Positions 1 through 64,000 of a stretch of 64,000 bases of DNA are shown here, one piece after another. Position 1 is the stretch's first letter; every line of letters starts with the position of its first letter. The translations under genes were made by a program, and so were the position numbers. The notes beneath the pieces were generated by a model that was given only the letters and a program-made list of their open reading frames with translations, was not told the origin of the DNA and made no database searches. The stretch is from Antedon mediterranea (taxonomy: Eukaryota; Echinodermata; Crinoidea; Comatulida; Antedonidae): the NCBI RefSeq assembly GCF_964355755.1, contig NC_092671.1:12504501-12568500 (forward strand), given 5' to 3'.

Positions 1-627
1 GGATCGTTTAACACATCTGTTACACCTGTCACGTTCACCGTTGCAGAAATTCCACTCTATGTCGCAATGTTTGCTACGGTAAGACATGGGTTATTTTGTC
101 TAAGATGCCTAGACCATTCACGTTTATTTTAAATATACTATACTAATGAGGCCATTGCATATACGACAAAAATCTGATATGATATGATGATTAAAGTTAT
201 CGGAAGAGATGACTTTGAATTCAGTATATTAAAACAAGCTTACACATGCATGTATTTAACACACGCTTATGTTGCCTGTTAAGAATTTAAACTTTCGACC
301 AATCGGCTAGGCCGATGATAATGCTGCGGTTACGGAACTAATCGTGCGTGACATTGGGTGAAGATATTCATGGTTTTAGGGTTAATTATCACAAACAAGT
401 TTATGTGTCAAATCAGACGAAAAACAAAACCGAATGAATTCCGTATTAGGCAGTCATTTCTTAAATTGAAAAAAAGCTCCGTTTGTATATTTGCTGACGT
501 GTACGTTTTTAATGTTTTATTCCAGGGAAATTTTGAAGCCAGGATAAAGCTTCGAGACGGTCCTAATAAGCGGCTTCTCCTGTGCGTGGAGGTTGATGTT
601 AAGATACTAGCTGGTGCTCAAGGTTAG
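1..627 (+). CDS. ML-domain lipid-binding protein, GM2-activator-like (partial, 3' end only)
   Basis: Two exons are visible. The first runs from the window edge to 78 (26 codons, frame 1, donor ACG|gtaag at 79). The second is 526-627 (acceptor ttattccag, stop TAG). The join is phase 0. The encoded C-terminus is about 59 residues: a stretch ending PLYVAMFAT, then GNFEARIKLRDG, then RLLLCVEVDVKIL and a stop five codons later. The order 'G-N-hydrophobic strand, K-R-L-x-C, beta strand, stop' matches the end of GM2 activator and NPC2-type ML domains, in which the last cysteine-bearing strand closes the lipid-binding beta cup. Family members are secreted or lysosomal lipid-transfer cofactors. The 5' part, signal peptide and other cysteines lie outside the window, so assignment rests on a short match; another ML protein is possible. 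Confidence 0.5.
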
Positions 628-2441
628 AATAAACGACACGACACAGTAGAATCACACAACTGTGGATCCATAGTGATGATGTATCGGTACGATACGGTAC
701 AGTAAATACCGTGGCTTATTAGTGCATTAATTTTTGTGTGGTAACATAAATTGGCAAAATATTATAAATAAAATTGTCGTCGTTAGCATGTGTTATTCAA
801 TAATATAGATATTAGATATAGGCTTACACAGATACTTGTAAAACCCATAATTAGTTTTAGTACATCAGACTTGTTGTAAATAATATGTTCTTTGCTGTAG
901 CAAAATGACAAGGGCCTATATAAGGGCTTCATTTCAAAATGGACAATGTCATTATTAACATACAAACAAGCTTTTCCTTTATCATTTAATGTGATATCAA
1001 TAGTTTGCTAATATTAGGTGCTGTAGGTTGCGATATATTTTGTTATTTGCTGTAATAAAACAATATGTATAATTATTTTTAATTTGTTTTTTTTAAAGAG
1101 TGACAAAATACCAAATATCCACTAGGTCTAAAAACATCAGCAACAGCAACGGTTGTGGTGGTCAGTAGTTTATTGACCCAGTATCATTAGAAAAGAAATC
1201 CCCGGATTATCGATTTAATATGAATTTAATACATTTTAAACTAAGAACCATATTATTACCCACATGTGTGTAAGCCTGATCATGTGATTTGAGATTGAAA
1301 TACGGTACGAAATAAATACAATAAGTCGACATAGTAAAAACGTTATTCTTCACTACTAAAGATGAATCGGGGTCCAACAATCATCAAGATTGTCCCCTCA
1401 TTTATTTTACAAAATAGTGTCTAAATATGAGTGTAGCCTGAATAGGGGTGTCCCAAAAATGGATTCTATTGTATAATATATTTTAGCGGAGCCTATTAAC
1501 CTACTCTGTCAATATCATGACCCTATAACAGACCAAATAAAATACAGGGTTATTTCCTCAATTTGAACAAGGAAAGGGGGGTAGGAGCAGACAGTTACCG
1601 TAATTTCAAGTATTCTATTTTAATAAAGAGATTATAAAAGTCGTTTGTTTAATGTGAAGTTTTACATATCATTGAGTTTGAAAGTAGGTTTGGCTGTAAA
1701 ATCGAATACACGCCCGCATATTTAGATATGCCTTGCCAGTATAAACGTTATTGCGTTAGACACACCTGTATGGAAATTAATAAATTCCTTGGCAACAGAA
1801 ACACTCATTCGGAACAATGGTATTCGTCAATGGATGTAGACCCTATAGGTCTATTGTTTGCGCTTGAGATTCGAGAGGTAAGAAGTAATATTGTCAATTA
1901 CAACATTATTTTAAACTTTGCTCTTTTATATATAATACAATATTGAAATATAAGAGACATAATGTACTCGAAAATACCACGAATTGCAAACGCTAGTGCC
2001 GTTTTCACACTTAGGATTAGGATCACTTCGGCAATGTATAGCTTGGACGAAATATATATTCTAACTAACTGAATTGGTCTTCACATCATAAGCGAATGCA
2101 CAAGTAAAACTATAGGCAAACATTTGGTCAGAAACAGAAAAACAGAAACTGTAGGCAGGCCTATTTTTCATAATTATCATTCCGTTAATGAATGACGTCA
2201 TATCGACGCCTAATTAATAGGGGATTATTTGAGCGTTGCGACATTGGTAAGTGTTAAAACCACAGTCCGTTCGATCATGGTTCGATCCCGTCTATTGATC
2301 GTCACAACGTTCTCTGTTTTGCATATTATTGTTGTAATCTAAACAAACACAATGAGTTGATTTTTACGTACATTTCTCATAACTTATACAGTGATTTATT
2401 TATGTGGATGGACTCGGACGAGCCCGGAATTTTGAAACAAG
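628..2441. other. Intergenic DNA between the ML gene and otopetrin
   Basis: No convincing exon was found on either strand; ORFs here are short and show no domain signal. A segment around 2226-2300 carries a GGTTCGATCCC-type box B preceded by a weak box A-like stretch, so it may be a decayed tRNA-derived SINE, but no tail or target-site duplication was found. Confidence 0.4.
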
Positions 2442-4832
2442 ATGGAACCGGAAAAACATGTAAGTTGTCATCAATATTTTACCGTAATTGCATAATAAGT
2501 TTATTATGGCATGGATAATAATTATTTCTCCATGTTTATTGCGGTTGGATTTACGCCACAAAAATGTATCCTCAATTCAATTCACTCTATAATAATACAG
2601 CAGAGGCCCTATTAAGGGGACACCTTCGGAACCCAGCTAAGTGTCCCCTTAAGGAGAGCTTCTACTGTATTAGTTTGTGACCAATACAGCAGAGGCCCTA
2701 TTAAGGGGACACCTTCGGAACCCAGCTAAGTGTCCCCTTAAGGAGAGCTTCTACTGTATTAGTTTGTGACCAATTTTCGCCGCGACATACTGTACTTCAA
2801 TGCAAGGACTTTAATAAAGCATCCCTTCATTTTGCTACGATTGTGCTTTTAAGCAGTATACTGGTTAAAACCAGTATACTATATTTTTTAAATTTAATAA
2901 ATAAGTAAATATTTATAGGCATATACTAGTTTTATCCTCATAATGATAATGTCTTGTTTAATTATTTTTATTAGGATGTACCCGTTAATAAATAAGTAAA
3001 TATCTATAGGCATATACTAGTGTTATCCTCATAATGATAATGTCTTGTTTAATTATTTTTATTAGGATGTACACGGCAGTGTTTATGGTTGGATATGGCT
3101 CATCTTCCTTATATGCATCCCTTTGGCATTCATGTTCGGAGCGCCACATGAGCACTTTGGACAGGAATTCGTATCAGTGTCAACTCTTTATATTGCTCTC
3201 AGTGTCTGTATATCAACAGGAATAGTGATTCTCATTCTGTTACTGATCGACTTCCATGACAAAGAAAACGACGTTGAAGGCACTGTAGGAATCTTCTTTG
3301 AAAATGGCGCCTCAGATGTTATCCACAGTTTCCAAGATAATGGTATTTATTTGATGATAACCGGGAGTGTTCTTCTACTAGCCACGTCGGCGTTCCAGAT
3401 CGCTCCATTATATATTTACTCGACTTGTATTGGACACCCGCTCTTCAACATCAAAGTCTCAATGATAGTATTCGTATGGGTCTTCATAATGATGGAAATG
3501 GTCTTAATGCACTGTCTGTTCGGTACTCCTCGACAGAGCAACTCTTGGTGGCATTTTACCGGGTTGTTTCTTCTCCGATTCACTCTCATCCCGATGAAAT
3601 ATGTAGAAAAACGACGATGCCGAAAGAGATTGCGTTCAACAATAAGAAACTATATGATGATGGCCACTCTACTATGGGCAAACTTTTCATTAATATTGTA
3701 CGCAATGTTTGAAAACGCAAAATCGGTAATTGACGTCGAACCAAAACAAGAGGTGAACTGTTCTTTAGGACTTATTTCTGTAATAAACCAAGATGACACT
3801 GTTAAATTCTTCAACAACATGTATATATCAGTGCTGTCAGAATTCACGGCTCTTATGATTGGGATTATATACCAAGTTTTCTGGTTAAGTATGTCCGGAG
3901 ACAACAATACGCAATCAAGACAAAGCTTGGAAGCGTCACAAAAAGCTGCACCTCAACAACCACTTCTGGAGACTTACAATGAAAAGAGTAGACTGGTGCC
4001 ATTTACAGATCAGTCTACATTCTGGCAGCATAAACCAGGGCTAGGCCTCGTTGTTCATGTATTTCTTGCAATCGTAACTGTAAGCGTGTTTGTGTCTTCT
4101 GAAATAGCCTTGATGGCGTTTTGTTATCACGAACAGAGGAACACTCACCAGAGCACAGAGCATCAAGCCAGTCTTCTGCTTCAACTGGATGGCACAGCAG
4201 AAATACTCATTTATTCATTTCTTTTCTTCACTGTTTGCTACATCTGGTATAAAATGATAGAACCGCTCTCAAACCCTACACATACTACCTGCATAACTGG
4301 TCTTGATCAGAACCTCTTGTTACTATCATTAAGTGGAATCTTCCTTCAAAATACATGCTCTCTCATTGCTGCCGTCTACAGCATCGTAGATAGGACAACG
4401 CGCTACGCGGCATTTGTCGTTCTTGTTCGCGATTGTCTGATCATCCTACAAAGTACAGCGCAGACAATATTTTTATGCAAACTTGTAAGAATAGATAGAT
4501 ACAACTTCTCGAATGAACTAAAGACGTTTCTACTTGTACTATTGGTTTACAACCTTATATTATATATATTTAATCTTATGGTAGAGTCGAAAGAACTATG
4601 CATTGAAGAATTAGAAGTTTCATTTTATGATGCTGGTGATTGGGGTGCTCTTCTACGAGTCGTTTCACCTTTCTTTATCTTTTATAGATTTCAGTCATTT
4701 GTTATCATTGCAGCAGTAATTCAAAGACATTACATTTGTGGTACTTCTGCAGACGAGCCACAAGAAGGTAAACATAGAATGGTTGAGTCGACAGACACTG
4801 TTGAAGGTTGCATTGAGCTAACTGGACATTAA
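2442..4832 (+). CDS. Otopetrin-like proton channel
   Basis: Two coding exons: 2442-2459 (Met-Glu-Pro-Glu-Lys-His, donor gtaagt) and 3066-4832 (phase 0, 588 codons plus stop), giving 594 residues, close to the usual otopetrin length of about 600. Almost the whole channel is in one exon. Many hydrophobic segments are visible: near residues 8-24 (WIWLIFLICIPLAFMFG), the segment with STLYIALSVCIST, a pair around IKVSMIVFVWVFIMMEMVL, and further ones in the second half after a charged linker rich in Gln/Ser. The C-terminus has SPFFIFYRFQSF, the family's conserved last helix with an aromatic-Arg pair. Otopetrins are 12-helix proton-selective channels of the plasma membrane; in echinoderm larvae a family member serves proton export during skeleton formation. 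The start was chosen because a TGA lies in frame just upstream, and the longer ATG at 2402 would create a stop after splicing. A poly(A) signal AATAAA lies at 4929. Confidence 0.88.
2594..2771. repeat. 89-bp tandem duplication of a foldback (MITE-like) element
   Basis: Two near-identical 89-bp units (2594-2682 and 2683-2771) lie in otopetrin intron 1. Each holds a hairpin: the left arm AATACAGCAGAGGCCC...AAGGGGACACC pairs with the right arm GTGTCCCCTTAAGGAG...CTACTGTATT. Degraded relatives with AAGGGGACAC and ...ACTGTATT occur near 15690-15760 and 38895-39025, showing a dispersed foldback family. Confidence 0.75.
2895..3076 (+). repeat. 91-bp tandem duplication covering the otopetrin 3' splice site
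   Basis: Unit 1 starts near 2895 and unit 2 near 2986. Both carry the same polypyrimidine/branch region and the acceptor ATTAG|GATGTAC. The functional acceptor is the second copy (exon starts at 3066). The first copy (acceptor after 2975) would give GAT GTA CCC GTT AAT AAA TAA, an immediate stop, so it is a decoy site if used. Confidence 0.8.
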
Positions 4833-5526
4833 CAGCAACTGTGTGTAGTGTTCAGAAGATCTGTTAATAGTGGAGTACAAGAAGATAAGCAGGCTTTGTT
4901 GGCGAACAATATCATTTTGTAGTATATAAATAAAGGCATACATTATATTTTTTCCTAACAGAACGTAATTATTGTTTATTAAAGACTACGATACATTTCT
5001 TTTAGTGATTTAATATACTTTACCCACCACCTAAGTGGCCTTAAACTTGTCCTTTTTTATGCCTACATTTCTTTGTACAGTATTAATTCACTCATTTACT
5101 AGCATACATACAATTATAGTGTACCAAAAATGCGTAAATTTGTCCTAGATAATTAAATTGATTAAACTTTTGAAATAAAAAAACCAAACAAAATATGTTT
5201 ATACAGTATAATTTATTTTCCTGTATCCAAATAATTAAATACTGTATCTGTAGTTCAATTTAATTTCACATTGTATTGACTGTAACCCTGTTTATCTGTG
5301 CAATTTCTCCATGTAGTATGACAATATTTTGCCCAGTTCATAGGCAAATTCCATAATACAGCATCATATGGATATATTTAGGGTCTTTGATACATGCTTC
5401 ACATGTGATGCTGTATCACACAATTCTTCTATGATATTAGGCAAAGAGGTGACAATATTTTGCAGTATTTTAATAATTCCTGTTATTAATCCAAGCAATA
5501 TTAGATGTGGAAAACACTACTAACGT
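4833..5526. other. Convergent intergenic region (otopetrin 3' UTR and SLX9 3' UTR)
   Basis: The otopetrin (+) and SLX9 (-) stop codons are about 695 bp apart. AATAAA at 4929 would serve otopetrin; a TTTATT (AATAAA on the minus strand) near 5210 could serve SLX9. Nothing else was recognised. Confidence 0.5.
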
Positions 5527-7163
5527 TTATCCATCATCCCTCTCATCTTTTTCATTGTCTATTGTGTTCTTTAAATGTTCATTTATAGTTGCTAAAGCAT
5601 TGGACTTGAAAGATGTATGATTGAGAACTTGCTTGTATTTGGCGAGTTCATTCATTCTAGAAAAAAAATAAATAAATTACAAATCTTTTTGAAAACATAA
5701 TGTGGGTTGTTCTTGTAATGCTTTAATACCCCATTTCTGATTGGTTTTTTGTGGCTTGACTTTGGACGTTAGAGCCAGAGAGTTAGAACGCGAGGCAGTG
5801 TCTGGAATGGGCGCAGCCTGCATTTTCCCCCGAGGCCTGTCAGTTGTCAAAATTGTTGAAATTTAGAATAGCTTACAATCCTCTGGACTTTACACACTCT
5901 GGGGCATTAAGACCAGTGTTTTGTATGGTGTGTGTGACCTCCCGAGTTTTGACATGCTGAATTTAATGTAAACTTTTAAACATTCACTGATCACATGACA
6001 TGCAGTAGACTTTGAATGCACAATACTTACACATGTTTTTGACGATCTTTTGCTTTCCATGTGCCTGATTTTTTCTTTAAGCTGAAAATGTAACGATAAT
6101 AGACAGAACTCAGTGAGTATACTGTACATCATTCAAGCTGAAGATGATTGACACTATTTTACATATTATATTCATTTACCTGTCTGCATGTTTCTCTGCA
6201 TTTGTCCTTTTTGTTATTTTTAGAATTTCTGTAAGCTCTGGAAGTGCTTCTGTCAAAGGTTGAAGGTCACCAACGATAGCTGTGTTCGCCCTCTTTTTAG
6301 CCTCAGATTTTTTCTTTTTATTTGATTTCACAGTTTCAATTTCTGGTGGAAAAATTTATATTATATTGCTTAATATTTAAGAAAAATAATAAAAAGGATA
6401 TTTGTACCGTTAAATGGAATGTTAAATGGATAAGGTATAAAAAGGTAAATTATATATATATATATATAAATTTGTTGTGTATGTCAGACAGATGGATACA
6501 CCAATCATGCCCCTTTTATTTTATTATTTCTCAATTCTGACATACTCCTTCAGAACATATCCTCAAATTTAAGCATTCTTACTTTCTAGCCATTTATCAT
6601 GCCTTATTTTCATTTTATCCTTTTTCTTCAGCTGCTGTCCATCTTTGATACTCTTTTTTGATATAAAACTTCTTGTATCATCTTCAGGTGGTTTTAATTG
6701 AGTGTTAATACTTGATAAATCAAAGTTTGGCAAGCTGAACAATCCCTCAGTTTGAAACACAGGTGTTGAACTTATTTCAACATCATCAGGCTGTAGATAA
6801 AAATAACAATCAATATAATGGAAAAAATACGTTGTATGTATGTTGTATATATGTTGTAATGTAAATAGAATCTTCGGCCCCACTTATTCCGGGACAAAGT
6901 GACTCGAATTTGCTGTCCCGATGAAGAGTAGGCTAGATCTCTTTGTAGCTATGTACTCGTTGCGGCTACATGTCTAGGCCTAGTTAGTAGGCCTAGTCAA
7001 ATTTATGTTCTTGTAATAAAAATATGTGAATATTACGAACTAATGCTTTTTTATTGGTCTTTATAAAGTACATTACCATTTCTGTATCAATATCTTTATT
7101 TCCCTGTCCTAATTTGGACACTGGAAGATGATATTTCGAACGTTTTCTTTTTATTTTCCCCAT
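5527..7163 (-). CDS. SLX9: SLX9 / FAM207A ribosome biogenesis factor
   Basis: Five exons on the minus strand, all with consistent phases: 7163-7077, 6790-6583, 6342-6180, 6081-6031 and 5656-5527, encoding 212 residues (human FAM207A is similar in length). The start MGKIKRKR matches the family's basic N-terminus. KDKMKIRHDKWLEKIE, formed across the exon 2/3 junction, matches the conserved 'EKMKxRRERWLxKIE' motif, and TAIVGDLQPLTEALPEL matches the family signature 'VVGDLxPLxDALPEL'. The C-terminus (YKQVLNHTSFKSNALATI...) corresponds to the conserved last block. The protein is nucleolar and helps 40S pre-ribosome maturation and export (known for yeast Slx9 and its animal relatives). All splice sites are GT/AG. 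No irregularity was seen. Confidence 0.88.
6452..6470. repeat. (AT)n microsatellite in SLX9 intron 2
   Basis: A run of TA dinucleotides of about 18 bp in the intron between exons 2 and 3. Confidence 0.8.
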
Positions 7164-7296
7164 GTTTACAGTCCATGTGCTTGCTTACTACGTTAGAAAT
7201 CATTCAAGCATTAACATTATAGAGGGCGACTTACAATTAATTCTGAATAATAGTGGTTTAAAAATGTTCAATTGAGTTGATTTCCAATTTTACTTT

Positions 7297-7803
7297 AAAG
7301 GCCAGGTACGGGCAAAATTTCTATTGATCATACATTCCAATAATTATTTTCATAATTTGGGAATTTTATTTGTTTTACACGAGCTTGTTGAAAATAAGCA
7401 CTTTCTTACACAGTAACATCTCTATTCTTTTGTACACAAATGTTGTAAATACAGAGGTGAGAGGCATTTTAAAAACTGTGAATGAACGGTGTGGTAAAAA
7501 ATGTTATCAGATGACTAAATATAGGTAATATAACTTGATTTTTTCTAGTAGTTTTATTCAACTTCAGAGTTTTATTTCCATGCTATAGCAACAATTATCC
7601 ACCATATATCCACCATTTTTTTCACCTTCTAGGGAGTCACCAGACATGTTATTACATTTACCTAACTACTGAAAAAAGTTTTTCTGGTTTTTATAGCAGA
7701 ATTTTCTATTTGACCATTTCAAGGAAAATTCATGTTTTTTCGTCTTGATTTCTATTACAAATATTTTATTTATATACATTTAACCAGATATTATATTTAA
7801 AAT
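7297..7803 (+). repeat. Dispersed repeat, copy 1 (about 500 bp)
   Basis: This stretch shares long blocks with 29771-30160: 'aatttctattgatcatacattc' near the left end, 'acacaaatgttgtaaata.agaggcat', 'ctagggagtca', 'ctactgaaaaa' and 'tttatagcagaattt' in the middle, and 'catttaaccagata.tatatttaaaat' at the right end, in the same order and orientation. No ORF or terminal inverted repeat is evident, so it is an unclassified interspersed repeat. It fills the gap between SLX9 and the 3' end of the next gene. Confidence 0.75.
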
Positions 7804-8018
7804 TCATGTCTGTACCTAAGCTAAGGCCTAGTACTTGTGAAGAGGATAACTACCTGTTGTTAATATAAACCCGTCTTTGTTGATGAAACATACAATTAAG
7901 TACATTACAACTGATTGAACATATGAAATCCAGAAATTACGGTCTTTGTTTTTATTGATAATAGAGGTTTTTGAAATATGTACATTGTAACTTTTAGGAA
8001 GTTTTATTTTAAAATGTA

Positions 8019-11000
8019 TTAATGTTTGTAGCATAAACAGCCAACGAGAAACTTATATCGGGTATTGACGTCCAACATGTCGATTTCACTGGATGAGGCG
8101 GATACAGCTGAATCGTCTCTATCATTCACGACCTCGTCTTCATTTTTGTTTTCGGTGGCGTCGTCACCTAAATCTTCAAGTGGAGTGGTCGCGCTCCTGG
8201 TGGTGGCAATATCTGTATTATGTGTGTCGTCATTATCATCCTTAAGTACGTCATTGTTTGTTTGATCTGCGTCACCTCCAGGTGGTGTCTGGCGTCTTCT
8301 TTTACGGAGGCGTTTTCGAATTCTTCTTAAAAAACGATGAAAGATCCCGGCAGATGGGGCATTGGGCACAACAGTATCTTCCACATTGTCGTGTTTTTCT
8401 TCCTCGGTATTCACTTCAGTGGAACCTTGGGAGAATAAATACGGTAAATAACTATGCCTATATTTCATCTACTAAAGTAGAACGCGATACTCAATGTCAA
8501 ATGATGAAAAATTACGTAATTGGTAAGTGGTAATAAAGAATTATGGATAGCATTGGACCTGGCCTAAATATTGAAATAATTTAAGAAAAATTAATATAAC
8601 CAACCTTCGTTGTGGATATCAATTTCATAAAATATATCTTCTGGTTTGCCTTCAGGGTTAAGACTTATATCATGGTGACGTTCAACGTCTGCAGGAATTA
8701 AGTTGTCCATACCAGTAGTGACATCATTATCAATAGAGAGGAGGTTGATGTCACCTCTCATCATTGTGTTTCCATTTATATCAGCATGTTCTAGGTAACT
8801 CCATTCAGAACTATTATGATGACGACGAGGATATGTACTTTTGTTGTTGTCAATAATACTTGTTAACTGTTCACTTTCATTGTTGCTGTAAATAACTGTT
8901 GTTTTTAACTGTTCACTTTCATTGTTGCTGTCAATAACTGTTGTTTTTAACTGTTCACTTTCATTGATGCTGTAAATAACTGTTGTTTTTAACTGTTCAC
9001 TTTCATTGTTGATGTCAATAACTGTTGTTTTTAACTGCTCACTTTCATTGTTGCTGTAAATAACTATTGTTTTTAACTGTTCACTTTCATTGTTGCTGTC
9101 AATAACTGTTGTTGTTAGCTTTTCACTTTCATTGTTGCTGTCATCAATTGTTGTTGTTAACTGTTCACTTTCATTGTTGATGTCAATAACTGTTGTTATT
9201 AACTGTTCACTTTCATTGTTGCTTTCAATAACTGTTGTTGTTAACTGTTCTCTTTCATTGTTGCTGTCAATAACTGTTGTTAACTCTTCAATTTCATTGT
9301 TTTTGTCAATAACTGTTAACTCTCCACTTTCATTGTTGTTGTCAATAACTGATAACTCTCCACTTTCATTGTTGTAAATAACTGATAACTCTCCACTTTC
9401 ATTGTTGTTGTCAATAAATGATAACTCTCCACTTTCATTGTTGTTGTTGATAACTGTTGCAAAATAGGTTATGATATTCGTAAGTGACACGGATACATCA
9501 TTGAAATAATTATGTTACGAATTTATATGTTATTTATGTGCTTCAATTTTACGTCATTATTTTGTCAACTTGAATACAAGACGTCTATGTCTATTACACA
9601 TTAGATAATCTGACCTGTTGGAATTGATTGTTTTTCTTGATGTCCCTCAACCAGGTTTCTCATATGTTCAAAATGTTGGATTTTATACTTGGTTGACCCT
9701 CGTTGTATTGGAATATCCTCAATTAAAGCAGTCTTGAAAGAAAAAAAACATGAATGCTAACAGGTCGGTGATTAGAAGTACATAGACCTACAAAATAAGA
9801 CGCATTCTGTAATAATAATGATGATTTGAAATATTTTTGTGACGTCACGTCCACTTTGATATCATACCTGTACATCTTGGACATTGTTGTGGTAGTGTCT
9901 TGGATGGTATGCCACATCTCCAGCTGCTACCTTCCTCTCGCAATGTTCATGGATACCTATCTTTGTTTTGAATTTCTTTGCAGGCTTGGGTGCAACAGCA
10001 GGTTTGACTTTTTTAGATACAGGTCTATTGATCTTTGATTCATCAGCAATTGTCCCTTCGGGTTTCTCATCATTTATGACATCATTTTGTTCCTGTGCAT
10101 GAGTATCTTTGACAACCTGAAGAGCCGATTCGATTACTCCTTGAACAATCTGTTGCGCCCTTTCTGTCAATATCTGGGTTTCTGCGGCAGCTTCTGCGTT
10201 AACAATTGTAATAGCAGATTTAAGAACCCCTTCGACAATCTGTTGTGCTCTTTTATTCATAATGACACTTTCAGTAGAAGCGCTGGCGGATAAAACATTC
10301 TGATTGTCTTCTTCGGCACCAGTATCATTATCACGACATGCCGTTATCTGTGCGTCATCTTTTGGGGATTCGTCATTACCGATGTCTTCGACAAAATATT
10401 CGTTGTGTGTTACAAAACCTGTTTCATTTGTAGGTAATTGAATGGAAGGTACCATGTTGTGTTCTGCATTAGTGGCAGGTGCCTCGATAGGTAAATAAGT
10501 AGGCCTATCATTAGATCTGACCATCCCATCAAGAATAATAACTTGGTTTCGCAAGGCGTTGAAAATATCTGGGGTGAGCGTCTGTCCTTCGTCAGCTGCG
10601 ATAAATGTCATACTAGTGCAAGGGGGAGTGAAAAATCCTTCGTTGTCTACCGAAATCTGTTCGTCTTCAACTGGGCATATCTCATCCAGTCTGGCTAAAG
10701 CTGTACTGGAGTGAATTACTTCTGGTTTACCATCAACAATTTCGGTGAGGCTGACTTTGGAATTGCTAATAAGACGTGTAAGTCTTGGTAAATCACGACG
10801 GAAGCTTTCGGCAAGACGTCTTCGTTGTGTTGTTTTTGACACCCACTCATTAAGAAGGGCTGTTGATGACATCCGATTCACAAGCATTCCCATGTCCCAG
10901 AACATGTCCTTTCGGTAAGGAAGTGGAGCAGTATTGGCACTGCAGAAGCTAATGTTACTTTCACAAGCCATGTCATGTTGACTGGGACAACAGCTAGGGA

Positions 11001-11469
11001 CTCTACTCGACTGTCGACTGTTGATACCGATCTTGACTCTGGATGACGCAGAAGAGACAAATCCAAAGGATTTGTTCATAATCAGATCACTCGGTTTAAT
11101 ACTCAGTGGAAAGATTGACTCTTCTGCTGAGGAGATTTCTTCTTGATCATATTCCGGGGTTTCTGGTGGTGTGTAGGCCATATATTTTAGGATTTTCGAC
11201 CTTTTGATTTCGAAATTAACAACATGTGTGTCATCTATAAATATAAATAATAAGAAAAATAGAAGTTAAGGAAACAGAGGCTTCTAGTGACTAATAATGA
11301 CGAGGATTTTGAAATTCGTCATGTACAAAGACAATAAAAAGAAATTTTCATTGTCATTGTCAATAAAGTGAAGAAGATGCCATCATAGAACAGAGACAAA
11401 TTTGCCGATTTTACACAACTAATAACATACAAATAACAACTTACCGGTGTTCTTGTCGTCTTGTTCCAT
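8019..11469 (-). CDS. Unrecognised protein with two AKAP-like amphipathic helices and NNESEQL repeats
   Basis: Five minus-strand exons with consistent phases: 11469-11445, 11234-9868, 9732-9615, 9453-8605 and 8425-8019, encoding 921 residues. I do not recognise the family. Exon 2 carries two copies of an amphipathic helix 30 residues apart, RAQQIVEGVLKSAITIV (about residues 337-353) and RAQQIVQGVIESALQVV (about 367-383). They fit the spacing of A-kinase-anchoring helices that bind the PKA RII dimer or related RIIa-fold proteins. Exon 4 is mostly a 15-copy repeat of 11-15 residues (consensus IDSNNESEQLTTTV). Exon 5 has an Arg/Lys-rich block (FHRFLRRIRKRLRKRRRQ) followed by an acidic tail. No signal peptide or membrane segment is seen. 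A scaffold role is inferred only from the helices. The gene is divergent from SESTD1 with a short shared upstream region. Confidence 0.7.
8850..9453 (-). repeat. Coding minisatellite, 15 units, mostly 42 bp
   Basis: In-frame tandem repeat inside exon 4 of the preceding gene. Most units are 42 bp (14 codons); those nearest the exon start (high coordinates) are 33-39 bp and read NNNESGELSV, later ones NNESEQLKTTV. All length changes are multiples of three, so the reading frame is kept by selection. Units near 8880-9060 are the most alike and thus the youngest. Confidence 0.9.
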
Positions 11470-11970
11470 CTTCGTCTTTTTTAATAAGATTTTGGAATGT
11501 TATCTCATAATAAAACTTTATTCAGTCCACATGAAAAACATTCCCGGTTTTGTAAAGCTAACTGCCGCTTTGTTGCTTTGTTAGGCATTGTCATGGTGAT
11601 TGTACGCGTGTTTGTAGCTTAGGACGCTGTCTCACGTGCGTGCGCAATAGTATCGTGCTGCTTAATAAAATAAAGCAAACGCACTTAGCATGCACATCAA
11701 TATTATATCATTTTAGATATTACATTTTTTACATAAAATAATGTCAAAATTGTAGACATTGTTTGAATTTAACTAATTCCTACCATATTCATAACATCTT
11801 TAGTAATAGTATGAACTTGTGGAAAGGTTTCATCGGATTTAAAATTAATAAAGAAATTTATACTTATTGTATAGTGGTTAAAAAAAAATACGGTCTTTTT
11901 AGAGATTAATTTGAAGCTTAGCGCCCCCACTATATCCCCGTTTGCACGCTTCACTGATTAAGATTGTTTG
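11470..11970. promoter_or_regulatory. Candidate bidirectional promoter
   Basis: The minus-strand AKAP-like gene starts at 11469, and the first non-coding exon of SESTD1 probably lies within about 11970-12087 (donor AGAAG|gtaagt at 12088). The roughly 500 bp between is less AT-rich than its surroundings and has CpG-bearing stretches (tgtacgcgtg, cacgtgcgtgcgc near 11600-11650). This is an inference from gene spacing; no core element was proven. Confidence 0.35.
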
Positions 11971-13245
11971 GCTATTCCAAAGTGACAGATCGATTGGCAG
12001 CACAAACTGCAGGCAGGGAGGTTCGGAAGGTGTTTCCCCAACATGGTGGATTATCGTAGGCCTAATTCAATTTGTTCGTTTTAGAAGGTAAGTTTTTATT
12101 TTCGTATTCTAACAGTGTATAGATCTTTTTAATATGTTTGTTTGATATGTTTTCTTGCAGTCACCTATTTTTCTTTCCCGAGCATGCATGCAAAAGAGGG
12201 ATGTGAGACAAAATAAATTGGTTGTTGTTGGTTATCCTCTCCAACCGACCCCCATTGATCCACAGGTAGTGGTCTATCCAGTGTTTATGTCTGATTACTA
12301 AAGCTTGGTATTCCTCAGGCCAGGGTGCAGCATACATACAAAACAAGGGGCGGGGGTGCAGAAGCCACTTAGATATTGAGGCACTTTTGTGATACCTATT
12401 AAAAAATACTATTAACTACCTGTCGCATGATTTGTATCTAACGAAATCGCACTGTGTAATATTTCTTCTGGTTCCCGGCGAACAAGAGCAACCGACAAAA
12501 ATATACCATATAAATGCAGCTCCTCCCGGTATGGATGGGAATATTCAATAGTAAACAATAGTGTGGGCATGTGTATCTTTCTTGAGTTGTGTCCTAGTTG
12601 AAACAGTGTTTTAAAGTAATTGTTTTTTCATTATCCTGATGCACCCTATCTGGTACGTTTGCACCTAAAGACGGACAAGTGACGTTTACTACTTCAAGTT
12701 TTCAACAAGACATTTCTGCAATATGTTTTCAATCTATAGGAAAAGTCAAATTATGACATACTGTAGACAGCCTTATGAATCGTTTTTTATCCATTCTTAA
12801 TTCCTTATTTATGTTAACACAAGATATACAATACTGTACAGTATAAATCTTTGAACTGTGTGTTCTTTGTTTAGATATTAATACAGGTGAAGATTTGGTT
12901 ACAATGCTTATTCATAGACATGTTGAGAAATAAATGTACGGTATATAAAATACCCTCTTTTATAATAAAATTGTATAGTGGTACTGATAGTATTCTAGTT
13001 CTGTTGGCGACATGTCATGTCATTGTTAGTTTCTTTAGTTGTTGATAAAAAAGGTGTACGCTTTGAGAATAATACAGTAGGTCTTCGTAACATAAATTGT
13101 ATATACTCGTAAAATGTTTAGTATCTTTAAAATACGTTCCATTTTGTTTAGACCTATTATGAATACAAATGCAGTATTAAAATAATTTTGTGTCTAATTT
13201 TGAAAATTGCTGTTTTTATTTTCTGTTGCTAGGTGATGATAAATA

Positions 13246-16200
13246 ATGGCTTCCAACCAATATTCTGCGAGTAACCACAGGAACTTAAAGTCAAAGAGTA
13301 TGTCCAATATACATGCAGATCATCATGGCAATGGCTCACCTCAACTGATGTCGTCATCTGTGAGTGATGTACGAGAAGCTCAAGAGCATGGCCAGAATTA
13401 TCAAAAAGAAAAAGGTGTAGTATGATGATTATTGGTTTTTTACTGTAACAAATAAAAGTATTAGAAATACTGAATTTTAGAATAGAAAGACGTACAATAA
13501 ACAAAGTCATAAACAAAACCATTAATGAGAAAAAAAGGAAAGTTGTAATATGGAAAATGTGGGTGGTAATGTAACACCCAACATAATTGCTTAGCAACTC
13601 AAAGCTTTCATCCAGCTTATTTTTTTTAATTGGGAGCTAGTAGCTAGGTCATGTTAATTAGTAGCTAGGTCGTTTATTTAAATTTTGTGTATTGAAATGT
13701 GCTTCCTCCCTCAATTCCTCTACACAGTTTTTGCATAATATGCAGAGGTCATAGGTCATCACAAATTGAAAAAAAAAACCAACACGAACAAAAACCCTAT
13801 ATTTAATTATCAAAGTTATAAACTCTTGCATTTTTTAGTAGTCTTCATAAAATGTTTGTAGCTACATTGCTGATTAAAATGAAGAATAAAGCCCATTCAT
13901 TTTTGCACTCATGTTGACCCTTTTAGGGTACAATGCATATGTACCAAGTATTGGCTTCATATGAAATTGTATACTGTACCTTCACACACTGTGAATCATA
14001 TTGAAGGTGTGTTCAAGCATACAGATGGAGTATTGTTATTCTTTCTTGTTGTCTTGTTTACATTCTAAAGTTCACACTCTTTATTCAAATACACTTGTGA
14101 TCTCTGGTATGCTGTTTACCCAATGGGAGCTCATAATGAAACTTAATTAGTTAAGACAGGGAAGAGAATTTCATTCTTCTCTGCTTAAGAATTTATTTGT
14201 TTATTAACCCAATCAACAAATCAAATAATAGAAGATAGACAATTTACAAAAAATCTATTCTTATTCAGGGGCGCAGCCAGCAAAGAATTAAAGGGGGGGT
14301 CAACGAATATGTGAGTATTTTACGAGCGAAGCGAGCAACCATGGGCTGGGGGCCAGGGGGCCGCCAAGGGCCCCCGGTTGGGGTCCAGGGGGCGAAGCCC
14401 CCTGGAAGCTTTGGCGGTCTAGGGCAATCTAGATCATTTGAATCGGTTTACGCACACACAAATATGACAATGTTAACACTAATAAACTGAAACAAAGAAA
14501 ACAAAAAACAACTCTCATTTTCATTACAGAACATTTTTATATTCCAGGCTGCCACAGACAAACACTTTTTTTCTTGCTTGTTTGTTGATTTGTGTAGAGA
14601 GGCTGTAAACTCAGGAGGAATTATTTGAATTCCTCCCTTTTCACCAATACAAAAGTTGCATGAAATGAACGTAGAGATGCAAAAGTTTGAAAAAAGAAAT
14701 TAGAATGATAGCATGGAGGGAGTGATATTATTAAATGAGAACCGTAAGGTTAGAGCTCATACACTATGCAAGTCCAAGAAGCTATCTTGGCTCCGTGTGT
14801 ATGTGAGACGCTTATCATACCCAGTACATACAATATTTTGTTTAAAAATATACCTATTTTGTTCGAATGTATAGTATAGGTGATAGCTTATACATAATTG
14901 TAATAACTAACTTCTAAATTATTATCATACATTTTACGTTAGTTACTATAACGGCGCTCTTGACATCGCGTGATGCATCTTTAAACATAAGTTTGGAACA
15001 TTCTTCTTGGCTTGGAGACAGAATTCGCGAATGACATTCTCTGTATTAATGTTCATGTTAAAGTGTATGTTCATGAGGCACAATCCCGAAAGCTGCTCAT
15101 AAGACATGTGATTTCCCAAACAGGTTTTCGTTCTCCATAAAGTCGAAAAACTCCGCTCAGCTTAAGCAGACGTTACGGGCATAGGCCTACGCGATTAGAA
15201 GAAGTGCACACACATTCGGGAACACATCTGGATCCGCTAATTTTACACAGTCGCTTCCATCACTGAAGCTCGGAATGAAGATGTTCGTGTCTTGGCAGAT
15301 CATCGTACCAAATTCAAGTTCCTTGAAGACTTCTTCAACATTACACTTCACGATAGACTCGGGTGCTACGCCAAATATTTTAAAGCATGGCCTGTTATCG
15401 GCAGAAAAACGGGTTTTTAACTCGGTTTGTAATCAAGAAGTTGATTTGGTAATACTGCTCGGTAGTAATCTTCCACAGTATCTCCAGGATGATTGATCTG
15501 TATTGTTTTCTCATGTTTTTATTTATTTTTTCTAAAAAAAAGGGGGGGTCAGGACCCCCGTGACCCCCCCACTGGCTGCGCCCCTGTTATTTTATTTAAG
15601 TGATTGAACTGAATTTGATAGGAAATACAGAGTAAAATCCCTCATTATTTTACCATACTGTAAAACAAACCAGTATTTAGGGAACATCTGCATTAAGGGG
15701 ACACTTTTGGTGGGGTATGGGAGAGGTAGATTTTGGGGAAGTGCTAAAACTGTATTAATTATTTATGAAATAAATATATTTAGAATTACAATTTAACGTT
15801 GTTTTATTGTTTAGTAAACCAACATATCTCTATCTTTTATAGTTGCTTCTCCTTGGGCTTCTCAAATTGTAGATTTACTAAGAAGACGTATTGTGTATAA
15901 ATCTGGTAAGTATCAAATTGAAATAAAAAAATAAATCACAACAGACTAATCAATTGGTGAAACTTATCTGCAACTGCTGTGCAATTGTGTTTACTATTCA
16001 GTTTATTAACTATCTCTATTTAAATTCTAAATCAACAACGTTGGATCCCTACAGTTCAATATGTTTTTTTTTGTGTTTAATAGCCAATCCAAGGAATGTT
16101 TAAAGTAAGGTTGATTTTAATTCATGATTTCAACAGTCGTGACCTCCTCCTTCCATTATTGACAATCTATTATTATTTCAAGAATGTAGAAAAGAAAGCA

Positions 16201-19200
16201 GAGTGCCTTTTTGTATTCATTAACCTTGCACTAAATAGACCCACTGCTACTCTATTTACTTAAAAGATAATTTACATTGTAAATACAATAGCTCCTCTAG
16301 TTTAATTACTCAATATGACGAATCTTATATTGTACAAATAATAATATGACTAATGTACAGTTTCAAATTTGTCACTTTTTATTATTGGACACACCTAAAT
16401 ATACAATCAAATGAATATAGTTATATAATAGTAACTTTAGTAATATACAATTAAGATTATAACAAATTTATATTGGATATTTATGTTTACGTGTGAATAA
16501 ATTTACCCCAATTTCTTGGGAGCAGAAACAGGAAATAAATAATGTCAATAAATGGTTAAATGGCAGCCTGAAAATAATGGTTAAAACATTCAATCGATTC
16601 GGTGTTAGAACGCCATTTAACCAGTTATTGCTGTGCAACTTTTAGCTGCAACGCAAAATAAGGGTTATTTGATTGACAGCCACTGACAGTTTAAACAGTT
16701 AGTCAGGAGCAAAAATTTAGCAGAAAGGAAAATTATATTTTTAATCTATTTTTAAATAAACGGTTTATTTGGTGCTATGCAGCAGAAACAGGCCCATAAT
16801 TACACACTGTTGCAGTACCATGTGTGTTCTTTGCTTCCAGTAAAATACTACAACAATCTTCTTCATATCAGTACAGTCTTGTGGATTACCTAACTCGTCT
16901 TGTTCACATTCAGGTTTTCATGTTTTATTCAATGCAGTATTGCTGTACTAAAATATCCATTAGGCCTACTCTTTATAATATAATATGTACTTCAAGGTAC
17001 AGTATCGTAAGACCATATACTGTATATACTGTATTAATCAACAGGCATACAGTATGCTTTTATGACCTTGAGTAGTGCTTTTTGTCTTTGGTTAACTGGA
17101 CAAAAATAGTACAATAATATACAAATGATTGCGATTGTTACAAAAATTAATCACCCTGTAAATGTACAGAATTAGATCGGACACAGAAATCACTTCTCTC
17201 TATTTATCGCCACCCTTTTCAAATTCTGTGAACCATACTCAAAAGTACGTTGGTATTATCTGTTAATACCCATTGTTATGATTATATGAATTAGAATTAT
17301 GTATAATAATATTGTATACAATTTGATATTAATATATGATTGCTATTTGTTGGTCAGTCAACTTATTAAGTTAACTTTTTAGTAAATTAATTTTAATGTT
17401 GCGTGATGTGTCACATTATTTTTTGATCACAAATGATTTATTATTGTTACCCAGGTGGGCAGGATAAGAGAGGAAGATCAATTATCTCCATAGACATTCA
17501 AAAAGCTGATACACTACATGACATTGCTACCTGTATACTGTACTTAACATCAAACACAAGGTACTGCACTTGATACCATTTTGACTGCCTTTTCATTCAG
17601 AAACCCTTTATTTTTAAGGTTACCCACCAAATACCAGCATTGATCAATCAATCAAATTAGATTTATGTATCACCTACATGTATTTAGTACCTAAAGTAAT
17701 GTAGTAGTGGTAAAATACATGAATATTACTTTTATTATTTTTACTTACTCAGAAATTGACCACTTTGTTTATAATATGGTTTATATTTTTATATGAGTTT
17801 GATGGATTCTTTTAGGAAAAGAAATCATGAGAAACCGTTTGTAATAGTTGCAGATTTCACAGGGTTAGGCTTTCAACAAGTACGCTCCATTTTAGATATG
17901 TTACAGGTAAGTCTACAATGTCTATTTCGTGCCTAGCTTACCCAGATAAACTGACAGGCAGGAGAACATACAGTATGTATTGCTATTTACATTCATGTAA
18001 AATGTGAACCACATGATTTCGGTTTGAAGTTTGATGAAGCCTTTCAATTTAATTGTTAAATGTAATAAACATAACATCACTATAAATAAAAGGTTTTTTT
18101 TTTCCTTAATATTTAAAAAATTTGTTTTTGATAGATGCCTAATGAACAACTCATTCATTCATTATGAAACGATGAGAATATGCAATTAAATCTAAATATT
18201 TTCCTGTAATGTATTAAACATTAACCTATTAATTTATTTATTTCCCAAGTAGGAAATTGCCATCCATCATTGAATTAATGCAAACTTTTGGTATTTGCTT
18301 GGCTCTATCTATTTTATTGCATTTATCATGAAGTAATCAAATCGCAACTTCCTGTATTACTTCAATCCAATTATTTATTCAATCTATGACATTAAGATTA
18401 AATAAATAGAATATAGAAAGTACAGAAATATATAAAACATTCAATTGATTATTACTAAGTTACTACTTCTTTTCAAATATAGTTTGTTTTACTAGTGATT
18501 ATCTAACATATCATTTGTATTATAGAAATCTTGCCGTCATCAAATTCACACAGCATATCTAGTTGTACCTGGTGCATTTAAGGGGAAAGATGGCGAAAGA
18601 TGGAAATATAACTTCAGTTTTGAGGTAATCTTCCACCATTTTATATATTTATATATAGGTATACTTGTTTTCAATTTAGTTAAACCAATGAGGCCCAGAT
18701 CAACTCATATCTAATATTTTTGTTTTTTTAGACGATATTATTCTCTACTTTATCAAAGCTTTTCGAAGTGATTGACACACACAATTTAACTGAGGATTTT
18801 GGAGGAACACTTTTGTATAATCATGATGAATGGGTGGAGTTAAGATTGGTAAATAATCTTTGACATTTTTATATGAAATTCAATAAACATTATGTGCTTT
18901 ATCAGAAAAATGGACATGTTTTCCACAAATTGAAGTTTCAAAATGCACTTCAATAGGGAAGGTGTAGGTCTTTCATTGAACACCTTATTTATTTTTTTGT
19001 TTATAATTAGTTATAATTTAATAAATTACTGTGACATTTCAATATTTTATGTATGTGTGTGTGTGTCTAGCTTTAAAATGCATGTAAAAAGGAAAAATGT
19101 GTGGAATCTGATTACAACTTATATGATTACTATTGTATGTTCCTTAGGATTATGAACGCTTTTTGAAAGATGCATCTACACTTATCCAACGACTAGACAG

Positions 19201-22200
19201 GGTTAATTATGAGGTGAAGAGACAAGATAAAAAGACAATGGGAAAAAAGACGAGAAGTCGTCAAAGATGGCACGATGTTGTCTTTAATCAACCAGGTGCT
19301 ACATATCAACATGGTACATTTATTTGCAATAAACCTTTGCTTTTTTCAATATATAAATATTGTTTATTTAAATCTTATTAGTTTATCATTAATTACCATA
19401 ATATTGAGCATTTGATCACCTCACCACCCTCACAAGATATTGTTTGATTAAAATTGTTTACATGAATATATTAAATACTATGGCAAAATGTACAATTAGT
19501 AGTGAATTAATTCCAAATAAAAAATGTTTGTATAATATTTTAGATCTCTTCTGCGTTAATAATGTATTGTTATATTTATGTTTCCTTTCTGTTCCTATTA
19601 AACTATTTAACTACATTTTATATTAGGTTTTTTTATATCAGAATAGTACACCATAGCAGGTGCATTTTAGCCTGCATTATAAACCGTACTAAACAAACAG
19701 CTTTGGTATGCTTTGCAGGTACATACATCATACGAAAGCTAAGAAAAGACAAATCAGAAGATGAGACGATAATGTTGAATGAAGTAGAGGGGATGTTAAA
19801 TGAGATACAAGACAAACAGGGTGAATTAAAACATTACCTCTCAGAGGATAAAAAAGAACATCATGTACCAATGGAAGTTCAGGAACTTGAGAGTGGTATA
19901 AAACGAGTAAGTTGAATATTTAGTTTGCATGTTACATAACAACAAAATATTGTGTGTGCTTTGACTATCTTCTCACAAATAAGGTAACTTCAGAGCATAT
20001 TTAGAGATTTATTTTTTTAATTACCATTGCCAGCAACATTAAACATGTCATCAATTATTGGTCTACTATTCAGATAAACTCAATTTATTTCAACTGTTTG
20101 TTTTTGTAGGTTGTTGATTGGATCATTGGACCAGGAGAAAAATTACTAGCATCTCAATCAACCATTGGCAACAATCTTCAGTCTGCTGACCAACTTAGGA
20201 GAGATCATGAAAAACTAGAGTTGAAATGCACTGTACGTATCTTGAAAATTCCCTATAGAATAAAGCGTGGTTCACACTAGCACACGCAACGCAGCGACAT
20301 ATTGACGTGTGCTGCATAATCACAAGTGGGAACCGACGACGCAACAGCGCTGCAAACATCGCAGGTTTGGTTTTACTCAGACAGGAGCAAACACAATCAT
20401 TGAAAGGGCATTTTCTTGGGTTGCATTGCGCTAGTGGTAACGAAGCTTTAGAAAGTACAAACCTATACACGGATCAAACCTAGTATTATCATCCTAAAAG
20501 AGAAAGGCAATATTTGCTGAATATGTTTCTTCATTTACAAATTTTTTTTTTTTTTTGGGGGTAAAAATAGGAAACATATGCAACATTTGCTGAGCTTCGT
20601 TATGTTGCTAACGGTTTGATAAAAAATGGAGGACCTTCAACTGAGAGTGTTGCTGCCCAGAAGAAATATATGGACTCGGTGTGCAGGAGCTTTGCCAGTC
20701 GGCTGGAAAAAAGAAGAAATCTACTTATTTGTTCTGTTTGTTTTCATCGTACTTTAGAAAATGTATGTTTGTAGTTTATTTTAATCACTAATTGCATTTG
20801 TAATCGGGAGTTGTATTGTATATGATGCTAACAAACATATAAATTATATTTGTCAGTACTGTATGTTTAATCATGTATTCTTACATACTACTGATACTGT
20901 TATGTTGGTTTTTAGTAGCCTACTTACCATTGTACTTGCCTAAATGTATGTACTGTATTAAATTCATTCGTCAGTGGAAAATTACTTTCATTTATTGTTG
21001 TTTACACATAAAATATACATAGAAATTATGATAAATCACCAAATCTTGAATTTATAATTCTTATTTTTAGAATTCAACAAATCCTATTTTATTTTGTTTT
21101 TGTTTACAGAGTATGCATACATTGGAAGATTTAATTGAGATGTTCAGAGGTGACGTAGTTGCTGACAGTACAGAAATGGTCAAACGAGTTGTGTCAAATA
21201 TTGATGATAACTGTCATGCAATTGGTCAGTATTTCTATGTTATATATCAGTTATTACATTTGTACTGGAAAATCCCAAAATATATGTTTATGATCATGCA
21301 CATTATTCAAATAACTTCATCAACATTTTTTGTTTCAGCATTTTCTATTGAACAAACGGAAAGAGAGGGAGAAAGATTGTTAGAAATGATGAGTAGCCCC
21401 GTTAAGAATGCTTTTGGTAAAGATATAACACCAAAGTTCGACAGCCAGAAAAGTCATGTGACCACATCTATCCACGAGATGAATAAACAACGCAAACAAG
21501 TTAACGAATTGGCAGATTTATGGAAATTAAAGTTACAACAAATTTTACAGCTTCGCACGTGTGAGGAAGATTCAGTTCAGGTAGGACTTAGTAACAGTAT
21601 AACGAGTCTAGGTGAAAATTCGGTCTACCATACTAGGATTTGTTTTCAATAGAGTTGAAAAAGGGCATGGCAAGTGGATAGGTTGTGTACGTAGAACCTT
21701 TTTTTTTTTTCAGGGAATTGTTTGGCTAGAAGAATTGTGTGATGTCGTAACCAGATCTCATGCTGATATTGGGAGTACCACCGTTGAGGCAGACCAGCGG
21801 AAGAAAAGTCACGCTAGTTTAGAGGCCACTGCAGAGGTAATATTAATTTCAAATGGTTGTTTTAATATTTTCTGTACTATAATTTGTTTTCATCTTAAAT
21901 TTTCTGTTTTAATATACATGTTCCTTTCCTTGTTAAATAATGGACAAGTAAAATAAAATAAAGAATAATACAATTAATGTAGAAAGTATTGTTTCATGTA
22001 TATCTTTGATTTTTAGAAAACGTACGACTACAGCAAACAGTTATTAAGTGCAGGCCTAGCGATTCGTAGATCTCTTGAATATGATACAGCCCCAAATGAT
22101 TCCCTGGCACATAGGCTTCATCTTGCTTGGAAGAGCTTTGCCAAAGAGAGTGAGGAACGGGCTTCAAGACTTTCTGTCTCACTTATGTTCAATAACAATG

Positions 22201-24331
22201 CAGAAATGGTATGTGTGTTATTGAGTTTAAATTTAGTCTGCAATACCAAGACTACACAGCTGTTGAGTAGAAAAGTCAAATATTTTTTAGCATGTGCAGA
22301 ATGGTTGTTAAGTGTATTTGCATGGCATTCACGAAAAACTCAATGTCGCTTTTAACCAAATTTACTGAAGAACACTTCATATAATTTGTGTTTATTAAAA
22401 ATGTTTTTTAATTATTTTCCAGCTTGGTCAAGAAATGGATAAGTTCTCTACAGTAGTAAGGGAGAGTTTTAATGACACCAACTTTTCTGAACGGGACTTG
22501 CATTATCATAGAAATAGGCAAAGTTCCATACAAAATAGATATGTTGATACAATTGCTATGGGCAAAGCTTTGTTAGATAGAATAGCCGCTCCCTCGTCAT
22601 CTCCTTACAGGTGAATTTCTTTTTTGTCTCAATACTGTAATGTACATTTTTGAATATAACTAAGAAAGATATTGTATGTTTTACAGTTGTCACTTATAAA
22701 TACAAAAGGCAACTTATTAAATATACAGCACTGCTGTCAAGACCAGTGACCCAATCTCAATTGAGATAAATAATAAATAAGCAGAAAACCAAATCAAAAC
22801 ATACTGTTGTTGGTTTTACAAATTGTATATAATTTGTGATAGAGCTTCATTGTTTCTGTAGAAGTCCCTGACATATGAATAGATAAAAATCAATGAATTG
22901 TCATGTTTTCAGTATTAGTAAAAGTAACTTAAAATGTCATTACAATATATATTGCATTTGAAAGACAATAAAAAAATTGGCAGTATGTTTAGAGTATTCA
23001 TATTCTGAGCTAATGTATTGAATGTTGATCTCTTCTAGATTGGTTTCACCGCCAGAACCAGCAGGTCAGGTTTTTAGTCAAGATGATACCTTAATTAACC
23101 AGAAACTGTTAGAATTGAAAATTAAAAAGTTAGAGATGGATTTATTACTATCAAGACCAGAAGAGGCAGAGAGTATTCTTAGGCATATTAAAGAGTAAGT
23201 ATTGGCAATGCCATCTCAACATTTTTATCTGATGGTTTTCCGTACTCTGACATAATTGTACGGATTTCTCAGTATTAAAACCACTTTTGGAATAAATTTT
23301 TAAGTAATACGTTTGTGCAACTGTCACAAACTCCCTTTACGTATGTTTCCGAGCGGTTGAAAATACTTTAGGAACTCCCTTCTGACATAAAATTATACAC
23401 ACAATTTCTATTAATAGCACTTCTGGAATGTTCCTGATTGTTCTTGTTAATTATACATGGTTTCTTAAATAAAAACATCTTATTCTAGAATATTCATGTA
23501 GACTCTATTATACTGTGTTAGGATGGTAATTTATTACAGGCAACTCAAACCAGATCACTAGCCCGGCATTTATACCTTTAGGTCACCGAGGCTTTGCTCT
23601 TTATTATTCAATTTCCGGTAATCTATTAACAAGTTAGGTCATGTAAATTCATTTTCCGAATGTGGGGACGTTTGTACATGCTTCATCACTCTATGCTTTG
23701 ATCCACTGTTTTGATTTGTATGTCCAGACAACCAATGACATATCAATGACTAGGTCATAGGTCATCGCAAATGGGAAGCTCCCTTTTAAAATCTAAATCC
23801 AAATACTGTAGTTCTATTTTTAATAAAAAATATTATTTAATTTTGTTTATATTTGACAGTTTATCTGCATACCAAATATCAGGACCGAATGCCAAAGACA
23901 CTTCTTCTATTCTTGAATCTGACCTTAACAAAGTTTCACCAGCATCATGGAAAGATGCTAAAGGAATGGTATCGCCATTCACAAACTCTGAACCACAACA
24001 AGTTGTCCCAGCAACATGGAAAGATGCTCAAGGAATGGTTTCTCCATATACGAAACCCAATCATAGTATGACATCCACATTTCAAGATGGTCCGGAAAAG
24101 GCGTCATCACCTATGTCTGATAACTATGCTAGTTATAATGATTCCATGAAGGGAGAACCTCTTGTACAGGAGCCTATATTTGCCAAGACAGAAGTTCAGA
24201 ATACTGCAGCAGCAATGAACAATATTAGATTTGGGGATAGTTCTCCTGAAGAACAGGCTGCAATGAGGATATTAAAAGAGTTTGAAGCTGAAATAGATGA
24301 GGTAAGTTATTTTTATACATCTTTTATATAA
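13246..24331 (+). CDS. SESTD1: SEC14 domain and spectrin repeat protein (SESTD1 orthologue)
   Basis: Seventeen coding exons: 13246-13414, 15843-15905, 17455-17560, 17816-17906, 18526-18624, 18732-18848, 19148-19313 (or 19295), 19719-19906, 20110-20232, 20571-20762, 21110-21224, 21339-21580, 21714-21836, 22017-22208, 22423-22610, 23039-23194 and 23860-24331, about 933 residues (human about 700). A non-coding exon precedes, ending at 12087. Residues about 62-215 form a SEC14/CRAL-TRIO-type domain (PFVIVADFTG; LTEDFGGTLLYNHDEWVELR). Spectrin repeats follow, with SESTD1 landmarks VVDWIIGPGEKLL, AFGKDIT and LRTCEEDSVQ. Human SESTD1 binds phosphoinositides and acts in TRPC and Wnt/planar-polarity signalling. 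There is no RhoGEF domain, so it is not Trio or Kalirin. Oddities are an extra last exon absent from human SESTD1 and a strong donor (GAG|gtaagt at 24301/24302) 10 codons before the stop. Confidence 0.9.
14266..15586 (-). mobile_element. Degenerate hAT-type DNA transposon
   Basis: The ends are the inverted repeats CAGGGGCGCAGCCAG and CTGGCTGCGCCCCTG, flanked by a 5-bp direct repeat TTATT (14261-14265 and 15587-15591). Read on the minus strand, 15162-14946 encodes the hAT dimerisation block (AERSFSTLWRTKT...MSYEQLSGLCLMNIH) and ends in a stop. Further upstream DTVEDYYRAVL precedes a stop and frameshift. The transposase is thus dead. The left end (14330-14420) is a G/C-rich inverted block unlike the rest of the window. 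It lies in SESTD1 intron 1. Related transposases are the ZMYM1-like hAT proteins. A 5-bp duplication is short for classical hAT (8 bp) but is known for some hAT lineages. Confidence 0.85.
20261..20450. mobile_element. MITE with imperfect terminal inverted repeats
   Basis: The left end TAAAGCGTGGTTCACACTAGC pairs with the right end (reverse complement TAAAGCTTCGTTACCACTAGC). The inside is richer in GC and CpG than the intron around it, and holds no protein. It sits in the SESTD1 intron after exon 9. Confidence 0.65.
23860..24301 (+). other. SESTD1 exon 17: added C-terminal extension with internal repeat and fusion-capable donor
   Basis: This exon adds about 150 residues beyond the region that matches the end of human SESTD1. 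It holds a duplicated motif: PASWKDAKGMVSPFT and PATWKDAQGMVSPYT, 22 residues apart. It ends with FEAEIDE and the donor GAG|gtaagt in phase 0. If unspliced, ten more codons lead to TAA at 24329-24331, immediately followed by poly(A) signals. Confidence 0.7.
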
Positions 24332-24347
24332 AATAAAAGAAAATAAA
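24332..24347 (+). promoter_or_regulatory. Tandem poly(A) signals after the SESTD1 stop
   Basis: AATAAA occurs at 24332-24337 and again at 24342-24347, directly after the TAA that follows the unspliced last donor. A U-rich stretch follows. This would end the short SESTD1 transcript. Confidence 0.55.
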
Positions 24348-25267
24348 CTTGTTTTATTGTTAAATTAACCATTTTAATGAATTGTCTCCACAACATAATC
24401 ATACGTCATTTGTGTATACATATCTACCTCTACTGTTTCACTAGATAATTTAGTTTTTAAGAGGTTATGCTTCTACTATTAATATTATTATTGAGGGTCA
24501 TTCTAGTGACACAGTTAGCATGCTTTAAGTCCGGTTATTTTTTTAATGTGTTGGTTAGGCTATGTTTTAAGTTACTGCATAAAATATAGCACTCATTACT
24601 GTTGCTGTTAAAACATTCCACGGCACTATAAAAACGGAAAGTTATGTTTCTGTCAAGAATTAATAACCACCATACTTCTTCTTCACCGTACTAATACAAT
24701 TTTTATAGTCAAATAAAAAGTAAATTTAGTAGCATTAGCAATATGCAAATTAGTAATTATATTATAATTTATGCATTGGCCGATTTTTGTGTAAACATTA
24801 TCAAATAAAAGATTGTGAACTTCATTTTTATTGTATACATGTCATTTTAAGTTTAGCTACCTAACAGGATAAGTCTCAGTTCTCAAATTCATATTTGTGA
24901 TTTTGCTATTATAAATTAAGTTATTAATAGTTGCTATAAATCAATGATTGTAAAACAATGAGCTAGAAATAACTCCCATGAAGAAATGGAATATTCCAAA
25001 GGGTCTGACTTCTGTAAAGTAGTAAACAGCTTTAAGCTCATGAATATTAATAAGGATTCATGCAGTTAACCTAATACATACTATAGAAGGCAGTTCATCA
25101 GCCTCCAGAGCTGCTGTTGCCAGTACAATCAGTATACACACATCTTCCGTGTGTAGATTGTTTATGTACGTGTTTATGTCCGTGCTTGTAATTGTCCAAT
25201 ATGATCGTAAAATTGTAACTTTTGGTGGATTTACGCGATTGTCAGTAATTGTTTGTGAGGGGTAAGG
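24348..25267 (+). promoter_or_regulatory. SESTD1-CCDC141 gap; probable CCDC141 promoter and 5' UTR
   Basis: No exon was found between 24348 and 25267. The last 200 bases before the CCDC141 start have mixed base composition with few ATGs, as expected of a 5' UTR. The start context is AAGGATGG. Confidence 0.4.
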
Positions 25268-28200
25268 ATGGCTGCACCAGGAGGGGTAACTGCGATCAGT
25301 ACGGTAGCAGTGCAGTCCGGAGAGGCTCGTATCATCCTAGCGGTTTTGAGAGTAAGTGCTTCTATTCCAGTAACCTAGGGCGCAAGTCTGGTTTTAAAAG
25401 ATGTGGGAAAGGGGTTCTTCGGAACCGGGGGAATGATTTATATTCAACTTTGAAGAACTTTATCATATTAATAATTTAAAACAGTTTAGATAATTCAAGT
25501 ATTTTTTGATTGCTTGATTTTGATGATTTTTAAATATTCAACATAACAACATTGGCAGTTTGCAGTATTTTAAATTACAATACAATATTGAAACTTGACT
25601 TTAAAAAAATGCTTTTTTGATCTGAAGATAAGAAGGTAGGAGGATTTTTTCCAGAGTAGTTTAATTGTTTTAAAAACATTAAAGCTTATCTTTACCTAAT
25701 TTTAATTAGTTATTTAAAAATAACAGTAAATTTGTCAGTGATGTCTACATATTTAACACCACTATAGTGTTACACTAGGAACTGGTATTTGAAGTGGTAT
25801 TTAAAGAATGCATGAGATAAAATGTGCTGTGTTAATTTCTATGACCAGAGGGTCAATTCTGTAATTTATCTTATGAGTATTAGTTAATTGTTTAATAACA
25901 CCATGGAGAATTTCTCAATGATAAGACATAATTGATACTGAACATTTAAACTGTTTTAGCCAATTCAATTGTCTGATTCAATTTTATTGAATTTTTAGTT
26001 GAATAGTCATCTGAATTTGACATTTTATGTTTGCATTGTCAGAGCCTGGGGAAATAATTAAAATTTTGTGATTTAATGAGGGAGGCCTGACCCTCACAAT
26101 TGTCTTGTCTTGTTAGGGTAACTTCGTTTTGAGATCAGCATAAATATTTAGATTCTTGAGTGTCCAATAGTAGGTACACATAACTTGATAAGGTATCTTG
26201 CAGATGGAGATACTTTACACTTGTTATGGGTAGGGTGTTCATCTTAAAATTCTTTGAATATTATCATTTTTCCGAGCGCCAATATTAAATTCTATTAAAT
26301 TTTATACCTATTATTTATAATTTAAGCTTTCCACAGTGGTATTCATAAGATGATAAGTTAAAAATAATTGTAACAAACTGTGATTAAACATAATTATCAC
26401 CCCTGTGGAAAAACAAACAGGTATACAAATTATTGTAAACAATGAATGAGTGTATATTACTGATTATCACTTTATTTACCAATTTGCTATCTTTGTTGGG
26501 GAAAAAAGCTACAGTAGGGCAGTTTTATAGATTTTTATTTCATGTTATGATAATTTTGTTATATCTTTTCCAGTAGTGATTTGCGGATTAAATTAATGTT
26601 CTTGCGGTTTTTCAGTTGTGGATTTCTCTAGGATTTAACGTTACTGACAGCCGCACACTTCAGCAATTATACCATGCTGTGAAACTGATATTAGCTATTT
26701 ATAGGCATGGCTTAGTTGGGTGATTCGACCTCTTTGAAAAGAGCAGTTAGGTAGTTAGTAGGTTTGAGTGAAGCTGTATTTACCAATTGTGCCCCCTGAC
26801 GTCATTGCATTCTTTAATATTGGACACATTTCAGAGTATGATCAATCTTCATGGTATGCCAGGGACGTGTTAATGTGTTTTTAATTTTAATATTTTATTA
26901 AATTATGATATGAATTACAGTAAATAATTACTGCACAAATACAAACAATACAAACTTGTTACTTAGATAGAATTAAAATCAATTTTTTGAGGCATTTTGA
27001 TTTTTCAGGCATAATTTATATATATAATTTTTTTAATGTTATAAAATTGTAGACATTTTTGAGAAAAAACAATTATCAATTTAATGCAAAATGCATATTA
27101 ATATACCACAAAGTATGATAAATTAAAAATAGTAAAGGATAAGTAGGTCAGAGACACAGACAAAAATCATGGTCTTAAAGATACAGTGATGCCAAACTGA
27201 AATGTAACATTTTCCAGACGTCCATTAGTAATTAAGAATATTAATTGACAGTTTTGGGTCATGATATTTTTAACATATTAACATACAAGGACATTTTTTA
27301 TTAAATAATAAAATTTTTTTAATTTTAAAAGGATGATTATAATGTGTCACCGCATCTTTAAAGTATCATTAATGTTGTAATGACAAGCCTTCACAGCTGT
27401 AAAAGCCAATTGTAGGTTACAGTAAAAACATCTGTTAAAACTTAAAAGATTTCAATCATTAAATCGTTTAATAGGGATATGAAACTATACATGGTTGTGA
27501 GAAAAAGAAATGTAGACCTACAACAGAAGGTTGAAAATAAATTAATATAGCATATTAATTTTGTAATAACATTAATAAATATCTGTACCCATGCGGCTAT
27601 TGGTTATATTAAAAATATTGGAATTATTACAGATTACAAGTTACAGATTATTAAAATATCCAAAGAATGCATTGGCCACCTGACATTGATTGTTGATCAT
27701 TACGTCCTTGATAATCATACTGAAGACATAGAAATCACAAATAAAAACAAAACTCTTTTATGCTCTATTTAAAATAAATGTATTGCTTATACAGTACTGC
27801 ATTTAATCATAAATACTAGTACTATGCTTGTTTCACATCAACCCAAAAATGTTAAAACAAAACAAAACATGGAATTATCATCATTGACTTAATTTAATAA
27901 CTCTATACCCTAAGTGAATCTAACCAGTTTACTTATTGCCTCAAACATATTTTTTTCAAAACATACTTTACTGCAGTTATCTGTTGTCTTATGGAATGCC
28001 TACCATAAATTAACTTACTTTGTGATTGGGTAGAATAAATTTGATTGGCTAATAGTAATGTTCTCAGGGTTTCTATGTTATGTTTACTATTGTTAAATTG
28101 TATAAATAGATTCAACTACTGTAGGATATTTTTAACCCTTTTATTTATAGTGTATTTGCATATTGTTGTTGTACACATTAATATATTAATGATATCTAGA

Positions 28201-31200
28201 AGTTATTTTAATTAGCCCCATCATAGCTCCCCGGTCCTATTAATAATCCTAAGATTTTCTCAAATATTGAGAGTAGATATATAATTACACCATTTTTTCA
28301 TATTTCAGTCAACAGAATGGGTACGAGTAAAAGTTCACGAAATGACCCCTCGCATGACAGACGTTGGACAAAATAAGGAAGAAGCACTGCATCTCAAAGC
28401 ACAGCACAATAAATTAGTAGAACAAATAGCAGTAAGTTAACATGTTTTTAATATATTAATGTTTTAATCTCATTTTGCTGCCTCTTAAGTAAGTGGTGTC
28501 AGCCATTCACCTAACTTTCTTTCACACTGTACAGTCTTAAAAAGATTTTTAACACCATTTGAAGTCTCTGTGCTACTATGTACTATTTCAACCATGTACC
28601 AACTTGCCATACCATAGCAGGCTCTCTTCATTAAGGGTTCAAGTATTACAATAGTTCTCTTAAACGGCCAATAAAAGTTTCAGAAGACCTTTTCCATGGC
28701 GAGTAAACACTAGTAAATTTGTTTGTGGTATGGCCTGTGTTTCCAATCCGTCATTTAAAAATTCCCAGCCACATGGTGTTCAATAAACCTAATTTTAATA
28801 CCAGTAATGCATAATCTCACACTAAAATGATGATTACTTAATTAAATACTGATTTTTAATTTAAATATATAATATTGTACAGTTTAAGTCATGGGTATAA
28901 AATAAGAGTAATTTTCTTCTTTATTATAGTTCCTACGAAACAAGTAATAATACAAAAGTTCCTTTTATATGAATTATCACCATGTTCATATTTCTTGACC
29001 TTTAACATCTGATATGTCAGATTTACTTTTTTGTTTCAGTTAGTTACGATTCTCATGACGTTTGGCTTCATCAAATTTCTTCCATTGTTACATTGATAGA
29101 AATTGCAGAGAAAATATGCAATAACATTGTTGCTTAAAAACAACAGTTATTAATTTAACTGAGCTGTACATTTGTACACATGTTTTTAATACTCATATTT
29201 GTTTGTGTTTTGTCACTTAAATAGAAAGATTTTTAACTGTGACGTGCAAACAAATTATTCTATTCAGCATAACTACATGCTTTAAATTGTAATCTATTTT
29301 AGTACAGTGTCTAACCTTAAATTTTTGACTAAATATAACAAATGCAGGTACAAAAGATGGATATATAAATACAGTATTATTGTTATTAACAAAAAAAAAC
29401 TGTTGAAGAACATGCAATTTCCAAATCACCTGGGTTGTACTTCAAATTGCATTGAATCATTTTATTCCAATGATTAGAGATGCATGTGTTTTTAAACTGC
29501 ACATACACAAACTTTCATGTCAGATGAGACTGTCTGATAAATTGAAAACATGAACCCAAATGCTTTTTTAACTGGATTTTCCAGACAAGAAGACGACATT
29601 AGATTCACCTCTTTGCAATGGTTTTTTGGATTTTTTTATTATATTAAACTGACTTATGGATCTCCTAGTGTATGAAAAATAAATGTCTGAATTAATACCA
29701 TACATTTATTTTAGTATTTAGGAAATTGAATAACCTATAACTATCACAATGTTTTCATGATACCATAGTATTAAAGAGCAGGTGCAGGAAAACAATTTCT
29801 ATTGATCATACATTCTAATTATTGATTTATAATTTCCCCTATGTTTTATAATCTTTGGGATTTTTATTGTGCTACACAATTTTGTTAAAAATAAGCATTT
29901 TCTTATCAGTTGGGGGTATTTGAAATTACACAGTAAAATCCCTATTCTCTTACACAAATGTTGTAAATAGAGAGGCATTTTTAAACAATTAACTTTTTTG
30001 CACATTCTAGGGAGTCACTGGATAGAGTATTAAACTACCAAACTACTGAAAAAGGTCTGCCTGGCTTTTATAGCAGAATTTTGCCAGAGTTTTTTTCATC
30101 GTAATTTCTGTTTACACGTATTTGTTTTACGTACATTTAACCAGATAATATATTTAAAATGATACATGTTTCTTTACTTTCAGTCACGGCAGCAACAGAT
30201 TAATGCTTTATTAACACAAGGAGATAATTTAGTATCAACTCAGCAATTTTATAACGATGTGTATGAAGCCATGGCCCAGTCTCTTGGCGAGGCATGGCAA
30301 GACCTTAACAAACAACTTCAAGACAGACGCAACTTACTGGATGAGGCTATTAACTTCTACCAGCTCTCTGAAGATGTAAGTAATTTTTGACAATTTTTTT
30401 GTGGAGAAATTATTTTATAAATTTGTACTACTAACATTATTTTTAATTTCTAGTTTTCTGATAAATTAAAACGGGCATCAGATGAATCACGGAGCCAGGA
30501 GATGCCAGTTAATGTTGTTGATTCTGAGGCGAGGTTAAAAAACCATCACGATTTAAAGAAAGGTAATGTTTACAACTATTAATTTGCAATAACCAACATT
30601 ACATTCTTGTTTATTCTTAACATAGTTCATAAAGTATATGTTATTGTGTTGCTTTTTCAGGGTTAATAAATAATGAAATAATGTCGAAATTAGTTTTTCT
30701 TAAAAAGCTTTGTTTATTACGCTATTGAGAATTGAACTATACCCATTCATGTTTGTGCCAAGGGTTTTCTGCAATCCCATATGACCCATAAATGGATCCT
30801 AGAAGCCAATTAAGTATAATAGGAACTGAAATTGTGTGTGTATTGGGAGTAGATGCATTTTCATATCTTTGGCGAAGGCTTTGAACCAGTACAATTGATT
30901 TCAATGACATTTAAAAATCATCATGTTTGTCTTGTTTTGTCTACCTACATTGTCTCCATACTATTGATAACATTTATAATAACATCATTAATGCACTATA
31001 ACTGATAATCAAGACAATGTATAGCTTTGGTGATTTAACTGTGCAGAGGTTTATTTTGTTCTTTTAATCCACATGAAATTGTTGACCTAACAAATGTAAA
31101 TGAGCAGTTGAAACATATAGTAGATTGGTGTGATGTTAATAAGTTGACAATTAATTCTAAAAAGACAAATTATATTATATTTCGTAATCAGCATACAATA

Positions 31201-34200
31201 ATTGAAGTAAAGGGGGATATATACATAAAGGAATCAAAATTAGATGAAGTTGAAGCTACAACTTACATTGGGGTAGATATAGATAATAGACTTACATGGA
31301 AAGTGCATTCTAATAAGGTTAATAAAATTATTAGTTCTAAGGCTGGTTTATTGTACAAACTTAAATATGTTGTACCCCAATCAATTTTGGTGCTTTTATA
31401 TAATTGTTTTATTTTGCCTCATATTTCATTTGCATTAGAAGCTTGGGGTAACACTTATAAAACTCATTTAAAACCAGTATATTTAACACAAAAACGTATT
31501 ATACGCACATTGACTTATTCTGATAGACTAGCACCAACATCATTATTATTCAAAGAACTTAAAATTTTAAATATTTATCAGCAGCATCAGTATTTAATTA
31601 CTTTATTTGTTCATGATAGTTTACATGGTAAATTTCCAGATACAACTCCTAAATATTTTTTGTATATTAATTTTCGTTATTCATCAAGGTCTCAGACTAG
31701 AGAAAAGTTGTATGTACCAAAATATAGAACAAACATAGGACAACATTCCATCAAGTATTCTGCTGCAAAGCTCTGGAATGAAATCCCGGATGATTTAAGG
31801 TTTCTAACAAAAAGCAAATTCAAAAAAGAAATGAAAACATACTATTTGTTTGTATAGTGATATTTATTTATTTTATAAGAGAATTATATTGTATATATCT
31901 GAGAGAAAGTGTATTTAAAAAAAAAAAAAAAAATGTTTATCTATATATAAATTATGGTTAATTCTGACATAGGCGAGCACAATGCAAAAACTTCGTTACA
32001 AATCTCCGCCTTGGATACCTACCTTATCTATCCGAGATGTACCGCGAAACGTAGATTTGATAACATTAGTGTGCACGCCGACGCTATTGTTCCATATTTA
32101 TATCTTAGGAAGATATTATAAAGAGTTTTTTAACAACATTTATGATTTCAACATTAGATTTTCCTCTCAATTTCAATTCTTCCCGGTCAAAGTAATTTCC
32201 GGGTTTAAGATAAGTTCACCTTAGTTTCAAATATTTTCTCTCTTTTATACACAAGGGAGCAGTTAAAATAATAGATTTGACCCTAAAGGTGACTGGAAAC
32301 AGGCACTTTCCATCAATCAATACAGTGTCCCTTTGGAAGACGAAAAAAAAAATTGGCCATTAATCATAGCCATTTCAGTTTTTTGTTTATTTTAAAACAT
32401 ACCACACGTGTGTGAAGGTACAGTAGTTAAATAATAGGAATTATACTGCAAATTAATAAATATCAAATTAAATATACGCCATAAAGAATCAGAATATATT
32501 GTGGGGAATAGTATTATAAAATTACATTTTTCGAGTGAAATCCCGATAGCTGAGTTTTATTGAGTAAGCTTGCAGGAATAACTGTAGGCTATCTTCCTGT
32601 GTCCCGTTAGGACCGAGATGTCTGCCCATGTTGCAAGCCGTAATGTCTTCTTTCTTGGGCCCACTCTGTCACGGCAGTTAGTTTCAAAAGATGATTAAAT
32701 TAAATAATGTATTAATAATTAAAAGGATGGTATTCATTTGAATAAACGCCTCTCCAATAAAACATCACTTTGAATAATAACACCCCCCTCCCCCACAACC
32801 CAACTATCTAATAAACGTCCATCCACATATTTATAATAACACAATTATACTATTTGTAGTAGAATTCACCGCACTGTTATCTGCAATTTACCAAGCATTT
32901 GTTATTCTTTTTTACCACTTTTCATATCTATGAGAGGATTTCATTTGATTATAAATGTTACCATATTATTAGAACTAAAAAATTTAACATATATCCCTCG
33001 AATAAGCACCTCCCTCAAATGACCTCCGCCTCCCCAAAGGGCCCTACCAAACAATAAAAACTATACTTTAAAATGTTATTAATCATCTAAAACACTGTGA
33101 AACAAAGTAGTTTAGTTTTACGAATGTCAAGCATTTTCAATAATGGTAACCGACAGAAAATGTATAAGGAGAACATTATCATTCCGAGAACCATCGTCTA
33201 CACTTCCTAGAGGGGGAGCGAGCGAAGCGAGCTCACCCTCTAGTGTATATTAATTTTATTTTAGACAAGTAGCCCTAATTTATTTATATAACTATTTATA
33301 TTTCAATGTTTAGGGGCTGAACTTGATTAGTTTTAACTATTTTTTAGCCCTTCCCTTGATATAATTATTATTATTTGTATATTACAATGTTTATAATTTA
33401 TATTTATGGGTAAATAAAGAAAGAAAGAAAGAAAGGTTTACACTCAAATATTACAGCACTTAGAGTGTTTTAATAATCACAATTTTGAAACTTAACTTTT
33501 AGATATTTTAGCAACATCAATGAAAGCAATGAATCTTGGCCGAACTTTGATACAGAAGCTTAATAACATGACACCAGTTGACAGTCCAGTCGAAGACAGG
33601 CACGCCACCACCACGGCGTGTTATGCAATAGAGCGTACACTGGAATCATTACAGGACAGGAGACGAGGACTAGAAGATGCTTGGAATAAGCGCCGGCTAG
33701 ATCTAGAACAAAATATAGTCTTATGTAACCTAAACCAAGAGGTTGATGAGGTAGGCAAACTAACACACAAACACACCTTGCTTTTATAAAATTACTAGCA
33801 ATTATACCCGCCCCAGGGCGGGTTTCAAAATTAGTTTAAAGCCTTCTCAGTACATAACACCCGACGCCAGTATCTCCGTATACGCACCAACCGCCATCTC
33901 TTAATAACACCCCACACTCTTTCCAGTGAAGGACAAATTCAATTAAACTTTAGCTTCAAATTGATAGGGCATACATAGCTGTGATAGGCCTATGGCTTAA
34001 GTACGTTGTAAACTGTGTAAATGAGTAGGTGTCATTTGCTGATAATTAAAATATATAATTTTGATACTGCGGTTTAGTTTAATATATGTTATTACATCAG
34101 AATTTTAGAAGTTTTTTGTTTGTTAATGGTTGGTTTACTGGTTTGTATACTAACCAATCATTTATAAAATATTAATTAAAGTATGTTGCATTTAAACGTA

Positions 34201-37200
34201 ATTATCCGAGCAATAAATATGGAATATAAAACCAACCACCAAATTTGATGTATAGGCCCACCTGCATAAGCTTTACACAATAATAGAGACTGGCTTTAAC
34301 CAAAGTAAGAAACCTTAAAAATCATAGAATCATAGAAATTCCCCATAGGAATAAGTTTTGACATATTGATACTTTTTAAAGAATATGTTTTTCGAGTTTT
34401 CATGTTACTTTTCACTATGTTGAAATAAACTAAATTACCTTGTTACACAATAAAACAGCTATGTAGTTTGACCCACAATAAATCATCAATCCAGATGTTA
34501 GTAAGCCATTTGCAAACACATAAATTTGTTTTGAGAAGATTTAGTAGTTTAGACTAAAAACAACTGCATGAAAATATATGTGTGTGTTGAATATGATATA
34601 AATAGTGTTATTAATTAAATTTTAATGCTAATGAAAAAATAAGAAATATTTTCAGTTTCTACATTTTCTAATTGTTCATGAAAAAAAAATGAAAACAAAT
34701 TTTATATAGGTTTTTATGCTTTAAATATTTCTATGTAGAAAAATTAAAGAAGTTTTAGTATTTAACTTATGCAACCCTAATGAAATACTTTATTATAATA
34801 TTGCATTACTATGAGACCATATCTATATTTTTTTATAGGTTTCTGATTGGTTTAAGTCCTACGGAGAAGTGCATTTTGATGTTGGAGACAGTATTGAAGC
34901 AACCCGAACACGACTTAAGGACCACGAGCGCTTGCAAGAGTCGTTCAAGGTTTGTAATGACAAGAAAAGATGAAATTAAAATCATATTAGTATTAAGGAA
35001 AAACCAATTATCAGTTTTTATTGTGTGTATAATAAGCTACAGGGAATGTTAGATGATTAAATGCCAGACATAAAAATAGACCAACAAAATGCCTGGGGTA
35101 GGCCATGCTATCAACAACCATATTTAGTGCGATGGTGAATTTCATGGTAAATCTATATTAACATCTTTGTTTATTTTGAGTTTGTCTGTTGGCATTTCGA
35201 AAAACGAGATGCTTTTGGACGCGAGATGCTTATTGACGAGGCACCGTTTGACGTCATTGATATATATTTTATTATTGTACTCCCTCTGATGGAGTTATTG
35301 CAGAAAACCACTTGATTTATGTTTGCGCTAATTGTTTTTTGAACATCATTGAGTTATCCGTAAGAGTGCACTGCCCACCAATTGGTTCTTGTATCTGGTT
35401 GCCAAAAAACTAAATAAACAAAATATATTCTTAATATTACATCAACTCCAATATTACAGTAGAGTGGTCTAAATTATAAATAAAATAGTATCATTTAAAA
35501 TTTTTTTTAAAAATATAAATTTTGCTATATATACACTATTCAAATTAATGTTATATAATTATATTTCATGAAATTTTTGAAATTATTTTTTAGGAGGTCC
35601 AGACAAAAGTATCCAACATGCATGTTGAGGCAGTAAAAGTATCACCCTCAACGCAACACAAACTACAACTACTCTTGACCCAGACCAGAGGTGTGAATAC
35701 CTTGTGTGATGACTTTGCCGAGAAACTTAATAATTGGCATCAAATACTTACATGTACTTTGGACTTTATGGTTCATACTCAGATGGTAAGATTATATTAA
35801 TGTTGTTAAGTCAAGCTCCCTATATTTCAATGTAAAATACAGCCTGTTCTTCTACCACCCTTTGGCTGGCCCAGTTTCTATAGAATCTAGTTTTCACAAT
35901 CAGCAACATTTTTAGTTTTCTTTAATTCTTTCCACTTTTATTATATTAAATTCTGGACACAATTTTTTTTTCGTTGTATAAAATAATTTGTTTTGTAATA
36001 AAAATAAACGTAAACAACATACTGTATATTTTGCAGGCTATGGAAACACTCTACAAGGTGGAGGTTGAAATACAAAATATTAACCAAGAAGATCGACCAA
36101 AATACTTGAGTACTATACACCATGCTATTGATCCAGTCGTCCAAGAGGGCCAGGTGCTATTAAGCATGCTCACATATCCTACACCAGGAGCTTCTCATAT
36201 TCAAATAACCATTGACAAGCTACAGGTAAAACTTATTCGTATATAACCATTTTTGTCAAAGATATTATCCCAGTTCTATGTTTATTTCATCCCTTAATGT
36301 ATTTCCAAAAGTAGGTAATTAGACTCATGCTTTCTTTTAGAAAGAAAAAATACAAGACTCTTACTTTTTTATATTTTTAGATGGAAGGGGACCGCCTTGA
36401 TAACCAGTGCCTTGATGATTGTGTCCACGAGAATAGTGTAACAGCTGACTTTGAAGAACGATATTCCGTCCTTGTCCGCTGGTTAAGAAATGTGGGTGAT
36501 AACTACTTAGCCACTTACAATGATCCTGGTGACCAACTCACCACAGCGATGGACTTCCTTGAAGGTCATGAGCAGTTAGATGATGATATGCGGGTAAGTT
36601 CAGGCCGTGTTTGTCAGGCTAGGAGCGATTGCACATCTCAGAGGTGAAAATAGCATTAATTAATGTCCGCATTCTGGGCAAACAAGTTTAGTTTTACTAG
36701 TGAGGTTCCCATTTCTAGTATCAGCATCAATGTTATTATGGTATGTAACTTTGGTTCTTCATTAGTCTCCTTCTCACTGCTTATTTATTTTATTTACCAT
36801 AGTAAACATATCTAATATATTTCTACTCCCATCTGCTTTTATTATTATTATTTACTAATACAAGTACCACCGCTTGTAAATACCAGACTAGACTTGTTTT
36901 ATTTACCCCTATTGTTAATCATACTATTGATTTATTTCTGCAGGAGAAGACGAAGGAAGTGGAGAAAGTTTTAAGTGCTACTGCTGATATAATACGCTCT
37001 GGTGCTCCGGACTCATCCTCTGTTCAAGAACGAGCTGATAAACTGCGCCAACAATGGAGCAGAATCACAATCTCAGTGGAAAACCGAATACGTATCGCCT
37101 TGATACTTGTGAAATTTCATAAACTTACTAAAGAGGTAGGATAAGAGTAAAAGCCTATAGTTTGTTATAAAACTATTTTTTAAATGAACAAGAGACTGCA

Positions 37201-40200
37201 ATAACCTATTATAATAGAAATAACTATATAATATGATTTTCAAAGTAACAATAAAATTTATCAATTAGAAATATATCAAAACATATTATTTTAGATTATT
37301 TATTGACTTCTTGAATGTGCAATGTCCCTAAGAAACGGGAAAATTGTCTGTATTAGAAGCAGCTATTAGAATTCTTACTGTATTATCATTTCCTTCTTAA
37401 AAATAATCTATTTAAGTTGGTGAATGCAATGGAAAACCTTGAAACACATCTTAAAATAGCAATAAACAGCGAAACTCTACCGCAGAAGACCTCAAATTTG
37501 GAGCTTCAGGAACGATGGAACCATGTAATTGAGTTGTATGTCCAGACAGAAAGCAAAGGAAAGAACTATCTTTCTGAAGCTAACTTTGTAAGTTCATATT
37601 TATATTATATGTACATATGACATAGGACATTCTCTTTTTAGTAAATTCATAGTAAGGTGAGAATGTAACATTATTCCATAACTAATTGAATTATTCAATC
37701 ACCTAAACCTCTGTCTACACTATCAAACTTGATGTGACAAAAAAACATGATTTGCCCATATATAGACACAATGATGTCATATCATTACCATATTTAGGCA
37801 TATTACTACTAAGGTACTACACACTTTTTTGTAAAAATAGTTTGATAGTGTAAACTGTTTTAAACTGTGCCCACTGTATATTCACCTCATCTTCACTTGC
37901 CTACAGTAGAATTACTCTAGAATTTGGAAACACATGATGTACAGCAAACCTCACTATACTAAATTAATCTTGTTATATAAACTTTTTTGTGTAGGTAAGA
38001 GATGATCCTTTAATAGTGCTGCAACCATCAATAAGCACAGTGGAACTTAAGCTTCAGACATATGAAGAACATAAAAATAAATTGACAGACATGTTAGATT
38101 CATGGCAATTAAACCAAACATTAAGTAAAGACTTTGCCAGCCAGTGGAAACAGTTTGTTGCTGATGCACGACAGGTAATAATTTGTAATTCTATAGCAAT
38201 TAAGAGTTATTAAAATAGATAGATTAAATAGTTTACTGCATTGAATATATACAATCGATTTATAATTTGACAGACAATTAGATGGGTGGAGAGGGTAGAG
38301 GCAGATTTCTTTCCCATGTCTGGAGAGCTTGATGGTGCTTTACATGATACAGACTCACTCCAAACTAAATTTGATGAAATACAACTTACTATGCAAGTAA
38401 GTGTTGCATTTTCATATTACTCTTTTATTCATTACATTTGTTGTCAATTTTATTGTTATGTTTACCATCAAATTTTTGCTATTTTTATAAATTGTTTGTT
38501 TTTTATTATTCAGTTATTCAGTTTTTAACTGCAAGAACAATTGAAATAAATAAACCTCTTGATTGGATTGTTTAATTTTGCTTAAAAGTGTGTTTATTAA
38601 TTTTATTTAAAAAAATAAATTACCAATATTTACTCAAATCAACAGCAATAAAGATATTACACAACAATTTTCCTTACAGAGAATTAATGCAGAGATTGAA
38701 CTGCGGTTAAAAACAGCTGAAATGCTAGCCTTAAAGGGAGACACCAAGGGTGAGAAGGATGCTATCGTTGAAGAGCTGTTAGCAGTGCATGAGGGACTTC
38801 AGGGACGTATCATTGAACTTCAAATCTTACTGACTGTCTCAAAATCATTTTTTGATAATATGAGAAAGGTAAACACAATAGAATCCTGCTTTGGGGAACT
38901 CTTATTTTGGGGACACCTCTATTAAAGGTATACTTGTCTGTGAACTTAACAAGGAGCAATATATGTTTTAACACTACCAGCATGATGGGTCCTGAAGATA
39001 TTATAATATAAGTTCTACTGTATTTTTGTTTGGTATTCTATTTAATACAGTAGTATTGTAATTACATTTTTAAGGTGTTGACGTTGATGAATACAACCGA
39101 GCGATCATTTAAAACAGCTGAGCTACCCAGAAATCAAACACAAAAATCGGTGCTAGTCAAACGACATGAGAAATGTCGTGAAGAGATTATGACACTTTAT
39201 GATTCAACAGCGGCAAGAGCAAATGAAGTTATTCAAAGACTTCAACAGTCTGTAAGTAAAAATAATGTAAATGTCCATATGTGTAATATGTGTAATGATT
39301 TTAATTTTGCTCTTGTTTATTGAAACCCATTCTTATTGGTTTTACTCAAGTTTACAACTGTGCACAATGCATAAAGGGCAGGGTATTTTTTTAAATGTAA
39401 ATAAATCATACTATTGTTATTTTACTGAAATCAGTAAAGCATTAATTATTGACAGTGTATGACTTTTCTACATGTCGTACAATGGTTCCGACCGATTCCA
39501 TTGTTATATTTTACTAGTTGAATTCTAAGTTCTGAAAATTGATTGTTTTTAGGAGAAGCATTCAGGTTCTATTCAAGAGGTAGAAGATGCAATGAAAGGC
39601 GTTGATGATTGCAAGTTACAGTGGTTGGTAAAATGGCGGGAGCATAGAGATAGATTAGAGTCTAGTCATCAGGAAACACAGATCAGCAAAGAAAAAATAC
39701 AGGTAAATAAATCAACAAGCAAAGTACCTACTAAGTTCATCTCTCTAGATTCACAAGATCAACTCTCCCAACACCATCAGACTGGCCTATGACAATTTTA
39801 ATTTTCAATATTTGAGTATAAAGCTCTATCTACACTATCAAACTTGCCATGTGATTGTTGCCTACATTCCTTGTTGTTTTATTATGCTAATTACTTCCTC
39901 ATTTACGTACAACCTGTTCTATTGGTATATAAGTACTCTTGCCGTTGTTTTCTGTTCTGATGATGAGAATAGCTTCTCGAAACATGTCAAGACATTTTAA
40001 GGCAGTTTGCCTATTTATCAAATGCCTCACAATCGTTATTTTAAATCTTTAAATCTTTATGTGACAAAAAAATGTGATGTGCCCATATATGGACATGATG
40101 ATGTCATATCACAACCATATTTTAGCATATCACTGCCATATTTGGGCACATCACACTTTTTTTCGTCAAACTAGTTTGACAGTGTAGATGGAGCATAATA

Positions 40201-43200
40201 CATCCCTAAGCAATGCAATGCATACTAATACTATATTATAGTCTATTATGCCATAATTCAATGTTTCACACTGATTATGTTACCATCTCATGGTAAAACT
40301 ACAGACAACTTTTTATTTGATTTCAATTTATATCTATTTCTTTAATACATCCTTTTGGTTCTATTATTAAAGGCTCTTGTTCCAGTAATTGGAGAAAACT
40401 TACTTACATTCATTGTGGAATTAGACTTTAATTTTCTACATAATGTATTACTTATTTTAAATCTTAGTTGATGCGTGACCTTGGTATGGTTGAACTAGAG
40501 TTAAAAGCCATTGAAAATGATTATGGAGACTCAATTCATTCAGTGACACTGATTGTTGAAAAGTGTGAGGATATACTTGTCAATCTTGAGGTAAGTATTA
40601 ATAAATATATCCCAAGTTTCCCAAATTTCGCGGGTTTTTAGGCTTAGGCCTAGCCTAGAGATTCAAAATCTAAGATAACCCACTGTCAGACCCACTGCTT
40701 TTTGTTTTTTTTGCCAAAACAAACATGTTATTTCAGAATTAACACTGCTGGCATTGTTTATAATGACGCCCAACATTTAAACAAAAGCATTTCTTTGGCC
40801 TTTGTTTCACAAATTAACAGCCATCTATCAACTGCCAAGCCAAGCACACATTGTTGTATTGCAAGTGTCACATGAAGTGTCAATAAGAGTAGGGCAGTGT
40901 TCACCCACATGGTGAAAAGAACTTTTTATGTGAAAACGTTAGTTAAACACTGAAAATATTGTCTACTTTATTATTATAAATTATTGTAGGCCTAGGTAGC
41001 TAGGCTATAGTATACCACGCTTGAAAAAAAGTGGCTACTACCAGATGATGTATGCTCGAGAGTTGTATAACTTAATTTTAGCGCCCTCTCTATAAATTGA
41101 AGTTACAGTATATATAGCACACCCTCTATTGTTTACCCAAAATTTCAGTTTTCAACTTGAATATCACTGTAAAGTACTCAAAAATTTGCCCTGTCTGTGA
41201 CCAGCACTTCAATAAGTAAAGTTGGTTAAGGTACTCCAACTCTGTTGTACTCTGGCAAATAAAAGATTCTGCTGTTCTATATATTGTTAGGAAATTCTAT
41301 TGTTATTACTGTAATTACTTTTCGTGTTCACAATGCGCCATGTAGTAAATGCCTATCAAATAAAAAAATAATTCTGGACGCGCTCATAAACATGGGAAGA
41401 ATGATATGATATGAAATGAAGTCAACTCCTTCTACACAAGTTAACTATTGTAGGCTATAGAAGCTAGAGCTAGCTACACAATCTTTGCGTCGCGTGTGTG
41501 GATCCGATGACTAAGACGTGTAAAGTATCAACAACCGCTAAATGCAAAGTTGAAAGATACAGAAAAAGTGCAATCATTATCTCTTCGAAATGAATGATTT
41601 GTTCTTGCAATACAGTATAACTTTATAATAATAATAATAATGTCTAGGGTAACTATTGTATAGATATTTTGTACTTTTTGATCTTCACGTTGTTTTTAAT
41701 GTTGTAATTTTGTATTTTATTGTTGGATGATTTTGTTTTGCTTTGGAGACCTACTTGATAGTTTGATTTAGTTCGCTTTTGGGAATCCTGTCTCTCTCTA
41801 TTGTTTGTTATTTTTTGTTATAATTATGTGAGACGAAATAAATGAAATGACTGACTACAGTGCAGTACAGTTTTAAAATCTGTTTAGCTTTGTATTTGTA
41901 CTTTTTCTTCGTATCTGTTTATTCCGTTTGTTTCCTGGATGTATAATTTTTACCGTTTTAAATACTTTTAGCGTTTTATACATTTTAATGTAAATACACA
42001 GTAATTCAACTTTAGCTGCTATATAGTGATATTGAATAAAAGAATAAAGATTTGAAGAAGATAAAGGAAACAGGCATGCGCAGTTTAGCCGGTCTATTAG
42101 TTCAAGGGCATGGCAATAACTCTAATAGACCATCGATTGACCAATCAGATGCCAAGAATAGATATAATGTTAGACATTCTGAACTACTTTGAAATGTTGT
42201 ATTTATTTCAGCCTTTGGAAAGGAGATGCAAGACTTTCATCAGCTCAGCACACCTATGCATGCGACAAACACCATCAAGGGCAGGAGAATATTCGCAAGA
42301 TATTGATGAAGTAAATATGTACTTAAGTACACTTCACAGACAAATAGACGAGAAGAAAAGAAGGCTGGAGATTGCTGTAGATGTCTATGAAACATATGAA
42401 TTGGTAAATTAACTATTCAATTCAATTGCAATATATTGTAAACATTTCTATTTCTGTTATATTAAAATGTGTAATAATAATTTGTTAGAAAATAAATCAA
42501 TGCAGTTGACTCTTCCAAATATGGCCACAGAATATTTGGTTTAAATTTCCAGAAAGTCTGGTTTTCAAAATGTATTAAAAAAAGTATGTACAGATTAGAT
42601 GATTTCACTGTATGTAAGCCTGAAATTAGTTTCAACAAGGTTTCACTTTTGTAATGATTTAGTTCTATTGGAATATTAGTAATTTGAATAACAATAGAAA
42701 CATTCATGCTTTGTAATTAACATAGCATTGTTCCAAAAAATGGAAAAATTGTTTATCAATTAAGGAGCTTTAAGTACTTTGCTTTTAAAGTAGTTAGTTT
42801 TACATTACTCCATGGTTTTACCATGGAGAAATAACCTATTTCTCAATGTTTTTATTTTTTTTAAAATTGAGATAACTTGATCTCTAGAACTGTTTGTATA
42901 TTTCCAGTAATTCTTATTTCCATATTATATTATAATTGTTTTTTTTCCATGAACATTCTTATTGTATTTTCCTTATGGTGTAATCTTTAATCTACTATAT
43001 GTCATAACCTTTTTTGTTAATGTGAAAACGCATTTATGTCCTATTACCTTTCTTCAAACAAAGATGTTGAAAATAACAAATGTTTGTATCATAAAGGATT
43101 TCTTTGCTTTTTAAGGCTGTTAAATGGTACAATGATGGTAACAAGTTGTTGGTGGAGGTTGCTGGTGACAGCCAAAATGTCAAGAAATCTGAGGATGCCA

Positions 43201-46200
43201 ACCAGCTGTTAGACAAAGTTGCAGACTTCCTTGAAGAAGGACAATGCATGCAGGAAAGCAGACTCGATAAAATCAACTTGCTCACTAAACAGCTCTATGG
43301 TAGGTACTTTGGCAATTCATATTTTTTTTTTATTTAATATTATTTACATATTTGGATATCATCTTAAATAATTTATATAATCTATATTACTTATTTAAAA
43401 AAACTTGTAATATGTGTTAAGATATTAGTTAAGAAAAAAGAAATCTTCATTATTATATGAAAACTGTTGTTTGGAGTTCCTAATTTTGTAATATTTATAT
43501 TTTATATTTTCGTTTTGAGGAGCCTATTTGCTACAATCTATGCTTTTACTTAGGCTCCTCAACTTTATTTAAGTTATTAGTAAAGCTGAAATAAAATGAA
43601 ATAAAATATGTATCTATGAAAAATACCACTTGGAAACAATACAATGGATGATGAATGTATACAAATAAAATAATAATTATTATCTTATTGTCTAATAATA
43701 TTACAGGAAATATTATAGTTGAAATAATATGATAGTATGTGAGTGAATATTTCCTTGAGTAGGTTTATGATGATGACCACAAAGCTATAATTAGAATGCA
43801 TCCATCACAGTTTAGTTATGTAATGTTATTTTGAGTTATTTCTTTTTGTATTTTTTAATATAACAGAAAAACCACCAGCTTTTGTGAGTGAACTAACATA
43901 CCAGAATCGAGAAATGTTGAAAGCATTTAATGAAATTAATGATGAAGTATTTGTCATTGTTGAGAAATTACAAGAGAGTGAATACAAGATGAAACAGGTA
44001 GAGATGGAACAACTGATGACGATAGAAGAACCAAGTTCAAAACATCCAGTAGTACAGGATAAGCCAGTGGCAGAAGAAACTCTTGCAGAATTTGTGTCTC
44101 ATTCAGAGTCTAGTCCGAGTGTTCGTGAGAAATTCACCGCGCCGTATGGCACACAGGTTGTTGAAGAACAGCTCCAGAGGAAGTTTGTTGAAGAAGACAA
44201 TGCTCTTAAAGAGATTAGATGGCCTGAAAAACGTGATGAATTAGATATTGGTGTCACGGAAATAACAAAGACAGAAGTTGAGGTGATTTATATGCAATTT
44301 ATTTTTAGCAAGTATTGGATTACAAATATAGCTGCTTATAATATTATTCAAAATTGGTATACTTAAATTATTATACTACTATTAAAGACTGCATTATTTT
44401 ATAAAGAATTATGATTTAATAAAGATCAATTCTATACTCATCATATTCTTATATTATAAAGTAGTGTTCTTTCCAACTGTCTATAATATATAAAAACCAG
44501 TGGCGTAACGCAAACATTATATTATAAATGTTTGAGGTTATATTGTTTATTTTAATTCGTTTGTTATTCAAGTGACACTATTTTTGTTTTGTAGTTTGTT
44601 CCAGCACGAGTGCGAGAGGAGCCGTTAGAGCAGGCCGTTATACAGCTCCCTGTAGAAGCCGTACAATTTGATAATATATTCCGTCCAATAACAATGCAGG
44701 ATGCTGAGGAAACATTTGAGGAAACACTTGAAACTACAACTGATGTCTCAGAAACAGAGCCTGATGTTACAGAGCCTTGTCTGCCATATTTCCCAAGAGT
44801 CATTAGAGATGTAGAGACAAGTGAAGGCATGTCTGCTGGTAGGTGACAATTATTTATATAGCGCTTTTTTTTTGACATCATGTTTGCTCCCTGCCAGAAA
44901 CATTTTTATAATAATAAAACTTGTATGACTAAATACAATTATAATGTGCCATTAATAAGATGAAACTTATGTTTTGCTACTATTTTAAATGCAAATTTAT
45001 AAGCAAAAAATACAAATTTCAAAATTGTAACTTTTCTGGAAAGTTTGAAAAGGTCGATTTTAAGTTATTGATACTATTATTGTATTGTGGCATATTAGTA
45101 TATGCATATGCATAATAATGCATGCTACTTTATGTATGTAAACAATGCTTAATTATAATAATTACATACATTTTTTAAAGTATTTGAGTGCATTGTGAAA
45201 GGTGAACCAGAGCCAGATGTGATATGGCTGAAGGATGATGTACAAGTAGATGAGAATGAAGATGTGACTATGGAATTTCATGATGATGATAGCTGTACTC
45301 TGATTTTCCCATTGTGTCAATCTCGTCTGACCGGTACATACACCTGTAAGGCATTTAATGATCATGGTGAAGCAACTTGCTCAGCTGTTCTTACTGTTAC
45401 AGGTATTGTTTTACAAGTTTATTGTTCTCTAAACATGACCAAAATAATCCTTCAACTATAAATCGTTTATAAAATAGAACATAGTGTAGATTCAATTTGC
45501 TATAGATATGCTAACAATCAACATAGTTACCCTTATATTTTCCCCATTAATACTATAATTATGATAAAAGACAAAATTTGTTATTTTATCAATTGGATTA
45601 GCATACTGACTAAAATGCTACTGTGTAATAGATTTGGAAATAGTTTTGTTTAAGAGGAAATTTCTTATTTTTTATTATATTATTTTAAGATTATATTACA
45701 CTAAAAACAGAAATTGTATTAGTTAAACCATTCTATATATTTCCTCCATGGTTAAACATACATTCTCAAATTATTTAAGATTTAGTAATTTGTTTATGAG
45801 TCAAAATGGCAATAAGAATCTGATTATACAATATAAACTTAAACAACAGAGTTTAACTAATCTTTTTCAAGCACGTGATAATGTATATTTTTACCATCAG
45901 TGCTGCTTTGAGGTTCCTCGATCTCTATAATCTGATTTGCATTGCATTGTTCGTCAGTGACTACATCTCTACTCCTTCTTTCTGTATGTCTCTCCATCTC
46001 AGAAATGATGTTAGTAACTTTGTAGTGGTTCCCATTGCCCGTGTTGAGATTGACATTCTCATATTGGTCTTGCGCTTCAGTGTTGTTTTGTGGGATGTTA
46101 GAAGTTCCTCTAGCGATTGTGTCAGTATTTCTTGGAAAGTTTATTTCAGATTGTTGATTGTTTCCATGTTTTCTCTTCAAAAAGTAAAGCAAAACTATCA

Positions 46201-49200
46201 CAACAACAGCTAGTATGCTTGTTGTTACTGATAAAACAATTGTGGTTAGCGTTGGTTTACTGTTTTTCTTATTGTCATCTTTGTCTGCAACTGTAAATGT
46301 TACCAAATCAAAGACATTCTGAGCATCAGTACTCACTTCACATTTTAGAGTGTAATGTCCAGCTGGCAGTTGGTAAAAGCATCTTTCTCTATTGTGGTGA
46401 CCATTTCTGTTGGTCAGACCACCATTTAGTGTCCAGTTATGAGCCTTATCATCAGATCCACCTTCTGCAAGGCATTTGAAGCAGCAGTGTTGTCCGCAGT
46501 CATTACGTGTTCCAAAGGTCTTAATGTCAACTTGTAATTTAGGGTGAATTTTTAATATTGATGTATAACACCACTTACCAAAGGTTTGGCTCGTAACACA
46601 AAAGAAAAATATTCCATCACCTGAGTAAAAACCTTCAACAGTCTGGTTAAAATATAGTACACTTTGATTTTGGTCTACATTGTAAGTCTGTGAAATACTG
46701 TAGTTCCTTTGTACCCATCCACTGGTGACATTACGCTCAGCAGAAGCGGTAAAATTTCTTATGCAGTTGAATGTTACTTGCTCTCCCTCAATGAGGTTCT
46801 CTCTTAAGCCATAACATTTATATTTTGGTAAACGTACAGTTTTGGATATATCATCAGTAGATACCAAAGTATGTTCATTGTTTTCATCTGCACATATGTG
46901 TATCCCTTTATCATCTTCTTTATTATAAGATATAAAATGATGACACTTCACTTCATTTAAACTCTGTGTAGATGCTTTTTCTGCATAAATAGTGTACTGG
47001 CTTTTACTCTTGTCAGCCATTTGCCAATTGCTTATAAGCTGGAACGTTTGATTCAATTGTATGAGTCTTATCGGTTGTGAATCTCTCTTTTCTGCATCTT
47101 CCGTCCAAAGTACAAAATCCTGAGCAAAAACATAACTGACCATCATAAAAATGATACAGTTTAAAAGAACTATTCTGGTCATTTTGGATTTTGTTACAAA
47201 TGTTGATTGATAATCCAAAAGTTGATTGATATGATAATATATTGTAATAAACAAACTGTTTAGAATGAATGCTAATTGAAACTAAAACAAGTTTATCTTC
47301 AATCAGGAAACTAAAATATAATGTATTGTTTTTGAACTCAAAAGTTGTAATATTCATGAGTTTATTTAAATAAGGAAATAAGGCAGCTATAACAACTATG
47401 ATGGTAAATTCCTGAAAACACTTGGATGATAGTTAATAAAGGGGGAATTTGGCAATGGATTGCTTTAAATACACATTTATTTATAGTATGTGAAGTAAAT
47501 AATGGTTCCTGAAGGTGCCATCTTTACCGTATTACTATTACCTTCAACAAGATGTATTTAATAGTAATACTTTATCAGCAGTTTTACATTTGAATTTTAC
47601 AACATGCAAACGTATTTATGCTTAATGAACAAGAATAAAAATATATTGTTGTACCTTAGTCAGGAGGAACTTATATTTATAGCAGGGAAAGTGAAATTAC
47701 ACTCTTCCCTGTTTATAGTTATAATTATATATTTTGAAATGCTGTAATCTGTACAAATCATCTTCATTATATTGCAAATGAAAGCTGTATAAAAAATAAT
47801 ACCTCCTTTATGCTATTCATTTGTTGTAGATGTTTCATAAGATTGTTCCTTCCAGGATAATCTTTCAAGATTGTCTGATAAACTGTCAATTTTGGATTGA
47901 TGTATCATGATTTTAAACATCTATTTAGGTGTCCTATTCATGTTGCTTTTTTTAATCTTCACTGCACAAATATGATACCAAAATGTTCATCTATGTTAAT
48001 CTATGTTTCCATTAATGTTAATGTACAAATAATCCTCTAAAAAAGCACTTCTGCAATTTATTTTTTGGATTTGTTATTTCAATTCATTCTATCTTGATTC
48101 CTGTTTTTCAATTTTCTATTTATTATAAATCTCCTCATTATCAATCCGTACAGTTGGAGTGCATTGATAATGCACTGTAGCTTGTTGGCTGTTGACATGT
48201 TTCTTCCTGAGTAGGTAGATCAAGATAAGTATAACAACAATCAATATGCCTACTATGATGGATACCAATAACAATACTAGTTTAATTGTGGCAAGCTTGT
48301 CTTTATTTGCAGTTGTTTTATCAGAGATAGTGAATGTTAACAAACTTAAGACTTTCTGAGCATCAGTACTCACTTCACATTTTAGACTGTAATGACCAGC
48401 TGGTAGTTGGTAGAAGCATCTCTCTCTATTGTGGTGACCATTTGTGTTGGTCAGACTGCCATTTAGTGTCCAGTTATGAACCTTAACACCAGATCCACCT
48501 TCTGCAAGGCATTTGAAGCAGCAGTGTTGTCCACAGTCATTACGTGTTCCAAAGGTCTTAATGTCAACTTGTAATTTAGGGTGCACTTTTAATATTGATG
48601 TGTAACACCACTTACCAAAGGTTTGGCTCGTAACACAATGGAAAATTATTCCATCACCTGAGTAAAAACCTTCAACAGTCTGGTTAAAATATAGTACACT
48701 TTGATTTTGGTCTACATTGTAAGTCTGTGAAATACTGTAGTTCCTTTGTACCCATCCACTGGTGACATTACGATGAGCAGAAGTGGTAAAATTTCTTATG
48801 CAGTTGAATGTTACTTGCTCTCCCTCAATGAGGGGCATTTTCAAGCCATAACATCTATGTTTTGGTAAGTGTACACCTTTGGATATAGTACCAGTTGATA
48901 TCAAAGTATGTTCATTGTTTTCATCTGCACATATGTGTATCCCTTTATCATCTTCTTTATTATAAGATATAAAATGATGACATTTAACTTCGTTTAAACT
49001 CTGTGTAGATGCTTTTTCTGCATAAATAGTGTACTGGCTTTTATTCTTGTCGGCCAAATTGCTTATAAGCTGGAATGTTTGATTCAATTGTATGAGTCTT
49101 ATTGGTTGTGAGTCTCTCTTTTCTTTACCTTCCTTCCAAAATACAAAATCCTGAGCAAAAACATGACTGACCATCACAAAAATGATACAGTTTAAAAGAA

Positions 49201-52200
49201 CTATTCTGGTCATTTTGGATTTTGTTAAAATGTTGATTGATAATCCAAAGTTGATTGATATGATAATGTATTGTAATAAACAAACTGTTTAGAATGAATG
49301 CTAATTGAAACTAAAACAAGTTTATCTTCAATCAGGAAACTAAAATATAATGTATTGTTTTTGAACTCAAAAGTTGTAATATTCATGAGTTTATTTAAAT
49401 AAGGAAATAAGGCAGCTATAACAACTATGATGGTAAATTCCTGAAAACACTTGGATGATAGTTAATAAAGGAGGAATTTGGCAATGGATTGCTTTAAATA
49501 CACATTTATGTTATATTAACATTCATGAGTACATTAAGCAATTATTATCTTGTTTTGAAGGTACAGTAATAAAGGCACATTATAGTATGTGAAGTAAATA
49601 ATGGTTCCTGAAGGTGCCATCTTTACCGTATTACTATTACCTTCAAACAAGATGTATTTAATAGTAATACTTTATCAGCAGTTTTACATTTGAATTTTAC
49701 ACCATGCAAACGTATATTTATGCTTAATGAACAAGAATAAAAATATATTTTTGTTTCATAGTCAGGAGGAACTTATATTTATAGCAGGGAAGAGTGAAAT
49801 TACACTCTTCCCTGTTTATAGTTATTATATATTTTGAAATGCTGTAATCTATACAAATCATCAGCATCATATTGCAAATTAATGCTATACTAAAAATAAT
49901 ACCTATCTTCTGTTATGGTTTTCATTTGTTGTAAATGTTAGGATTGTCCATTCCAAGATTATCTTTCAAGATAGTCTGATAAACTGTCAATTTTGGATTG
50001 ATATATATCAAGATTGAAACATTTTAATTAGGTGTCCAACTCATGTTGCTTCTTTTAATCTTCACGGCACAAATATGATACCTATGATTAAGTTTCATAC
50101 TCATTTATGGTTCTTTATTTAGGTGTCCTATTAGGTTTTTGGTATGCCAACTTGTCCACTTTTCCATTAATGTAAATGTACAAATATTATTCTAAAAAAT
50201 TGGTACTGCAATTTAGTACTGCTATTTTTTGTATTTGTTATTTCATTTCATTCTATCTTGATTCCTGTTTTTTCTATTTATTGTAAATCTCCTCATTATC
50301 AATCTGTATATTTGGAGTGCCTTGAGAATTTCTTTGATAATGCACTGTAGCATGTTGGTTGTTGACATGTTTCTTCCTGAGTAGGTAGATCAAGATAAGT
50401 ATAACAACTATCAATATGCCTACTATGATAGATACCAATAACAATAATAGTTTAATTGTGACAAGCTTGTCTTTATTTTCAGTTGTTTTATCAGAGATAG
50501 TGAATGTTACCAAATCAAAGACATTCTGAGCATCAGTACGTACTCCACATTTTAGAGTGTACTGACCAGCTGGTAGTTGGTAGAAGCATCTTTCTCTATT
50601 GTGGTGACCATTTCTGTTGGTCAGACCGTTATTTAGTGTCCAGTTAAAGACCTTATCACCAGATCCACCTTCTGCATGGCATTTGAAGCAGCAGTGTTGT
50701 CCACAGTCATTATCAGGCATTTCAAATTTCTTTATATTAACTTGTAATTTAGGATGAATTTTTAATATTGATGTATAGCACCACTTACGAATGCCTTTTC
50801 TCGCAACGCAAAAGAAAAATATTCCATCACCTGAGTAAAAACCTTCAACAGTCTGGTTAAAATATAGTACATGTTGATTAACTTCTACATTGTAAGTCTG
50901 TGAAATACTGTAGTTCCTTTGTACCCATCCACTGGTGACATTACGCTCAGCAGAAGAGTAAAAGTTTCTTTTGCAGTTGAATGTTACTTGCTCTCCCTCA
51001 ATGAGGTTCTTTTTCAAGCCATAACATTTATATTTTGGTAATTGTACACCTTTTGATATATTATCAGTAGATATCAAAGTATGTTCATTGTTTTCATCTG
51101 CACATATGTGTATCCCTTTATCATCTTCTTTATTATAAGATATAAAATGATGACACTTAACTTTGTTTAAACTCTGTGTAGATGCTTTTTCTGCATAAAT
51201 AGTGTACTGGATTTTACTCTTGTCAGCCATTTGCCAATTGCTTATAAGCTGGAACGTTTGATTCAATTTTATGAGCCTTATCGGTTTTGAGTCTCTCTTT
51301 TCTCTATCTTCCTTCCAAAATACAAAATCCTGAGCAAAAACATGCCTGACCATCACAAAAATGATACAGTTTAAAAGAACTATTCTGGTCATTTTGTGAT
51401 TTGTTAACATCTTTAATGATAATACCCAAGTTGCTTTAATAATACTGTATATTAAAATAAATTGTTAGAATGGAGGCTAATTGAAACTGAAACAAAAACT
51501 AAAAATACAATTGTAATGTTTAATTAGTCATGATTTTCTTAAATATCTGGTAACAATATCATGAAATTTGAAACAAAGCAAAAAGTCAAGCAGAAAATCA
51601 AAATAATTTCTACATACCAACTTTATTTGTATTGTATGCCTCTAATAAAAACATATTATTTATTTATATTCTTTATTAATAACCAGTTGTTGCAATTAAT
51701 TTTAATAAAACTGGAGTCTTCTCGCTTTAATTCTCCCCCGCAAAATAATAACAATCATATGTTATCTCATCGATCCACATTGTAGTTTTGGTGATCGTCG
51801 ATCGCACAAATAAACAGCATGCTTTGTGAGTGCAGGTTTCCCATACTCACGAGGTCTATTTGTTTTGCAGTTAAAAGCTGCTCCGCAATAATCGGTTAAA
51901 ACATGCAATAATCAGTTAAAGAGGAATGAGAGTGTTTTTAATTGGCTATTTTTTAATTGGTTATGTCATTTTGCAAATAATCAATTAAAAAAATAATCGG
52001 TTAATAACCGATTATTCCTGCTGAGCATAAACAGGCCCTAAAAGGCATAAACATTTGTTGAGAGAAGTTGTTTTGTTTCCTTGTATCAATTGACACTGAA
52101 GAAGATCATATTTCATTACCATTAATAGATGTGCTAAGGAAGCCAGAATTTATTGACCCTCCATTAAAGCAGGTTGCAGATGAAGGAGCTGCTGCCTCTA

Positions 52201-55200
52201 TTGTGGTTACTGTTGTAGGCTCTCCAACTCCAGCTGTTGTTTGGTATGGTCATTGTTTCATATTTTATTTCATTTCATTTTGTAGTTTTATGATTTTTAG
52301 TAAGTTATGGTTTGATCCAACTAAATTGATATTACACAGGCTATAAATAAGAAATACCAATCTCAGAATCTTACAGCCTTAACTCCTGTAAAGTCAGTCA
52401 TTTTGGTCACATCATCGGTCACAGATCCAATTCCTGGCAGGCCTAAATATATAGAATTAAATATCAACATTTTAAAATGCAGGCACAAGGATGGGTGTAG
52501 GATTGATGAATTAGAAGAGGATCCCTATGAACATGTCATAGATGGTGATACACACACCTTGAGAATCTTGGAAGTGTTTGCTGAAGACCATGGTACATAT
52601 ACATGTCAGGCAACCAACAAAGCTGGAATGTCAGCCATAGATATTCAACTTGAGGTTGAAGGTCAGTTATTGATTTGTTGTATTACCACTCTGATTTATT
52701 TTAGTTAAAGACAAAAATACAAAACATTCCGCACACAATAAGTAACAGATAACAGATGTCATTAAAATTAAATCAATTTGTATTTTCTTTCATAGAAAGC
52801 TTACATGTTCCAGTATTTATTGAAAAACTAAAGAATGCAGTTATACAGGAATCTAATAGTCATACTTTTGAATGCTTTGTCAGTGGTAAACCAACACCTG
52901 TGATTAACTGGTACAAAGATAGTATTATTTTAGTAGACAGTGATAAGTTCAAAATGAATTTCACAAAAGATGTTGCAATCCTGACAATAAATGATGCAAA
53001 TCTCCAAGATTCTTGTACATTTACTGCAGAAGCTAAAAATTCAGAGGGAGTTGTGAAAACATCAGCAAGATTAGAAGTTAAAGGTAGGTCACCATTGGTT
53101 TAGTATGTGTACATAATCAACCGTAAGCTTTTGTTTCAGGAGATAACGGCTTAACATATAATGTGGAACATATGGAAGAATTCTTCCACTCAGTATGTCT
53201 CCTTTGTCTACCATCTTGCAACGAAACAGTGCTACTAAGATAAATTTTTTCAGGTGTTCCATTTTATAGTGGATCTCCATGGACTCTTAATCCACTATGA
53301 TATTGATACTGTATTTTATATAACATTTACAATTGTTTCTACTTTTTTTTTTGCTTTGCAGAAATATTAAGAGCTCCTGTTTTTATACAAAAACTACAAG
53401 ATGATTCTGTAGAAGAAGAATCAAATCACACATTTGAATGTTCTGTAACTGGTAAACCAACCCCAAGTGTTAAATGGTTTAAAGATAGTAATGTCCTCAA
53501 AAACAGTAATAAATACCAGTTGGATTATACGGATGGGGTTGCAAAGTTGACTGTATGCAATGTAGCTATGTCGGACGCAACAACATTTACTGTAGAAACA
53601 AGCAATTCTCAGGGATTGGTTACCTCTATGGCTCATCTAAATGTTAAAGGTACAATTTAAATTTAGACGAATAAGAACTTCTGTTTTTATTGGTCTTGTG
53701 ACACCATTCCTATGTGTGATAGATATAGAAATTATATTAATATTGGTCATTATATTAATTTTGGTCATTATATTGCAACATTATCCATTTGATAATAAAA
53801 ATGTAGGCTCCTAATTCAGATAAACTATAGTCAGTTCTGGTTTAGACAAGGCTCAATGGAAAAAAAAAACACTACTTTAACCAGGTTACCTGTAACAGGA
53901 CAAATACACTACAATGTAAATAAGTGTTACAATATGATGACAACGCAATTTTTTTTTTGTGTTTTAGAAATTTTCAGTGCTCCTGTGTTTGTGAAGAAAC
54001 TAAAACCAGCAGTAGTAGAAGAATCTAAAAGTCATTGTTTTGAATGTTCTTTCACTGGCAAACCATCACCAACAGTCAGATGGTTCAAAGAAAGTAACCA
54101 ACTAGAAGAGAGTGGCAACTACAAGATGTCAGTGTCTAAAGGCAAAGCTAGCCTGACTGTTGTGGAAGCAAAGTTAGAGGACACTGCCATGTTTACTGCT
54201 GAGGCTAGTAATACCGAAGGCAGTGAGACTACTTCAGCCAGCTTAGAAGTTAGAGGTAACTTTACAATTATTGGTATTAAGGCCACATGTAGATTATGTA
54301 TACACGTCTGATGAATAAGAAATATATAAAAATAATGTCCAAGGTAGTAAAAGTTCTTCCTTACAAGTTTTCAAATAAGTCCATTTTGTTTATATGCTCT
54401 AACAATAAGGTGCAATAGAGAACTTGGTCTATGGAGGTCTCCACAATAGTCATTTTATTAAACTTTTTTTCTTTCAAACAATCTAGAAATATTCCGTGCA
54501 CCAGTTTTCTTTGAGAAACCTAAAGATGCATTTGTAGATGAGTTCTCTAGCCATCAGTTCAAATGCTTTGTAACTGGCAAGCCAACACCAATGATAAAGT
54601 GGTTCAGAAATGGTGTTCTACTGAGTGAAAGTAGTAAATACAAAATGGAGTATAAAGATGACATTGCTAGTCTCACAATAGTTGAAACAACGATGGAGGA
54701 CTCAACTACATTTACAACTGAAGCAAGTAACTCACAGGGCATTGTGAAAGCATTTGCTGAGCTAGAGGTCAAAGGTAACTTTGTACTTTCATATTTTACA
54801 TTCCTTTCATTATAAAATAATAAATAAATTGCCTATGTACTAAATTAATTTATCAACTATATTTTAATATTTATTTATTTTGTGTTTGTTTTTATTTAGA
54901 AATTTTAAGTGCACCTGTTTTTATCGAAAAGCTGAGAGATGTTGTCATAGATGTATCCTCAGATCTGAGATTGGAATGCCTTGTTACTGGCAAACCCATT
55001 CCCAGCATCAGGTGGGCTAAAGATGGTACCCAGCTGCAAGATAGTTCCAAACATCAACAAGGTTATAGTGATGGTGTCGCTAGTCTTACAATCCAGGATG
55101 TGTCAACATCTGATGCTGGTAAATACAATGTCGAAGCAAGAAATTCTAAAGGCTTTGTTTCTACGTCATCACATGTGGAGGTTAAAGGTTAGTAATTATT

Positions 55201-58200
55201 TATAATTATATATTATTTATTATAATATATTATCTTTTATGAAGTTAAGTTTGGAATAAGAATAACATTCAGTATTGAAAGCCTTTTCCACAATTTAGAA
55301 ACACAAATGTCAAACTAAGCTACATAGCTTTTGTGTATAATTTTCATCCACAGAGGTAAAGAAACCTGTTGCAGCACCTCGTTTCAGTGTCCCATTAAAC
55401 AACATTGATGTAGATGAGGGAATGTCTTGCAAATTATCATGCTTTGTGATAACTGAGAGTGAACCAAGTATAACTTGGTACAAAGATGGTAAAATCATTG
55501 AAAATAGTGCTGACTTTGACATCAGTTACGATCAAGGAAAGTGCTGTTTATATATTCAGGAGACATTTGTTGAAGATACTGGATGTTACAAATGTAAAGT
55601 AGTGAACGAGGGCGGTCATGCTAGTACTACAGGAAACCTTAACGTTGAAGGTAATGTGGCATGAAGTAACATTGTGTCAAACTTTTGTTGAAAATGTTGG
55701 ACAAATTCGACAGAATGAGATTTGTATTTATTTGTTTTTTAGCTCCACCACCAGTTGATGAAAGCAGTCCACCTCATTTTGTGACCCTACTTGGTGATGT
55801 CAGTGTTTCTGCAGGGGATGGCCTGGAGTTGACCTGTACGGTGACCGGCAATCCAGAACCAATGGTCACCTGGTTTCATAACAACAGCCAGGTGGAAGAA
55901 TCGGACAATATTACGGTGAGATTTTGTTTATGTGCTATAAGCTAAATGTAGTGTCACTATTTAACATGTTGCCTTCAAGTTAAAGGATAAGTGTTTCTAT
56001 TCTAATCACATGCCTTTTATTTATCAGATAAGTGAGAATGGTGAACAGCACACAATGGTGATACGCCAGGTGTTGTCTGAACATAGTGGAACTTACATCG
56101 CACGTGCCAGCAACCATGTTGGTGAAGATAGTACAGTGTCTAATATCAATGTTGAACAACTCATGACAAGGTAATATTAGATAGATAGCATCTTTATATT
56201 GCACAATTTGTCTTTATGTTGGGTTTAATTCCCCTAAGCAAACACTTTCCTTGGTTTTGAACCTCTATGAATGAAAATGGCACATTTTTATTTTCTTCCA
56301 CAATCTATAGAATAACACATTCATTATTATACTCTTACAAAACTGTAATATACAAATGTTTCATGTATATTCTTATAATAATTGTTATACATTATATATA
56401 TAAAACATTAAATAATGTATTAATTTTTAACCTCTGTATTTTGCATACAGAACATTATATTTATTCCAAAAAGTAAATGTATCGATTATACAGTTGTAAT
56501 GTTTTAATCTTTCTCTAAAATAGTATGAGTGACATAACACTAGCCAACCAGCCCAAGCCAGGAGCCCCAACCATTCTGGAGGAGCCACCAGAGGATGTAC
56601 ATGTAGCTGAAGGAGAGGAAGTCACTATAAATGCCCATATCACAGGCTATCCAACACCTAAGGTAGACTTTAATCATGTTCTTAGTATTGCTTCTTGAAT
56701 ATTATAATATATAAGCTTTTGATAATTCAGTGCTAGTTATATCATAATTAATGATGTTTTTTGTAGTAATTTGTACTTTATACTAAATACATTGAGAACG
56801 CGAAGAAATAGGGCAAACATCTGACCAATTACTGAACTCCCTGATGCAATGCTACTCCACAGTAGCTAAATAAAATTATCATCCTGTTGGTGCAGTATGC
56901 ACTGCTTTCTTGGACTTGAATCAAACCCCTAGACATCAGCTTGGTGGACTAGAGGTATGAATGCCAGGCTAGTGATCTGGAGGTCATGGGTTCGAGTTTC
57001 AATGGAGAAGTGTTCCCAATGTAACATCTGACCAATGTTTTTTTTTGACAGGTTTCCTGGTACAAAGATGAAATAATTGTAAAAGAAACAGAAGAGATAA
57101 CGATAGTGGAAGAGAAGCATAGATGTAGCCTGATGTTCAATCCAGCTAGGTCATACCATTCAGGTGTGTACATATACAAAGCAGCTAACATACATGGCTC
57201 TTTAAGTGGCTCATGTAGGGTTCAAATCGAAGACCAAACAACCAGTAAGTATTCATTAGTTTTAACAGTATGTACTTAAGTGTATAAGGTACCCTGTACA
57301 TATGTATGTATGATGCTTAACTTAGTTTCCAGTCCCAGATATCACAAAATATTGTAGGCATACATATACAGATAGAACATATTTAAATGATATCATTATA
57401 CTAAATCGGAAGATCTTAAAAGATTGTGTAATATATTTTTAGAAAAGATGGTAGTTAGAAACTTTTAGTTTTCAAGTTGCATCTTTCAAGCCATAAAAAT
57501 AAGCACTTATTATTTATTTATGTATTATAGCCACTGTAACATACCCTGAAGCCCCAACATTTACGCAACCTTTAATGGAGTCTGTTTCACCGAAAGAGGG
57601 CGACACAATAAGAGTTCAATGCCGAATACAATCTTTAACTCAACCAAAGGTATGTTCTACAAAATCTTTCTTTAAAATTACTTGTTGTGATTAGAAGTTG
57701 TAATAAATCAAAATATTCCAACATTTAGTATTCAGTACAGTCGGTAAAGATAACTTTTTATGTTTTCAACATATTCAGATTCGTTGGACAAAAGATTCTC
57801 GTACTGTACATGAAACTTCCCGTATTCGTGTGACCCAAGAAGATGATGTTTATTGTTTGATCATAATCCATGTAAAACCAGCAGATGCAGGACATTACAA
57901 AATTACAGCAATTACCCCAACAGGAAAAATTGAATCTTCCTCCATCATACATGTTGAAGGTCAGTGTGTTTATTAATTACTAATAATATGTCTATGGGCT
58001 GGTAAAATCTACAGCTACCAATTGTGGTGCTGAGCGACTAAATTCTGCACTCGCTCCATATCCATTTGAAGATAATGGTCGGCTCAACTGAATGATATTC
58101 TAATGTTTGATTTAGCCATTACATTTTGTTTAAAGAAAATTAATATTATGAAATTTGTTTTACTTTTTTATTCAATATCTTGCACAGAGAAGCCTCACAA

Positions 58201-60929
58201 GGTGAAACCATCTTAGTTTCAAGGTGCCCCAATGAACTTATCAGGCCTTGTCTTTTAAGGCGAGCGAGTGCGATCACTCACCCTACAAACCCCTAAACTG
58301 TCCTTGAGGTGTGCAATTTAGAACACGCTTAAATTTGGTAAACTTCTACACACCAAAATAGAAACAGCACACCTACAGAACCCCTGAATGTATTGAGGAG
58401 TGCAATTTGTAGCACACCTATAATTTTCAAAAGACAAGGCCTGAGTTAATCAGTATAATCTGATGACATAAAGATGGAACCAAACGTATATTAGTATTAG
58501 TTTAGTGCAGATCTTGCTATAATAATAATTATTTTTCTATTTTTTAGAGCCTCAATCTGTTCCTCCAAAGTTCACTATCCAGTTGAGGGATCAACATGTG
58601 GTGGATGGTGATGAAGTCAAATTTCTGTGCCAGGTCACAGGTCGACCAACTCCAGAGGTCACTTGGTACAGAAGGGATGAGAGAATTGAAGATGATGGAG
58701 ATTTTAAGGTAATCATAAACTATATTTAATCAAGTGCAAATCATATTTACAGTATTGAAGAATTTAAAAATTAACATAAATCTAAATAATTATTATAATT
58801 TTAATTTGTAATAATTAATTTTGTTTAAATAAAGACATTTTTGGTTTTGCGTTTCAGTTATTTTATGATGAAGAACGTCTAACATTGGTAATTAAAGAAG
58901 TATTTCCAGAAGATAGTGGGATTTACAGAATAGAAGCCACTAACAGTGCCGGTCAGGCAAATTCAGAAGCAGAGCTTGTTGTTGAGTGTAAGTAACAAAT
59001 ACCATATCAGAAATAAATTTGTCTGTGTTATGTCAGATTTTGTTATTATGCCTCCATAATCCAAGGCCTTGATTCTAAAAAGCATTTGGCATAAATCCTA
59101 TAGGTCTCAAACGAACCTCACATTTTCCTAAGTGCCTTCCTTTTGCCTTCCTTTTAAACATTGAGGCTGGTGTTCCCCAGTCTACCAGCCCCAACTACTT
59201 GCTTATACCTTTCCCCTTATTAACGATCACAATCTTAGCTAGGGCTTTGGTGATATATTGAGGTTTAAGTAGGATTATCCATATAGTTATTTTATTAATT
59301 CACTATATTTTGTGTATGAATATTGTATTAATTAATATTTCCTTTTTATGGCCTCCAGATGCTCCACATGTGATGAGGAACCTGACAGACACTGAGGTTT
59401 GGGAAGGCAAATCAACCCAATTTGAGTGTGTCATCGCAGCTAACCCCTCACCTAAGATAATCTGGCTGCTCAATGAGAACGTTGTACCACGTGACCATAT
59501 CACAGAATCCGATGGTGAGAGGCACCGCCTTGTCATACCAGAGGCATTTGTTGGTTGTAGCGGCGTGTACACATGTCTTGCTGAGAATGATTTAGGACAC
59601 GCCAGCACTGAAGCTTCTCTCAAGATTAGGCAAGGTGAGGAAAATGTTTTTTTGATAGGGAATTTTTCATTAGATATTAATCTTGAGTTTTTGCGCTTTT
59701 CAGTGTTGCATTTAAAGCCTGTTTTGCAGTCGACGTTGAGTTGCGTTGAATTGAACAGAATCATCGATTTTTAGAGGAAAAGGGGTAAAAATTAACACTA
59801 AAATTCATTAAAATCTGCAATCGTTGAACCACTTGATCATCATTATCGTTATTTATTTTCAACTTGAGTGATTTGAAAATGCAACACAACAGAAACGTAA
59901 CTCAATGTCGACTGGAAAACAGGCTTAACAGAATTGTATGCTTACTGATTACATTGCTACTTTTCTAAACCTTTGAAATTTATATTACTGTTGACAATTA
60001 ATATTAAAACATTTCTTTTAATTCTATGAGGTATGTTTTTTTTTGTTAAGAAAATTAATTAATAGTTAATTACATTTTACTTATGATTTACAAATTATTA
60101 ATGAATTGTTGTTTTGTTTATCCAAAAAATCTAAATTATCAACACACAGTAAAGTCAGTAAAGCTAATAAACTGAAGTTATCTGTTTCTAGAGGACGGTA
60201 TATAATACATTGCCCTTTATTAGTGCAGTTGGTTTAACCTATCATTATGGTAATGAGGTTAGACATTATTACATGTATATTACTATACAGCCTGCTGTGC
60301 GTGTACTATTTCATCTTTTGACGATTGATAAACCGGTTCAGTTCGCTTACGTCCATAGTTAACATTCTCCACATGCTTTCCTTTCTGACTTTGAAATGTC
60401 TGCATGTTCAGTTTGTATGTGATAATTATCAGTTGTAGGTCTCACTATCTCACAGTCAATGAATACATTTGAGTCTGAAAGATGTATCCATCCCTCAAAA
60501 CAATATTAATATAAAAAATTCATCTGATAGCTTTATAATCAAATAGTATAATTACTTTCAACAAAAACAGTAAAAAAAAAGATTATAATGTAAATTAATA
60601 ACTTATCTATAGTTACAAATTCCATTTCATTGAGTCATGTTTGTTTTGGTGTCAAATTGTAATAATTTAAAACAACATAAAATTAATAAACTATCAAGTT
60701 AATAGTCTAACATTACATTGGTATTTTGATATTAAATACACTTTTTTTGTGTTTTCATTCTTTATAATTATTTTTCAATGACTTTAAAAAGTCATTTAAA
60801 TGTAGAGTCATTTTTATCTGTAGTATAACAATGACTTCGAATATTAATTGGATGGCAAAAATTTGATTTTAAATTTATTTTATCCACAGAAGAGACAAGA
60901 AAGGAGATTGAATATGAGACCATAGAAAG
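25268..60929 (+). CDS. CCDC141: CCDC141-like spectrin/Ig protein running into a titin-like Ig array (3' end beyond window)
   Basis: The open model has 40 exons and about 2545 codons, all junctions in phase. Exon 1 (25268-25351, ATG start, 28 codons) and exon 2 read TVAVQSGEARIILAVLR then STEWVRVKV; this matches the CCDC141 N-terminus (VAVQAGDSKIVIAVIK, then WVQLQL). VYEAMAQSLGEAWQDL matches its VYDAMAETLGEAW. Exon 19 (VKWYNDGNKLL...LLTKQLYG) matches the last spectrin-type region before the linker. The first Ig (exons 21-22) corresponds to the single C-terminal Ig of human CCDC141, but the reading frame continues into 12 more Ig domains. No stop and no poly(A) site was found after the first Ig. 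CCDC141 (CAMDI) binds DISC1 and myosin II and acts in neuronal migration; titin-like Ig arrays serve as muscle scaffolds. The function of the joined protein is unknown. Exon lists are in the next entries. Confidence 0.82.
25352..28308 (+). other. CCDC141 intron 1
   Basis: Three kilobases of very AT-rich sequence. Apart from the MITE listed separately, nothing was recognised. Confidence 0.6.
27174..27363. mobile_element. MITE in CCDC141 intron 1
   Basis: Imperfect terminal inverted repeats: CTTAAAGATACAGTGATGCC at the left and, reading inward from the right, CTTTAAAGATGCGGTGACAC. The inside is AT-rich and non-coding. Confidence 0.55.
29771..30160 (+). repeat. Dispersed repeat, copy 2
   Basis: Second copy of the element at 7297-7803, same orientation, shorter by internal deletions. 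Its right end (catttaaccagataatata) lies 24 bp before the acceptor of CCDC141 exon 3, so it supplies part of the sequence upstream of that splice site. Confidence 0.75.
31084..31933 (+). mobile_element. 5'-truncated LINE, C-terminal part of reverse transcriptase ORF
   Basis: An intact reading frame from about 31084 to the stop at 31855-31857 encodes the end of a LINE polymerase: WCDVNKLTINSKKTNYIIF, the thumb block TYIGVDIDNRLTWKVH, then LPHISFALEAWGNTY and SAAKLWNEIPDDLR. It ends with a run of 17 A at 31917-31933. The polymerase active site and endonuclease are missing, as in typical 5' truncation. The frame is not disrupted, so insertion is fairly recent. It sits in the CCDC141 intron between exons 4 and 5, in the same orientation. 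Confidence 0.85.
33205..33436 (+). mobile_element. Probable LINE 3' end with (GAAA)n tail
   Basis: A short inverted repeat (agagggggagcgagcg / gctcaccctctag) is followed by an AT-rich non-coding stretch ending ggtaaataaagaaagaaagaaagaaag, a microsatellite tail of the kind left by non-LTR retrotransposition. No ORF remains. Confidence 0.4.
37707..37855. mobile_element. Palindromic MITE family, copy 1
   Basis: Begins CTCTGTCTACACTATCAAACT and ends with the inverted AGTTTGATAGTGTA. The core includes tgcccatatata and atgatgtcatatcattaccatattt. It is shared with 39821-40195 and 61946-62082. Confidence 0.75.
39821..40195. mobile_element. Palindromic MITE family, copy 2, interrupted by a nested insertion
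   Basis: The left arm AAGCTCTATCTACACTATCAA (39821-39841) and the rest of the element (from about 40060, atgtgacaaaaaaatgtgatg, to 40195) are separated by about 200 bp of unrelated sequence, so another element inserted into this copy. The inner segment contains gatgatgagaatagcttctcg, a small hairpin. Confidence 0.65.
41600..41850 (+). mobile_element. Possible LINE 3' end
   Basis: Starts after an (ATA)n run and ends with gacgaaataaatgaaatgac, the ATGAAA-rich tail typical of some non-LTR elements. A similar tail (tgaaataaaatgaaataaaa) ends another candidate at 43515-43610. No coding part is left. Confidence 0.3.
43515..43610 (+). mobile_element. LINE 3' end with stem-loop
   Basis: GAGGAGCC at 43517 and GGCTCCTC at 43553 form a perfect 8-bp stem. 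The element then ends in the simple repeat tgaaataaaatgaaataaaa. A 3' hairpin followed by a short tandem tail is the signature recognised by the reverse transcriptase of several LINE clades. Confidence 0.45.
45857..47182 (-). CDS. Ig-like type I transmembrane receptor with C-terminal ITIM (receptor 1)
   Basis: Intronless, 441 residues. Start chosen at MTRIVLLNC, the start shared with both paralogues; a 24-residue upstream extension is not conserved. Signal peptide 1-20 (ends FAQ), ectodomain with two likely Ig-like folds (C140...W156...GDGIFFFCV; CCFKC...W250...GHYTLKCEV), extra cysteines and many N-glycosylation sites, one transmembrane helix about 311-335 followed by KRKHG. The cytoplasmic tail is about 105 residues, much longer than in the paralogues. 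It holds YENV (Tyr374, a YxNx Grb2-type site) and at the very end I433-H-Y435-H-V-L438, an exact ITIM (I/V/L/SxYxxI/V/L). No orthologue was recognised; an immune-type inhibitory receptor is inferred. It lies in the CCDC141/Ig intron 22, antisense. Confidence 0.78.
   Translation of the reverse strand: MTRIVLLNCIIFMMVSYVFAQDFVLWTEDAEKRDSQPIRLIQLNQTFQLISNWQMADKSKSQYTIYAEKASTQSLNEVKCHHFISYNKEDDKGIHICADENNEHTLVSTDDISKTVRLPKYKCYGLRENLIEGEQVTFNCIRNFTASAERNVTSGWVQRNYSISQTYNVDQNQSVLYFNQTVEGFYSGDGIFFFCVTSQTFGKWCYTSILKIHPKLQVDIKTFGTRNDCGQHCCFKCLAEGGSDDKAHNWTLNGGLTNRNGHHNRERCFYQLPAGHYTLKCEVSTDAQNVFDLVTFTVADKDDNKKNSKPTLTTIVLSVTTSILAVVVIVLLYFLKRKHGNNQQSEINFPRNTDTIARGTSNIPQNNTEAQDQYENVNLNTGNGNHYKVTNIISEMERHTERRSRDVVTDEQCNANQIIEIEEPQSSTDGKNIHYHVLEKD
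47183..49830. repeat. Segmental duplication around receptors 1 and 2
   Basis: The regions 47183-47465 and 49214-49500 (just upstream of receptors 1 and 2) match almost base for base, and so do 47480-47740 and 49570-49830 apart from small indels and an insertion at about 49510-49580. The duplicated unit of roughly 2.1 kb therefore includes gene plus flank. Confidence 0.85.
48116..49213 (-). CDS. Ig-like type I transmembrane receptor, short tail (receptor 2)
   Basis: Intronless, 365 residues, closely related to receptor 1 over the entire ectodomain (same cysteines, GFYSGDGI, KWCYTSILK, RERCFYQLPAGHY). It lacks the three-residue WQM stretch near residue 53 of receptor 1. The transmembrane helix is a different sequence (IKLVLLLVSIIVGILIVVIL) and the tail is only about 37 residues, with VHYQ and EEIYNK but no ITIM. 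Thus the 3' part of the gene differs between receptor 1 and receptors 2 and 3, as if exchanged. About 280 bp of its 5' flank is near-identical to that of receptor 1. Confidence 0.78.
   Translation of the reverse strand: MTRIVLLNCIIFVMVSHVFAQDFVFWKEGKEKRDSQPIRLIQLNQTFQLISNLADKNKSQYTIYAEKASTQSLNEVKCHHFISYNKEDDKGIHICADENNEHTLISTGTISKGVHLPKHRCYGLKMPLIEGEQVTFNCIRNFTTSAHRNVTSGWVQRNYSISQTYNVDQNQSVLYFNQTVEGFYSGDGIIFHCVTSQTFGKWCYTSILKVHPKLQVDIKTFGTRNDCGQHCCFKCLAEGGSGVKVHNWTLNGSLTNTNGHHNRERCFYQLPAGHYSLKCEVSTDAQKVLSLLTFTISDKTTANKDKLATIKLVLLLVSIIVGILIVVILILIYLLRKKHVNSQQATVHYQCTPTVRIDNEEIYNK
50274..51392 (-). CDS. Ig-like type I transmembrane receptor, short tail (receptor 3)
   Basis: Intronless, 372 residues from MTRIVLLNC (six residues upstream in frame are not conserved). 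Same plan as receptor 2: signal peptide, two Ig-like folds, helix LLLLLVSIIVGILIVVIL, short tail ending DNEEIYNK with VHYQ. The ectodomain differs most in the second half of the first Ig-like fold (ARKGIRKWCYTS in place of TSQTFGKWCYTS; EMPDNDCGQ for GTRNDCGQ). It is the most diverged copy in its flanks, so probably the oldest branch. Confidence 0.78.
   Translation of the reverse strand: MTRIVLLNCIIFVMVRHVFAQDFVFWKEDREKRDSKPIRLIKLNQTFQLISNWQMADKSKIQYTIYAEKASTQSLNKVKCHHFISYNKEDDKGIHICADENNEHTLISTDNISKGVQLPKYKCYGLKKNLIEGEQVTFNCKRNFYSSAERNVTSGWVQRNYSISQTYNVEVNQHVLYFNQTVEGFYSGDGIFFFCVARKGIRKWCYTSILKIHPKLQVNIKKFEMPDNDCGQHCCFKCHAEGGSGDKVFNWTLNNGLTNRNGHHNRERCFYQLPAGQYTLKCGVRTDAQNVFDLVTFTISDKTTENKDKLVTIKLLLLLVSIIVGILIVVILILIYLLRKKHVNNQHATVHYQRNSQGTPNIQIDNEEIYNK
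51890..52036. repeat. Foldback-rich element before exon 23
   Basis: Contains several inverted copies of AATAATCGGTTAA / TTAACCGATTATT and ends ctgctgagcataaacaggccc. A possibly related segment at about 16555-16800 also has ggttaaa motifs and ends gcagcagaaacaggccc. Confidence 0.35.
52796..55187 (+). other. Five one-exon Ig domains, each exactly 288 bp (exons 25-29, Ig 3-7)
   Basis: Exons 52796-53083, 53362-53649, 53968-54255, 54487-54774 and 54900-55187 are each 288 bp and flanked by phase-1 introns. Each encodes one intermediate-type Ig domain starting E-x-x-x-APVF-x-x-KL (SLHVPVF in the first) and continuing with C-x-x-x-GKPxP-x-x-x-W. The equal lengths and same phase show serial exon duplication. 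In exons 25-28 the usual F-strand YxC is replaced by FTAEA, FTVET or FTTEA, so these domains lack the second core cysteine; exon 29 reads YNVEA. This feature is common in titin-family I-type domains but is uniform here. Confidence 0.85.
56817..57036 (+). mobile_element. tRNA-related SINE just upstream of exon 34
   Basis: A tRNA-like block lies at 56941-57000 (box A-like TTGGTGGACTAGAGG, box B GGGTTCGAGTTTC). The 13-bp direct repeat ACATCTGACCAAT at 56817-56829 and 57024-57036 flanks the segment and looks like its target-site duplication. The tRNA part is nearer the right end, so the element may be rearranged. Exon 34 starts only 16 bp after the repeat. Confidence 0.6.
58241..58444. mobile_element. 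MITE with perfect 16-bp terminal inverted repeats
   Basis: TCAGGCCTTGTCTTTT at the left and AAAAGACAAGGCCTGA at the right are exact inverses. Non-coding 204-bp element in the intron before exon 37. Confidence 0.85.
59712..59927. mobile_element. MITE with TTAA-flanked inverted repeats
   Basis: The left arm AAAGCCTGTTTTGCAGTCGA continues cgttgagttgcgttg; the right arm is its imperfect inverse (caacacaac...gtcgactggaaaacaggctt). TTAA is present at both outer ends, as in piggyBac-type insertions. It lies in the intron after exon 39. Confidence 0.65.
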
Positions 60930-63900
60930 GTAACTTTTTATCTTCTTTTAGCATAAATTGCTTTATTATACAAACGTTAAGATTCTTGCTATCTATAGTT
61001 GAACATGCATATTGCATTGCTAGTCTTCCAGTCCAAACCAATGTCCCTAGATCAGTTCTGATCGATCTATTTCTTATGAGATGAAGTAATTTTTAAAACG
61101 ATGTATTTCTTCTTAAAAGATACAGATTTTTCTCCAAGTTATATAAAACATATGAAAATAAACCTATCTATAATTATTGTTAGCATAGAATCATTAATTA
61201 TAAAATATTTTTAAAGTAATGAAATGTCTATGTTGTCAAAGAAAATATTTGCATGCATATATTTACCTGTAAGGAATTTTAATTTCCATGATTCGTAATG
61301 ATAGAAGTATGCAAGTCACTTTATTCTTCTGATTAGTGCACTCATTGGGTAAAGCAGTTGTAGATTACACAAAGTAAACAGGAAAGAAAAAAGTGTGGTA
61401 TTTGAAGAAGTGATCATAGTCTATTTTGGACGATGATGACATTTTTAAACGATATCAAAAAATTGATTATAATTATCTTATATTGAATATTACTGTCTTT
61501 AGGAATTTCATCATGGAAACTGATTATTATTATAAAATCAACAAATCATTTACATATTAATAATATTTATCAATTATGAACAAAACAATTTTTATTTTAA
61601 AATTAAATTTATTATTTAGATGAAAGTTTGGTTTGGTTTTTAAAATGTAAAATATTTTTTGCAAAATTGCCATTTCAATTATAAAGTTGTGAACTGATTT
61701 AGTAATTCTGCAGTAAGATAGTAATTAATATAGATTAGTTGTAATATAAAATGTGAATTAGTATGCTCTCCACTTAATGTTCCCTTGATATTTCTCACTA
61801 TAGCATAATCATAAGTTATCCATGATCTAATCTCAATACATATTTTACTATTCATCAATATTTATTTTCCCTGATTATTTATGCTAGTATTATTATTATT
61901 ATTATTATTTATCTCAGTATGTTATTTTGAAGAAATACTAAGCTTAAGCTCTGTTCACACTATCAAACTTTATGTGACAACAAAATGTGATGTGCCCATA
62001 TATGGGCATGATGTCATATCACTACCATATTTGGGAATATCACACTTTGTTGTCAAACTAGTTTGATAGTGTAGACAGAGCTTTAAACATATTTATATGC
62101 CTACTATGTTGGATCATGTGTAGTGTAACAAATATTCATGGTTTTGTAAATTAATTGGTCATAAACAAAAATAAAAATAACTATAAAAATCTTTTCTTAT
62201 TAGAATTATTGTCAGACATGATTTTAAACGCAAACTTTTAAAATCTAAAAAAACAATGAATTTTACTTTATTGTTTAATTAGTCACGCTCTGATAATTTT
62301 GTTATTTATAGTTTATGTCAATTAGTTAGTTTTTGTTGTTACATTTGACATTTAGCTAAGGTGATCCAGTTTGGTAATTACATTCTATTTGTTTTCTTAG
62401 ACAGTTGCATGGTTTAGGGGCATTTACTGTTATTTTTGTACTGAACTCTATTTTAAGAATATTCAAGTTTCTTTGTAGGAAATGCTTAGACTAAAACTCG
62501 AAGGTATTTTTAATTACAATTTGATCAGTATTATTATTTTATGCGATTCCTTTGTTAGGATAGATAGAAAATGGTGTTATCTATTAATGTAATTTAGAAC
62601 TTTATCCTGGTAAAGGTACTTAGTTAAAAATCAGCATGATTAATTGATGCGGATGGCATCTTGTGTTTTAAAGACAGGTGTCGTGTGACTGATGTTTATG
62701 CATCACTGTTGATGGCCAGGCCGTCATTGGGCCAGTATAACACCAATTATGGTGAAAGGCATCTGTGTGCATCAAAGCTTTTATTCACTTCCAGTCTGTA
62801 GCGGCCTGTAGAATGAGGGTGATATAATTTTTTAGACCAAAGTTGAATAAAACCCCATAATTATGTAGCTCAGAAGAGGGATATTACAAAAAATTTAAGA
62901 TTGGAGATATTTAAGGTAGGTAGTGTAGGGATTTTTTGAATTTTTAAATAGGATTTTTAACTTAGGACTTTAGTTGTATAGCATACTTAACATTCCATAT
63001 GATGTAAGGAGATGTACATGTGCAGTGTACTGCATTATGTAGGTATACTCTATTAGAAAAAATAATGAATAATCTTCAGATGTAAATTTCATTAAATAAA
63101 GTTACCTTTTGAGTAGTTTTAATATTTTTGATTTTACTTAATATTAAAAATATATTTTACAATTACATTAATTAAAATAATTACAATACAACATTTAATC
63201 AAATTTAAAACTTTTTTTATTATGGTATAATAGATAAATTATTTAATTATTTTTTATAATTATACATTTTATCAGATTCTTAGTACCCTTTTATTATATA
63301 AAAACCAGCCTTTAATTATGATAATTATTAATTAATTATTATTATTAAAAAAACTCTTTTTATTTTAAATTGTCAATTTTTTAATACGTGTTATTGGAAT
63401 CTGGGTGATTTAAGTAAAGTACAATAAGTAAAAAGAAATAAACATTCTAAACAAAAGTTTAACAATTTAATTAATTTAATGAGATGTTCACCATCACTTG
63501 CCGAATCTTTAGTTTTTACAGTGTTTCAGGTCAGATCGCCAAAGAAATTTTCCAACCTTTTTACACCTTGTAATAGTAACTTTCTGCTTATAATTTACCA
63601 ACAGACCATTTGCCAATTCACCTTTCTCTACTCACCTGCTTTTCATCTGCCCTCTGACTTTTTGCCAATCTAACTTTTGCCCTTTGCTTCATGGTCCATT
63701 GCTACCTAGGGTTTTCTCACACCACACCTGGTTTTTTACCACCAAAGATTAATGAAGAAAACATATGTTATTATGAACATAGTTAAAATGAATCTGAGTT
63801 CAGTACCTTTTAATACTATATTACAACAAAATTATAAGCAAATAAATTTATATAAAATATTTTTAAAGTAGGTGCTACAAATTGAGAAGGATTTTAAAAC

Positions 63901-64000
63901 ACACCTTGTTGTATTCTTGCAATTTCATTGGTTAATTTCATTAATTCATTTAATCTTTTATTTCGGAATCTCTGGTCCATAGAAAGTAAAATTACATATA
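60930..64000 (+). other. Intron or 3' part of the Ig gene; one candidate exon
   Basis: Mostly very AT-rich sequence. Apart from the MITE at 61946-62082 the only notable segment is 62640-62830, less AT-rich, with a phase-compatible open candidate exon 62678-62751 (acceptor aagacag, donor TATG|gtgaaa). No Ig-like sequence was seen here. Confidence 0.4.
61946..62082. mobile_element. Palindromic MITE family, copy 3 (most intact)
   Basis: Begins AAGCTCTGTTCACACTATCA and ends with TGATAGTGTAGACAGAGCTT. Almost the whole 137-bp element is self-complementary, with the centre near the TATATGGGCATGATG stretch. Confidence 0.85.

Follow-up and report, generated by a model that had tools for sequence, protein, structure and literature searches.

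A same-strand row of titin/TRIO-family genes in Antedon mediterranea that probably includes the N-terminal portion of a titin (connectitin) locus

Genes and exons of the window

The window is a stretch of 64,000 nucleotides of the Antedon mediterranea genome (C2:12504501-12568500, where C2 is contig NC_092671.1). Positions with the prefix w or with none are window positions (w being the C2 position minus 12504500), and eight-digit positions are those of C2. Exons of a SESTD1-like gene, a CCDC141-like gene and an array of Ig domains were found to lie consecutively in this window, all on the + strand (Table 1). Both the gene-finder chains and the Pfam matches agree with the initial annotation, which had placed the three blocks head to tail on one strand. 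The gene finder combined codon log-odds with a generic GT-AG matrix and was trained on this same A. mediterranea locus, whereas the proteins assembled from the exon chains were scanned against Pfam. The domain-family scan covered this one genome, whose 18 contigs total 354,431,138 bases, and all of its matches were found on C1 to C11.

Table 1. Features annotated in the window and in the surrounding row on C2
Feature	Position	Strand	Evidence or remark
TRIO-like gene, 3' part	C2:12477353-12493464	+	RhoGEF, PH, SH3_KALRN, I-set, fn3 and kinase in order
Candidate first coding SESTD1-like exon, weak	13281..13414	+	On the gene-finder path, entering exon 15843 in phase 1; without homology support
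SESTD1-like gene, SEC14 (CRAL_TRIO_2) then spectrin repeats	15843..24301	+	16 exons, Pfam
Last SESTD1-like exon, two readings	23860..24331	+	Donor at 24301 or stop at 24331
CCDC141-like predicted start exon (MAAPGGVTAISTVAVQSGEARIILAVLR)	25268..25351	+	Start-exon score 10.5
CCDC141-like spectrin-repeat exons	28309..44282	+	Gene finder; Pfam Spectrin 3.4e-28
Ig1, last Ig of the CCDC141-like part	44595-44838 and 45181-45402	+	I-set 2.2e-22
Three antisense ORFs, alike in sequence, between Ig1 and Ig2	45857-47281, 48116-49288, 50274-51464	-	474, 390 and 396 aa
Ig2 to Ig13, 12 I-set domains	52129..59634	+	I-set E 6.6e-244
Small linker exon	60890..60929	+	Joins Ig13 in phase to the Ig exon at C2:12572273
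Two MYLK-like kinases with Ig neighbours	C2:12746810-12787663	+	Kinases from 12746810 and 12784948
Obscurin-like set	C2 ~12802629-12871859	+	Ig, SH3, RhoGEF-PH, Ig, FN3-kinase, Ig, kinase; Pfam

The assembled SESTD1-like protein (848 aa) has a SEC14 domain (CRAL_TRIO_2, E 6.5e-8) followed by SESTD1-type spectrin repeats (Spectrin_SESTD1, PF24915, E 2.5e-14), which is the domain order by which we assign it. Exons 17816-17906, 18526-18624 and 20571-20678 (or 20571-20762) were placed by eye; these changes concern two exons that the gene finder had missed or frame-shifted, plus one exon boundary. The genome scan for SEC14 gave no match inside the window, a likely result of the division of this domain among several exons. 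The initial annotation had started the locus at 13246; exons backed by homology begin at 15843 and the weak candidate in Table 1 is the sole exon found ahead of them. The donor that ends the last SESTD1-like exon is very strong (GAG/GTAAGT) and in phase with the CCDC141-like part, whereas in the alternative reading the exon runs through to its stop and an AATAAA follows right behind.

The CCDC141-like protein (1,272 aa, start exon excluded) consists of spectrin repeats with a terminal Ig domain at residues 1181-1271, as in CCDC141. Its predicted start exon has the best score in the gap 24302-28308, where the next candidate with a different ATG reaches 1.2 and the best scores of three control stretches are 3.7, 1.8 and 5.1; neither gene-finder run chose it. 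Joined to the exon at 28309, it aligns with a provisional version of the human CCDC141 N-terminus at 31% over 142 aa without gaps (E 5e-25), which we treat as a lead. In the first gene-finder run, the CCDC141-like gene was split at 39792 and the second exon of Ig1 was left out, and looser settings recovered both.

Twelve I-set stretches follow Ig1, in accord with the 12 further Ig domains originally counted, and ten of the twelve have phase 1 at both start and end. Fifty-eight exons between 15843 and w74148, spanning the SEC14 part to Ig15, form a chain of 10,618 nt that reads as 3,539 aa with no stop; GT and AG are present at all 58 exons, and the two alternative frames contain 250 and 395 stops. 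This frame test probes the joins more than the exons because the exons were picked as open.

The row on both sides of the window

The I-set, fn3 and kinase matches extend about 140 kb past the window on the same strand, and the array does not end at 60.9 kb. The succession observed there is that of titin, with a long Ig array, an FN3/Ig array, a kinase and then trailing Ig domains, and this bears out the initial description of the array as titin-like. The Ig exon that is joined by the linker exon lies 3.8 kb past the window end (C2:12572273, w67773). For some 80 kb of the titin-type gene, between C2:12608501 and 12690000, the evidence consists of Pfam matches. Downstream there is an uninterrupted reading frame of 2,907 aa, which the gene finder took for a single exon about 8.7 kb long. 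The fn3 cluster at C2:12652306-12693811 holds 84 of the 150 scored Pfam fn3 matches in the genome (counted by hand), and it is followed by a kinase from 12694297 and by further Ig and FN3 exons to 12708432. The best PDB match of this kinase is twitchin (2.8e-87); MYLK4 and DAPK chains come next, and titin is lower at 4e-66.

The pair Ig14-15 (w67773-74148) has the titin chain 6fwx as its first PDB match and the titin chains 1ya5 and 2a38 as the eighth and ninth, all three of which we take to be titin Z1-Z2. Among 28 pairs of adjacent Ig domains it also scores highest against the Z1-Z2 sequence (130.5 bits in one stretch), and Ig11-12, inside the window, is second among the one-stretch matches with 111.8 bits. 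The single-domain ranks disagree, as Ig16 and Ig4 exceed Ig14 for Z1 and Ig12 exceeds Ig15 for Z2. A Met stands five positions ahead of PPQF in the Ig14 exon.

Domain and exon evidence shows a row on the + strand of C2 in the order TRIO-like, SESTD1-like, CCDC141-like, titin-type, two MYLK-like and obscurin-like. Its length is about 440-490 kb: a weaker RhoGEF match and the last obscurin-like exon are about 444 kb apart, and the distance is about 491 kb if measured from the first spectrin match. The TRIO-like gene has RhoGEF-PH, SH3, Ig, FN3 and a DAPK-like kinase in the order of the TRIO/KALRN C-terminal part; the best PDB match of its DH-PH is TRIO (1.4e-65), and its kinase matches DAPK2 best. 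On the N-terminal side, where TRIO/KALRN has SEC14, nine spectrin repeats and a first RhoGEF unit, the part 5' of 12474501 is known from weak profile matches: the RhoGEF match at 12428060 (E 3.5e-4, with internal stops) and, at 12380328 and 12421436, two spectrin matches that stay below the cut-off. The genome profile scan gave no CRAL_TRIO_2 match in this 5' region.

MYLK4 is the best match for both MYLK-like kinases (5.4e-88 and 3.4e-98). Two tail exons with an Ig domain were found (12766079-12766685 and 12786884-12787663), and both have an RRWQ tail, presumably the calmodulin-binding tail of the MYLK type. The first tail exon lies 15 kb downstream of the first kinase with other predicted exons in between, and we infer that the two belong together.

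The domains of the obscurin-like set follow the obscurin order of Ig, SH3, RhoGEF and PH and then two kinases, and the closest match of its RhoGEF is TRIO (4.4e-53). Both kinases have MYLK4 as best PDB match rather than obscurin, a weak criterion given the one obscurin sequence listed; among the matches listed, obscurin is 42nd of the best 60 for one kinase and absent from the best 52 for the other. We therefore use the label obscurin-like rather than obscurin. The stretch may comprise two genes, because the kinases match MYLK4 best and one of them has a MYLK-like tail. A tree of six of the row's own kinases and four PDB sequences groups the TRIO-like kinase with DAPK3 and the two twitchins with each other (support 100 each), and leaves the TTN, MYLK and obscurin-like kinases in unsettled order (support 45-58), so that no duplication order is given.

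Other genes and ORFs were also observed on C2. The row is interrupted by an otopetrin-like gene (w3066-4832, 2.1e-16), by a minus-strand gene at C2:12717999-12732066 and by an ORF at C2:12796501-12799495 that has no Pfam match above cut-off. Unrelated-looking exons occur inside the span of the first MYLK-like gene and ahead of the obscurin-like set. Homeobox matches are found on C2 at 7.83-8.21 Mb, 11 on the + strand with one opposite-strand match among them.

Joins between the units and divisions between the genes

Our preferred reading, to which we give a probability of roughly 0.6, is that the window holds the N-terminal portion of a titin ('connectitin') locus, made up of overlapping units within a head-to-tail row of the titin/TRIO family that probably arose by tandem duplication. 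The reading is drawn from the sequence of the locus. Overlapping transcription units with internal starts would share one open frame. SESTD1 and CCDC141 would have separate starts, yet the last SESTD1 exon could also be spliced into CCDC141. Most of the 12-Ig array would probably be the 5' part of titin, because the splice signals are stronger toward the titin side than toward CCDC141, and read-through of CCDC141 into the array would be a minor or tissue-specific form.

The joins were ranked by splice signal with the generic splice matrix on a separate list of 58 joins between 59 exons reaching to w75465, in which exon 20571 is omitted and 33556 replaces 33512, with the phase broken at that point. 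Counting from the weakest, the SESTD1-CCDC141 join (24301-28309) has rank 52 and the Ig1-Ig2 join (45402-52129) has rank 4, whereas the joins from Ig13 to 60890 and from 60929 to w67773 have ranks 55 and 54. With the last two ranks, the array would therefore read on into titin. Three joins are weaker than Ig1-Ig2, namely Ig14-Ig15, which has rank 1, and the spectrin-part joins 34949-35594 and 39251-39553. A weak rank is no proof of a gene boundary, because the lowest-ranked join is within the best Z1-Z2-like pair.

The spectrin match across the last SESTD1-like exon spliced to 28309 reaches 39.3 bits (profile positions 3-105). Nine controls gave 32.1-37.9 bits (six shuffled linkers, 32.1-34.9; three other exon ends, 33.8-37.9), the start exon joined to 28309 gave 33.7 bits and the exon alone 34.5 bits, and the gain from the SESTD1-CCDC141 join is thus modest. 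Both gene-finder runs had joined SESTD1 and CCDC141; the idea that the two are simply one gene was dropped on finding the start exon at 25268, and the idea of a read-through was retained because the join completes a spectrin repeat.

The initial annotation had seen neither a stop nor a poly(A) site between the CCDC141-like part and the array and had taken the two as one gene. The spliced chain is indeed free of stops, but reading through the Ig1 exon leads to an in-frame stop at 45461. The poly(A) part of the claim fails, as ten copies of AATAAA lie within 45.4-52.1 kb, the + strand of the window having 135 copies or one per 474 bases. The single gene is favoured by the continuous frame and by the compatible phase of the Ig1-Ig2 join (1 to 1); against it stand the low rank of this join and the fact that neither gene-finder run picked it. 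Under the looser settings Ig2 began at 52173, and a doubtful exon (48833-48864) was inserted after Ig1. A fusion of CCDC141 and the Ig array into one gene is possible on the sequence, and it hinges on this weak join.

Three fully separate genes, as in vertebrates, with CCDC141 stopping after Ig1 and all later Ig domains belonging to titin, is a tentative and somewhat doubtful alternative. It would account for the predicted CCDC141 start exon, the weak Ig1-Ig2 join, the stop on read-through of Ig1, the three antisense ORFs that occupy the gap (one of which was scanned against Pfam and had no match above the curated cut-off) and the AATAAA directly behind the alternative SESTD1 stop. It fits poorly with the very strong in-phase donor at 24301, whose join to CCDC141 completes a spectrin repeat with that modest gain, and no titin start exon was found 5' of Ig2.

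We consider it unlikely that CCDC141 and Ig2-13 form one gene resembling Drosophila zormin, with titin as a separate gene that starts at the Z1-like exon at C2:12572273. In Drosophila, zormin adjoins sls and combines four spectrin repeats with several Ig domains (Hanashima et al. 2025, PMC12198301, main text), and Ig14-15 is the best Z1-Z2-like pair with a Met just ahead. No credible start exon was found in 45403-52128, where the best score of 2.9 compares with control bests of 1.8, 3.7 and 5.1, the phases fit, and three other joins of the chain are weaker than Ig1-Ig2. The rank of 4 out of 58 for the Ig1-Ig2 join speaks against such a gene, as do the ranks of the two joins that lead from Ig13 to the Z1-like exon. 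The positions 24.3, 45.4 and 60.9 kb are the places to ask whether a fused protein is still made.

Origin of the row and comparison with known systems

In the main text of Hanashima et al. (2025, PMC12198301), connectitin denotes SESTD1-CCDC141-CON(TTN), a paralogue of TRIO/KALRN, and SESTD1 and CCDC141 are located upstream of human titin, on its 5' side, in line with the human neighbourhood that the initial annotation had named. No other paper on the SESTD1-CCDC141-TTN linkage was found among the matches listed, as judged by titles and the starts of abstracts. The proposal that the single Ig of vertebrate CCDC141 is a remnant of a break fits the connectitin hypothesis of that 2025 paper, but the human terminal Ig, in the provisional human sequence, is closer to Ig15, Ig16 and Ig12 than to Ig1 (20th of 29), and similarity does not support Ig1 as its counterpart.

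The linkage of SESTD1, CCDC141 and titin is thus already in print for other animals, in the text of the 2025 paper, and the larger finding here is the same-strand row from the TRIO-like to the obscurin-like gene. The words 'contiguous', 'tandem' and 'same direction' are absent from the main text of PMC12198301, and we found no published description of a contiguous row from TRIO to obscurin, although the amphioxus figure of that paper may show one. Its text calls the order of appearance of the titin, obscurin, MYLK and TRIO kinds challenging to pinpoint.

The row probably goes back to a TRIO-type ancestor that was duplicated in tandem and split, and a one-strand row of titin-family-related genes would fit growth from a single ancestral gene. 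An extended version of this idea, which we regard as speculative and unlikely, is that the ancestral row is nearly unbroken: SESTD1-CCDC141-titin would be readable as one gene, the obscurin-like part would be the C-terminal half of the ancestral connectitin, the titin A/M-band part and the two MYLK-like Ig-FN3-kinase-Ig units would be tandem copies between the halves, and TRIO would be the parent copy upstream. Removal of the inserted units would leave SEC14-spectrin-Ig-SH3-RhoGEF-PH-Ig-FN3-kinase-Ig-kinase, close to the domain list given for the cnidarian gene in the text of PMC12198301. Having the titin, obscurin, MYLK and TRIO kinds in one row, ordered like that cnidarian list, would make the history of duplication and splitting testable.

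That the row was assembled secondarily in this lineage, and is uninformative on a common origin, appears very unlikely. The comparison covers one genome only and the kinase tree gives no duplication order, which would allow such an assembly; on the other hand, the members of the row are related by domain content and share a strand. According to the text of PMC12198301, moreover, the families lie on one amphioxus chromosome (chromosome 18, with CON, OBSCN, MYLK, MYLK2 and TRIO) and on the HOX chromosomes of vertebrates, and C2 likewise carries the homeobox array. Chance or an assembly artefact has a negligible probability, since nothing was found in its favour apart from the 80 kb seen through Pfam matches, no N letters are present in any of the stretches read around the locus, and the many exons are coherent and on a single strand.

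In arthropods, the kinase is carried by projectin. The A-band part is ascribed to projectin in these animals, and connectitin is equated with Drosophila CG15822-zormin-sls (PMC12198301, main text). As in the fly, spectrin repeats followed by several Ig domains lie upstream of titin in Antedon, whereas the titin-type locus of Antedon adds a large FN3 array and a kinase. Compared with connectitin as described in that text, the locus shares the succession of a SEC14-spectrin gene, a spectrin-Ig gene and titin. It differs in that 12 Ig domains separate the CCDC141 Ig from the best Z1-Z2-like pair, and in the TRIO-like, two MYLK-like and obscurin-like genes that adjoin on the same strand, for which the text states a common chromosome only.

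Cnidarian connectitin is described as a single gene with SEC14, spectrin, Ig, RhoGEF, PH, SH3 and kinases (PMC12198301, main text). Compared by this description, its domain list parallels the 5' to 3' gene order in Antedon, whereas the Antedon domains are split over several genes with extra Ig-FN3-kinase genes in between. Like TRIO/KALRN, the upstream neighbour in Antedon has RhoGEF, PH, a KALRN-type SH3, Ig, FN3 and a DAPK-like kinase, but it is separate from the SESTD1-like gene and lies about 27 kb 5' of the first SESTD1-like exon of known homology.

Predicted genes and repeats within the row

An otopetrin-like exon was placed between the SESTD1-like and TRIO-like genes, and a minus-strand predicted gene, of which one exon was run against Pfam with no match above the cut-off, separates the titin-type gene from MYLKa, the first of the two MYLK-like genes (Table). 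The gap between Ig1, the last Ig domain of the CCDC141-like part, and Ig2, the first of the array, is occupied by three antisense ORFs that, judged by eye, look like secreted or membrane receptors; the one of these three that was run against Pfam gave nothing above the cut-off. The repeat-motif ORF likewise had no Pfam match above the cut-off.

Window positions 14946-15161 (-) and 31039-31857 (+) are likely transposon remnants. The former has a weak hAT dimerisation match in Pfam (E 0.014, under the cut-off), and the latter is an ORF resembling by eye a piece of LINE reverse transcriptase, with nothing above the Pfam cut-off.

Features annotated in the window and on contigs C1, C2 and C8 of the genome
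Feature	Location	Strand	Basis
Otopetrin-like exon	window 3066-4832	+	Pfam Otopetrin, 2.1e-16
ORF of repeated motif, Asn/Glu/Ser-rich	window 8591-9514	-	ORF listing
Three mutually similar antisense ORFs (474, 390, 396 aa)	window 45857-51464	-	ORF listing
Very long exon (~8.7 kb), titin-type gene	C2:12598518-12607209	+	exon prediction
Run of fn3 matches	C2:12652306-12683920	+	profile matches
Multi-exon gene	C2:12717999-12732066	-	exon prediction
Very long exon (~4.2 kb), obscurin-like gene	C2:12810533-12814750	+	exon prediction
3,586-aa open frame packed with spectrin repeats	C1:39196373-39206290		spectrin profile matches
3,044-aa open frame, four homeodomain matches	C8:12532856-12535357		homeobox profile matches

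Homeobox matches on the titin contig

Eleven plus-strand homeobox profile matches, with one opposite-strand match interspersed, extend across ~380 kb (C2:7827797-8206132) and perhaps represent a Hox cluster on the same contig as titin.

The fn3 run of the titin-type gene

No I-set match was scored between C2:12652138 and C2:12684083, but 150 of the scan's 1314 candidates were scored, so Ig matches may have been overlooked. Vertebrate titin contains FN3-Ig super-repeats, and the fn3 run, with no scored I-set match, differs from this arrangement.
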